DNA from: Cyathus striatus
Lineage: Eukaryota; Basidiomycota; Agaricomycetes; Agaricales; Nidulariaceae
Direction: 5' to 3'
Assembly (NCBI GenBank): GCA_025738555.1
Contig: JAOVFP010000004.1
Span: 1,860,001 to 1,924,000 of the forward strand
DNA: 64,000 nucleotides
The notes below the pieces were generated by a model. It was not told where the DNA came from, ran no database searches, and saw only the letters and a list, made by a program, of their open reading frames with translations. This document shows positions 1 to 64,000 of this stretch, piece by piece. Each line of letters starts with the position of its first letter. Position 1 is the first letter of the stretch. Both the position numbers and the translations under genes were made by a program.

Positions 1-1340
1 AGGACATGCCATTGTTTCTAATAATAGGACTCCATTGTTCCTCACACTCATTGTTCAGAACAATGCCTATGCATTTGATTACTAAGGACATGCCATTGTT
101 TCTAATAATAAGACTCCATTGTTCTTTTGCTGTTATATCCATGTCCAGATATACCATGCCAACATTACTGAAGGTTCCCATGCAACCATTGAACACACCT
201 GGTCCATTCCTGGAATGTACCCACTATGGGTTTACACTTCCCAATGTTCCTGCCTGGGAATGTACCTGGAACCTGTCGGGTTTTCTATTGGGTATCCCAG
301 ATATGTAGTTTCTCCTATGATGGCCTCACTGCATCATTATTATATTACTCCTCTCTTCCATTCTCACTTATATGTTTCATTATGGCCTTTGTAGTTTAGT
401 TTCTTATTCTTCATTATGAGCATGTCATTTGCACCCCTACTCTGCTTTGCCCAGCTTTTATATTCTACTTATCCCTTTGACTTACTCTGAGTATTATACT
501 TCTACATTTGTACCTACAGGTTCCTACTTAGTATAAGTAGTCTTCCAGATGTACTAAGTAGTCATCAGTATTCATATCAACTTTATACACTTCTTCCTAC
601 ACTTAAGTTCTGAAACCCACTCTGGGTTTTCCTTTGGGTTTCCCTCCTGCTGCCTAGTGTAGTGGTGAAGCCTCCTCTCATACTCTGGAAATGTTTCCTT
701 TCATTGTATATTGTCTTCTGTGAAATATGAACCATTCCCTGGGGATATCCAGGTGGCACAGCACATAAGCTGAAGCCATGGTTCTTTTCTGCACTCCCAC
801 TCTACATTCTGCACCCATACTCACTTTGGGTTTCCATTACAGTTCTTCTGCACCCTCCAGGCATCTTCGCATTCATTTCCCAGTAGGAAGGGAATCAGTA
901 TGTAACATTTGCACCCATTGTGCAGAACAATGTCCTCCTATTCACCCATTGTCTTCATGTCCATTGTTTGTCAGGATCTATAAATAGAATTTCATTGTTC
1001 ATCACCAGAACAATGTAATGCTATTTCCATCAGCATTGTTCAAGATCTGACTCATCTCCTCGAACACCATTGTTCTGTGCAGCCTCCACCTCAAGACAAT
1101 GGATCTACCATTACCAAATTTGAAGGACAATGCAGGATTGGTTTTGGATAGGATTAGTCAGCAGTAGGGGGAAAACAGCATAAAAGGAGAGAGGAATTGA
1201 GCCTTAGACAGTAGTTTTATCCATTACCAAATAGCCTGCCACTAGCTTGGATCTTACTCACCTGTTCATCCCCAGTAGTTATTCTTACATATTAAATACA
1301 GAATCTATTGTGCTTTTCTTCAGTTTTATTAGTAATGTAA
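1..1340. repeat. Dispersed CpG-poor repeat rich in CATTGTTC motifs
   Basis: No gene is recognisable. The octamer CATTGTTC and its complement GAACAATG, plus one-base variants, recur through positions 1-200 and 920-1130, and a stretch of about 38 bp at the left edge recurs near position 88. Positions 130-960 match positions 47270-48055 in inverted orientation, so this is a copy of a dispersed repeat. This copy reads TG or CA at many sites where the distant copy keeps CG. The part near 1140-1340 has a TATA-like CATAAAAGG and could be part of an LTR, but the left end lies outside the window and no partner LTR or target duplication was found. Confidence 0.7.
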
Positions 1341-2842
1341 ACAATGCAACTCAACTCAACTCAATGTAACATAACTCAACTCAACATATTGAATCTCAAT
1401 GTCACTTTTTATCATATCTATTCAGTAGCAGCACATATTAGTTTATGCACTGCAGCCACCAAGCCACAGTCAGAAACAACCAAGGCCCTCAACTTCATTT
1501 TGACCTTCACCACAGCACCAATCTTTATATACAGCCTTTGCTGTACATACAAGCTTTCTTAGTGTTTCTAGCAGTCACTGTTACCCTATACAGCTTTAGC
1601 TGTATACTCTAGAAACTCCCACAGTTCATCTCTTATTTACAGCCTTCGCTGTACCATACCAGTCATGGGCCAAGTTCTAAGCAAATCTAGCAAAGCCCCA
1701 CAGTTCATCTCTCATTTACAGTCTTTACTGTATATTCCATATCATAGGAGTTTTCAGGAATACATATGATCAGTATCCCTTGACCCCCAGGTGCTAGGTA
1801 TGAATAAAGTCACTTCCTGCCAAACACCTAAGGTATCTATTACCTTGAACAACACTATAAGCCATGTTGCCAAAAGATTTTGCAACTCACAGATAGCTGA
1901 TGTAAGTATGTGGCAGTGTGTCATGAAAAAACTTACGTTGTTTTATGGGGGGATATTCTGATGGTATCTAAGATATAGGCTGCCAAGGGTGCTTAAGTGA
2001 GGTTTATTCAAGTTTTTGAAGTTTGGAGAGGGGTCTTGAGGCCTCTACAGACTTCAAAATCTATTGACTGTCTGTAAGTCCAACTTATTTGAAATTTTGG
2101 TAAGTGAGGTTAAGTGGGCTTTGGAATCTCAGCACACAGTCACCTATAGCAATCTATTCAGAGAAACCTCCAATAGATCCTTATGGGAAGGTATCCAATG
2201 TTAACACATAATTCTATTGAACATGAAGCATATGTACCAAGTGCTTGGCACATACTTACACTCCTGGCTGCTGACTTTTTTGCTGTTTGCAAAATCTGTC
2301 CAAATTGGACATCAATACCTTTAAATATTGACTGAACATTTTGGCTGTCATTCTGCCTGAGTCATTATTAATTATGCACATTCATTTTTATTATTAGTAA
2401 GTAACACTATGAAATTCAATTGAAGTTTACTACTATTGTATAAGCTTCACCTGAACTTCAGAGTATTTTCACTGAATATCACTGAGCAACATGAATATTA
2501 GGTAAAAAATTCACTTGATATCCACATAAAGGTTCACCTGATTTTTATGTGTAAGGGAGGGGAGCATAAAGAACTCATATAATCATTGAGGTCCTTCTGT
2601 ATACTAAATATAATAGGGGTGATTTTAAATTCAGTTTGATATTGAAAGAAATTGATATATATGAATCCTCAAACTTACTAAATTTTATTACATAAAAACC
2701 ATATTTATATCAACTTAATGAAATTCATATGCTACAGTATCAAGTGTGTAGAGGAACTTTTGCTATTGTTCTAAAGCTAAATGTTTAAAAAACTCAAAAA
2801 AAAAAAGGCTAGTTTATTGAACTATATCTATAGCAATAAAAT
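1341..2842. other. AT-rich intergenic stretch with short degenerate repeats
   Basis: No supported gene. Between about 1520 and 1740 a unit containing CCACAGTTCATCTCT followed by TTTACAG and GCTGTA occurs at least twice with weaker partial copies. Near 1345-1390 there is a short ACTCA-rich run. The remainder is AT-rich and holds only short open frames without recognisable domains. Confidence 0.5.
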
Positions 2843-5800
2843 CTACTTAAAATCATTGTATAACTTCTTCAACCCCAAATATTTACTGAATAATGTCCCA
2901 ATCTTATTCTTTTTCCTAATGTCTGAAACAGATACACACTGATTATGATTTAGTAAAATTATTATTACTCTTTCTGAATAATTTGCAATAGCAACTGTGT
3001 TATTGTCCATAACAATTAAATGGGAATATTTAGGTCTAAAAGAAGGAGGAAGCCAAAATAATTTCTTTCCTGCTTTTATGACCCAGTGATTTACCACCAG
3101 ATCCAAATTAGTATCAAAGAATTCAGAAAACAAATCCAGTTCAGTGAATGTTGACATGGAAAAAACCTGATTGTTATTGATAACAATACAGTTTAGATTA
3201 ATATTAAACCTGATCATTTCTATGCAATTATTTAAATACCAGACATGTATGCAAGTACCATTTTGAACACACCACACTCTGACTGTCTTGTCACTTGAGC
3301 CAGAAACAATAGTTGTCCCATCCTGTGAGATGGCAACTGATGAGACTGATTCTGAATGGCCTATCAGCTCACTGAGAAGTTTTCCACTATGTGAATTCCA
3401 CACTCTGACTGTCCTGTTACTTGAGCCAGAAACAATAGTTGTCCCATCCTGTGAGATAGCAACTGATAAGACTGAGCTTGAATGGCCTTTCAGCTCATTG
3501 AGAAGTTTTCCACTATGTGAATTCCACACTCTGACTGTCCCATCACTTGAGCCAGAAACAATAGTTGTCCCATCATGTGAGATGGCAATTGATATGACAA
3601 AGCCTGAATAATCTTTTAGTTTGTTGAGAACTTTTCCACTATGTGAATTCCACACTCTGACTGTCCCATCATCTGAGCCAGAAACAATAACTGACCCATC
3701 CTGTAAGATGGCAACTGATGAGACTGATTCTGAATGACCTTTTAGCTCATTGAGAAGTTTTCCATTATGTGACTTCCATACTCTGATTGTCTTGTCATGT
3801 GAGCCAGAAACAATAGTTTTCCCATCCTGTGAGATGGCAACTGATGAGACTGATTCTGAATGGCCTTTTATCTTATTGAGAAGTTTTCCACTATGTAAAT
3901 TCCACACTCTGATTGTCTTGTCACATGAGCCAGAAACAATAGTTGTCCCATCCTGTGAGATAGCAACTGATAAGACTGAGCTTGAATGGCCTTTCAGCTT
4001 ATTGAGATGTTTTCCACTATGGGAATTCCATACCCTGACTGTCCCATTACTTGAGCCAGAAACAATAATTGCTCCATCCTGTGAAGTAGCAACTGAGTGA
4101 ACCTTTGATATATAGCTTTTCAGCCTACTGAGAAGTTTTCCACTATGTGAATTCCACACTCTGATTGTCTCACCAGAGCCAGAAACAACAGTTGACCCAT
4201 CCTGTGAGATGGCAACTGACATGACTGAGGATAAATTACATTTTAGCTCATTGAGAAGTTTCCCACTATGTGAATTCCACACTCTGACTGTTGTGTCACT
4301 TGAGCCAGAAACAATAATTGTCCCATCATGTGAGATGGCAACTGCTGAGACTGATTCTGAATGGCCTTTTAGCTCATTGAGAAGTTTTCCACTATGTGAA
4401 TTCCACACTCTGACTGTCTGGTCTCTTGAGCCAGAAACAATAGTTTTTCCATTATGTGAGATTGCAACTGATAAGATTCCATCTGAATGACCTTTAAGAA
4501 CTTGTACACATGAATCCCAGTACTTGTTGTATCCTTGAATACATTTTGCTGTATTTAATTGATCTTGATATATCTTATACAATAATGTTTTTTGTGGAGT
4601 GAATAAAAGTGCAGATTGGTAAATTTGCAATGGATAGTCCTTAATTAGCTTATAGTTATGTAGAATAAAGCTCTCAGTATCTTCCAACAACTCCACACAT
4701 TGAGGTGTAAAAGTAAACTAAATTAAATTATTAGCAAAAATTAATCTCAATGAAAAGCTATACTTACTGGCAGATTTTTTATAAGTCTTATGCCTTCTAA
4801 TGCTCTTGGCAGTTGACCATATAGTGATATGACTTCAAGCCACTGTAATAAATATTTCAATATAAAAGTGGTTGCCAGCTGATTTAGATTTTCATCTAAT
4901 AATCCTTCTCGAATATGAAAAATCCAATATGTAGCTGCATAACCAACCCCATCTATCATATCATGAATATATATATCTTTGTTTGCGGTGGACATGTCTT
5001 CAACATTGCAAATATTTACTTTGAGAGTACTCATAAGTGTATGCAAACAATGTGTTGCAATAAGTGTGTGATGTTTTTGTGTCAATGTAAAATCTTGGAT
5101 CAAAACATCGTTCAAAATTGGTAAGAAAATCGTGAAATGATAAATGAAATATATGGATTGGAAGATCTGAATTTGATGGTGGCACAAGTAGTACTGCCTT
5201 CAGATTCTGAAGGATTTTATAGATGTTATGACCATTGTGAGTCAATCTCAGAATTTGCAATATTCCTTGAATTGTTAAGTTATTATACCCTAATATAATA
5301 ATTGCCATAATAGCTTTAAATACATCTTCTTTCCAGTATGATGATTGTGAAGCTAGTAAAAGGATTTTCATATACATGTGATCAAGTGATCCATATGCAT
5401 CCATGTCATTTGATTTAACATATCTATTCTCAAGAATCATTCTTAGTTTGTCCTGTACCCCAATTCCAATACCATCATTAATAAATTTCACTGCTGTAGT
5501 TGCTGCAATAAACAAGCCAGAACAGATTTCAATCAGTTCATTCATTTCATTTGGCTTTGGCCATGGTTTCTTAATGGGCATTTCACTAATCTCATGTTCT
5601 ATGTACAATCTAATATCACCATTGACCTTTTCTGTTTCAATGTTATGTAAAACAAAAGGATTTGTCAAGGATTCCACTGTTTTAGTTTGGAATATGTATT
5701 CAAGAGATGCCTCAGGTCGACTAGTAACAAAGAATTTGACTGGAAAGGTATACTTGCTGAGATTGTCAGCTAACACTCTGATAATATGTGCTTGCATGTC

Positions 5801-6657
5801 TTGCTGACATTCATCCAGTGCATCAAGGACAATCACTATTGTAATATTTCTTAAATTTTTTTTTATATCCACAATTGGATTCAAAATAAGCTTCTGCAAC
5901 TGAATTGAGAGAGTTGAGTGGAGAATTGAAAGGTCAGATCCAACTTCTTCTAATATCTTTTGTTTCAATGGTGGAAGTTGTTTTCCAAGTTGATAAGCTA
6001 TAGTTTGAACTACATTTGTAGACTCACTCCTATTTAAGTGATCCCTAGAGAAAAAGAAAGAGGCTCCATTCTTGTGATATTTATGAGCCACACTATGAGC
6101 CACAGTTGATTTTCCAGTTCCTGCAAGCCCAGAAAGCCAGTATATGGATGCTTTTTCAGTTGAAGCAATCCAATTATCAATATCTTTCAACAGATCTACT
6201 CGAGTACCAGTGGTGCATCCAGTAGCTTTTTCCCTTTCAGTGGAGTTATAAGCAGCACCAAAGATTGGGTTTAATTTCTCTGCTAGCAAATCATTTGTTT
6301 CTTTGAACATGTTATGATAAATATTTGTGATTGAAGAAGCATTGTTAATTGTTGTATCTTTTATGTTGGTGTTTCCAATAGCTCCTGTGAGTACTTGAGG
6401 CCCTGTACTTATTGTATTCTTCTCCTATTATATGTGAGACAGAAATATAGTAATAAAATAGCTTCAGTTGGACTTACAATTGTAATAGATGTTGTATGTG
6501 GTACATGGGACAACATAGGACTTAATACTTCAGTCTCTGATTGAAGGGAATGATCTTCTGCTTGTACATGAGAAGATGGAGTATGATTCCCTTTGGCATC
6601 AATCAAGTAAGGGTTACTGGCTTTTTGATTTCTGATTTTCTTGAATGGTTGAGACAT
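2843..6657 (-). CDS. NACHT-WD40 fungal NLR (STAND receptor), one frameshift
   Basis: STAND NTPase of the HET-E/NWD type: by family knowledge an intracellular sensor in which WD40 repeats bind a ligand and the NACHT domain oligomerises. Three exons: 6657-6478, 6424-4768 and 4717-2843, joined by 53-bp and 50-bp GT-AG introns in phase 0. The NACHT domain shows Walker A GLAGTGKST, Walker B IVIVLDALDE and the TSRPE motif. Exon 3 carries ten WD40 repeats of about 42 residues, each ending (T)VRVW or (T)IRVW, then a non-repeat tail. Exon 2 is 1657 nt, one base more than 552 codons. The reading frame changes at a run of five A on the coding strand (5074-5078), between FYID and HHTLIATHC; four A would keep one frame of about 1236 residues. 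It is therefore a recent pseudogene, a sequencing error or a slippage site. The ends of the protein are otherwise open. Confidence 0.9.
3262..4500 (-). repeat. Ten near-identical WD40-coding repeats (about 126 bp each)
   Basis: Each unit encodes a WD40 blade built on GHSxSVxSVAISxDGTTIVSG, then the VRVW end and a linker NSHSGKLLNELK. Units are far more alike than unrelated WD40 blades, and one (around 4170) is a codon shorter. This is the pattern called high internal conservation in NWD genes, where units are shuffled by recombination and the variable positions lie on the binding face. Confidence 0.9.
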
Positions 6658-9600
6658 TTTGATCTGCTTGTGCGTGTTGTGCTACTTGTAACGTATATGA
6701 ATGGAGGGGGATTCTATCATATCATGACCCATATATATGTCGATTGTGGATGCTATGCGTGCATATCAATCAAGGATTAATAGATCAATTACATTGGCTT
6801 CAATGTCAATCTATCTAACTTTGGATGAACAACTGGTATTTTTATGATGAAACTTAGCTATTGTGCGATAGCATCGCTTAAAACAACGCTCAAGCCGATG
6901 ATATATGCATCTTTTGATACCTTAAATTAGATGTTCCCTCACGCTCGCAAGTGTCGCTACTTAAAGACAATGCTAAAGATAGAGATACTCCCACAAGCTG
7001 TCTTTCCACCCAAACTACTGGCTCTCGATAAGTACTCTGGTTTCGACGTGAACGAGATATTATATTATTTTTAAAGACCCAGTTAAACTGCAGCAATTCT
7101 GCCCACTTGCTGCCCGCCGAACTTGGAATATCACCGAACTCTTCGGCATTTCCCGTTCGCCTACCTGCTCTTCCTACCAAAAGATACAACGCACTGCCAC
7201 CAACGCACGTCGAACCAACCAACCTCCTTCCCCCAAACGATGGCCCTTGGGCTGTAGTGACTCAAATCTTCCCAGCTACCTCGAGCTCATTGGTGATCCT
7301 ACACGTGAGAATAATCTGAACGTCGATTTGGAAGAGGAAGTACTACTACATGCGTCCACTGGGGCTGTAGCTATGAGTTCGTCTCCTGATGTCAACCCTC
7401 CGCGTATTTCCTAATTCATGTAATAGCATATCGAGCCCGTTTCGGGGTGCTCACATCTGGTGTGCTGTTCCAAGACGCATACGCAGGGAAGGGGTGGCAG
7501 GAGCAACAGGGTATGTATACGTTTCTTCCTTGCGTATACACCCGTTCTTCTCCCAGCCCCCTTTATTCCTTGACTGTCCTCATCCTCATCTTACATCCTT
7601 CCCTCAGTGACTTCCTTCCTGTCCTCCCCTTCCTCCTCCGTTTCTTTTCCTCCATCCATCCCTCTCCTTTCGTCATTTCCTCTCTTCGCCCTCTTCGCCC
7701 TTCCCATCCTCTTTATCCCCACCTACTACCTCTATCTTCTTCTCTTCTTTACCAACTCAAGCTAATCTTGTCTATACATAGTAACTTGACAAGAACCACT
7801 CACACACGCATTCAGATCGAACCCGAGTAGGAGAGGCCCAGCACCATACATCTATCCTGCGCACAACACGATAAGGCGTGCGTTTTATTCCGGTGGAATG
7901 GGGAGTGGTGTCGCATGCTTCGCTGGTGAGGTCGGTAAAGGTATGTATAGGAATCTCTTACTTATCCACTACTCTCTTCTCTCCCGCCTTTTCGACTCTT
8001 TCCCCTTTCTCGTTCCGCTCTTGTTCCTCTCCTCTTTCTCTTCTGCCTTATTTTCAGACCGTATTTACGCCACCTCTAGGAACGACCACAGATGGTGACA
8101 CTTCAATCGCGCACGCTCATGCTCCGAGAAGCTCTTTGCTTACAACCTCCGTCGTTGTCTTCTCCCCACTCCCCACTCTCTCATGCGTCTCCTGCATTCA
8201 TGACCACAGGAGACAAGAATGACCACGTCACCCTACACGCTTATACTATCTTACCAATCCCCACGTAGGCCGAATGTTTTGTCCACTCATACCTCCCGAC
8301 AGCCTCTTTCGACGCTCTACGTACGCAACACCCCAGCTGACACCGATATTGTCATCATTACCAGGCTTCAGAATCCCCAAATCGGAGACCTGAGCTATCT
8401 CAGTTTGAGTCGCAGCGCCTAGCCCTCAACGTGGAGTGCGTGTGCTCATAGACATCTGGTGGCAGGATCGATCCAAAGGGCTTTAAAGACCACAATTGGA
8501 GGGCTAGTGAGGTTGATGCGACGTTAGTGGAGCCCCGCGGAATGTGAGCGTGTGTTTGGGACAGCTGAGGAGATGGGCATGGTGCGGCGAGGGGTGACGA
8601 TGAAGGCTACCTGAACGCTTCCAACACGATTTGCAGGGGCTTCGCTCTTGCAGCTTGCTTCAAAGAAATCAGCTCGGGATGCACTACGGTGCCATATCGA
8701 GGGGTCACGTGAGCAGTTATCATATTGTTCCTCAAAAACTTTCTGGGTCGGGGAAAATGGCTGTATATGCGAAGGTGGTTGATGAACACCTTCGTCCAAT
8801 CATGTACATCGAATACAGATACCCCATCTTTAGCCTCTCCCTCTCTCTTACTCTGTGAAGTGCTTACCGTGGAACATCAAATTTTGGATCCTCCCTTGTC
8901 ACCACCCTCCATGTTCCCTCAACTTCAGCACGCACACATACCGTGCCCCCCCCCCCCCCCCCCCCGCACCCTTTCGCGCTATGGCTTTGCCATGGCAGGT
9001 TCATTGACAGCCTCTTACGACACACTACATCCCCATGGGTCCTTCATTGGCACTATAGTGCATTGTGGGGGTCTGGATGACGAGGTGTGATATCGCAAAG
9101 TAAACTACTATGAGCTTCGTTGTCGCTCCAAGTTATCTCCGGACGCGACTTCGTCCCCAGACTGGGGCTTCATGCCAACCAACCTGAAGTGTCCCAGCTA
9201 TGCTGTGGAGGGCAGGAAGAGAGTTAGAGACGCGACAACGTTTGAATGACATACCGTTTACTGGGGAATGGAGGGTGGGACGCTTTGTGTTAGTCATAAG
9301 GAGTCTCCCTATTGATACCAATGCAAGTACTTAGACCAGGAGGATTATATGTGTGATTGAGGGATGTATTGTTGGTGACGATAGACAGAATAACTAGGGA
9401 GACTTGCCCTTACACTAGAAGTGAATTCCAGATAATACTCTACGACTTTGCGCTATGATGTACTGGGGAAGTATGCCAGGGTGGGAGGAGAGTTACAGGT
9501 GCGGGGATCTTGTTGAATATCGTGTCGTATTTTACCATGTATGTACTACCTTATGTTACGACAAGGATTTCGAGGTACGTCATGATACCTGTAGGTGATA

Positions 9601-11086
9601 AATCTAGGGTTATACGTGATACATCCAAGATTGATTCGTTGAAGCACAAGCCATCCTCGTAATTGTCCTCGCAGTTGACGTCGACGTCGTCCATATCCCC
9701 TACTCTCCTTCCTACTTCCTACATCTCCGACCCAGTTTTCCAACCGCGCACTTTCGCCCATCCACTTCCCTACATCGAATTCAGAACAGGCCCTCCATAA
9801 CCTTAACACGTATCACTCGCAAACTCGAGCCCCCCTGCAGTCGAACTAACACCCTCACACCCCGTCGGCCAACTACAAAAGCTATCCAGGCTCTCAGATC
9901 AACGTTGATCTAGGCTCTGTTTTGAGGATTCTGAAAGCCCAGAGATGGTGGAGACGATGGTTGGCCTTGGGATGTTGAAGATGTACAGCTTGTCGTAGAG
10001 GTCGATGGGCATCGGTAGTTACGTGACAGTAACTTGTACTTCTAGCGAGGTAATGTGGTTGTAGACTACGATGACGTTGGGGGTTATCAAGGAGAAGGGG
10101 AGGGAGAGTGTAATGGGAGGGAAGTTACCCAGTGCTACTGTTCATCTGCGATGAGTTGCGTGGAGTAGGTTGGATACGGTACTACGAGGGAGACAGGGCT
10201 CGACTCGTAAGAACGCACGAGCGTATGGCTATATGCAAGGTTAGCACTTCAAACGTTACAAAGTACTGCAATGAAACACACCTCCGCTAAAACATAGACC
10301 GCTTCGCGTCTCGCTATGTCCATCAAATGTAACTCACTGCGATGCGAAGGGATGCTTATGATCCACATCTCTTGAGAGACGTACACGTCATACATAGAAC
10401 GGTGTTTGTCCTAGCCTGCCATGTGTCGACACGACGTTCACCTGTCCTCTAGTCCTAGTCAACAAAGTCAACATACGCCTCCAATCACAAAAGACAAGAT
10501 GACACGTACCACACCTTCACCCCCTCCCCGCATCCTCCAGAAACTCCCTCAGCAAGCGCATCGTTCCACAGGTCCTAGCGTTCCGTAGCAGGCTGCTCTT
10601 GTTAGTGTAAATGGACGTGTTCCATGTATTCTTTGGGAGCAGGGCCGTATGGCAGCTATACTTTGGAGTGAGAGGTGTGAAAGATTGAAGCTTGCAGAAT
10701 GAATTCGGCGAGTGGGTTGAATTGGGTTGGGTGGGGCTGGACTTCAAATTGGAGAGCGTCCCAGCCATTTCACACCCTCCCTATGCAGATAGCGAGAATT
10801 CTTAGAAGAGGGAGGTTCGAGAGCAGTTGTAGAATAAGAAAGTCAGATTCCCACGCAGTGTACTACCCCTTATGCCGTCCGGCCCCTCCCCTTCTCCTCC
10901 CCAACTTCCCCTTCCTAACCTTAACCCTAACCTCACTCCTTGCCTTTCCACCACACCATACACTTACCAGGCTTCTCCCTCGCTCTCTCCCTCGCTCTCT
11001 CCCTCCTTCCTCTCCACCACTCTCCCTCCCCCTTCTCCCTCCCCCCCCCTCTCCCCCCCACTTCTCATACTAACACCAAACCACAG
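6658..11086. other. GC-richer gene-poor stretch
   Basis: I could not recognise a gene here. Short open frames on both strands lack domain signatures. Pyrimidine-rich segments at 7540-7760, 7960-8060 and 10870-11080 resemble large intron interiors, and GTATGT motifs occur at about 7510 and 7940, so this may contain remnants of a disrupted gene, possibly the missing 5' part of the Rab fragment at its right end, but no Rab G1-G4 motif was found. There is a run of 20 C at 8946-8965 and a CTCCCTCGCTCT simple repeat at 10975-11010. A short telomere-like CCTAACCTTAACCCTAACC is present near 10915. Confidence 0.5.
8946..8965 (+). repeat. Poly-C tract, 20 bases
   Basis: Uninterrupted run of 20 cytosines inside otherwise mixed sequence. 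Length is likely unstable and difficult to sequence. Confidence 0.9.
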
Positions 11087-11364
11087 GAATTCTCTCGACA
11101 AATCCCAACCCCCGAAGCCCTCTCATTCTCCCAAAGAACAGACTCGCTCTTCATCGAAACTCCCGCTAAAACAGCACACAACGTCAAACAGCTTTCGAGG
11201 ACGTTGTCACTCGCATCCTTGAGACGCCCGAGTTGTGGGCTGGGGAGAGTGGGAAGAGTAGAGGGGGGGTTACGCGTAGTGGACGGGGTGGGGTGCCGGG
11301 TAGGGTGCAGGTTGTTGGGTCGAGTGAGCGTGAGGGGGGTGCGGAGGGGGGGTGTTCTTGTTAG
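11087..11364 (+). pseudogene. 3' end of a Rab-type small GTPase gene, broken
   Basis: After a pyrimidine-rich stretch ending CCACAG, the frame reads EFSRQIPTPEALSF then SLFIETPAKTAHNVKQ, the segment of Rab18-like proteins around the G5 motif. It continues one frame over as AFEDVVTRILETPELW and a Gly/Arg-rich tail ending GGCSC and a stop, a plausible Rab double-geranylgeranylation signal. Two faults are visible: the G5 core is PAK instead of SAK, and one base is missing between the KQ and AFEDVV segments (near 11190). No upstream exons with the P-loop or DTAGQE motif were found. I infer a decayed or truncated Rab gene; a sequencing error could explain the frame change but not the missing 5' part. 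Confidence 0.7.
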
Positions 11365-12310
11365 ATGGGAGGGGGAGACCTTTTACGACGACTTATTTGC
11401 GTTTTTTTTGTTATTACTTTTACGCATAGATCCATACATCATTGTTTTTTTTGTATAATACCCTTTTTTTCTCGTTGTATCACATAATTGCATTTTGTAT
11501 TATTTCTGCTGGTACAGAGATTCAGACTTCTAAGCTTTGTTAAGTACTTGACATGTTCTTTTCCGATTCATACTACTCATTTCATACCATCTCGACAGGT
11601 GGCGTCTGAACATGAGGAATGATCGCTATTATCTCGGAGTCAAAAGTCCTTTCTCGACACTGATACTTCATCGCGCTGAATTACCTCTGCGTTTCTACTA
11701 AGTTCTGTAACTTGTTGGAACTCGGACTATAGCTAGTGTCGTACTCTGAAGCAGGGTTCAAAGTGATTTTAATCCTAGTGACTTTGAATCACTTGATTAT
11801 AAGTTCCGTGTGTCATTACATTCTTGAAGGTCCGACGATTAATCGGGCTCCAGGCTCACTCGTAGCCTAGTCCATCTTCTCTTTATCTTAGTTTTGAAGG
11901 TAAGTACAGCTGGATTAAAAGGCGGTAACATACAAGTTCAAACGAAGTGTAGAGTAAGCACTCTGGAATCTGCCTGCACTACGAAACTCGATTCATCGGA
12001 AATGCCAAGACGTACGCGTTCCGCTCGCGTCTTCTATCTCATATTTCAATCCCTCCTACTCTCTCACACACACACATTCCTCAAAATCCGCACCTCTTTG
12101 TGCGCCCCGACACTACTCATACCCAACTCCTGCTACACGTCTAATTTTCAAAATAACTGACACAGGCTGCCCACTGAGACACAAGACTCTAAGGCCTGAG
12201 GTACATAGCTGACAAGAAACCTTGTCTCCTCGCCAATCTTCTCAACCAAGGCAAAATTATCTAGAAGTACATTCCTGCTCGTATGCTACTATCAAAGTCA
12301 CCAATTCATC
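11365..12310. other. Intergenic stretch with a repeat shared with 14.0 kb
   Basis: No gene recognised. Positions about 11560-11880 are related in the same orientation to about 14010-14385: both share the order CGATTCATACT-like, CAGAAGCCCTTTCT-like, TCGGAC(C)ATAG and TTGAAGGTC(C/T)GACG landmarks. This suggests an older duplicated segment or dispersed repeat of about 350 bp. Confidence 0.45.
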
Positions 12311-12414
12311 GGGGGCATAGCTCAGCTGGGAGAGCAGTAGACTGAAGTGTTTCAGTGTTCCAAATTGGTTCTTCAAATTTCTAAAGGTCCTGCGTTCGAT
12401 CCGCGGTGCCCCCA
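12311..12414 (+). tRNA. tRNA-Phe (GAA) with an intron
   Basis: The acceptor arm pairs GGGGGCA (12311-12317) with TGCCCCC (12407-12413). The A-box region reads TAGCTCAGCTGG and the B-box GTTCGATCC. The anticodon loop CTGAAG places GAA at 12344-12346. An intron of about 31 nt (roughly 12348-12378) follows the base 3' of the anticodon, the canonical position, and contains TTC that can pair with the anticodon. The T-arm CTGCG/CGCGG pairs with one G-U. The discriminator is A at 12414 and a run of six T (12417-12422) serves as RNA polymerase III terminator. One mismatch is present at the top of the anticodon stem. Confidence 0.95.
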
Positions 12415-12560
12415 TATTTTTTATTAATATTCATTAAATCAAGCGACTACATACATGTGGAATTGATCTGCAGAAGAGCGAGGGTCGAAGCTCCTTCATT
12501 GAAAAAGTCAGACTCGAGCGTGGTTGTGTCACTTGTCAGGCTTTTTCCATAAGCAACCAG

Positions 12561-13720
12561 CTACACGATATCCAGTATATCCTCCTCCTTTTCCTTCTCC
12601 TCAGACGAAGTGGGCTGAGAAATGACCTGAGTCGTAGATTCAACTCCCCCATTGGCAGGGGACATATTCTCCTGAATTCCAATCGTGCGCATGATAACAA
12701 TAGTAGGATTTATTCCCTACACCACCACCGCCACCACGTCAAAACAATGAAATAATACACGATAATGAAACATACGCACATATATCATAATCACCGGTGT
12801 AGAAACAACATACCATCCCACATGTCTTAGTTCGAAGAATGCCACGAACAGTGCTTGCGCTATGAACACCAGAATTGCCGATTCGAGGAGCATAGGTACG
12901 ATGGTGTGAACGGATCTTGACTTCGTGTCTGAACCTGTTCTTCCGCGCATCCATATTTTGAATACCATTAGTAACATCACTATCGCGTTGACGGCGAGAG
13001 AGAGGCAGAATGATGCTGCGCCTAGAGGGGTCCACCATGCTGGGAAAATAGAAAAATCCCGCGTTTGCGCCTGGATGCCTAGTTCCGCTGCTGCGACTAA
13101 CGAACAAACTTTAATTAAAAATTTAGAATTTCATAATATATATAATTGGAAAGCGAATATACCGAAGGATACTAAACATAAAAAGGCGGGAAATGACACA
13201 ATCCATAGTTGATTTCCCCATATTACCCAGCATCGGTATATCTATCTGCTTGTTAGTGGTATAATGTACATAGTGAGGTATACGGACATACCAGAATTGC
13301 CTGAGATAAAACATCCACGAAGACGCCTATGATGCTAGCTGCAGTGTTCATGTTCCACGTTATCACTTCGTTCCCGCCTCCGCGTAACTTTTCTGCGTGT
13401 TATTCTGTGTCACTCGAATATGGACATAGAATGCCTACCACCGCGAAGAATTCTTGAGCGTAGTCGATAATAAATACAGCGGTGACGAGAATAAAGAGGA
13501 GAGATAAAGGCCAGAAGATGATAGTCCTTCCTATTTTTCCATATTTGAGGCTGGTGCGTATAAACAGCCAAAATATGATAACGTATGAGCCTATTCGGAT
13601 TAAGTAGTTGTAGTGGGTCAATGGTAATTGAAGTTGAAGTTTACCATATAAAACGCCTTCGAGAACTGTACCAATAAAAATGGCTTCGTTGGTAGTGAGC
13701 ATCGCAATCGTAGAGATCAC
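12561..13720 (-). CDS. Seven-TM membrane protein, basidiomycete family
   Basis: Six exons give an uninterrupted 291-residue protein: 13720-13645, 13590-13439, 13387-13292, 13241-13163, 13096-12780 and 12716-12561, with introns of 51-66 bp and consistent phases. Seven hydrophobic segments are visible: TNEAIFIGTVLEGVLYG onward, then around FWPLSLLFILVTAVF, NTAASIIGVFVDVLSQAIL with IYRCWVIWG, LWIVSFPAFLCLVSF, ASFCLSLAVNAIV, MLLESAILVFIAQALFV, and VVSTPVIMIYGINPTIVIM. The TLEG-like start, the IYRCWVIWG block and the AAELG..TRD..WWTPLG loop are the hallmarks of a large basidiomycete family of unknown function. The C-terminus is polar and acidic (EEKEKEED). The last intron uses donor GTGCGT. Start is the first ATG of the open frame; an internal ATG six codons later is equally good. 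Function unknown. Confidence 0.85.
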
Positions 13721-15292
13721 TGAAGAAGGGGAAGGGAAACATAGGCATGTTTAAGTTTATGTACTACTTCCACTTTCACGTTCGTCTTTGTTCCATGTGT
13801 ACTGATTATCTGTGATACTTAGATCGGTGCTTGATGTTCTGAGGGTATACAGCGCCCACGGGCCCCGGGCAGCTCGGAATCTATGTGCTCATCTGAAGTT
13901 TTGTGTACCCACTGGTGCCCTCAATCGTCTTCACGTACTCCATTCAATTATAAAAGATAGGTGTATCTGCGCGCTGTGGCTTAGCTTCAAGCTTCGTTGC
14001 GACTTGGCGTGATCTTTCTCGATTCGTACTGCTAATGCCACTTTATCATCTCCATCTTTTCATGTTAAATACCGGACCACTCATTTTATAGGATCTCCTG
14101 ACTTTAATTTTCTGAGTCAGAAGCCCTTTCTAACCACTCTAATACCTCACTTCTTTGCCGGTTAAATCACCTCTATATTTTTAGATTCTGCAATTCATTG
14201 GTAATCGGACCATAGTTGGTTTCGTGCTTAGAAGCAGGATTAAAATGTAGACTGTAGGATATGATTCCCATTAGCAGCACGCACCATTCTCCCGCCTTGC
14301 AAGGGATGTTATTCCTGGTGGGGGTTAACTATTGTCTTTGAAGGTCTGACGTTTAATTGGGCTCATAGTCTCATATAAGCAGTGAAGAGGTGAGGGTCGG
14401 CTGCGCGTACCTAACAAAGATAATTAATGCGAGTTGTCGAGACGTCCGTCCGACTGGGAATTCGAAGGTGAAAATAACAAAATTATAACAATAAAATGAG
14501 TATGTAGAACGTAATGATTGAGAATGAGCTTCGAGACGAAATTCCAGCGTTACGAGAGTTGGCGAGAGTGTAAAACCAGTGAAATGAAGATTAATGTTGA
14601 TACGTCGTACGTAGTTTAGAAGTCGAGTGCGAGTCCAAGTAAAATTGATTAGATTCTGTAGTGTAACGGTTTAAATACTAGGAAAACAAATATATCTAAA
14701 GGTGGTAAGACTGTGCCTCATCGGACGAAGTTATAAAGAATAATAAAAGGAAAATCGCATGGAACATTTATAATGAATAGAAAACCCGAGTGCAAAAGTC
14801 TGGGATGAAGAAGTTGCAAGGAGAGAAGGGATTTCTTGTCAAACTTCAGGGTCTTGTGTCGGTGCCGATGTCAATGCTATTTTGAGAGCTCGTAATGTCG
14901 TAGGGGATGGGTGTCGTGTCTGAACGGTGTATGGAGAGGTACATTTTGAGGAAAGGTCGAAACAAATGAGCGGGGATGGAGATTGAATAGAGAACGCGTA
15001 CGGACGCGTGGTGCAAACGTGATCTTGCTGATTACGTAATACGATTTGGAACTTCTTGATCATATGTCGAATAATTCGTGTTTCGCAGCGCAGGCAGTTT
15101 ACCTGCTCTACAGCAATCCATCTTCTCTTTTTCTCTTTTAATTCTTTGAAGGTCCAACACTGAAGTGAATTCAAACAAAACCCCAACTGGAACTGGACAA
15201 AAATGGCGGTAAGATACAAGTTAACGAAGATATAGCTTAACTAATATTAATCACTTTACAAGCTTTTAAAATTCATAAAAGACATACCATAT
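13721..15292. other. Duplicated promoter region and dispersed repeats
   Basis: Positions about 13721-13975 precede the seven-TM gene and match about 15346-15645 (shared CGCCCAC.GGGC, CCCTCAATCGTCTT and AAAGATAGGT landmarks). Positions 14010-14385 match 11560-11880. At about 15000-15120 a GATTACGTAATA motif is followed by a small hairpin, GCAGG..CCTGC, then TCTA; the same order recurs at 45600-45662, indicating a dispersed element. The longest open frame here (minus, 15219-14839) has no domain and is not called. Confidence 0.5.
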
Positions 15293-15345
15293 GGAACACC
15301 TTCGAAGACTTTACCGATGAAAACTGCTTTGTTGGTAGTGAGCAT
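15293..15345 (-). pseudogene. Relic first exon of a second seven-TM gene copy
   Basis: Reads LTTNKAVFIGKVFEGVPYG followed by GTATGT on the minus strand, matching exon 1 of the gene at 12561-13720 (LTTNEAIFIGTVLEGVLYG then its donor). The upstream 300 bp also match that gene's promoter. The following exons are absent, so it is a truncated duplicate. It lies just downstream of the 3' end of the GNAT gene. Confidence 0.8.
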
Positions 15346-15650
15346 TGCAATCGAAGGCGAAGGCGGGGGCACGTAAAGACAAAGGCGAGTTGTATAATAT
15401 TTAACTTATATACAAGGCTATAAAGATTAGTTCGATATTCCCCTTGTCTTTGTGCCATGTGCGTTCACTATCAGGAATCCTGGTTTATCTGCTTCGAAAA
15501 TGATTGGTTGATGATTGACGTTCCGCACGACCGCAGCGCCCACCGGGCTGCTGGGAATCCTTGTCACGTACCTGTGGACCCACTTCCGCCCTCAATCGTC
15601 TTAAAATGGCTTTCCTCTTTGTCTATTAAAGATAGGTATATTACGAATCT

Positions 15651-16685
15651 CTACTTCGGACTCTTCCAAGACATCAGTGTGCACATGAACTCCCCAAACG
15701 GCGACGGAATATCCACTTTCCCTTCTACTTTAAACCCTAGATCTTTATAAAATACGCTCTACAATATCCTCTTGTCAGCAACATTCTCACATTGTACATG
15801 CAGACAACATACAGTAACGTCTTCCGTAGATGCCAAGCTTACGCAAGTCTTGTCGTCGGCAGCCTTGAAATTCATGACTTAATTAATGAATGAAGTAGAA
15901 GATGGAGGTAAAGACGTACGACTCGACAGATATGCTTCGTAAGAGCGGTTCCGTATCCCTTGTGCTGGTATTCCGGTATTGTGGCTATAAGTACTGGGAC
16001 CCATGCGTCCAATGCCTATTTATCTGACAGTGAGACGCATGTAATGATATACCACTCGGAATGAACTTACACCCTTGAGGCCAATAGTTTCATCTAACAA
16101 TTTAGTGGACAAAGGACCATACTTTCGAAACATAGTTAGGGTAAGAAACTAATTCATTTATCAAGTATCTCACCGTCTCGTTCCACCACGCCTTAGTACT
16201 CTCAGAGAGAGATTCGAAAAACTTTTCATACCCAAGAGCTCGCTGTTCATCGCTGTACAATAAAGCAAACCCATTAGGCATATTCAATCGCAGTAACATG
16301 CAGATATACATACCTCGACATAAAAAGAACTCCAGGTCCAAAGCTCACGGCAGCAGCTACGAATCTCTCGTCGCTCTCACCCTCCTTCAAGACGAGAATA
16401 AGCCCTTCAAGTACTCCAGCACGAACGGAAAGATTGAAAAAGTCGCGTTTCAGCTGTGGAACGCCACCAGTGCATGCATCTGTCGGTATGTCTGTCGATG
16501 AAAGACAAAAGTGTTAGGAGTGTTTGACAGAGAAAGGGAAGTGTCGTACGGTTTTCGAATGCTCTATAGAGAAGGTCGGTTAGTTGGTCTACTTGAGAGG
16601 CTATGTGAATTGATGTTAGAGAAAGATGACGGAGAACGTTTTTGCTTGACGTACGAGTAGGGTTCTTTAGAGTAGTTATAAACAT
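15651..16685 (-). CDS. GNAT-family N-acetyltransferase
   Basis: Seven exons assemble into 232 residues without a break: 16685-16550, 16491-16314, 16252-16174, 16121-16071, 16015-15920, 15863-15813 and 15758-15651, with 52-61 bp introns. The acetyl-CoA binding motif A is PEYQHKGYGTALTKHIC in exon 5, matching the Q/R-x-x-G-x-G/A pattern. Upstream are VDQLTDLLYRAFEN, GGVPQLKRDFFNLSVRAG and RFVAAAVSFGPGVLF, and the C-terminus SVFYKDLGFKVEG is the usual GNAT end (YxxxGF). This composition is common among fungal GNAT proteins of unknown substrate; the acceptor cannot be deduced. The start is the first ATG in the open frame. The 3' end abuts the relic promoter of the seven-TM duplicate. Confidence 0.85.
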
Positions 16686-16974
16686 GATTCAAGAAAGGAA
16701 TGGGTTATGTCGAGTGTGGGTTTAGCACAGGTCTTTATATAACAAATGATCGTTATTCTAGGCGCCCGTACGCCTACATTGCTACTGACGATCACACAAA
16801 GGAAGATAGAAGATCGATGTTGCGGGTTACAGATGTGCTTTGTTGGTATGTGTATCCTTTGATGACGAAATGAATGGGTATTGAATTTCTGCAACCTTCG
16901 AGGGCGTATCAAAGCGTAAATTCACGTGTAAGAGATATTAGCGGCGTAGAATTATCAAAGAGTTATGCTGCTGC
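16686..16974. other. Short intergenic region
   Basis: Upstream region of the GNAT gene. No feature seen beyond short open frames. Confidence 0.4.
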
Positions 16975-16986
16975 ATCGATGCATCT

Positions 16987-17732
16987 TTTTTTTTTTAAAA
17001 AAAAAAAAAAAATCCTAGTTTATTAGTCGGCTGTGGTAATCCATATGTCACGACTACACGGTGACTACGTTTATGTACTAATCTCTATTCTACTACTAAA
17101 GGGACTATGAGGGTGTATTACAGAGGTGCAGAATGACTCGGGACAGATGTCCGGAGGGCGGTACGGGGTTGCCCCTGCGAGGGGGGTGTGCCCGAGTGAA
17201 GCTCCGTGGCTAATCTACGAACAGTGGGGAAATTATTGTGGCGGGATCGGTGGGCACTTCTTGGGAGGAGGCTATTGTCAGGTGGTTGCGGAACGTTTCA
17301 TCAGTCGTCGTCGTCGTCTGGAGGATCCCACTCTGGGAGGTCTCCCAGTGTGTGATGGAATCGGGCAGTGTCTTTGGTGTAGCGAAATAAGGCGGCTAGG
17401 CGTTTGGGGTGAGGCAGGATGGCTCGAAGCGTGAGGCGGCGGATAGGAAGAGAGCATCGTCTCGCGAAGATGCGTCGCGCATTATTGTGGGCTGGGCAGT
17501 GAAAGAGGTAGTGGTCTGCGGTCTCCGGTTGTTCGCGGCAGGATGGACATAGAGCATTGGGAGCTTTGCCGATGCGGTGGAGATGGTGACGCAGCGTGTT
17601 GTGGCCTGTGATGAGGTAGACCGTCACCGTGGAAAGCTTGCGGGGGAGGGAGAAGAAAACACGGCGGAAGCGTGTAAGTGAGCGCTCCGGGAGGTAGCGG
17701 TTGATTCGGTGGAAACGGGATGATGCCCGCCA
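16987..17732 (-). mobile_element. 5'-truncated non-LTR retrotransposon (LINE) with 12-bp TSD
   Basis: The minus strand encodes the C-terminal tail of a LINE polyprotein: TVYLITGHNTLRHHLHRIGK, then CPSCREQPETADHYLFHCP, the Cys/His motif found after reverse transcriptase/RNase H in fungal Tad-like elements. The open frame ends near 17301 and a 3' untranslated stretch leads to a T run at 16986-16996 (the A-tail read on the plus strand), followed on its right by 16 A. Perfect 12-bp target duplications ATCGATGCATCT lie at 16975-16986 and 17733-17744. Most of the element is missing at its 5' side, the normal result of incomplete target-primed reverse transcription. Confidence 0.9.
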
Positions 17733-17744
17733 ATCGATGCATCT

Positions 17745-18323
17745 GCTTAACATCTGCTACCTGAAAGGTTGTTAAGAAAGTTCTGAGATAGTAAGTGCCG
17801 CTGGTGCCCGTTATCCTTTATTATTAGATTCACCTACCTGCCTATTACTTACCTGTACCAGTGAACTTGCTTTTGTCCAACCTTTGTGCCAACGATTGGT
17901 TAAGATATCGCTTATTACATCAGTACCACGTGCGAACATAACTTAGCGAAAGATTATGATACTCAAAAACTAGCATAAATTATGCTAGAGATATCTTCAT
18001 GGGTTTCTAAAATTATCCGAAATTCATTCCCCTTTTATCAACTCATATCAGGATTTTAGGACAATTTTAGGAGCCTCGGTTACGAGCGCCCGATTACTCG
18101 AACCCTCAGTGCAATATTCCCTGAGGCATGATTAGCACTATTGCCCGCGATAAACAACTGTCTTTAAGACAGTCCAAGCTCGCCTGAACTAGGCCACCAC
18201 TCACGATCAGATTATACCTTCAAGTTTGAATGCCAACACCAAGTAAATACCGTGCAGCTACTATTAAAACAGTTAAGTTAAAATAAGTAAGCGTTAGTAA
18301 GGTTCCATTAATTAAGTAGCAGA
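17745..18323. other. Intergenic region downstream of MFS copy A
   Basis: No gene seen. Sequence just before 18324 lies 3' of the MFS gene. No repeat structure stood out. Confidence 0.4.
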
Positions 18324-20650
18324 CTAAGAACTAATTCTCTCCGATGGCACGTCAGAGTGACTTTTCCCAACATTCTTACTCCACCGCTCTCCTTTGAGTA
18401 TCAGTGTAACAATTGGTAAAAAGCATATAACACTTCCGTGAACAATATAAGAAACGAGTGGCCTTCAGAATTTATCACGTACCAGATTATAGCGTAAATT
18501 GTAAACGACCACTGGAAACCAATCTGATGATGTTACATTTAAAGTCAAAGTAGCAGAAAGTAGCCACGAAAACACATACTTTGTCACCCAAAGGAATCCT
18601 ATTTAAAGTATTAATTTCCTCCAGGAAAATTCATTCGAGAGTTAAACTCACGAATAGAATCCTAGTGGAAATGCAAAAAGTTGCCTAAACACGCTGAATA
18701 TTATAATTTGCATCAGTAACTATGCATAAAGTAAAGACCGGGCATACTGGAAGCATATGCTAACGTCATAACTTCGAGATTGATGGCAATCACTGCAACT
18801 GTAGGTGTATGTCACTGAGAAGATAGCTTGGACTTGTATTTAGAGTTAGAAATGCTGGCGAGGGTAGTACTTAATAGAAAGAAACATACTTCCAAAGCAA
18901 GCGACCGCTAATCATTCATGACATTAGTCAAATTTCTGGAACGAAAAAATGATCGCTCACCCATTCCAATACAAGGTGCGATAAAATTAGTAGCGTAATG
19001 TATAGTAAATCCATCTGCGGATATTCAACACTTTCAAAAGCTATGTCAATAGGCCAAGCAACGTACATCTATAAAGGATAAGCCATGCAGCACTGTGAAA
19101 AAGAAAGAAGAGCCAACATAAGAAGACCAGCAGGAACAGTGAAGGCACCCGGATAAATCCCGAGCAAGCGAATCTCAGGGAGTGCAACGGTGTTTGCTAT
19201 AAGAGCTTTCTTCCTCGCACGTTGCATCATGAGATCAGTGACGGGTCCTGTACACATTTCACCAAGTGTTCTAGATTTGAAATGTAATTAAGTTAATGGT
19301 GTGGGATGGGATGACTCGGAAGTTTACTAACGCGCCAACAAGAAGACTGATTCCATTAGCTAAACTGAAAGAAATAATTTCAACGGACAACTCGAAGTGC
19401 ACTGTAGTAATGAATCGTTATATACCCATCACGGACAGTGTCAAATTTATAGATTCTTGTGAACAGAGTTGCGACTGTCAGACCGGCCTCAACGGAAGCA
19501 TATGCGTAAGTAACTCCGCTGTAGGATAGAGTTATGACCAATCACTTCTACGAAGGTGAAGAAGCCCACTAATATATCGCTGGAAATATAACCGTGGGGT
19601 ATTGAAACATGGATAGGGGTTTTATGAAGAAATCTCTGGCTGCGAGTCTGCGGGAAGATGGCCGAGTCCAAAAACGAAGCGTTTCCAAATAAGTCGCAAA
19701 CGTCATTTTTGGCGGGATATAAGGAACAATGGAGAGGTTTGAATCGTTTTCGCTTCCCTTTTCGCATTCCATCGAGTTAGTTTCGTTTATTTTCTTACCG
19801 TTGCCCCTCTCGAAGATTGTTTCGGGAAGAAAGGCCAGGCAAATGACGAACATGACACCTGTAAAAATATTTAATCATCATTACATATTCAGAATGCCGT
19901 CGATGCCGCTACCTACCATTAAGAAACGCTCCAACCCAAAAACACCATCTCCAGCCCATAGACTTAGCCACATAGCCACCTATCTGTACAGTCTTGAGTG
20001 ACTCATATAGCCATGTAGAGTGGAATGACTTACTATAGGTGATATATGTCCTCCATATGTAAACATCAACGTAAACAACCCCATCGCCTTTCCGCGTTGG
20101 TGAACATAGAAGAGGTCAACCACGGTACCAGCTCCTAGCCCAATAGCTACCCCTGTACCGAATCCATATATCGCACGAGCTACGATTAACGTTCCGTAGG
20201 ACTTTGCTATTGCTGAACCGAAAGCAGATACGGTTCCAATAATGAGAGATACCAAATATACGGGCCTCCTCCCATACACTTCCGCAAACGGGGTAAATAC
20301 CAGTGGCCCAAGAGTACAAACACCGATAAGAACTGCTGTCGGGTAAGTGGCGACAACTGGCTCAATATGGAACTCCTTGGAAATCAGTACTACAGCTGGA
20401 TTGATGATCGTTGTATTCAACAACGTGATAAAAGCTATAAGTGCAACTTGTGCGAGGGTAGAAAGCTTCAACCACTTAGTTTAAACCGTAAGACATATGG
20501 ACATAGACGAAATAAGGAATATGTTCCTACCATAGGATAATTTAATGGGTCAAGAGGTGATGCGGTTGGTTGTGGTACCAAAGGTAACCCAACATTATCG
20601 TATTTGACGCTAGGCTGAGCAGTTGATTGTTCAAAGGACGTCATGGTCAA
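18324..20650 (-). CDS. MFS transporter, tandem copy A (best preserved)
   Basis: Major facilitator transporter of the DHA1/drug:H+ antiporter type, probably plasma membrane. Fifteen exons can be chained into 536 residues with consistent phases; exon 1 is 20650-20531, exon 2 20474-20034, exon 15 18462-18324. Twelve hydrophobic segments fit. Motif A appears as FAEVYGRRP between TM2 and TM3; other landmarks are GGYVAKSMGWRWCFWVGAF, GEMCTGPVTDLMM and the end GERWSKN. An 18-nt exon (18907-18890, encoding AVACFG) is conserved in all copies. Two places are unsure: a 25-nt intron (19117-19093) is needed to keep frame, and exon 11 (18814-18739) reads here in a frame different from the one that fits copies B and C. 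A second in-frame ATG at 20644 is equally likely as start. The substrate is unknown. Upstream DNA is duplicated with the gene. Confidence 0.8.
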
Positions 20651-22686
20651 GTAAAGATACAGAGAATACTCAGTACTTCACCCTACATAGCACTCCTTTA
20701 ATACGGCTTTAACACATTCGGTCCGAGCAACACCTATCCCCAGGGCCCATGGCTGAGATATTTCTGTATAACATGGGAATCACTGCTATTCAACGAGGCC
20801 CGCAGCTTGCAAGCAACAGAACGTACAGCCGCCATCTCTCAAGGAAACGAACTCCTGAAAGGGAGCAGAACCCTATATCTCCAAATCACAATTGGAACGT
20901 ACTCACTTATTGCAAATGTGTGATCCGTGTGACTAGTCAACAATTCATGAACTTTATAATTTTAAAATAGTGCTCCGGACTATTGGTCTGATGTGATTTG
21001 GAAAGCTCAACGTTCAACGCCGTGTTGTTGGTATCTCGTTCTGGGTGCGACAAAAACTCTTATGGTTAAATGCATTCCTAATTATACACGTGCACAGGTC
21101 ATGTGAGTACAGTGAACTCGATACAAAATCCTTCACATACTAGTGTGCACTGCAGATAATAGCGTGAGGTCTGCTATCTTCCTGTGACAGCGGTGAACGA
21201 AGACTATGCTTCAATCATCAGCAATAAATTCGTAGGACGAGACGACATGGTTTGATGAGTGGTGAAAGATAGGGTCCATAGAGACCAGTACGCTGTGAGG
21301 TGGTTTGGGCGCAGTTTGAGTGGCACGACACGTTCACTACTTGCAGCTGTAAGGTTTGTGCAGTGCAAGGTTGCAAGTTTACGTTTAACGTTCAACGTTA
21401 AAAGTTAAGCAAGGGCACGTGCCACGTGTACATAAGTACTGTTTCCACCGCTTCTTTGTACACTAAACTTTGATGTTAGAATTATAGATTATGTAGTTAG
21501 TTGCAATGGAATTTGATTTTACAGAAATGTTTGCAGTACTTCAAACATCATATCAACAAAATTTCAAGAGCATATAATGCGAACTGAAGGGATAGTATGT
21601 TTTTTTGTTGTTTTTCGGAAATCTCGGCCCACATCAGTCCTTGTAAGTCTTGTACAGCGTTACACATCGTTACACATATGTGACATTTGTAATCTGTCAC
21701 AAGTCACGCACACGACTGTCACATAATGTGATTCCCAACTTTTACCTTCCTGATCCCAGGGATGAAGGTGTCATTCCACGCTGCCTAGGGTACAACCACA
21801 AAATATAACACAATGTCGTTACTTTTATAATATGTATAATGATATTAGAAACAATTTGAGACCCGAGAAGGTGCATTAAATATTGTGAGGTAAGATACAA
21901 ATTTCGCAAAAATTGGAAAAACATGTAGATATGAACATTACAAAAGAAGTGAACACTCTGACTTAAAAATAAACATATGTTGTTAAAAAGATGTATTCAG
22001 GTTGTCATAAGACTATAAAGTTATGTAGGAGGCCTGCTTGCCAAAATAACAGGCAGTGTACAAGGGATTGGGGGTGTACAAAGGAACGGTGGAAAACAGT
22101 AGTTTATAACGTTTTTGCTAAATAGCTTCAAATAATGCTAAACATATATACTTCCGCACGTCCGCAAGACTCCGGCGCTCCGCATTCATGCCATTCAAAT
22201 TGCCTTTATTGAAGTTACTGAAGGTGCACAGAATGGGAATTCACCGTTGAAAACAATATTTATGGCAAACGCAAAACTATAATACAGATCAGACCTTGAT
22301 ATTGATACTTACTAACCTCAAGGCCTCACTATAGCCCGCCCTATACAAGTCGACTAATTCAATCTTGAACTTAATCCAGGAGGCTTGCTTCCGGGAGTAA
22401 ATAACCACCCAATTCACGTAGGCATCTCATCTTATTACCTACCAACAACCTTCAACAACCTTTCGATCCACCCAAAATCGGGTACTTCATACCCATGGGC
22501 TCTGAAATTACCTAACAAATTATAACGGCGTCAAGTGAAAGGTCGCCTGGCTAATCATTATCTCAGCATCCTAGCCTTCATAATCTCCGCTTTTGATCTG
22601 ACGAGAATTATTCAAAATAATTACGCGTTACATTCATTCAAAATGTAAGTAGTGGATTGGCTAGTACTATGAATAAGTTGTAAGAG
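20651..22686. other. Upstream spacer of MFS copy A
   Basis: Part of the triplicated unit, matching 24989-26765 and, less well, 30698-32030. It contains many short dyads (CACGTG-type sites near 21415-21430 among them) and no supported gene. Position 22112-22130 (TTGCTAAATAGCTTC) is the empty target site of the MITE found in unit B. Confidence 0.6.
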
Positions 22687-24988
22687 CTAGATTTCCTCCG
22701 ACGCCAGGCCAGAGGAACGCTCCCTAATATTTTTACTATGCCACTTTCCTTTGAAGATCAGTGTAACAACCGGTATAAAACACATAACACTTCCGTGAAC
22801 AGTATAAGTAACAAGTGATCTTCAGAAATTATCACACACCAGACTATTGCATAAATTGTAAAAGACCACTGGAAACCAATCTTATCATGGCACGTTTTAA
22901 AGAGCATATCACTTAATTAGAAAGACAAAAACATACTTTGTCACCCAAAGGAATCCTATTTGAAGTATTAATTCCTGCAGAACAAAATCATGAGAAAGCT
23001 AAACTTACGAGTAGAATCCTAGTGACAACGCAAAAAGTCGCCCCAAAAAGCTGAATGTTTTGCTCTTGTATCAGTAAATACGCTTTAAGAAAGGACCTGG
23101 CCATACTGAAAGCATACGCCAACATCTTTACTCCGAGATTGATGACAATCACTGCAACTGTAGGTGAATGTCACCGAGGAGACGATTTGGTCTCGCATGG
23201 AAGGTTAGAAGTACCGCGAGGTACATTTAAAAATGACAACATACATCCAAAGCAAGCAACCGCTAATTGTTTCATTATATTAGCCAGTACATTGGAATGC
23301 TGAAATGGTCGCTTACCCATTCCAATACAAGGGCCAATAAAGCTCGTAGCATAATGTATCGTAAACCCATCTGACGTTCAAGTATGGTCAAGATATGTCA
23401 ATACAAACTTCAGCTAAATAACTTACAGCTATATAATATTAGCCACGTATCAGTACTAGGAACAAGAAAGAAGAACCAACATAAGAAGACCAGCAGGAAT
23501 AGTAACGGCACCTGGATAGATACCAAGTAAACGAATCTCAGAGGGTACTACCGTATTCCTCACAAGAGCTTTCTTTCTCGCTCGTTGCATCATGAGATCC
23601 GTGACGGGTCCGGCACACATTTCGCCCAATATTCTAGAAACGTACTAATTAAGTTAATAGCGTAGGGGTAGGTTGTGCTTCAACTAACGCGCCAACAAGA
23701 AGACTAATTCCATTAGCCAGGCTGAAAGGATTGTTTCAATGAGCAGCTTGAAGTGCATAAGTATAAACCTACCCGTCACGGACAGTGTCAAATTTATAAA
23801 TTCTTGTGAACAAGGTTGCGACAGTTTGACTAAGCCCGATGGAAGCATATCCATAAGTTACTCCGCTGCAGAAACAAATTATAATCGACGAATAATGAAG
23901 GTGAGGTAGCCCACTAGTATATTGCTGGAAACGCAACCGTAGGGTATTGAAACATGGAAAGGGGCTTTATAAAGAAATCCCTTGCTTCCAGTCTACGAGA
24001 AGATGACGGAGTCCATAAACGAAGCCTTCGTAAATATGTCGCGAATGTCATTTTTGGCGGGGTATACAGAACAATAGGAAGGTTTGAATCGTTTTCACTT
24101 CCCTTTTTGCATTCCATCGAGTTACCTTCATTGACTTGCTTACAGTTGTCCCTCTCGAACATAGTTTCGGGAAGAAAGGCCATGCAAATGATAAACATGA
24201 CCCCTATGGAGATATTCAATCATGAGTCACGTCACTGCTGTCCATGCCACACACCATTAAGAAACGCTCCAACCCAAAAGCACCATCTCCAGCCCATTGA
24301 TTTGGCTACATATCCTCCGATCTGTACAGTTTTGAGTGATATTCACAACACCGTCGAGTAGCTCAACTTACTATGGGTGATATATGTCCTCCATTTGTAA
24401 GCATTAATGTAAACACCCCCATCGCCTTGCCGCGTTGGTGGAAATAGAAGACGTCAACCACAGTGCCAGCTCCTAGCCCTACAGCTGCTGATGGACCGAA
24501 TGCATTTATCACGCGAGCAAAGATTAGGGCTCCAAAGGACTTCGCATTCGCTGACCCAACGGCAGACATGGTTCCAATAAGGAGGCATATCAAATATGCC
24601 GGCCGCCTCCCGTACACGTCCGCAAATGGGGTAACGACCAGTGGCCCAAGTGCGCTAACACCGATGGCAATTGTTGTCTGGTAAGTGGCGACCACCGGTT
24701 CAATATGAAACTCCTTCGAAAGAAGTACTACAGCGGGATTGATGATTGTCACATTCAACGCCGCAATACAAATTATAAGGGCCACTTGTGCGAGGGTGAC
24801 GAGCTTCAACCACTTAGTTTAAACCATAAGAGATATAAAATAGATAAAATCAGGGAATATATTCTTACCATAGGGTAATTTAATGGGTCAAGAGGCGATC
24901 CGGTTGGCTGTGGTACCAAAGGTAATCCAACATTGTCGTATTTGACGCGAGGCTGAGCAATTGATTGTTCAAGGAATATCATGGGCAA
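22687..24988 (-). pseudogene. MFS transporter, tandem copy B (probably decayed)
   Basis: Same exon order as copy A, starting MPMIFLEQSIAQPRVKYDN and ending near 22687. Exon 2 (about 24807-24376) holds KLVTLAQVALIICIAALNVT and motif A FADVYGRRP; the exon with FLPETMFERDN and the 25-nt intron are intact. Possible lesions lie near the 3' end: the acceptor used for exon 11 in copy A is GG instead of AG (about 23165), though an acceptor TACAG ten bases further gives an open hydrophobic frame with correct phase; and the last splice junction would create TGA (about 22818). I judge it probably non-functional, but a different C-terminal splice cannot be excluded. Confidence 0.65.
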
Positions 24989-25852
24989 GTTAAGATATAG
25001 AAAATACTTACTTCACGCTACTTAGCACTCTTTTAATACGGCTTTAACACGTTCGGTCCGAGCAACACCTATCCCCAGGGCCCAAGCCCGAGTTATTTTT
25101 GTATAACGTAGGAAGCACTGTTCAGCGAGACAGTTAACGAAGCGACTCGCAGCTTGCAAGAACCAGAACATACAGCCGCCATCTCTCAAGGAAACGACCT
25201 CATGAAAGGAAGAAAAACCCTTTGTCACATGTCAATGGTCACTGGTTGATCGTCTCGATTGTAACCAGTGCGGTACAAAAATCGGAGAATGGCGAAGTTC
25301 CAAGCTTTCACGATTGAAACATACTCGTTCATGCGACTGCTCAATAATTTGGCATGATCTTTTTAAGTTTAAAATAGGGCTCCGTATTATTGGTCTGATG
25401 TGATATGAAAAGTTCAACGTTCAACGCCGTGTCGTTGCCAGTATCTCGTTCCCAGAGCCACAAAAACTCTAATTATTCAATAGGTTCCTAATTATACACG
25501 TGTACAGACCATGTTGAGTACACACGCTCGATACGCGACGAGATCTTTCACATACTAGTATATACTGCCGATAACAGCATGAGGACTGTGATCTTCCTCC
25601 GACGGCGCATAGGCAATAACTTCGTAGGACGAGACGACATGGTTTGATGATTGGTGAAAGATAGGGTTGATAAAGACCAGTATATTGTGAAGTAGTTTGA
25701 GCAGCAAAGTTTGAGTGACACAACACGTTCACTACTTGCAGTTGTAAGGTTTATGCAAGGTTGCAAGAGGTTTTAATGTTCAAGAACGTTAAACTTTAAG
25801 CAAGTGCACGTGCCACGTGTACACAAATTGTTTATCACGTTTTTGCTAAATA

Positions 25853-26340
25853 CTGTACCATTACGACCGATTGTTCAGTGACGCATAACGGTACCTGTCT
25901 GAACTGAACAAATTTTCAATTTGTTACGCATCACAAGTTGGTTTGAACAAAGGTTCAGTGAAAATAAATAGGCCTATTTTCTCAAAAATTTCTCGAACTT
26001 TTCAACGCGATAGTACAATGTAAATTATCTGAAATAAGTACTCTAACGCTCTTCCCAATATTGCAATGCAAAGTCTGGGGAGCTGCTTAGTTGAGTGTCA
26101 TGATGTGAATCAGACTTTCTAAATAAGTGATTATGAGATGATACATCATTGTCTTCCTGTATGCAACCTGTATGGGCTATGTATCATACAATGTCCCATT
26201 GTTCCAGTACTTCAGCGGGCCCTTATATCTTTGAACAAATTTGGCTAATGTCACGCACCAAATCGAAGTATGAACTGAACAATGAACTAAACTTTAGTGT
26301 CACGCCAAAAAATCATGAACATTAGGTCGTAATGGTACAG
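25853..26340. mobile_element. 488-bp MITE with TA target duplication
   Basis: Perfect 16-bp terminal inverted repeats CTGTACCATTACGACC (25853-25868) and its complement (26325-26340), flanked by TA on both sides (25851-25852, 26341-26342). The paralogous unit A has the empty site with a single TA, proving insertion after duplication. No coding capacity, so it is non-autonomous; TA duplication suits Tc1/mariner-type mobilisation. It belongs with the element at 59205-59911: both carry GAACAAAGGTTCAGTGAAA near the left end and similar right subterminal sequence. Confidence 0.95.
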
Positions 26341-27002
26341 TAGCTTCAAATAACGCTAAACATATATACTTCCGCACGTCCGCAGGACTGCGCGCCCGGC
26401 GCCCCGCATTCAAGCCATTCAAGTTGTCTTCATTGAAGTCGTTTGAAGGTGCACAGAATAAAAATTCACTGCTCACTACCACATTTATGGCAAATGCACA
26501 ACTAAAATACAGATTCAGACCTCGATATTGGTACTTACTAACCTAACTATACTTGTCCGCCCTATAGTGCAAGCCGACTAATTCAATCTTGAGCTTAATC
26601 CAGGAGGCTTGCTTCCGGGAATAAACAGCCACCCAATCTACTACAGCTCCAGGCAAACGCCTTATTTTATTCCCCTCCCTTCAACAACCTTTCTCCACCC
26701 AAAATCGGGTACTTTATACCCATGGGCTGCGAAATCGCCTAACAATTAAGTATAACGGCGAAGGATCACATTCCCGTTAACCATTTGCCGTAAAGTTATT
26801 AAAGCCGTGCTTAGGATAGCAAGACAACTATAGAAGCAGTACTACCGTACTGAAGTCGTTTACTATCATAATCACGTGTCTCGACGTTGGTGCCAATATA
26901 CTGTGATACATTATGCTGTACGTTGGCTGTACATAAGCATAACTTAAACCAAAAGATCACAACATTACAGTGAGTATTTAAACGTTCGATATAAGTTTCG
27001 TA

Positions 27003-27390
27003 ATGTACTACCGAAGAATGTCAGTAATTCACTCTCTTCTCGCCTCATTCCTACTCACATTATCGATGTTTCTCATAAATGCTGAAGTTGAAGGTCAAGC
27101 CGCAACATTCTTTGAAGAATACTCCACCAATTCCACCAAAGCTTTCACGGTAGATACTTCAGCCCTATTGATATCCTGTAGGTCGTTCGTGGAGATATTC
27201 CAGATTAAGGAACAATTTTCTGGAGAGAGAATCTTGGGCAAGAAGAGATAGTTGAATATCTAGAAAATACTACAGCCTTCTACTCAGGTTGCGAGGAAGA
27301 ACAACGGTGCATACTCGTTGTCCACCATGTACGAATTCACACGGAATACCGGAAGATCCTTGAAGTCCTTCGACAACTCGCCTAACAAAT
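27003..27390 (+). pseudogene. N-terminal fragment of a CorA-like family gene
   Basis: Encodes EGQAATFFEEYSTNSTKAF, then after a frame change ILWRENLGQEEIVEYLEN and a Cys-containing stretch. This matches exon 1 of the CorA-like gene at 43501-49712 (QQAATFFEEYCTNSTNAS, LWKENLGHEKIVEYLEN). The frame is broken within the exon (around 27170-27230) and no later exons with membrane segments were found. Confidence 0.75.
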
Positions 27391-28380
27391 TAGTGGCCAG
27401 TAAGTAACTTTTCACTTTGAGAACACATTAAGTATACAACTCACCGTACTTTGGCACTCTGAGCCTAATTTGAAACTTTACCTTCCTATTTGGCCTAAAT
27501 GTATATGTTTCCTAAGGCGGGTGGAAATTAGGTGGAAGACTAAGTACCCGAACCTAAGAAAGGCAAACCTCGTCGTTACACTTGGGCCATATTCAAGTTA
27601 ATATTCTTCCTGTTCCACTGGACGTCAAACACCAAATTCGTCTCGAGTGTGTCTTTTGCAACCAAATGTTACTAATATATTCCCCAAAGGCTTCAAGCTC
27701 AACTTGTTGAAGTTCTTAACGATGAAGGCCCAGACATCGTAACATTCAACACCAGCGTCGAAAATACAAATAAAAAGGTTATGCACTTATCTTTACATTA
27801 AATATTAAGTATAAAATTTACAACGTAGACAACAACATACTTTGAAGGTTGCAGTCTAATTTAAGTTGGATAGCAAGATGATGTTGCAGGCCAATCGCAG
27901 GCGGCAAAAACAACCTTGAAAACAACGCCGATAGCTGTGTGACGTAGTCGTGTGACTGTATTGCATAAGCAATACGGGCAGATGAATAGCCGACCCGGTG
28001 ATGCTGCCTTGTTGACGTTTTGGGCGGTGAATTGAATGACCACCTCTCTACTTCCTCCAAGTCCCAAATATGCCATAAACAGCAGCTCCCTGTGATATTC
28101 TATCCATATTACATTTGCACAGTAATCTGTGCTTAAATGCGACTTAATATGTGCTAGGAGGTTCCAAACACTATGCGCACCATCGAAGAGGAATGGCTTT
28201 GTCTACAGATAGCGGCTGGAAGTATTGTGTGTGCTGAATCAATTTTAAATAAGGTACATTTATCATCATCTTAGTTCCCTAATCTTCATATTATCCGCTT
28301 GTTATCTAACGAGCATAATATAAAATAAGTATGCATTTAATTCCTTTAAAATATAAGTAGTGAATAAGTAGTAGTAAGAA
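27391..28380. other. Unassigned stretch between MFS units B and C
   Basis: No supported gene. Possible degraded continuation of the CorA-like fragment to about 27780. The last 120 bases match the downstream flank of MFS unit B (about 22560-22680). Confidence 0.4.
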
Positions 28381-30697
28381 CTAGATTTCTTCCAATGCCA
28401 GGCCAGAAGGACTCTTCCTAATGTTGTTACTCCACCGCTCTCCTTTGAGTATCAGTGTAAATACTGGTAAAAAAAATATAATACTTCCGTGAACAGTATA
28501 AGTGACCAGTGATCTTCAGGAATCATCACATACCAGATTATTGCATAAATTGTAAAAGACCACTGGAAACCAATCTTATCATGACATGTTTCAAAGAGCT
28601 GTATCACTTAAGTAGCCAGACAAAGACATACTTTGTCACCCAAAGGAATTCTATTTTTAAGTATTAAATTCGTCCAGAATAGAATTATGGGAAAGTTATG
28701 CTCACGAGTAAAATCCTAGAGGCAATGCGAAGAGACGCCCAAAAATGCTGAATGTTTGGCTTTTGTATCAGTAAATACGTCTTCAGAAAAGGCCTGGCCA
28801 TACTGAAAGCATATGCTAACGTCTTTACTCCGAGATTGATGACAATCACTGCAACTGTAGGTGTATGTCGCCGAGGAGACGATTTGATCTCGTGTGGAAG
28901 GTTAGAAATGCCATGAGGTACATTTAAAAATGAAAACATACTTCCAAAGCAAGCAACAACTAATCATTTCATTATATTAGTCAATGCATTGGAATTCTGA
29001 AATGGTCGCTCACCCATTCCAATACAAGGGCCAATAAAGCTCGTAGCGTAATGTATCGTAAACCCATCTGACGTTCAAATATGGTTAAGGCATCTCAATA
29101 CAAACTTCAGCTAAATAACTTACAGCTATATAAAATTAGCCAAGTATTAGCACCAGGAAAAAGAAAGAAGAACCAACATAAGAAGACCAGCAGGAACAGC
29201 AATAACACCCGGATATATACAAAGTAAACGAATTTCAGAGGGTACCACCGCATTAGTCGTGAGAGCTTTCTTTCTCGCGCGTTGCATCATGAGATCCGTG
29301 ACGGGCCCTGCACACATTTCGCCTAATGTTCTAGAAACATAATTAAGTTGATAACGTGGGGGTAGACTGAGCTTCGACTAACGCGCCGATAAGAAGACTA
29401 ATTCCATTAGCCAAGCTGGAAAGATTATTTCAATGATCTCTTTAAGTGCATAGATATATGTACCGGTACCTACCCATCACGGGCGGTGTCAAATTTATAA
29501 ATTCTTGTGAACAAGGTTGCGACAGTTAAACCAGCCCCGATGGAAGCATATGCGTAAGTTACTCCGCTGCGGAAAAGAGTTATTATCAATCAATAATGAA
29601 GGTGAGGTAACCCACTAGTATATTGCTGGAAATGAAACTGTAGGGTATTGAAACATGGAAAGAGGCTTTAAAAAGAAATCTCTGGCTGCAATTCTGCGGG
29701 AAGACGACTGAGACCAGAAGCGAAGCGTTTCCGAATAGGTCGCAAACGTCATTTTTGGCGGGGTATACGGAACAATTGGAAGGGTTGATTCGTTTCCAGT
29801 TCCCGTTTTGCATTCCATCGAGTCAGTTTCCTTTACTTGCTTACTGTTGTCCTTCTCGAAGATTGTTTCGGGAAGAAAAGCCATGCAAAGGATTAGCATG
29901 ACACCTATATAAATATTTAATCATCATTACAAGTTCAGAAAGTACAAGCCAGTGCCACTACTTACCATTAAGAAATGCTGCAACCCAAAAACACCATCTC
30001 CAGCCCATTGATTTAGCCACATATCCTCCGATCTATACAGGAGTTCTTAAGTGGCCCCCACAACCTTGTCGATTAGCACAACTTACTATGGGTGATATGT
30101 GTGCTCCAGTTGTAAGCATTAATGTAAACACCCCCATCGCCTTGCCACGTTGGTGAACATAGAAGAGGTCCACCACAGTACCAGCTACAAGCCCTACAGC
30201 GGCTGATGGACCCAATCCATTTATGGCGCGAGCAAAGATCAAAGTCCCAAAGGACTTCGCATTTGCTGACCCAACGGCAGACATGGTTCCAATAAGGAGG
30301 CATATCAAATATGCCGGCCGCCTCCCGTACACGTCCGCGAACGGGGTAATGACCAGTGGCCCAAGTGCGCTAACACCGATGGCAATTGTTGTCTGGCAAG
30401 TGACGGCCAAGGATTCAATATGAAATTCCTTGGAAAGAAGTACTACAGCTGGACTGATGATCGTTACATTCAACGTCGCAATGAAAGTTATGAGGGCCAC
30501 TTGTGCGAGGGTTACAAGCTTCAACCACTTAGTTAAAGCGTAAGAGATATGAAAATAGACTAAATCAGAGAATATGTCCTAACCATAGGGTAATTTAATG
30601 GGTCAAGAGGTGATTCGGTTGGTTGTGGTACCAGAGGCAGCCCAACATTGTCGTATTTGATGCGAATCTGAGCTGTGGATTGTTCAGAGGATGTCAT
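28381..30697 (-). pseudogene. MFS transporter, tandem copy C (decayed)
   Basis: Same gene as copies A and B; exon 1 starts at 30697 (MTSSEQ.., PLVPQPTESPLDPLNYPM) and exon 2 begins after the acceptor near 30547, with KLVTLAQVALITFIATLNVT and FADVYGRRP. Lesions: the acceptor of the 25-nt intron is GG instead of AG (about 29146), giving an in-frame stop if read through; the exon 11 donor is GC (about 28792); and the last junction creates TGA as in copy B. The stop codon of the chain would be at 28381-28383. Several independent splice losses make it a likely pseudogene. Confidence 0.75.
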
Positions 30698-32480
30698 GGT
30701 CAATGAGATTACTTCATAACACCTAACACTCCTTTAATACTGCTTTAACAAGCCTGAGTCGTGAAGTGAACATCCCCTACTATGTTTGAGTAAACATGGG
30801 AATCATTGTTCAGCGAGAAAAATTCAACACAGCCTGCATGACATACCAACTCCACGTATAAATGAAACAGATCCCCTGGATGGAAGCAGAACATTATTGC
30901 ACCAGGTTCATCCTCCAGCTTGTAGCCAGTGCATAATATAAACTTATGATAATATACGGCACTGAACATTTGGCGCCGTAAATCACAACTGCAAGACTTG
31001 TTCATTCCAATAATCTGGAGCTCATCGTTCCAATTCCCAACACATCGTCAATGCGTAATCCTTGCGACTCCGCAATAGTTCATGGAATGCCAAATGTTTG
31101 CCATGTCGCAGTCTCGGTACCACTGCCACACAAACACTTTCGATGCATTAAATGGGCTCCTAATTATACACATGCACATGCCATGTGAAAAAATGGCGCT
31201 CGATACGAGATCCTCCACCTATACACTTCCGATAACAGCGCGAGGTCTTTGATTTTCGTCCGACAGCGGTAAATTGTAGTCTCCAACAATAACATCGGAC
31301 GGGAGGTCATGTTTTGATAATCGAGGAATAATAGAAACGACTGGGATGATAGAGGTTTCTAATGAGGGTATTTCGTAGTATATGTGACAGTTAGAGTGAC
31401 TGTTCACACTGAGCTCAAGTTGAGCTTCAACGTTGAAGTGTACTTGCATACTTAAAAATTGCTCAGAAGCTTTTGCCAAATAGCTTTAAATAATGCCAGT
31501 GTTAAACATATGTATGTATGTGTATTTTCGCACGACCCACTTTAAATTTCAAGTTGCCTTCAGCTTTCAAGTCCATTGAGTTCAAGTCACATGAAGTTGC
31601 GCAGAATGAAAGTGCATTGATCACTGCAATCGCGGAGAACGCACAACTATAATATAAGTAATGCCTCAGGCCTCAGGTCTCGGGGTCGGTAATTATTACA
31701 TACCAATCTCATTGTAGTCTGCCCTATCAATGCCCTATACAACTTGAAACCAACTGATTCAACGTTGATTCAGGGCACTACATGCAGCTTCTGGCATGAA
31801 CAGCAACTCAGTGACTGCGGCCGAGTTGCCGCTGTTCATTAACATTTGGCAGTGTCAATCCACCGCAACACCAGGCGTCTCAGCCCACTCCTTCTCCGAG
31901 TCAACACCCTCCAACAGCCTACCAAGCTTTTAGTGAGCCAACAATACCATATCCATCCAAAGGCAGGTCCATGATAAGTACCCTAGGACACACCTAACAA
32001 TTTATCATGGCTAAATCTCGGCGCTCCTTTCGCCCAGTTCACCTGGCCATTTGTTTCATGTTACCGTTTTCATAGTCCATAATGCACGTCAAGTTGAATA
32101 TACTCATACGTGACGGGGGTTTCGAAACTCTAAGGCCAAACAAAGTTCACAAGTCAGAAGGAATTTATTACAAGAGTCACTGGCGACTATTAAAAGAAGA
32201 AAACAGAATGTAAACTAAACCACCAGGAAGTTCAAAAACTATATGAACAGAAGATGATAAGTGAAGTGAAAAGGGAAAGAAGCGGATAAGAGGAGAGACG
32301 ATAGCAGAAAAGGAACAAATAAGAGCACAAATGAGATAAGAGGAACGAAAAAGAAAAATCACTGTTCAAGGCTTGCGGCGATTGGTAGGAGACTCCTCTT
32401 CATTATCCTGGTCAGCATCGTTGCGGGCACGTTTCCTGCCTCTAGTGACAGGTCCATCGGAGGAAGTTAAGGCAGCTTGA
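30698..32480. other. Upstream spacer of MFS copy C and intergenic DNA
   Basis: Diverged version of the spacers at 20651-22545 and 24989-26765 up to about 32030 (for example CATATGTATGTATGTG..CGCACG, CAACTATAATATAAGTA, ACCTAACAATTTA). From 32030 to 32480 lies the 3' flank of the next gene, including a small minus open frame (32554-32366) rich in Arg and acidic residues that could be a 3' extension of that gene by alternative splicing. Confidence 0.5.
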
Positions 32481-35152
32481 TTACTCGAAGTGCGTGCCAG
32501 TGGTGTCATCCTCTTCGCTTGTCCTAGAGCGTTTCTTGCTCCCTTCTCCCTCATTCGAGTTTTTCACGGGAGAGGGGGTAGAAGTTGAAGTTGCTCCCCT
32601 TCGAACGGTGGATGATCCAGGTGTGGGCAGTGTCGATGAAGCTGAGACTAGAGGGCTAGCTGGTGGAACGAGCCCACCAGAAGTAACGCTTCCACTTGCA
32701 CTGTCCCAAACTTGGGCATACTCCCTCGTCAAAGGCCTTGGGCGTCTTCCTGCAGAAAGAGCTGGCTCGATCGTTTGGAGAGAGGAATCCCTTGGCTGGG
32801 TCTGAGAACTAGCTGTGGGAGGATCTGGCTGGCTAGGTCCGGGGGGGTTGCGGATTGAGAGACCAGTCTCAGCATCCCAAACCTGCGCATTCTCCCTCCT
32901 TACAGGTCTTGGATATCTATGAGTACCGCCTGCGACAGGAGCTGTAAAGAGGAGGCCAGTGTCGGTATCCCAAACCTGGGCATTCTCCCTCTTCAGAGGC
33001 CTTGGCTGCCAGTTGGAAACATTCCCGGGACGAGCTGGATGACTCCAGGGAGTCCCGTCTGGATTAAAACCCATAGACTCCAACCACTCCTCAGGGGCGC
33101 CCCATCTTACCAGAACCCTTCCGGCCTCTTCCACATCGCGTTCACTTCCCTGAGGCATTTCGAGTACGTACGTATAGGTACGATGAGGAGGTGCGCCGTG
33201 AGGGTCCACGCGTAACGTTTCTGCTCTGGTGTGATTAAGCCATTCGTTGGTCTGGTTTCCGGTGGAGGAAGCGTAACGATCAGTGGTGCGGGCGTGGGTG
33301 GGAGTTCGAGCTGAGGTCGAAGTTGGTACTGGGGCGGTGGCAGGTGCCCGGGTAGAAGAAGCCGAAGTAGAGGTTGAAGCAACTAGAGCGGGGGCAGGGA
33401 CTGAAGAAGCCGAAGCAGAGGTTGAAGCAGCAGTTGGCACTGTAGGAGGGGCGGTAGAGGCGGAGGCAAGAGGAGCGAGACCGTTTTGCCTCCTAAACTC
33501 GTCCGAGATATGCATATTATCCCCAGTTAAAAGATCCTGTATTATCACACCATCTTCTGCGCTCGGTTCGGGCAACTCCAACAACGTCCCATACGTCCGT
33601 TTAAGGGGAGCGCCGCGTGCGGTAGGCCGCATGCTTTCGGCTACCGTGTACTCGAGGAACTCGTTGCCTTCGTAGTCCATTGGGTTGAAGGTATCTTCGG
33701 CGGGCGGGGCGGGGTGTCGGGATGTAGAAGCAACGGGGGCGGGGGCGGGGGCTGGAGCGGAAGCAGGGACTGCGGCTGCGGGCACAGTAGCGGAAGTGCC
33801 AGCGTCGGCATTGGCAGCGGAAGTAGACTCAGCAGAAGTATTCTGCTTCTTCGCCTTCTTCCTCTGCTTCTTCTCCTTCCTCTCTCTCTCCTTCTTCTCA
33901 GCCTTTTCCTTCCTCTCCCTCTCCTTCTCCGCCTTGCGCGCCTGCCTCTCCTGCTCTTCCAACTCGCTAAGCTCCTGCATCCTCCTCCTCAGACGCTCCT
34001 TCTGTTCCCTGATTCGCTGCTTCTTCTCCTTCCTTTCCTTCTTCTTCTTGTCCTTGTTGCGAAGTGGTACTGGCAATTGCTGGGATGTAGCCGGAGTCGA
34101 CTCGAATCGCTGAGACGAGGTGGGTTGAGAAGAGCCCGAAGTGGATGAAGCGGTATGGTTGGTTCTGGCGCGGGCATCAGCGACAATCTGTTTGACCTCC
34201 TCAGCTGTAAAAATGCGCATCAGTCAAGCAAACTATGAGACGAAATGAACCAAGCGTACCATTATCATATTCCACATCAACAGCCTGCACAATAACAGGA
34301 GCATCCGTCCTCAACCCATACTTATCAACCGTAAACTGGAAGCGCTTCAAAGGCTCAGCATATTTCGAGTCAATATCTCCCTCGCACTCCTCGTAAAACT
34401 CGCACTTCCCAAAATCAACCACTGCCTTCTCAAATTTCTTCCTTGTTGGAATCTTGTCCCCGTCAACAGGCCAATACATGACGAACGCCTCGGCCTTCTG
34501 AGTGCTCGTGGCGGGGATACGAGCACATGCCATACGCTTGTCTTCCTTGGATGTGAAGTACACTTGCATTTCGTCTCCACCTTCGCGGCGGCCTTCTTCG
34601 ATGGAGATAATGGTGCCGGTGTCAGCGTCTTCACAAGACGCATATGGATGATCAAACTTGTCCATGTTATACTTCATATAGCTATCCGTGGGGATTTGGT
34701 CTACCGGTAGACTGCTCCCGTCGTCGAGGAACATACGAGTAAGAGGTGGACGGGGCTTGGTAGGATCGGGGTCAACGTATTCAACTACGCGGAAAGCTGT
34801 ATTCCCGCTAATCACATCACATCAGCCCAACTACTCATGAGCAACGGGGATAAAAGACGAACATAATGTCCCCTATTCCTTTGTTCAACTCGGAAACTGA
34901 AGCGTAGATGTCCTCTTCGCGCGAGGGAAGCTTGGAGAGAAGTTCGCAGAGGTCGCGGACGCCGGAATTGATTTGGCTATTTTTGTGGATAGTAGAGCAT
35001 TCTTCAGAGAGGCGTTTCACTATGCCTAGTGCTTCGAAGAGTTGGGTTTTGAAGTTGTCTGGTGTGCTGTTGGGAGCGGGTGAACCGCTGGTTTGGCGGT
35101 ATAGACCGCCTGATGGGTTGGTTCCAAGCATGCCTGGATTGAACTTGCTCAT
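32481..35152 (-). CDS. Unknown protein with coiled coil and RENAQVWD repeats
   Basis: Three exons, 35152-34863, 34807-34260 and 34204-32481, with two 55-bp introns, chain into 853 residues. I do not recognise the N-terminal region; part of it, FRVVEYVDPDPTKPRPPLTR onward, looks like a folded domain of about 180 residues. Exon 3 begins with a Ser/Thr-rich stretch and a strongly charged Lys/Glu/Arg helix, KDKKKKERKEKKQ to KKQRKKAKK, predicted coiled coil with nuclear-localisation-like clusters. It is followed by Ala/Pro/Ser/Thr low complexity, then short repeats: RGAPLKRTYG and HGAPPHRTYT, and three copies of RP(L/V)xRExAQVWDxxxG. The C-terminus is KKRSRTSEED-rich. It may be nuclear or a chromatin/RNA-linked scaffold, but this is only inference. 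The start is the first ATG of an open frame preceded by a TA-rich leader. Confidence 0.75.
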
Positions 35153-37176
35153 CTTCGAATGTGTATAGATGCAAGTGTATGTTGGTAGTGGATGAGAGTG
35201 CGGTAAGGTAAGAGTTGGTTGGATGGGTTGGGTTGGGTAAGGAACTATAATGTTGAAACCTGCCGGGGATTGGGGGACTTATAAGAGCGTATGCCATAGT
35301 CGATTGCGCATTGTCCATGGCTTTGACTGACGAAAGGAACCCGTACGGCGCGCTTGCTTTGACCACCATGAGCGCTGGACAGGGTTGGTTATCTGACTAT
35401 CGTTGTACGCGGCCTAGAAGAATAGCAAGTCAGAATGTAGAATCAAATTGAGAACAAGCACGTACCCTTGTAGACTTGATATGACTTTGGAGTATTTTGG
35501 GCGAGAAAAGACTACAAGTGTGGCGAGAGCCGCTTATCGCATGGGAATGAGAAAGCTTTGACCGTCCTGTTTGGGGGGACTATAGTTCTGTGACACACGT
35601 AGATGTTCCATAAGGGTCTATTTTGCAGTTTTGAAGTTTGGACCGCCATGGTGCTCTTGTGATACTGTAGAGAGTCGTTCGATATTGCATGTAAGACCGA
35701 GCAGAACAATAGCATGTAGCTGTTGTTGGTGGAAGACCGTCCGCGTAGAGAAACAATAAGAGCTCAAGCTCAAGTTTCAACCAGCTGAACTTCTTAGAGA
35801 ACCTCGTAGCACATATCAAGTCGCATATAAGCCCGGATTAATGTGTAACAGATAGAAAGTCGCAGCGAGCTGTTAAAAGCTAGGAGTCGGAGGAAATAGA
35901 GAGCCAGACCGTCGGACCAAAATTTCAACAAGGCGACATCACCGGGCCGGCTATTTCGCTCTCCGTGTGCATAATTGGGGGAGCTTGCTCCCCCTATTTG
36001 TCTGCGTTGGCGAGCGAAAATGCGTAGTGGCTGTGCATGCACGTCTGGATTTTGCCGCCACGCTCGGATTTCTCCGTCATTCTCGGATTTGTCCGAAACG
36101 CTCGTCAGATTTACCAGCCACGCTCGGATTTATCCGTAAATACTCGGGTTTGTCCGCTTTGTGCTGACAGTGCGTTAGTCAGCACTGCGATGGTGTACCG
36201 AATGCAAAATGTTGTCAAATCTTACAGATAAAGTACACTCATTTCCATTGTAAATACATCCCTGCTCATTGTCAATAATATGATTATTCCCCTCTTCTGT
36301 TTAAACAAAACTCAAGCAGAAATAGTAGTAGTTAAAATATTGTACAACAAGTTAACTTAGTATGTATGTATAAAAAGAATATAACTAAAAACTAGGATTC
36401 GTCAAGCTTGCCCTTTAACGTGCGTCGCGAAGCGACGTACGTTACATTTTTTGTCCTTGATTGTCCACCCCACAGTCACGTGCAAGTGTCACATAATGCC
36501 GCCGCCATTGACAATTGTCACACAGCGTTGTTTTCGCCGCCTGCGACATCCTCTGCTTGAGTCTGGTATGCAACTCAAATTCACTGCATTTCCCAAGGTA
36601 AGTGGCTCTCTACGTTGTAAATGTTAAATCAATACGTACTGATAAAATCATAGATAGTTTTCTTCGCAGGTAACTATTGGTTGGAAACGAAGACTCAGGA
36701 TGAACAATATGTCGCTCAGGTGTAATGGCGAGGTCTCCCTTTCTTACAATCCTTAGGTTGTTCTTCCACCCCGCCATAGGAGGAATACGCTGCTCGGCCG
36801 ATTCGGAAGCTAAAAGTTTCAAATTAATGGGTGTACGTTCTTGAATGTTTCTTATAAAACAAGTACTTAATTTGATCATCGGTCGTTTTATGCGCTCCTG
36901 TGCAGTGTTACCTGTAGATATTCTCATTCTAAAGGCTTTCAAAGATAAGATCAGTGAAGCAGCCCCAATTTTATTTTATCACCCGCGTTGTAAACTCAGA
37001 CTATTAACCTCAATTTCGCGCTCACTTCGGCTCTTCGGCTCAACGTTCCATATCGACGTAGTACAACGCTAAAACGCAGAACCACCCAGGTCCATCACTG
37101 GCTTCGAGCTCCTTATAGCTCTTTAGCTTTAACATTCACCTCCAACGTTGACACAATCCTTTCTACTCCTTCCCAT
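35153..37176. other. Intergenic region with hairpins and short palindromic repeats
   Basis: No supported gene; the open frame on minus 36942-36610 has no domain. There is a perfect hairpin GGGGGAGC-TT-GCTCCCCC at about 35978-35995. At 36055-36158 five degenerate units of about 20 nt, each with a CGGATTTnTCCG-like dyad, stand in tandem. A second hairpin around GCGTCGC-GAA-GCGACG lies near 36425-36440. From about 37030 the sequence belongs to the phosphatase tandem duplication. Confidence 0.55.
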
Positions 37177-39295
37177 ATGGCACTCTCATTTTTCGTCCTT
37201 CTTCCCTTCCTTCCCTACGCCTTGGCTGCTACACCGCCTAAAGCATCCACGTTCACAGGCTCAACATCTACAGCCGTCTTCCCTCCACCAGATGCCACCC
37301 TTGCAAATGTCGATTCTTACTTCCCCGACGTCAGTAAAGTCGGATATCCAGGTCCAACAGCAAGTACGTCCCTTCCTCCTTCCTCAATCCAAAACATCTT
37401 ACTTCTTTCCATCTATTCACAGCCGGCGACGAACCAGAAGCGATAGCAACAGCACCCACATTCGCCCACGTAGACTCCATCTTCCCACTAATTCAACCCA
37501 ACAAATCAACTCCCAACTTCGACATAACCCAACACTGGGGTAACCTAAGTCCTTGGCAATCCGTCTCATCGTTCGGCTTGGATGCTTCTCCGCTTATACC
37601 ATCCGGATGCGAACACCCAAGTCCATCTCCTGCATCGACATGGGGCTCGGTATCCCACTGCGAATTCGATCACGCCTAACTTTGCCACTAAGGTGCATGC
37701 TGCTGCTACCGCTGCTGGGAAAGGATTTTCTGCTTCGGGTCCGTTGGAGTTTTTGAATACGTGGAGGTTTAGACTTGGGGCTGCAATTTTGACTCCGTTT
37801 GGAAGGTCTGAGCTGTAAGTGGTATTTCTGAGTTTGTTGGTGTGCTGCGGTATCTGAAATGTGGTCTGTTATAGGTTTAATCTTGGTGTCGGTTTCAGAG
37901 TGAAGTACGGTGAGTTGTATTACGCGTTCTTACAGTGAAGTTACCTACTGACCATTCGTAAGGCGAGTTGCTGAAGGACTTTAAGGATCTTCCGGTATTC
38001 CGTACCACATCAGAAGGTGCAGCTGCAATTATATATATCATCCAATATTTCTCAGTACTAGTTTACTCCATGAAATTAAGCTCGCATGGTGGACTCCGCG
38101 TACGCACCTCCCTTCTTCCTCACAACCTCATCTCACCTTCCCCAGTCTTAACTTTGCAGCAGGCTTCTTCGGGGTCCAGACGTACCAACAAGACTATCAC
38201 CAACTTATCATGATAGAGTCGCAAGGATTCAACAGTTCTCTCGTCCCTAATAACATGTGTCCCAATGCAAAGAACAATATCAGCGCCTTCGGTACTACAC
38301 AGGGGAATAAATGGGCTGCGATTTATCTTCAACCGACTTTGAAGCGTCTGCAGCCTTTTGTAGAGGGGTTAGATCTTGAGGTCGCTGATTTGGTTGCTAT
38401 GCAGCAGTTGTGCGCTTACGAGGTATATATGTTTTGACTTTGGCCTTGCTCTGGTACTTACTCGTATGTGCTTATCAGACCGTCGCTCTTGGTTATTCTG
38501 CGTTTTGTGAAATATTCACTGAGGAGGAATGGAAAGGCTTTGAATACTACATCGGTACGTAGTTCGTTTTCTCTGAAGCACTCCGCGTTCATAATTCCGA
38601 CTAGATCTCATGTACTGGTACGGGGCTGGACCTGGCAATCCTGCCTCCAGTGCTCAAGGCATTGGCTATGTTGAAGAACTCGTCTCTAGGCTTACCCAGA
38701 CACCTATCATTATACCTCGCTCCACAGTCAATGTTACCCTGGCTAGCAACAATGTAACCTTCCCTTTGAATCAACCTATTTACGTCGATGCCAGTCATGA
38801 TACTGCTATGTCTACTAGTGAGTCTATCCTACCTACCGATCAATCAAACTGCTAACATTGCGGCATAAAGTTTTCGTTGCGATGAATTTCACAAGTTTGG
38901 TGGATAATGGGCCTTTACCTACCGACCACATCCCTAAACGACAGGTAAGTTCCCTACCACTCCGTGGCAACCCAACCAACACCTTCCATTAGACATACTT
39001 CGTAAACCAAATAGCCCCATTCGCAACCAATCTAGTAGGCCAAGTACTCTCCTGCCCAGCATCCGGAACGCCAACACACATTCGCTGGATCTTGAATGAT
39101 GCCGTGCTTCCTCTAACGGGTATCGAAGGGTGCAAGTCTAACAAAGATGGATTGTGCGAATTGCCAGCATTTATTAAGGCGATGAAGCAGCGTATCGAGG
39201 AAGTTGACTTTGAGTTTGATTGTTTTGGAAATTATACGATTCCATCGCCAGATGAGATTGTTGATGGACAATTTCCGAAGAACCTCAGACAGTAG
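37177..39295 (+). pseudogene. Histidine acid phosphatase, copy 1 with frameshift
   Basis: Same gene plan as copy 2 (41322-43436): signal peptide MALSFFVLLPFLPYALA, exon 1 37177-37363, exon 2 from 37423. Against copy 2 it lacks two bases near 37611 (GCGAACACCC where copy 2 has GCGAGCTCACCC), which moves the catalytic LLHRHGARYPT into another frame. A separate 3-base difference just upstream keeps frame. All later exons (for example NFAAGFFGVQTYQQDYHQ, YVDASHDTAMST, the final exon to 39295) and their splice sites are preserved, so inactivation is recent or the deletion is a sequence error. Without correction the product would end before the active site. Confidence 0.85.
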
Positions 39296-39368
39296 CATTA
39301 CATTCCATAAGTGCAACATCAGATTTTTCTGTCTAACGATGATGTATGTGTCATACAACCGAGTAGTT

Positions 39369-41186
39369 AATCAAGTTTAATATGGCTTTCACTAGCGAAG
39401 CTTTTTCTACATCCTTCAGCATCATGGCTTTTGCACGCCTTCGCTGCCTGGTCCAACCAACCCACACAGCAAATTCAATAATGGTAAGGGGGGCAGTATG
39501 TCGGAAAAATCGAGAACACCATATTTGCCCAGGTATGAACATATCAGGCCATATCAGGCCATCAGGACTTTGGGGGGGAGATATGGTTTAAAAATCAATT
39601 TATCCGGTCTTTTCATTATAGTCAGTATTATATGTAATGAACACAATGATGGCTACAATATGGTGTGGTGCTTTTGATCAGGGAGAAATGGTTCAATAAT
39701 CAACTTATCCACTGTTTCTTATAGACAAGCATATATTATGAATGACCAACATCGTCAGTGAAGGCAGCATTGCTATTAGATTTGCCCACAATATTCACTT
39801 TATTTTGTAATGGTGAACGATCTATATGCACTCCTGCTATTACACAATAGAGGTAACACATATATTTCCGGAATACTATACAAACTGATTATGTACTTAT
39901 AACTACATACCATTTATTCTAAGCGACCCCTACGTCCAAGCTACGTACCCCACAAACGAAGCAAAGGTGGAAATGTCTCAAATAAAATAGGTATTAGAAC
40001 TTACCTAGCCCGTGAACAGCCATGAATGTGCGGCAAAAGGTGAGAGCCTCGAAAAATAATCATTAACTCACCATGTTCAGAACACTAGTGGCACTAGACT
40101 AAGCTAGTAGATAAGAATGACAGTGCGAAGCGGGGACACAGGACAGGGGAAATCGAGTGGGGATGGCACGTATGAAGTCAAAACCTGCTCCCTTATATGC
40201 ATATTTGCAAGATGGCGCTGTGGAGCATTCGCACCCTTGTTCTCCAACCGATGGAGCTGGAATTTGTCTGGAATCCAATTTTACGGCAACAAGAAACATA
40301 ATCGGTTCCGGCGAATGGGTCCCTAAGTCAAACATCATTTAGTCATACTCACAACAAAAGAGCTGTAGGTCCGTCTATCTGTGCCCGCCGCTGCAGCGCT
40401 GAATCCAAATGAGTATGAGACCACATTAGGGGGCAAGTTGGTAACACTTTCTTGCAGCGTTTTTACGTGAATTCATGCAATATATTCACTTTTATTCAGT
40501 ATAACTCATATAATATGATCTGATGCGTGTCCTAGGTATAATGTAAATAGAAATAACCATAGGTAATGTGATATGATATGCATATCTTGAGGCAACCTAC
40601 CAGAATGACCATAAGTGATATCGCCTGATTCTCTTGCCTAGAGTGACATAACAGAAATAATCAGAAATGATATATTCTGATATGCTTTCCTTGGAACAAC
40701 TTGTCGGAAATGATCAGAAGTTAACAGACCAGATATGCATTCCAGCGAGCTACAAATCAGGCACGATTGTACCTTATGTGGGCTGAAATACTAGCTAGTG
40801 GAAAACAAATCAGTACTTATAATACATACCAGGAATTATGTGACCTTATAAGTGGACTGATATGGCTCGCCACCAAGGCTGATCACATCATATAAGTCCA
40901 TCAGGAATATCAGCACCTGATATGGTTTTTACGATTTTTCCGACATACATAATAGCAAAGAAATACCAGAGCTTTGGTGAAGCCGAAAAGGTGCTTTTCC
41001 TGGTCTCTACATCAACATCGAAAAACACCATACTGAAGATAGCCTACAGCACCTTTGTTGGCTGTCTAAAGGACCATTAAACACAAAAAACATGAACACA
41101 AATGAATGCTCCTGGTAGGAAAAACATCGCCACAGCAGCGATCCTGTACTCGTTTCATTAAGTACTTGTTACTAGTTAAATGTTCT
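39369..41186 (-). pseudogene. CorA-like gene 3' fragment, split by an inserted element
   Basis: Minus-strand copy of the last two exons of the CorA-like gene at 43501-49712, carried along in the phosphatase duplication. The first membrane segment (AVAMFFLPGAFIC) is near 41095-41140, FSMVFFDVDVETR and SASPKLWYFFAI near 40946-41050, and the second membrane segment with RRRAKAMMLKDVEK at 39369-39498. The two halves of the last exon are separated by the element at 39499-40945. No upstream exons exist, since the duplication joint is at 41186. Confidence 0.85.
39499..40945. mobile_element. 1.45-kb non-autonomous inverted-repeat element
   Basis: Perfect 14-bp terminal inverted repeats TGTCGGAAAAATCG and complement, bordered by TA at 39497-39498 and 40946-40947, interrupting a CorA-like exon whose uninterrupted sibling is at 43600-43660. 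Imperfect pairing continues inward (CCATAT, CAGG). Subterminal motifs such as CATATCAGGCC and TTGTCGGAAAT recur inside, as in binding sites of a transposase. Only short open frames are present, so it is likely mobilised in trans. TA may be the target duplication, but the sibling differs by a few bases at the joint. Confidence 0.85.
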
Positions 41187-41321
41187 TCGCCTCAACATTT
41201 CATATCGTACAACGCTAGAATGCAGTATCACCCAGGTCCATCGCCGGATTCGAGCTCCTTAAGTATAACTCATTAATGTTCACCTCCGGTTGACACGATC
41301 CTTTCCATCCTTTCCCCCCGC

Positions 41322-43436
41322 ATGGCACTCTCATTTCTCGTCCTTCTTCCCCTCCTTCCCTACGCCTTGGCAGCTACACCACCTAAAGCATCGACATTCG
41401 CAGGCTCAACGTCTACCGCTGTTTTCCCCCCACCAGGTGCCACCCTTGTGAATGCCAATTCCTTCTTCCCCGACGCCAGTAAAGTCGGATATCCAGGTCC
41501 AACAGCAAGTACGTCCCTTTCTTCATTCATCAATTCGAAATATCTTACTTATTTATGCCTCTTCAGCTGGCGACGAACCAGAAGCAATAGCAACAGCACC
41601 CACATTCGCTCATGTAGACTCCATCTTCCCCCTAATCCAACCCAACAAATCAACCCCCAACTTCGACATAACTCAATACTGGGGGAACCTAAGTCCCTGG
41701 CAATCGGTGTCGTCATTTGGCTTGGATTCAAGTTCTCCGCTTATGCCATCCGGATGCGAGCTCACCCAAGTCCATCTCCTGCATCGACATGGGGCTCGGT
41801 ATCCCACTGCAGATTCGGCCGCGCCTAACTTTGCCACTAAGGTGCATGCTGCTGCTACCGCTGCTGGGAAAGGATTTTCGGCCTCGGGTCCGTTGGAGTT
41901 TTTGAATACGTGGAGGTTTAGACTTGGGGCTGAAATTTTGACTCCGTTTGGAAGGTCTGAGCTGTAGGTGGTATTTTTTTATGAACTGGTCTGTGTATCT
42001 GAAATGTGGTCTGTTATAGGTTTAATCTTGGCGTTGGCTTCAGAGTGAAGTACGGTGAGTTGTATTTTGCGTTCTTACAGTGAAGCTGTTCGCTGACCAC
42101 TTGTAAGGCGACCTGCTAAAGGATTTCAAGGATCTTCCGGTATTCCGTACAACGTCAGAAGGTAGGACTGCGCTCCTGTCATCCGACGTTTCTCATTACA
42201 AATTCACTTCATGAAATTTAGCTCGCATGGTGGACTCCGCGTACGCACCTCCCTTCTTCATTGCAACCCCATCTCATCCTTCCTAGCCTTCACTTCGCAG
42301 CAGGCTTCTTCGGGGTCCAGACGTACCAACAAGGCTACCACCAACTCATCATGATAGAGTCGCAAGGATTCAACAACTCCCTTGACCCTAGCAGCATGTG
42401 TCCCAATGCAAATAACAATATCAGCGCCTTCGGTACCACACAAGGGAATAAATGGGCTGAGATTTATCTTCTACCGACTTTGAAGCGTCTGCAACCTTTC
42501 GTGGAAGGGCTGGATCTTGAGGCTGCTGATTTGATTGCGATGCAACAGCTATGCGCTTACGAGGTATGTATGTGTTGATTTTGACTTTACTCTATTACTT
42601 ACTCGTATATTACTATTAGACTGTCGCTCTTGGTTACTCTGTGTTTTGTGAAATATTCACGGAAGAGGAATGGAAAGGCTTCGAATACTACCTCGGTATG
42701 TTATTCATTTCCTTTGTATCATTTAACGTTAATAATTATCCTCGTATAGACCTCATGTTTTGGTATGGTGCTGGACCTGGCAGTCCTGCCTCTAGTGCTC
42801 AAGGCATTGGCTATGTTGAAGAGCTCGTCTCTAGGCTTACACAGACGCCTATCACCACACCTCGTTCTACGGTGAACGTTACTGTGGCTAGCAACAATGT
42901 AACCTTCCCTTTGAATCAACCTATTTACGTTGATGCCAGTCATGATACTACTATGTCTACTAGTGAGTCTATCTTACCGACTAATTAAATTACTAATATT
43001 GTGGCATAAAGTTTTCGTTGCAATGAATTTCACAAGTTTGGTGGATAATGGGCCTTTACCTACCGACCACATCCCTAAACGACAGGTAAGTTCCCTACCA
43101 CTCTGTGGCAACCCAACCAACACCTTCCATTAGACATACTTCGTAAACCAAATAACCCCATTCGCAACCAATCTAGTAGGTCAAGTACTCTCCTGCCCAG
43201 CATCCGGAACGCCAACACACATTCGCTGGATCTTGAATGATGCCGTGCTTCCTCTAACGGGTATCGAAGGGTGCAAGTCTAACAAAGATGGGATGTGCGA
43301 ATTGCCGACGTTTATTAAGGCGATGAAGCAGCGTATCGAGGAAGTTGACTTTGAGTTTGATTGTTTTGGAAATTATACGATTCCATCGCCAGATGAGATT
43401 GTTGATGGACAATTTCCAAAGAACCTCAGAAAGTAG
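41322..43436 (+). CDS. Secreted histidine acid phosphatase (phytase-like), copy 2
   Basis: Hydrolyses phosphomonoesters, possibly phytate, outside the cell. Ten exons chain to 544 residues: 41322-41508, 41567-41963, 42020-42054, 42108-42161, 42222-42240 (19 nt), 42287-42563, 42620-42695, 42750-42962, 43012-43085 and 43134-43436. A signal peptide (MALSFLVLLPLLPYALA) is followed by the catalytic RHGARYP at about residues 136-142, with His as the phospho-acceptor, and the proton-donor motif SHDT at about residue 414. Length and motif order fit the branch 2 histidine phosphatase superfamily, and NVT, NFT and NYT sites suit a secreted glycoprotein. The frame is open throughout. It is convergent with the CorA-like gene, whose stop is 64 bp away. 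Substrate preference cannot be read from sequence. Confidence 0.92.
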
Positions 43437-43500
43437 TATTACATTATGTACATCATCGAATCCCCCTGTCTAACGATGTATGTGACATACGACCGAGCAG

Positions 43501-46500
43501 TTAATCAAGTTTAATATGACTTTCACTAGTAAAGCTTTTTTCTACATCCTTCAGTATCTTGGCTTTTGCACGCCTTCGCTGCCTGGTCCAGCCAACCCAC
43601 ACAGCAAACACAATGATGGTCAGGGGGGTGGTGACAACAAAGAAATACCAGAGCTTTGGTGAAGCCGAAAAGGTGCTTTTCCCAGTCTCCACATCAACAT
43701 TGAAAAACACCATACTGAAGATAGCCTGCGGCACCTTTGTTAGTTGTGTAAAGGACTGTTAAACACAGAAAAAACGAACGCAAATGAATGTTCCTGGCAA
43801 GAAAAACATTGTTACAGCAGCGATCCTGTACTCGTTCCATTAAGTACTTGTTACTAGTTAAATAAAAACCGTCATACGCACGTAATCATAGATGCGCTAT
43901 CCCTCTGCGCATCCTCTGCAATTTTGGCCGTATCTCTTGCAATTCTGACATTGGTATCACTGTCCCTCTGAAACCGCAAATTGAAAGCCAGATTTATCTG
44001 GATATCAACACGTTTCTGATATCCCTGATACCAGAGATGAATGTTTCTTGCATACCGTTCTTTGGCTTGCAAAGTCTCCGTGACGTATGTAAATGTCGTC
44101 TTCGGGATACCATTAGCTCGATGGAGAACATCCACGACGGATAGAAGGAACGCTATCTGATTGATGAATTCCTCATACCGTGATACATCAATCGCTATGC
44201 GTTGGGCCAGACCATGTATATCTCGTATATGCGAGTCTTCGATTACAGGCAATTGAACATGTCTCGCTTCCTAACCAAACCCCAATTAAGCAGTGATTAC
44301 AATACAGTAGAGCAATGAAAAGCACCCACAGCCTCTACTACGGATCCTGTTGAGCGGTGAACATCGGAACCCAAATGGTTGTCCAATATATACCCAAAAA
44401 TCAATAAATCAATAATGAAATGGCTTGATAGTTTCGGGAAAGTAAGGTTCTTGACTTGTTGTAGCACCGCAATTGGAGCATGTGCAACAAAATACACCGC
44501 TGATTGGGTAGGCACATTATGTATAAATTGAACCATGGGATGATGCCCATCCATAGTTGCATCTAAATAGTAAGCCCCTTCTTTTTAAATTTCAGTGTCA
44601 TTGACAGTCCCATGAAATTATGGAAAGCCGGAGCACCACGCTCTAAGCCATCAATTGAAATCAAATTCCGCGCTTCGGCAGTTTGCTTGCCGATAACGGA
44701 TCTTGATTTAAAATTCGGCTATTCTCTCTCGGTTGCTAAATTTCGGTTCGCGTCTTCGGGCGTCGGGAGTCGGGTGTTGGTTGGGAGTATTTTCTAGTAT
44801 TCTTGAGAATTATAACTATTATCGAGAACCATTTGAGACCAAATCAAATTAGTACATAGGTATCTATTTTAAATACATTGAGAAGAAATTATTTGCATTA
44901 ACGCCGTGCGCAACGATCTGGATGCACATATGATGGTACCTCACAAACATGCGAGAGCGTAGTGAATAGATGTAATTGAGTTCCATACTAACCTCTCAGT
45001 ATCAACAAATTTACGATATTTATACACTTTAGATACAGCTGTAACATAGCATTACTAGGGTACTCAGTATTCTGGTAAAGGTCTGGAACAAGTAATTGAG
45101 TACTGTAGAGGTAAACAATGTGTTGATGCCTAAACAAAGAAATTAATTACTGAGTTGGTGAATATCTGTCCTACCTTGGGTGTTCTAGGGTGTTGAAAAG
45201 AGGGGAAAAAATTTACTAGATTGCGAGTGTGTAGGTACAGGGATTTTATATAAAATTAAAATAAAGAGTGCACTTAATAAGGAATAAAACAGAAATTAAG
45301 AGTGCTTAAATCATGGATTTATGAAAGAAAATGGTAAGGTATGAAACAGAGAACATACCAATGATTAAAAAGAAAATTTAAGGAATAAAACATGGGAGAG
45401 ATAGACACGGCCTTTGGTAAAGCAAATTATAGTATTCAGCAGGTCTTGGCAGTGCTCGATACTGACGATCTTGAGTTCTTATTGAGTAATTGCGGCATTG
45501 AGGGCGATACAGGAGTGTCAGCGATGGAGAGAAAATGAGGGAGGAAGTGTGAGCGAGCGCGAACAATGCGAACAAACGCGTCGACGCGCGCATCACTTGA
45601 TTACGTAATATAAATTGTAAAGTATCGATTTTTGTAGTGCAGGCGAAATGCCTGCTCTATAGGTGGAGAATACAAAAATAACTGTTTTTGCTTTGACATG
45701 GTAGACCCATATCTCATTGTCTGACAATAAGCAACACTGCAGTTCAGAACCCCATAAATGTCGACTATCTACTCACATTCTTTAACTCAGAAGTAATCCT
45801 ATATCCCTCAAAACCTTTACAACTTTGCTATAATCAACCTTTAAATTTTTTAACTACATACACTCTGAAACATAACAAAATTTATAAATCTATTGATGAC
45901 ATTCTGCTGTGATTGCACATGAAACCCCTCATATTCAGTATTCTAATTAGCAGAAGACCTATTAATATAGCACAATAATAATAAACCACTTGCCAATTCA
46001 ACTGGTCTAGAGTTTGAACCCTGCCAACATCCAATTCTATGAGCCACTATCTTTGGAACCATTTCACCAGTATCAGAACCTTCTAGACGGAACCAATACA
46101 CCAGCATCTGACCGGTACAAAAAGAGAGATAAGCAAATATTTTATGAAGATATGTGATTTGGAAAAGCACAGCAGTCCTAATAGCACAATGACCTCATCG
46201 TTATACTTGCTGCTACCCCTCGCATTTCCTCCGCCTTTCATTGCTATGGCGTTAAACTCAAGTCTCACAGTAGCTCATAGTAAAGCTATAGGTTTCTCCC
46301 AACAGTACAGTAGAACATATATAAACTGAATGTATTTATGTTTCTTTCCCCAGATAATTGGACCACAATTACATTCTGACTGCACTTCTGCCTGTTTTCC
46401 CCCCTCTCCCGAACCATTGCTGAGACCTGTATCATTCTACAACTACTGTCAGCAAACATCTTCCCATTTCGACTTCAAGTCTCCTGGTCACCCCAGTATA

Positions 46501-49500
46501 CTATTCTCTCTTGGACCTTATCATTCCCACTTCGACATCTCGCTAGAACAAAAGCAGTAGACTGAAACTACTGCACTCTGTACACTTTGTATCCCTTCAG
46601 GTTATGACGTCTTTCGCGATACCATTTGTTAACAAATAACTCATGAGCCATGAACTTTGCATGTAATTCCAACTGCTAACAGGGACTTTGCATCAAGTGT
46701 CTATACCTCTTATAATGGCTCCTAACAGTTCTTTACTTCGCTTCAAGCATATAAGCTTCATATAAAGGCCCACTACTTTGTTTCAAACATATAAACTTCG
46801 TCTAAACTTTCCCCACTTCGTTTCAACTGTGTACACCTCTTCTATTGGATTCTAAAGGCTCTCTACTTCGTTGTAAGTGTCTATACATGTGTGGATACAC
46901 TTGGTCTAAAGGCTCCCTACTTCGTTTAAACCATCTAAACTGTGTCTTGTGGCTCCCTACTTTATTGCACGTGTCTATACCTCATATAAAGGCTCCCTAC
47001 TTCGTTTCAAGTGTTTGCACTTGGGCTAAAGGTCCCCTGCTTCATTTAACACATATATACATTGTCTTATGGCTTCATACTTTGTTTCAAGTGTATAAAC
47101 ATTATTTAAGAATATAGTATACTTCATCTAAAGGCTCTGTATTTCATTTAAATCATATACACTTCGACTAAAAGCCCTTATGGTGTCTCCCACTTCAGAC
47201 ATGCAGTATCTACGTCATCCTGAGACCATAACTTCATCTGTATGTCGAATGCATCAAGTCTACATTATTATTTCATCCACTGTGTTACATACCAATTCCC
47301 TTCCTACTGGGAAATGAATGCTAAGACACCCGGAGGGCATGGGAGAACTATAACGGAAACCTGAAGTGAGTACGGGTATGGGAACAAGAGTAGAAGTGTG
47401 GAAGTGAACCGTGGCTTCAGCGTATGTGCTGCACCACCTGGATATCCCCAGGGAATGGTTCTTATTTTGAGGAAGATGATATTCAACAGAGGAAGACATT
47501 CCAGAGTATAAGAGAGGGCTTTGCCACTACACTAGGCAGTGGGAGAGAAACCCGAAGGAAAACCCAGAGTGGGTTTCAGAACTTAGAGTAGGAAGAAAGT
47601 GTACAGAGTTGATATGAATACTGAAGACTACCTAGTACATTTGGAAGACTATTTATATGTACTAGTAAGATGTAGATACTAATCCGGAGACAGAATACTA
47701 AGTGTAAGTAAACAAAATAAAGACTGGGCAAAGAGGAGTAGTGGTGCAAATGACGCGCTCAGAATGAAGAATAAGAAATTAAACTACATTGACCATAATG
47801 AAACGTACAAGGGAGAATGGAAGAGAGGAGTAATGTTATAATGACGCGGTGAGGCTGTCATAAGAGAAACTACATATCTGAAGTATCCGATAGAAAACCC
47901 GATGGGTTCCGGGTACATTCCCGGGTGGGAACGTCAGGAAGTGTAAACCCAAAGCGGGTACATTCCAGGAATGGACCAGGTATGTTAGAAGGTCACGTGG
48001 GAACATCGGCACAATGTATCCGGACACGGATATAACACACTGCTTCATTTATTCAAAGTCTATATCATTACAATGCTCCCTGCCTTGTATGTGCCATGAT
48101 TATATCATTCATTTAAATCTGTATCATTATGGCGTCGCTTGCTTAGTATTTGCAGTGATTGGATCGTTTTGCAGGTCCCTTGATTCTTTGATTATTAGTT
48201 GTGTACACTGTAGTATACATAACACATTTAAATATATGAAATCCACGTGTTACTCACAACCAACAGTGCCCATGGCACTAACAGGTATGGGCTTAGGTGG
48301 GTATCATAGGTATGGGTCATGCTCAGAGTACCCATAAGTTACCTGTGTTATTGAATTTGTACTATAGCATTCATATTATTGAATTGTTAATTTCACGCTC
48401 AGTGACGCTGATGCACTCAAACCTAGGTGGCCAAAAATTGATCTCAAATGATGTAAACCAGAAAACCTCAGGAATGGCACAAAGGTGAAATTTAACAGTG
48501 AGATATTCCCGGGACCTAGGCAACGCGTACCCAAAGCAGTGGGCAACTTCAATGTGGGCTTTGCCACAAGTTCAATTCTGGCCCTATTTTATACTTCACA
48601 TTGTCTATTAGTATGCTTAAAATCACAGACTTGAACTAATTCAGATTAAGTAGGCTCGAAAAATAATCCCCCGAAACCGGTAATACTTACATATGTATAA
48701 ATGCTCATTTGTGCCTACTGACTACGAGCTAAATATCAGCCTATATTTGTGCAACTAGGAACCCTAAGTTTAATATGCCTACTTGTAAGTAACATTAGTG
48801 CAGTATAAGGGACCGTAAGCTCAAGTTGTGACCGCTGAATTGCAACTCCAACAAAATCTCCCAAGCCACTGAGGCCTGTGGCTGACCCCCAACCCCCGAC
48901 TCTCGACTCCTGACGCCTGAAGATGCGAACCGAAATTTAACAACTGAAAGAGAATACCCAAATATTAAATCAAGATCCATAATCAGCAAGCAAGCTGCCG
49001 AAGCGCGGAATTTGATTTTAACTGATGGCTTAGAGCGTGGTGCTCCAGCTTTCCATGTGAAATTACTATTAATTTAAATGAACTAACCGATTACCGAAAT
49101 CTCACTTTCTCCATATGTAGTGAATGAATATTGTAGAATCGATGAATAAATTTTATGTGAAGTGCGATATACGAAGGTAGGCGATAAATCATAAGCATGC
49201 TGAAGCTTTGTCATTGTCTTCGGATTTACTTGAATTGCTATCTTGTTGTGAGGAACAAGTGGAATGGTTGGAGAAGTAACTGAGGAAACCAACCATAATG
49301 ATAAGTATCAGCTGTAAGGTCTCGGGACTTCAGAAAACTGGTCATTAGTTCAATATGTGCCATCAGTATGGCAGTAGTAATGAGAGGGATAAGTGAAAAG
49401 ACATACAAGACAGTTAACAACGGCTTGGAGGCAGTTTCGTGGACCTAACGTTCACTATCAGTTTATCTTTCCAGTGGTTCACAATGCACATGATTAGAAG

Positions 49501-49712
49501 GCTACATTTTCTAGATATTCGACTATCTTTTCATGCCCAAGATTTTCTTTCCACAGAATTGTTCCTTGATCTGGGATGTCTCCACGAACCACCTCCAGGA
49601 TGTCAATGGAGGTCTCAACTGTGGAAGCATTTGTGGAATTGGTGCAGTATTCCTCAAAGAATGTGGCCGCTTGCTGTTCAGATTCTGGACATGTCACCTT
49701 CAATTTTAGCAT
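43501..49712 (-). CDS. CorA-like two-TM membrane protein, TE in intron 4
   Basis: Eight exons match the intact relative at 61834-63554. Exon 1 49712-49506 starts MLKLKVTCPESEQQAATFF; exon 2 49444-49407; exon 3 49337-49294; exon 4 49237-about 49088; then an intron of about 4.5 kb; exon 5 from about 44580, exon 6 to about 43889, and the last two exons to 43501. The C-terminus has two membrane segments, TIAAVTMFFLPGTFIC..FSMVFF and LWYFFVVTTPLTIIVFAVW, then a basic tail, the layout of fungal CorA-like proteins but without a GMN motif. A helical region LAFNLRFQRDSDTNVRIARD precedes TM1. The N-terminal region is of unknown fold. The exon 4-5 junction is unsure: the expected donor leaves the frame off by one; the GTAATC donor three codons earlier with AAAAG acceptor restores it. 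Confidence 0.7.
45590..45665. repeat. GATTACGTAAT block with hairpin, shared with 15.0 kb
   Basis: GATTACGTAATA followed about 40 bp later by GCAGGCGAAATGCCTGCTCTA, a hairpin; the same order is at about 15028-15112 (GCAGGCAGTTTACCTGCTCTA). Sequence 5' of it (ACGCG..GCATCAC / ACGCG..AACGTGATC) is also alike. Probably the end of a dispersed element. Confidence 0.5.
46700..47180 (+). repeat. Degenerate tandem repeat, unit about 38-40 bp
   Basis: Around a dozen units built on GGCTCCCTACTTCGTTT followed by CAAGTGTATA-like and CTTCATCTAAA. Units differ by substitutions and small gaps. It lies inside the 4.4-kb element and has no coding signal. Confidence 0.75.
47270..48055 (-). repeat. Inverted copy of the repeat at 130-960
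   Basis: Read on the minus strand it follows 130-960 nearly base for base over about 790 bp, with small indels. Here many CG dinucleotides remain (for example CACCGCGTCATT, GAGCGCGTCATTTG) where the other copy has TG or CA. Confidence 0.9.
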
Positions 49713-50471
49713 TCCTAGGAAACGTTGATGGTGTGAGTAGGAACAAAGCCGGAAAAGAGTGAATCATTGACGCTCGCCAGCAGTACATCACAGAGCTTTT
49801 AAAGTTAAATATTGAAACACTCATGCTGTTGTGATTTTGTTTACACTTACGTACATACAGTATGTATCACCGTATTGACTGTTGGAATGATCAATGTCAT
49901 TTTAAATTACACACCTCAGACAAGGGTGGATCGGATCGCTGTAAATATGGTACAACCCGATTTACTTAACAATTAGAATAGATATTAAAATATGTTATCT
50001 GACCGATGTGTGAGCAAATCTAGAATATGTGCAAGAATAGGAAAACTGACTGATCCATGCAACATATTTACAATAAGATCCGTGACCCCATCTGTTCCTA
50101 GGCCAATCGGAAAATTTTCGGAGGCTCGGTTCACGTTGCACAGGTAAAATCGGCACGAAACAATTGGAACAATAAGCAGATGTATTACCCAATTTAGAAT
50201 TTTCTAATGCATCTGACACATTACATATTTTATGGCATATTCTAATTGTTACAAAAATCGGGATGTACCATATTTACGTGAACCCGATTTAGGCCTGTCT
50301 GAGGTGACAGTTACCGTCACTGAACATATTAAGCGCCTGCTGTTACAGGGCTGTCGAAAACCGATAAGGAAGATGAATGTGTCAAGTGAAATAAGTACAC
50401 TATGTATATACTTACTCGATAAATTCCAACCAAGTTATACTGCACAAAACCAAGTACAAACTATCAATCCC
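49713..50471. other. Intergenic region
   Basis: Upstream of the CorA-like gene and downstream of the questin-oxidase-like gene. No feature seen beyond small unsupported open frames. Confidence 0.4.
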
Positions 50472-52385
50472 CTACTCATAAAACCCCACCATATCTCCGA
50501 ATAGACGCCTCCCCTTCCCGTCTCTCGCCATCCTCATTACAGTTAACTCAGCAACACGCACAAAAAGCGTCCCATCCACCGCTTCCTTCCCATCGAATTT
50601 TACCTCTTCTACTTCGCATAGAAAACCGCGAGGTTTGGTTCCGTACAGCCCTCCCCAATGTGCCAGGGCACGAACAGCCTTCAGCACGTGTTCCTCGGAA
50701 TGCGTGATGGAAGGGGTGAAGAGCGGGATCCAACGGTTTGGTGTTTCATCTTCTTGAGATGAAAGAGGAAAACTTGAGAAGAATCCGTGGATGTCTAAAT
50801 TTGGTTTACCACGAGCGATGTACCATACCATTGATGTACTTAGATATCCCAGGAGGAAGGCACGCCTAGATGACGGGGGAAGAGGGAAAAGAAGGGCGGG
50901 GAGGAACAGCGAAGAAGTAACTAAGTGTACTCTACATTAATGTTAGTGTGAGTTCAATGAAAAGGCAAAGGAACGCACAGATAAAAATCGGCATTAAACA
51001 CCCCATTGACCTTGTCCCTCCCAGTCCATCCACCTACACCATAAACAAGACATGCGACCCAGACAATTTCTTCTATTGCTTTATGTATCCCACTGGAAGT
51101 ATTTGTGTCCGGATTCCACTTGGATACTATACTCGCAATAGCTCCACCATGATTTGACATCGTCCAAACGAATATCTCTCTTTCATCCTTAAGACCTTTC
51201 GGTGGAACTATAGTGCTTGAGGATAGGATACGTTGGAGAATCGTAAGCGCGTGACCACGCTTTTCGCCTTCAGTAGAGTTCATTTTTGCCTCATTATTTT
51301 GTGACTCCCTATCGTCCGAAGACAGAACTTTCATAGCAACAGGCTTAGCATTAGACGTAGGATCAATTAATTGCACTTCGTTCAAGCTGCTATGCAAACT
51401 GAAACTTTCTTTGTCTGTACCAATGTTTAATCCTGAAACAGACTGAAACTCGGACTCGGATTCGAATAGTGATTTCGGGAGGAGAGGCGTGCATTGGTCT
51501 TCTGTCACTGCCGCTTGTGCTAATCCTATCAAGTGTTAATACTCTTTTTAGGAGAACTAAGGGAGAAAATAAAACGAGCCTTCAACAACTAGACCAGGCA
51601 AACCGAACTCGATACCATGCGCTGCGTGAATAAATGGATGCATAAGGCCAGACAAAAAACGGCTTAACATATGTGGTTCCTCTTTCTTAATCTCTTCACT
51701 ATTCCGAGCCTCGTATTCTTGCTCCAGATGTTGTAGAATTTCTACCGCTGGCGCCTTCTGCTTGTTGCTTGTTGGTAAGGGAGTTTTGGAAAGAGTGGGG
51801 GCGTCAGAAGAGATGTTGTACTTCCTGGAGAAAATAAATTCCTCGAGTGTGGTGCCAACGCCTTTGTGAAGGACATAGTACGTGAAGAAGCGGAGGTAAC
51901 CTGTATAGTATCTACGCATAACGTGCTTTAGTCAATATTTGGGGAAGACGAAGGGAATCAAAACCTCAAGATCTCACCGGTCGTCCCCCAAGTAGTCCAC
52001 AAAATTATGTTCTGTGATTTCCCCGGGAGAATCAAACGCCTCCTTCAGATATACGTTATCATTCGCGTACATCTTCTTTATCACACTCCCCTCTACGCCT
52101 AAGGCATACATAGCCAATGACCTATGTGCTACGTGACTATCACCACCTCATTAGTAATATTCTTCAGCATTAAATATGAAAGAAAGAACGAAAGTCGCAC
52201 TTATGATACTTCTTCTTGGTGAAAAAGACATGCCATCGCTCATGGTTGTCTTTCAGCACCTCTAAGAGCGCTTCAGTGCTCTCTGCTGTAGCACCTGGCC
52301 AATTTATCTCTGACAGCTGGTTGAATGGTGTTGTAGATGGTGGAGGGAATAGCAAAGATAGGTTAGCTCTATGGTCGGTCGACAT
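50472..52385 (-). CDS. Questin oxidase-like protein, copy A
   Basis: Belongs to the questin oxidase-like family (AflY/DUF4243), Baeyer-Villiger-type oxidases in aromatic polyketide pathways such as sterigmatocystin or geodin; in basidiomycetes the substrate is mostly unknown. Five exons chain to 560 residues: 52385-52201, 52136-51978, 51911-51580, 51525-50979 and 50931-50472. Family landmarks: NHERWHVFF, NHVAHRSLAMYALG, HPFIHAAHGIEFGLPGLVVEG, LAQAAVTEDQ and MVWYIARGKP. The third intron starts GCTCGT instead of GT, where copy B has GTACCT; it is either a GC-AG intron or a damaged donor. The frame is otherwise open. Start MSTDHRANLSLLFPPP matches copy B. No other secondary-metabolism genes are adjacent. 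Confidence 0.85.
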
Positions 52386-52667
52386 TGAGATGTTGTGAAA
52401 GGTTCTGGTGAAGATGAGGTGTGAGTTGGGAGCAAAGGGGGCTTTGAAGCAAGTTTTAAAGTAGGGCGTGATCTAACTCTAATATAACTGGTGGCGCCAT
52501 TAGGAGACGATAGGAGTTGATGTTGTATAAATAGGCTCCCGTCAAGTCTCGAGGTCGATTGAGTCCTGGATCAAATAATGATAGAAGCGTTGTCCACAGT
52601 TCAATTGGGGCAACCAAAAACTACTTCAAAAGTTAAATAATACTTCCAGCTAGGTTTCTCATTTCTC
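52386..52667. other. Spacer between the two questin-oxidase-like genes
   Basis: About 280 bp holding the promoter of copy A and the 3' flank of copy B. No further feature seen. Confidence 0.5.
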
Positions 52668-54587
52668 TTAAAACCCCGCCATGTCCCAAAACACACCCTT
52701 ACCGTCCTTTCCCTCCCTTCCCATCCTCTCGATTGTCAACCCAGCAGCGCGCACAAAAAGAGACCCATCCAAAAACTCCTTCCCCTCTATCTCGACGGTC
52801 CCCTCGTCTTCTCCTTCCTCACATAGGAATCCCTTAGGTCGGATCCCGTACAACCTACCCCAATGAGCAAGAGACCGAACAATATTCGGTATATGTTCCT
52901 CTGAGTGTAGCATCGACGGAGAGAGTAGGGGAATCCATTTGTTAGGATCATTGCTCTCTAAGAGAGGAGAGGTGAAGAATCCTTTTATGTCTAATTTCGG
53001 TTTCCCACGTGCGATGTACCATGCTATCACGGTACCCATATACCCTCGCAACAGCACACGTTTTGAAGAAGAGAGGTGGGACAGGAGTGCGGGGAGGAAT
53101 AGGGAGGACGTCACCAAATGCATTCTGGTACAGCCATCGTTAGTATAATTTGCGAGGAAGGAAGATTTAAACGTACAGGAAGAAATCAGCATTAAAAACT
53201 CCATGAACTTTCTCTCTTCCAGTCCATCCTCCTACTCCATAAATCAGACACACGGTCCATACAAATTCTTCTACGGCCTTCTGCACCCCACTTGAAGTGC
53301 GCGTGTCCAGACTCCACTCGGACACTATATCCGCAATAGCTTTTCCATGATTCAACATTGTCCAAGCAAATATCTCTCTTTCGTCATCGAGACCTTCCGG
53401 TGGAATGAGAGTGGTGGAAGTAAATATGCGATGGAGAATCGTAAGCGCGTGAACGCGCTCTTTATCTTTTGTGATATTCTTCGCCTCGTCATTTTGATCT
53501 TCATCGCCATTCGAAGACGGAACTTCGATAGCAGCAGGTTTGGCGGTAGACGTAGGATCAATCAACAGCGCTGCATCCAAGCTTTTATGTAGACTATCGG
53601 CTAGCCGTTTGGCGGTGTGTATAGGACTCTCGTTGTCTGTGTCAATATCTGTGCCTGAACCGGATTGCGAACCGGAATATTTGAACAGCGAGTTAGAAAC
53701 AAGAGGGGTGCACTGATCTTCTGTTACTGCCGTCTGTGCCAATCCTGAAAGTACAACTCTTTAAGTGTGTCAGAGAGAGAAAGCATGTAAGGTACCTTCG
53801 ACAATCATTCCAGGCATACCAAACTCAGCTCCGTATCCAGTATGTATGAACGGATGCAACAGGCCTGACAGAAATCGGCTCAGCATATGCGGTTCTTCTT
53901 TTCCATTTCCATTTCCACCGTTCGTGTGTTCTTGTTCAAGGTTCTGAAGAGCCGCCGCCTTCTTTTCCTTTTTCTGCTTCTTGCTCAGAGGTGATGGTGG
54001 TTCTGAGAGAGAGGGTATATCAGAGGAGATATTGTACTTTCTCGAAAAGATAAAGTCATTAATTGTTGTGCTGACTCCTTTCTCGTGAATGTAGTGCGTA
54101 AAGAAACGACGGTAGTCGGTGTAGTATCTATGAAGTACTCGTTTTAGTCGAAACCGAGGAATGAACAAGGGTAAAGCAGTTTCACCGATCGTCGCCCAAA
54201 TGTTCCACGAAATTCTCCTCTGTGATGTCCTCAGGAGAATCGAAAACCTCTTTCTCATATCCACAGTCCTTCTCGTACATCTTCTTTATCAAATATCCGT
54301 CTGCTCCTAGGGCGTACACCGCCAGCGCTCTATGCGCTGCGTGACTTTCACCATCATGTTAACTCTCACCAAAACGCCGAATAAAGAAAATACAATACGC
54401 ACTTATGAAACTTTTTCTCGTTGAAGAAGACATGCCATCGCTCATGGTTGTCTTTCAGGATCTCCAAAAGCGCATTGGTGCTCTCTGCAGTCGCGCCTGG
54501 CCAGTGTACAGCTGACAGCTCGTTCGGTGGGAATGTATGTGGCGGGGGGAAGAGGAAAGATAAGGTGGAATTGTGGTTGGTTGACAT
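52668..54587 (-). CDS. Questin oxidase-like protein, copy B
   Basis: Tandem paralogue of copy A. Five exons, 54587-54403, 54344-54186, 54127-53796, 53744-53177 and 53124-52668, chain to 566 residues; exons 1, 2 and 3 are identical in length to those of copy A. Landmarks: NHERWHVFF, NHAAHRALAVYALGADG, HPFIHTGYGAEFGMPGMIVEG, LAQTAVTEDQ and VIAWYIARGKP. All introns are GT-AG with correct phase. An in-frame ATG lies 45 codons upstream (54722), but the start at 54587 (MSTNHNSTLSFLFPPP) matches copy A and gives the usual length. Linkage of two copies suggests recent duplication; pathway unknown. Confidence 0.88.
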
Positions 54588-55347
54588 TAGATTATGGTGT
54601 ATGGATCTGGCTAAAGTACGGTGCGTTGGGAAAGAGAGGGTTTGAGCATCAGTGTATTCAGTGTGTGTAATTGATAACGTCATAGGGATCTCGAACCCCA
54701 ATCTAATAGTGTCCTTTCCCACGGGGGATAAACGTCAAGACAAAGAACGTTCTAGAAAACTGAGAGTCTGAGACAAGCTACACTGGCAATTACATAACTT
54801 CACGGGTACACTACAACGAGACAGGCGCCGGAAGGTGCCCTAGAACTTTGTCCGGGCTCCGACCGAAGCATACATGTACACTCAATGTACACTGCGTGAA
54901 CATTCGTTCGTCCGGCGATCCTGTCTGAGACGACTGGTACGCACACGCTCACTTGAATACCTAACCGAATTTTAATCGATAATAGTTGGCACAAGACTCA
55001 AGTGGGCTAAAGGAAAATCTCAGATTCTGATGGAATAAATATATAAGCTTATCAACCACAGCCTCAAGTCTCATGAAAGACAACCGACCAGTATATATGT
55101 TGGTCAAGTAAGGTTTAACGAGCGGTCCGGCTAGGCTGTGATAATGATGCACAAAAACTAATAATACTACCTGGTTACAGGAATATATGCGAGCACTTGT
55201 GACCAGTGACCTGTCCAAGATTTTACAGCACTTACTGCGCACACTGATGGCTTCGGATAATTAAAGGACGCCAACATAAGGGCCATATTTACACACTTCA
55301 TCACTTCCTCTCCATATCACTGTTTTCTCACTAAGCTGCTCTCAGAA
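54588..55347. other. Intergenic region, divergent promoters
   Basis: Lies between the minus-strand copy B and the plus-strand CorA-like gene. The last 130 bp match the promoter of the CorA-like copy at 58245 (GATGGCTTCGGATAAT, ACACTTCATCA, AGCTGCT(C/T)TCAGAAATGCT). Confidence 0.55.
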
Positions 55348-56766
55348 ATGCTGCTTAAAGTTACACGACCTGAGATGGACCTTCAAGATGCAAACCTGTT
55401 TGAGATTTGTACACATCATCCAGATACTATAAATCAGAAGACCTTGATGGACATATTGGAAATCAACACCAACCTCCTGGTATATGAAAATAAAGTTGAG
55501 TGGAAAGAGAACCTCGATCATGATGAGGTGCTAAATTATCTGGAAAATGTATGTGAACGTCATCTGAAGCCGAAATAAGAAAACAGTGGCTAACGTTTAA
55601 CTTGATGAAGGTGAAAAATGAAAAGCCAAAGTTCATGGTGTTGTATGTTTTCCGTGAAAATGATTCCATACATCATTCTTATACATTGTGACGGCAATTA
55701 GTTTTATCGCGAAAGAGTGGAATGAGGATATCAAAAATCATGGTTGGTTCCCTTTCTTCGAAACACAAGTATATGGTTGCAGTATTAAGTACATATGGCT
55801 GAATACATGAAATAGTATCGCAAATCAATCCTCAAACAACGGTCAAACTTCAAAATATCTACAATCTATCCACAGCATTCGTGCAACAGCTTACTTTCCC
55901 AAATATTTCACCTATGCATTACAATTATTTTACAAGTCGTAATGCTCAAGGTGATGTTATAGGAATCGGTGAGTGATCAACATTTCTCATTGTTTTCTGG
56001 TTAAACTGCAATCCTCTGTAGAAGGAACTTACTTCTGCGACACCATATCAAACATGGATGTTCCATTGGTTCACTTCACCTACGATTTCCTAGCCGGGTC
56101 AGCCGTGTATTTTATTTCCCGTTATCCACGGAGCTTGGCCAAGGAGTGGCTGAAAGACTATAAAACTGAGAAACTTTCAACACCGTTTACTATTGATCTC
56201 ATTTTTGTTAAACACCATCTCGACTCCATCATAGGAGGTTTTCATAGTAGGTCCACATCAATATTACAAATAGTAAGTTGCAATTCACCATATCGCATGT
56301 ATACTGCCTTTGTGGTTCTAACAACCATGTCATATATCAGGAGAGCTGTCATAGTCAGCTATCGAAAACCGACATTTCAAATATAAAATATCTTCATAGT
56401 GAAATGAAGGGTTTAGATGCTACAATTGCACAATGTGAAGCTCTGGATATTCAAATATCTTTTATTATCTCTATTATCGACACTCTGAAGCAAGGCAGAG
56501 CGATATCGCAAGTAGAGCATATACATATCATGGAAACATTACAATCTCATCAAAGACGCAAAGCATGTACTCTAAATTGGCTCCTAAATTTCCGAAAGCG
56601 CCTTGATGCACAATTGAACTATGCATTTCAGCTGTGTACTGAACAGAGGAGAGAGGAAACCCTGAAACCTGCAAATAGTACGGATCAGAATGTTGAGGGA
56701 GTCAAACAGAAGTACGTACTGAGGATAATTGTGTTATCACTGTCGAAGCTATTCACTGATATATAA
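55348..56766 (+). pseudogene. CorA-like family member without membrane segments
   Basis: Starts MLLKVTRPEMDLQDANLFEI; exon 1 ends at about 55548 with LENV-type donor. Later exons are visible: QINPQTTVKLQNIYNLSTAFVQQ near 55828, EGTYFCDTISNMDVPLVHFTY from about 56022, and SCHSQLSKTDISNIKYLHSEM to LNYAFQLCTEQR up to 56766. Exons 2-3 between 55560 and 55780 are hard to recognise. The two C-terminal membrane segments found in relatives are not seen downstream, where only a short hydrophobic remnant (about 56815-56860) is present. Either a soluble truncated variant or a decayed gene; I lean to decay. Confidence 0.65.
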
Positions 56767-58244
56767 AAACCATGAAGTGAACCTACGAAACCGATTGCTG
56801 GCTATTTAATAGTGTTCTTTTTCGTTCGTGTTTTATTTTTGTCACTGCTTCCAACTCTTGATTGAAACCTGTTTCTTGTAGTTTCTCTTTTCTTTCACGT
56901 TTGTTTACTGGTTCTTTTCTACTTATGGCTAAGACCTTTGACCTGTTAGAGAAAAAACCAAGAACAGAGAATCCTTAGGAAGAAGAGTATATTAATTTAC
57001 TCGATAATGAGGATGGATGACTGTATCTATTTTGAATGCACTACGTAGCAACTGGCAGGCAATGAGTGTAGTAACAATTACTTAGTGTCGAAAACTTGAA
57101 AATGTACTTATCATCTTGGTGGACATACCATCGAAATAGTGGCATCACTTGTCGTACTCGCAGTTCCTGCTTGATCCCTGTGTTGTTCATTAATATATTC
57201 AACATCTCCGTGGTTTCTGGGGGCGAAGACAGATTTTTGCATTGTTAATGCTTGCAATGCGAGACTGTGACTAGCATCGTCAATGCGTGAACGGCCGCGT
57301 CCATCAGGAAAATCTGAATCTTACATACATAAGTTCAACTACATACTTGCGACTTTCTCTGGCTAGCCGCAATTGCATTTAAATCTTTGCGTTGCTTAAG
57401 TATTTAAATTGACGGTTTGGCCAAGGTTTGGTAGGCATTGCCTCCGATCGCGAGTGGCTGCCTGGTGATATTTGGCGTTATATTAAGCGCTCAAGACGTG
57501 AAGCCGTTCGAACCCCTGAGCCATGATTTAGGGCGGTAATATAAGTACTATAAGTATAGTATCCCCGCCTAAAATAGGTTTTTTTGCCTCTTTCCTCTTT
57601 CGTGTAGCTTCAACAATTTAGTGGCTACGGTATCCTAACAGAAGCTGTAGGCAGAGAGCAGTGCTGAGCGGTCAACGTAAAATAGTGAACCCCGAGTTGA
57701 TTGAATGCTCTCGGACGCTTTGTAGGTATTCTTAGCGCATAATGACAAGTAAAATGAACCATAAGAGTCACACAGTGGCGCCTACAGCGTCTGATTCACA
57801 CGATTAGCCCGACAGTTCACATCTTGTATCTATCCTGATTTCATTTATCGTGAGTCAAAAATAGTACACCATTTCGTGAGTTTTGAAGAGTCGCTTTCCT
57901 CTGCACTGATCTAGTATGGAATAAATTATAAATAACGATAGATACTTGTTGTAGCAAGCTAGTAAGCAACATGAGAAGTAAGCTAAGTCCAATCGGACAT
58001 TCAGACTGTGACTGTGATCATAGCTGTAAACATATACTAGCGATATCTGGTTCCCAAATATATGGCGACTGAGCACCTTTCCAAGATTTTACAGCACTTA
58101 CCACACGCGCCGATGGCTTCGGATAATAGATTTCTGGTGGCAGCCTGACTGATATAAAAGCAACGAAATGAAGGGACCTGCACTCCCACACTTCATCATT
58201 TTCTCTTCTTATCACAGTTTCCACACTTACAGCTGCTTTCAGAA
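56767..58244. other. Intergenic region
   Basis: No gene seen. The last 150 bp are the duplicated CorA-like promoter (compare 55218-55347). A lone plus-strand stretch near 56810-56900 could be the degraded end of the preceding copy. Confidence 0.4.
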
Positions 58245-60046
58245 ATGCTTCTTAACGTTACACGAGCAGAAATGGACCTGCAAGAGGCAAGTCTGTTTGA
58301 GATTCGCACATGCCATCCAAATGCGAAAAACTGGAAGACCTCGATGGACATATTGGAAATCAATAATGACTTTCTAACAGATGAAGATAAGGTGCAAAGC
58401 GTGTACTCTAAACTGGCTCAAAAATTTCCGAAAGCGCCTTGATGCCAAAATAAACTACGCGCTTTGGATGTGTACTGAAGAAAATAGAGAGGAAACCATG
58501 AAACCAACAAATATGAGGCCGGGAACGGAATTGGAGTCGGATCAGAAAGTTGAGAGAGTTAAACAGAAGTGCGTACAATAATTGTGATATCATTGTTGAT
58601 GTCACCCCCTGACATATTTAAACTCTGAAGGAAACCTATGAAAACGAGTTCCGTCATTGCAGCAACATTCTTTTTTGTTCGCATTACATTTTTTTCATCG
58701 TATCCAAATTTTGATTAAAGCTCATTTTTTGTAGGTGCTTTTCAGTCTGATATCCTTATATGGGATTTTATACATGGCTAAGACTTTCGACACTCCCCAG
58801 AGAGATTGAAAGAGCGCATGAACAACAGGGAATCCTTAGAAAGAAGAACATATAAATTTAAACTTGAATCATAGGATGGATGAATGTGTCCATCGTGTAG
58901 TCACTCGCAAATTTGACGACTGAAATTGCTGTGGACGCACAGAGGGACAGCTCGTCTATGATAACGTATGTGGCTGTAACGCTTTTCATCGATTTTATTC
59001 TGGGTCTATTTTAGAATTGCAGTGGTTACCATGTTCTTTTTACCAGGAACTTTTGTATGCGTACGGATCCCTTTCTCAACAATAACTATGACGATCAATA
59101 ATTCTCACATGTCAATTATAGGCTGTGTTCAGCATGGTGTTCTTCAATGATGGGGTAGACCCCAATGAGAACAATATTTTCTCAGTGTCAAAGAAATGGT
59201 GGTACTGGATCATTTCGACCGATTGTTCGGTCACACGCCACACGACGTCTAGAAACAGAACAATTTTGACAAATGTCACGCATCCCGAGGAGCACCGAAC
59301 AAAGGTTCAGTGAAACAAAAAAAGGCCAAAATTAGACACAAGAAATTGGTTTTTTCATTATTAACTGTATGTACTGGATTTCTAATGTTCTTCCCAAGCT
59401 TCTGTAAAATACAGTGTTTTAAAAAAATTTCCTCTCCCCCTGCCTAAGTTCTGGAGTTGTGTCAGTTAGTAATGTATCAACCATTTCAACAAGCGTGCTT
59501 TCTGCATCTGTTGCGAGTTGAAGTCCAAAAAATGAGTCACGGCCAGTGGAGTTTTCGATGTGATCCAATACCGCTGTCTTTAATCTAACTTTCGATGTTA
59601 TATCTCGTGTTGATTGGATAAAAATGACATACTGTACTTACCTCAAATTCTATAAACAAAGTGTTTGTTGTGTGTATTCTCTACTATTACTAAATAAATA
59701 CTACTCATTGTTACAGTGTTGGTATTGGTACTTATTGTTTGTCAATTGTAGAAATACTTGGTTTTGTTTTTAGCAAGTCCCATAGTTCGCTCTTAAAGGG
59801 TATGAACAAATTTGTATGATGTCACGCACTAAAATAGGCCACGAACAGAACAATGAACTGAAAATTTCGGTCACACAAAATGTCAGCGAACAATCGGTCG
59901 AAATGATCCAGTATTCCCTCGCTGCAACTATTCCGTTGACCATTGCAGTGTTTGCTGTGTGGTGGTTCTGGACAAAGCGAAGGAGAGAAGCAAAAGCTTC
60001 CTCATTGAAGCTTGAAGGTGAACCGGAGAAGTTGAAGATTGTTTAG
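58245..60046 (+). pseudogene. CorA-like gene with internal deletion and MITE insertion
   Basis: Begins MLLNVTRAEMDLQEASLFEI. After TDEDKVQ (58395) the sequence jumps to the coiled region (CKACTLNWLKNFRKRLDA), so the middle exons present in the copy at 55348 are deleted; GCAAAG is shared at the joint. Downstream are TAEIAVDAQRDSSSMIT (near 58920-58965), the first membrane segment IAVVTMFFLPGTFVC (near 59015-59060) and FSMVFFNDG..SVSKKWWY (59125-59204). There the element 59205-59911 interrupts the last exon; SLAATIPLTIAVFAVW and a basic tail resume after it and stop at 60046. Confidence 0.85.
59205..59911. mobile_element. 707-bp MITE in a CorA-like exon, TA target duplication
   Basis: Perfect 25-bp terminal inverted repeats beginning CTGGATCATTTCGACCGATT, flanked by TA at 59203-59204 and 59912-59913. 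Removing it restores the reading frame of the membrane segment seen in relatives. Same family as 25853-26340: shared GAACAAAGGTTCAGTGAAA and ATGTCACGCAC subterminal motifs. No coding capacity. Confidence 0.95.
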
Positions 60047-60092
60047 TAAGAATTTGGACAACTGAATACTCAAAGCAAGTTAGCAGAAGTGC

Positions 60093-61624
60093 CGGGCTTG
60101 ACGAAAAAGAAAAGAAACTTTCGGATCCGAATAGTATCCGTGCAGATAACGGAAAGATAAACGGCCTCAACGTTCAATGCGGTCACACGCTCGGCATGAG
60201 ACCCGTTGTCGGCCAACCGGTTACGGGGACAATATTGTATGATGTTTGGCAGCAGCCTTGCTCGGACATGAGGCAATAGCTAAACATAAGCAAAAACCGT
60301 CTAACACTACTACTTACCCTGAGCGCACTACCTGCGTATATTGTCTTCAGATACTTGCTAGATCTCTGCCATCTTGTATCCACATATCGCATCTACTACG
60401 CTTTGTGTTATAATTTTGTGATAAGTCATTTCTGTAAATAATGACTGAAATCAGTGATTACAACTTGATCACAACTACAAGTTGGAGTAAGTGCTTTTCC
60501 ACTGTCCTGGTGGCGTCGCATGCCACTCGCAAAATAGCTGGGATTAGAAATAAGGGTGACACATTTGAATATTGAACTATCTAGCTTTCGTTGTGCACGT
60601 AGGCATTCAGATTTAAGCTCTATAAAAGGTGGGAAATCTCAGGAGCATGGCTTCATTACTCTACCTTGCTCATGCGACAGTACGAGAAAACAGGCCATTC
60701 GTACTGGCGAACACTCGCAATTCTTATTTAATCACTATTTCCACACTCGTTTAAACGTTTAAACTTACCAATCAAGAACGATCGTCTCGATGATTGAGTA
60801 GGAGAAGCCGTGGGGAGATGTTCACCAAGCCAGGTGAGCACTTCAACACTATATGTAGAATCGCATTTAATCTCTCGTTATATCTGAAGCGTGCACCTAT
60901 CCTTATATGCGGTCTTTTATATCTATTTGTTGAGTACTTTAACAAACTATCCTTATTGTATTTAATGATACTTATATGTCCATATAGATTGTCGTCTTAG
61001 ATCGCCAACATTCCTTTTATGTTCAATATTTACACATACTCACATTTTTAATCAAGAGGAGCTGTCGAATACAGGTCACAGCGCATGGCTAATTCTATTA
61101 ACAGAGCAAAAACACTGGATCTGATGCCGCTCAGGTTTTGAAGGCATCTATTGAAAGTGGTGTTTTGTCTAATTCATATAACTCATCACAGAATCGATTT
61201 ACGACACAGGGAAAGCGATACATAGTGCAAACAAACTATAGGCGAGCTTAAGAATCGCAAGACTCAGCCAGCAGTACTTTCCAATCAAACCTTACTGAAA
61301 CGGACTGCATAATAAGTAGTTCTTTTTTTTGTGGAGCTATAACGAGATTGGTACAAATACTTCTTAGACTAATCACTACATTCTACACTACATTTAGGTT
61401 GGAACAACATAATAAATGTGTTCCTACGTTCATCGCTATGATAACTGTGTAGTAAATAAGTACTTAAACTGAAATAGCGCTGGGCATAACCGATTTGGTG
61501 CCGAAGCCGACCAGGCAGCCATCCGTGCGTCTACGGCGTCTTGGGATACACACCGGATTGATAAGAGGTGAAACGTCGGCTGCTATTCGGATCCGAACGT
61601 TTCTTTTCTTTTTCGTCTATGCTC
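60093..61624. mobile_element. 1.5-kb inverted-repeat element with 9-bp target duplication
   Basis: Inverted repeats of about 130-150 bp: GACGAAAAAGAAAAGAAAC followed by TTCGGATCCGAATAG near 60100-60140, and the complement near 61578-61620. The direct duplication CAGAAGTGC lies at 60084-60092 and 61625-61633. The interior has only short open frames. The duplication length resembles that of the element at 44623-49057, but the termini are not clearly the same family. Confidence 0.8.
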
Positions 61625-61833
61625 CAGAAGTGCAGTTTTACGCAAATAATACACAGTTCGCATGCTTCGCAAAGAGGGTAAGACTAGATCCTTCAACCGT
61701 CTCAAATCTAGCGACAACTGTTGTGTTTCTTAGTTAAGGAACATTTAACACTCTCTTCAGTGGATCAAGTAATGAATCAGTATGGTATATATGATAATGT
61801 ATCTGATGCTCTGTGTGTAAGAACGCTATACAT

Positions 61834-63554
61834 TTAAATAAGTTTGCCCTTTCTGTACAGGCATTTTTCCGTCTCCTTTAGAATCTTAGCTTGTGCATTC
61901 CTTCGTTGTCTCGTCCAACCGACCCACACCGCAAAGACCGCCAGGGTAAGGGGAGCAGTGATAGCAAAGAAATACCAGAGTTTTGGAGAAACTGAAAAAG
62001 TACTCTCCCCAGTTTCGGTATCAAGCCCACTATCAAAGAATACCATACTGAAGACCGCCTGCAGGATTTATTAGTTGTCTAAACAATCGTTGAATAATAA
62101 TATACAAACGCAAACAAATGTTCCAGGTAGGAAAAACATTGTCACCACCGCAATTCTATACTCTTTCAGTTTAGTAATTACTTGTCGAGTCAAGACCATA
62201 ATACGCACGTAATCATAGATGAACTGTCCCTCTGAGCATCCTGTGCAATCTTCGCCGTATCTTTTGCAATCTGAACATTGGTTTCACTGTCCCTCTGGAA
62301 TCGTAAATTGAATGCAAGATTTATCTGAATATCAAGACGTTTCTCGAAATCCCTGTACCAATTAAGTGTGTATCTCGCACAACGTTGTTTGGCATGCAAA
62401 GCCTCCGTGATGTATGTGAGCGTCGATTTTGGGAAAGCATTAGCCTCCTTTATAACCTCGACCATAGATTGAAAAAACGTCAGTTGGCTGCAGAATTCTT
62501 CGCAACGTGATGCACTAGTGCATAACTGTTGTGATAACCCATGTAGGTCTCGTATATGAGAGTCATTGATTGTGGGTAATTTAGCATGTTTAGCCTCCTG
62601 ACATAAAGGCGTTAAGGATGGGTTCTGGTGGAATATAGTCACCTACAGCTCTTATAATTTGATGAGTTAAATCGTAAAAATGAACGCTAATTTGGTCTGT
62701 AAAAACAATTTCAGAAAGCAATGAATCGATAATGAAAGGGGCTGGAAGCTTTATGACACCAAGCTGCTTGACTTTGTCTGATAGCTCAGATGGAGCATGC
62801 CCAACAAAATACACCGCTGAATGAGTTGGTATATCATATGAGAAGTGAACCATGGGATGGGTCCCTCTCAAGAGCGTATCATAGTAATAACTTCCTTCTG
62901 TTTCAGAGTTTCAGATATGTTACTGGTAAGACACATTATGCGACTTCTGTAAGAACTGACCAATTCGAGAAAGCATCCCATTGTCATCATAATTAGTGAA
63001 GCAACATTGCTGTACGGGTGTATAAGATTTATATGAGGTTCGATAGACGAAGATAGGTGATATGTTATAAGCATGTTGAAGCTTGATCATTGTTTGAGGA
63101 TTGGCAAGAATTGCTAATGTGGTATGAGAAGAGTCGGCAAGATAAAGATTAAAAATCAACCATATAATCCAGATTTTACGTCCCCACTATACCGGGATTT
63201 CAGGAAGCTGAGTATTGAACGTTCATATTAGGCAAGGTGTCTTTTTCGGGAACATACAAAACGGTCAGCGCCGGCTTGGAGTCAGTGTTCTGGACCTAAT
63301 TCTTATATTAGCTTGTATGCACATACTAACTCAACAGTCTAGAAGATTACGCTTTCTATATATCTTACTACTTCTTCATGCCCAAGATTCCTTCTCCAAA
63401 GAGCAATACCTTCACCAGGAGTATCTCCACAAACAACCTCAAGGATGTCAATGGAGGTTTTTACCATGGAAGCTGCTCTGGAGTTGACACAGTTTTTTTC
63501 GAAGTCATATGCAGCCTTAAGTTCTGAGTCTGGATGTGCAACCTTTAGCTGCAT
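61834..63554 (-). CDS. CorA-like two-TM membrane protein, intact copy
   Basis: Eight exons chain to 450 residues without a break: 63554-63351, 63295-63258, 63207-63161, 63113-62961, 62897-62647, 62597-62209, 62155-62110 and 62058-61834. The N-terminal region carries TSIDILEVVCGDTPGEG and LWRRNLGHEEVVRYIES, then LANPQTMIKLQHAYNISPIF and MVHFSYDIPTHSAVYFVGHAP. A long helical stretch ends in RFQRDSETNVQIAKDTAKIA, followed by TM1 TIAVVTMFFLPGTFVC..FSMVFF and TM2 LWYFFAITAPLTLAVFAVW and a basic tail. The end resembles CorA-like Mg2+ transporter domains in fungi, yet the GMN selectivity motif is absent, so ion transport is not assured. It is the reference for reading the damaged relatives in this window. 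Confidence 0.8.
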
Positions 63555-64000
63555 GTTGGAATTCGCAGGTTAGGTAAAAGAGGGGAAGAAAGAAAAGGAA
63601 GGGATGAAGTATTAATACAGCGATAGTGTACATTATATTTAAATGCTATCACAGTGATGCGCCACACTGACAGGCTACCACAGGACGCAATCATGTTGCG
63701 ATCAAGTCGTATAGCACCTCAGACAAAATTGAAAGGATCGTGATTCGTGGTAGATAACACCGGCCCGGTACAGTTTGTGCATAGTACTTAGCCTTCTGAA
63801 TTTTTTGGGAAGTGTTGATTGAAACAAGTTGAAGCTGCCTTAGAACAGTTCTATGTAAAAATATAATATCAAGCAAGTTAAAGCTGATGCATTCGTCCCA
63901 GTAAACAACTGCTTTACAAAGTTGTTAGTATTACAAAGATAAAAGTGAAACGTGGGAACGTGGGCGCTTATTATTATTAATACTTGTGTACTTATTATAG
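63555..64000. other. Upstream region of the CorA-like gene
   Basis: Probable promoter of the preceding minus-strand gene. No other feature seen before the window ends. Confidence 0.4.

Follow-up and report, generated by a model that had tools for sequence, protein, structure and literature searches.

The CorA Mg2+ channel (e.g. that of Thermotoga maritima; PF01544) combines an N-terminal alpha/beta funnel and a long stalk with a C-terminal helical hairpin, and carries the tripeptide GMN. The fungal Alr1/Alr2/Mnr2 and Mrs2 Mg2+ transporters are likewise two-TM relatives of CorA. ZntB, whose filter tripeptide is GIN, and CmaX are CorA-family proteins that differ at the filter from the fungal family described here, which has SMV at that place. 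Mg2+ transport cannot do without GMN according to PMC4945025. The tree of a review of eukaryotic Mg2+ transporters (PMC13022745) is limited to GMN-bearing sequences, and GMN-less proteins therefore fall out of view. The titles and abstract openings of the open-licence literature searched held no GMN-less fungal CorA family. Our data support a fungal family of membrane proteins with the CorA fold that has expanded in tandem, with a local cluster devoid of GMN in a bird's-nest-type fungus. Its members would follow the CorA plan: a cytoplasmic funnel of alpha/beta fold, then a long stalk of helices and, at the C-terminus, a membrane hairpin made of two helices.

Results

The window (the whole stretch of 64,000 nucleotides that was analysed) had been proposed in a first-pass annotation to hold a locally expanded CorA-like family. 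This proposal was borne out by the fold match and the cluster of copies described below, and a member or fragment was found at each of the six places then named (copies D to I). Copy I (61834-63554, minus strand) is an intact gene of 450 codons in eight exons (63554-63351, 63295-63258, 63207-63161, 63113-62961, 62897-62647, 62597-62209, 62155-62110 and 62058-61834) separated by introns of 47-63 bp, all seven of which are bounded by GT-AG in the splice model checked on the DNA. Its spliced alignment with the homologue P0001 agrees with this model except for one alternative splice choice before TM1. Exon 7 (62110-62155, minus strand) encodes the first half of TM1 (IAVVTMFFLPGTFVC), and exon 8 (61834-62058, minus strand) SMV at the place of GMN, the loop, TM2 and a basic tail. 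The idea that copy I has no C. striatus relative was rejected, since P0130 aligns with it in two pieces at 82% and 97% identity.

Copy F (43504-49712, minus strand) is a full-length open frame of eight exons, with neither a stop nor a frameshift in the spliced frame obtained by spliced alignment; it is 91% identical to C. striatus P0003 over its length and 95-98% identical in the individual tblastn pieces. Its fourth intron is enlarged to 4507 bp by a 4.4-kb transposon-like element (44620-49056, given without a strand), with terminal inverted repeats of 161 bp that are 88% complementary and an apparent 8-bp target duplication, TGAAATTA. Since the element is intronic, inactivation of copy F by a transposon was rejected; what had looked like stops in a tblastn row of this copy came from reading through the intron.

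The remaining copies in the window are incomplete or divergent. Copy D (27051-27265, plus strand) is a piece of an N-terminal exon that contains a frameshift and two in-frame stops, copy E (39370-41154, minus strand) a C-terminal piece interrupted by insertions and a frameshift, and copy H (58192-60022, plus strand) a remnant that lacks its middle and contains one stop, the first exon of which (58245-58397) resembles copies G, J and K and its C-terminus copies M, N and Q. Copy G (55348-56930, plus strand; 3' end approximate) encodes a CorA-like N-terminal domain and helices followed by a divergent C-terminus, in which QRDSSSMIT, FLPGTF and SMVFF are missing and, apparently, the second membrane segment as well. 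Its paralogues J and K start at positions 1930631 and 1933472 of contig C4. The 3' ends of these three copies are read with uncertainty, owing to a 4-nt shift in G and an unclear splice in J. Frameshifts called at exon 6 of M and N were splice-choice artefacts.

Outside the window, at least three further copies were found at 1.45-1.51 Mb and at least five at 1.930-1.959 Mb of C4, and at least two on C14, the counts from the genome searches being lower bounds. The eight-exon plan first ascribed to all members holds for I, B, C and F, each with seven introns. M and N are similar, with an ambiguity at the first intron, and in the broken copies D, E and H the plan can no longer be made out. Direct homologues occur across Agaricales, Dothideomycetes and other groups, including several ascomycete groups. 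The family is not single-copy elsewhere, several Agaricales having several copies; some of these are listed with contigs of identical size, from which their putative clustering is read. Homologues are named 'Cora-like Mg2+ transporter' or 'Notoamide biosynthesis cluster protein M''' in databases; fungal proteins so named belong to the same family, with no difference seen, and no test of their function came up in the literature searched.

The N-terminal half, initially described as having no recognised fold, proved to be the CorA N-terminal domain, the structural match to a metal transporter including that half. The predicted model of P0001, a monomer prediction, adopts a CorA/ZntB-like fold with an N-terminal alpha/beta funnel and stalk helices, fitting well over model residues 12-363, and the N-terminal domain alone also matched the CorA fold in a structure search, with just one Foldseek row at E <= 1e-3. 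For the whole protein, Foldseek TM-scores on the query were only 0.24-0.43, identity in the structural alignments was about 8%, and alignments that take in the hairpin (to residue 432) had an rmsd of 12-15 Å, so that the hairpin is not superposed. The modelled C-terminal helices span residues 367-390 and 410-459, where exons 7-8 of copy I align. Two C-terminal transmembrane helices are thus predicted in the family, and apparently missing in G, J and K. TM1 is among the most conserved parts, invariant or nearly invariant columns clustering at P0001 residues 357-391.

In sequence, the tie to CorA is weak and mediated. PF01544 matched two of the 62 members of alignment A1 (62 of 89 homologues used) at E <= 1e-3; the relatives bridging to it, P0133 and P0141, lie above this cut-off, P0001 gave no match to it, and the cluster is absent from the matches listed in a PF01544 search of its own genome. 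P0012 bears a precomputed PF26616 annotation, none of three proteins matched NCBIfam, and a PDB sequence search with P0001 yielded no match at E <= 1.

As first noted, the membrane segments carry FFLPGTF and PLTxxVFAVW and lack GMN. All 12 of the genome's copies having the segment carry SMV at that place, as located by an ungapped by-eye comparison of copy I with the genome's own GMN-bearing CorA genes. GMN occurs in none of 60 A1 rows, and 141 homologues lack it at the anchored position. The same genome holds at least four GMN-type CorA genes, on C2, C15 and C19, each retaining GMN and located away from the others, unlike the clustered SMV family. With a hydrophobic residue at the filter, the protein could just as well be non-conducting.

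That the family might consist of ordinary divalent-metal transporters (Mg2+, Zn2+ or other) that do not need GMN would agree with the CorA/ZntB-like fold and with database names such as the first of those given above, but this reading is improbable in the face of the reported requirement for GMN in Mg2+ transport (PMC4945025) and of its retention in the four GMN-type genes. By their shape these proteins are CorA relatives, probably with a role other than ordinary magnesium uptake.

Copies had been thought to turn over fast. This is partly right, in that some copies are fragments or have decayed. On the other hand, F, N, Q, G, K and the I/O pair each have a close counterpart in C. striatus, and the cluster is syntenic with C. 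striatus: five of these six counterparts are listed with one contig of 333,500 bases that also holds the questin-oxidase neighbour. The counterparts are 87-94% identical, compared to 87% for the neighbouring enzyme; the comparison covers annotated proteins, such that copies missing there may be unannotated. Gene-average dN/dS was below 1 in all eight paralogue pairs tested, with bootstrap intervals below 1, codons being aligned via spliced alignments and some of the pairs involving decayed copies (A, C, O); a few 60-codon windows exceeded 1. Values of 0.50-0.71 among A, B and C indicate weak constraint, their membrane part not being the most constrained, and the soluble part of G, J and K gave 0.38-0.46. 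The locus may be a long-lived one in which copies come and go through tandem duplication and decay, under purifying selection on average.

The arms-race reading of the locus is not supported by these dN/dS values and counterparts. Pores for non-self recognition (vegetative or heterokaryon incompatibility), cell death or other biotic conflict would be in keeping with a tandem multi-copy cluster that includes decayed members and with the lineage-specific groups seen on a tree that combines 10 own copies (A, D, E, H, Q and R left out) with 66 database rows selected by hand out of 148 homologues, C. striatus being represented by 3 of its 8 proteins. A CorA-like gene possibly related to the SMV family, mimpvic32 (GenBank OL303980, OL303981), is moreover one of two vegetative-incompatibility candidates in the ascomycete Morchella importuna; PMC8940278 assigns it by PF01544, reports eight introns and gives two sizes for it, 765 aa in the running text but 773 in Table 5. 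Among the literature matches listed, no other bears on both CorA-like proteins and incompatibility; PMC12720139 mentions a single CorA-like/ZntB annotation close to a SNP with a temporal association, and the whole words CorA and transmembrane are both absent from the text of Dyrka 2014. Pfam searches of 20 homologues singly and of the 62 A1 members (overlapping sets) revealed no HET, NACHT or other known incompatibility domain. The NLR near the cluster is weak evidence, albeit no proof of chance, because the genome holds at least 150 NLR-type (NPHP3_N) domains (617 first-look candidates, of which 150 were scored and all 150 matched), giving a chance of about 8.5% with 150, or about 31% with 617, of finding one in a 64-kb window if evenly spread and clustering is ignored. 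Given also the synteny and the absence of any gene-average dN/dS above 1, a recognition role appears unlikely.

Discussion

The reading we favor, with a probability of about one half, is that of a CorA-fold pore in which SMV takes the place of GMN, which conducts another ion or is under other control, and whose tandem copies are on average under purifying selection. The pore would most likely be pentameric, as in CorA. SMV in the outer selectivity ring would then admit a different ion, or ions under different control, and standard Mg2+ uptake could fall to the GMN-bearing CorA genes of the genome.

Less probably, the proteins are non-conducting members of the CorA fold, serving either as subunits with a regulatory or dominant-negative effect or as sensors that are anchored in the membrane and work through the funnel domain. 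The missing GMN would fit such a role, as would copies G, J and K, which are without the conserved pore motif and apparently TM2 and yet show the constrained soluble part reported above; the uncertain reading of their 3' ends weakens this point, and the conservation of TM1 across the family is more in line with a functional pore than with a simple anchor. Highly speculative, and the most doubtful of the readings, is a CorA pentamer re-purposed in fungi by replacement of its Mg2+ filter, giving duplicating gated pores for recognition or regulated cell death in which single-TM paralogues of the G/J/K type regulate two-TM pore formers.

Some members of the family are named Mg2+ transporters by their sources, yet no homologue examined had the residues regarded as essential for transport of Mg2+. 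Should the proteins of the SMV family conduct, they would reveal the behavior of a CorA scaffold that has lost its selectivity ring; should they not, they would be a group of proteins with the wrong name. With the apparent one-helix paralogues, the idea of regulatory subunits becomes testable.

Copies and gene models of the CorA-like family

Members of the family were found by tblastn, using exon translations as queries, at all six of the places where the first-pass annotation had proposed a local CorA-like expansion. Three whole-genome queries (the C-terminal part, the N-terminal part and a Crucibulum homologue) run against the 107-Mb, 24-contig assembly yielded family matches on contigs C4 and C14 exclusively. 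Sixteen places, these counts being lower bounds, were read: copies A, B and C at 1.454-1.509 Mb of C4, D to I within the window (C4 1860001-1924000), J, K, M, N and O at 1.930-1.959 Mb of C4, and Q and R on C14. Copy I, the intact gene, occupies 63554-61834 on the minus strand and consists of eight exons, seven GT-AG introns of 47-63 bp and 450 codons; spliced alignment with the database homologue P0001 agreed with its exons, bar one alternative splice choice before the first membrane segment (TM1). The eight-exon plan suggested earlier holds for I, B, C and F; M and N resemble it except that their first intron can be read in more than one way, and copy N shows a tail artefact derived from the alignment query. 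The reading frame is open through the membrane hairpin in F, I and B, and in M and N once the splice choice is corrected; the sole frameshift in B is one that the script imposes on the final dozen codons where they are aligned with the tail of P0001. Copy A would stay open that far only with its insertions of 0.7-1.7 kb removed by splicing. C is frameshifted, O contains insertions as well as two stops, and D, E, H, Q and R are fragments or lesion-bearing copies. Copy H (58192-60022, plus strand) combines a first exon like that of the divergent G/J/K subfamily with a C-terminus like M, N and Q, as if a deletion had occurred between paralogues.

Transposon insertion had been put forward as one source of the fast turnover of copies. 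Intron 4 of copy F (49712-43504, minus strand) measures 4507 bp versus the usual 60 or so and holds an element (44620-49056) with terminal inverted repeats of 161 bp and an apparent 8-bp duplication, TGAAATTA. Since the element is intronic and the predicted spliced frame shows neither stop nor frameshift in the spliced alignment, breakage of copy F by transposons is not demonstrated.

Synteny and neighboring genes

The proteins nearest to the window copies are from Cyathus striatus: P0003 matches the copy at 43.6-44.6 kb with 95-98% identity per tblastn piece, which makes the genome probably that of a near relation of this bird's-nest fungus. Identities to the nearest C. striatus counterparts reached 91% for F/P0003, 92% for N/P0004, 94% for Q/P0005, 87% for G/P0146 and 88% for K/P0148; P0130, compared in two pieces, matches I at 82 and 97% and O at 90 and 92%. 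The first copy of a neighboring questin-oxidase gene pair (copy 1) shares 87% identity with P0149. Because P0003, P0004, P0130, P0146, P0148 and P0149 are each listed with a 333,500-base contig, the locus was taken as syntenic with C. striatus. Other contigs hold P0005 as well as P0001 and P0002, for which C is the best own match (84 and 82%).

The questin-oxidase-like genes (PF14027) form a tandem pair at 50475-52472 and 52671-54734 (minus strand), 57-64% identical by piece; copy 2 is just 60% identical to P0149, with no closer C. striatus protein among the matches listed. A second tandem duplication, 37172-39133 and 41317-43274 (plus strand; 88-96% identity, spacing about 4145 bp), flanks the CorA-like fragment E; the second of the duplicated units encodes a domain of the branch 2 histidine phosphatases (His_Phos_2). 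Three mutually similar minus-strand ORFs (19983-20480, 24366-24818 and 30036-30578), resembling by eye the starts of major-facilitator transporters, are apparently repeated copies. Long, low-complexity open frames at 32484-34821 (minus strand), rich in Lys/Glu and Ala/Pro/Ser, possibly represent a mobile-element gene; Pfam returned no match on 34204-34821.

The family lacks the GMN signature

In A1, an alignment of 62 of the 89 hits of one homologue search, most rows have SMV as the tripeptide ending TM1, seven Dothideomycetes have STT, and the remaining rows show SMP, AMP or other tripeptides; of the 60 rows with residues at this site, none reads GMN. An anchor pattern was present in 141 of 148 homologues, with GMN at that offset in 0/141 (56 SMV and 20 STT, some singletons being wrong anchors). 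Scanning the second halves of all 148 revealed one AMN at the filter place (P0076), and GMN in two proteins only away from it. All 12 own copies retaining the segment read SMV; the absence of GMN reported at first reading was confirmed. Other CorA genes of this genome, on C2 (LWGMN) and on C15 and C19 (YFGMNF), keep GMN, whereas the cluster family has SMV; in a second C15 gene GMN follows an apparent intron. By eye, FLPLTLLTGYFGMNF of the GMN-bearing genes can be aligned ungapped with FLPGTFVCAVFSMVF of the family.

P0001 and P0002 gave no PF01544 match; two of the 62 A1 members gave one at E <= 1e-3. P0133 (30.8 bits) and P0141 (28.0 bits), relatives reached by profile search, exceed the PF01544 cut-off of 27. 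Given this weak matching and these bridging proteins, the family is classed here as homologous to CorA and CorA-folded, but outside the GMN-defined transporter family. The N-terminal half, thought at first to be an unknown domain, did not prove to be one. The cluster is real, its fold ordinary and its signature missing.

Selection and the G/J/K subfamily

Nei-Gojobori dN/dS was computed for eight paralogue pairs, those with A, C or O including decayed copies: 0.18 (M-N), 0.32 (I-O), 0.38 (G-J and J-K), 0.46 (G-K), 0.50 (A-C), 0.62 (B-C) and 0.71 (A-B). All eight 95% bootstrap intervals lay under 1, the highest upper bound being 0.98 (A-B), and the membrane part had the lowest ratio in seven of the eight pairs with all three parts computed, the exception being A-C. 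Ratios above 1 in certain 60-codon windows of G-K (2.25), A-B (up to 1.4) and B-C (1.06) rest on 2 to 7 synonymous changes and so neither establish nor rule out local positive selection. As far as sequence can tell, a working membrane pore is favored by the conservation of TM1 and by the constraint on the membrane part, and standard Mg2+ uptake is made less likely by the loss of the filter, (F/W)GMN being called essential for Mg2+ transport in a passage of PMC4945025.

The N-terminal domain and the stalk are common to G (from 55348, plus strand), J, K and the rest of the family. The three copies are 68-75% identical among themselves and 33-38% to I and O, and are without QRDSSSMIT, FLPGTF and SMVFF. 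Exons 7-8, read by analogy, would encode one hydrophobic segment followed by an early stop. Because of a 4-nt shift in G and a splice site in J that is hard to place, the 3' end may have decayed. Two annotated C. striatus relatives, P0146 and P0148, end before that region. The dN/dS of the soluble part is 0.38-0.46. The G/J/K copies may point to non-conducting partners.

Wider distribution and possible roles

In a tree of 76 rows, a branch (100/99) sets the rows of this genome (ten) and of C. striatus (three) apart from Crucibulum; four rows from Coprinopsis marcescibilis formed one group, as did three of Ephemerocybe. Two long-branch joins are flagged in this tree: the first links Cordyceps-type and Aspergillus rows, the second concerns the P0004 group. 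Its root serves for drawing only. Homologues listed on equal-sized contigs suggest family clusters in Flammula, Coprinopsis and Crucibulum. The overall pattern resembles birth-and-death evolution in several lineages. Two Psilocybe cubensis homologues, P0042 and P0046, bear the source name Notoamide biosynthesis cluster protein M'; a family member thus seems to be named after a biosynthetic cluster.

The idea that the family takes part in recognition draws on one literature lead: bulk-segregant mapping in Morchella importuna narrowed the candidates for vegetative incompatibility to two genes, of which one encodes a CorA-like domain (PMC8940278). The NLR noted earlier beside the family is indeed present at 2846-6424 (minus strand), where a frame containing ten WD40 stretches comes after an NPHP3_N/NACHT frame, but it adds little weight, since NPHP3_N is matched at least 150 times across the genome and the nearest family fragment lies 20 kb or more away. 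The interest of the family resides in its loss of GMN and in its possible one-helix paralogues rather than in an unknown domain.
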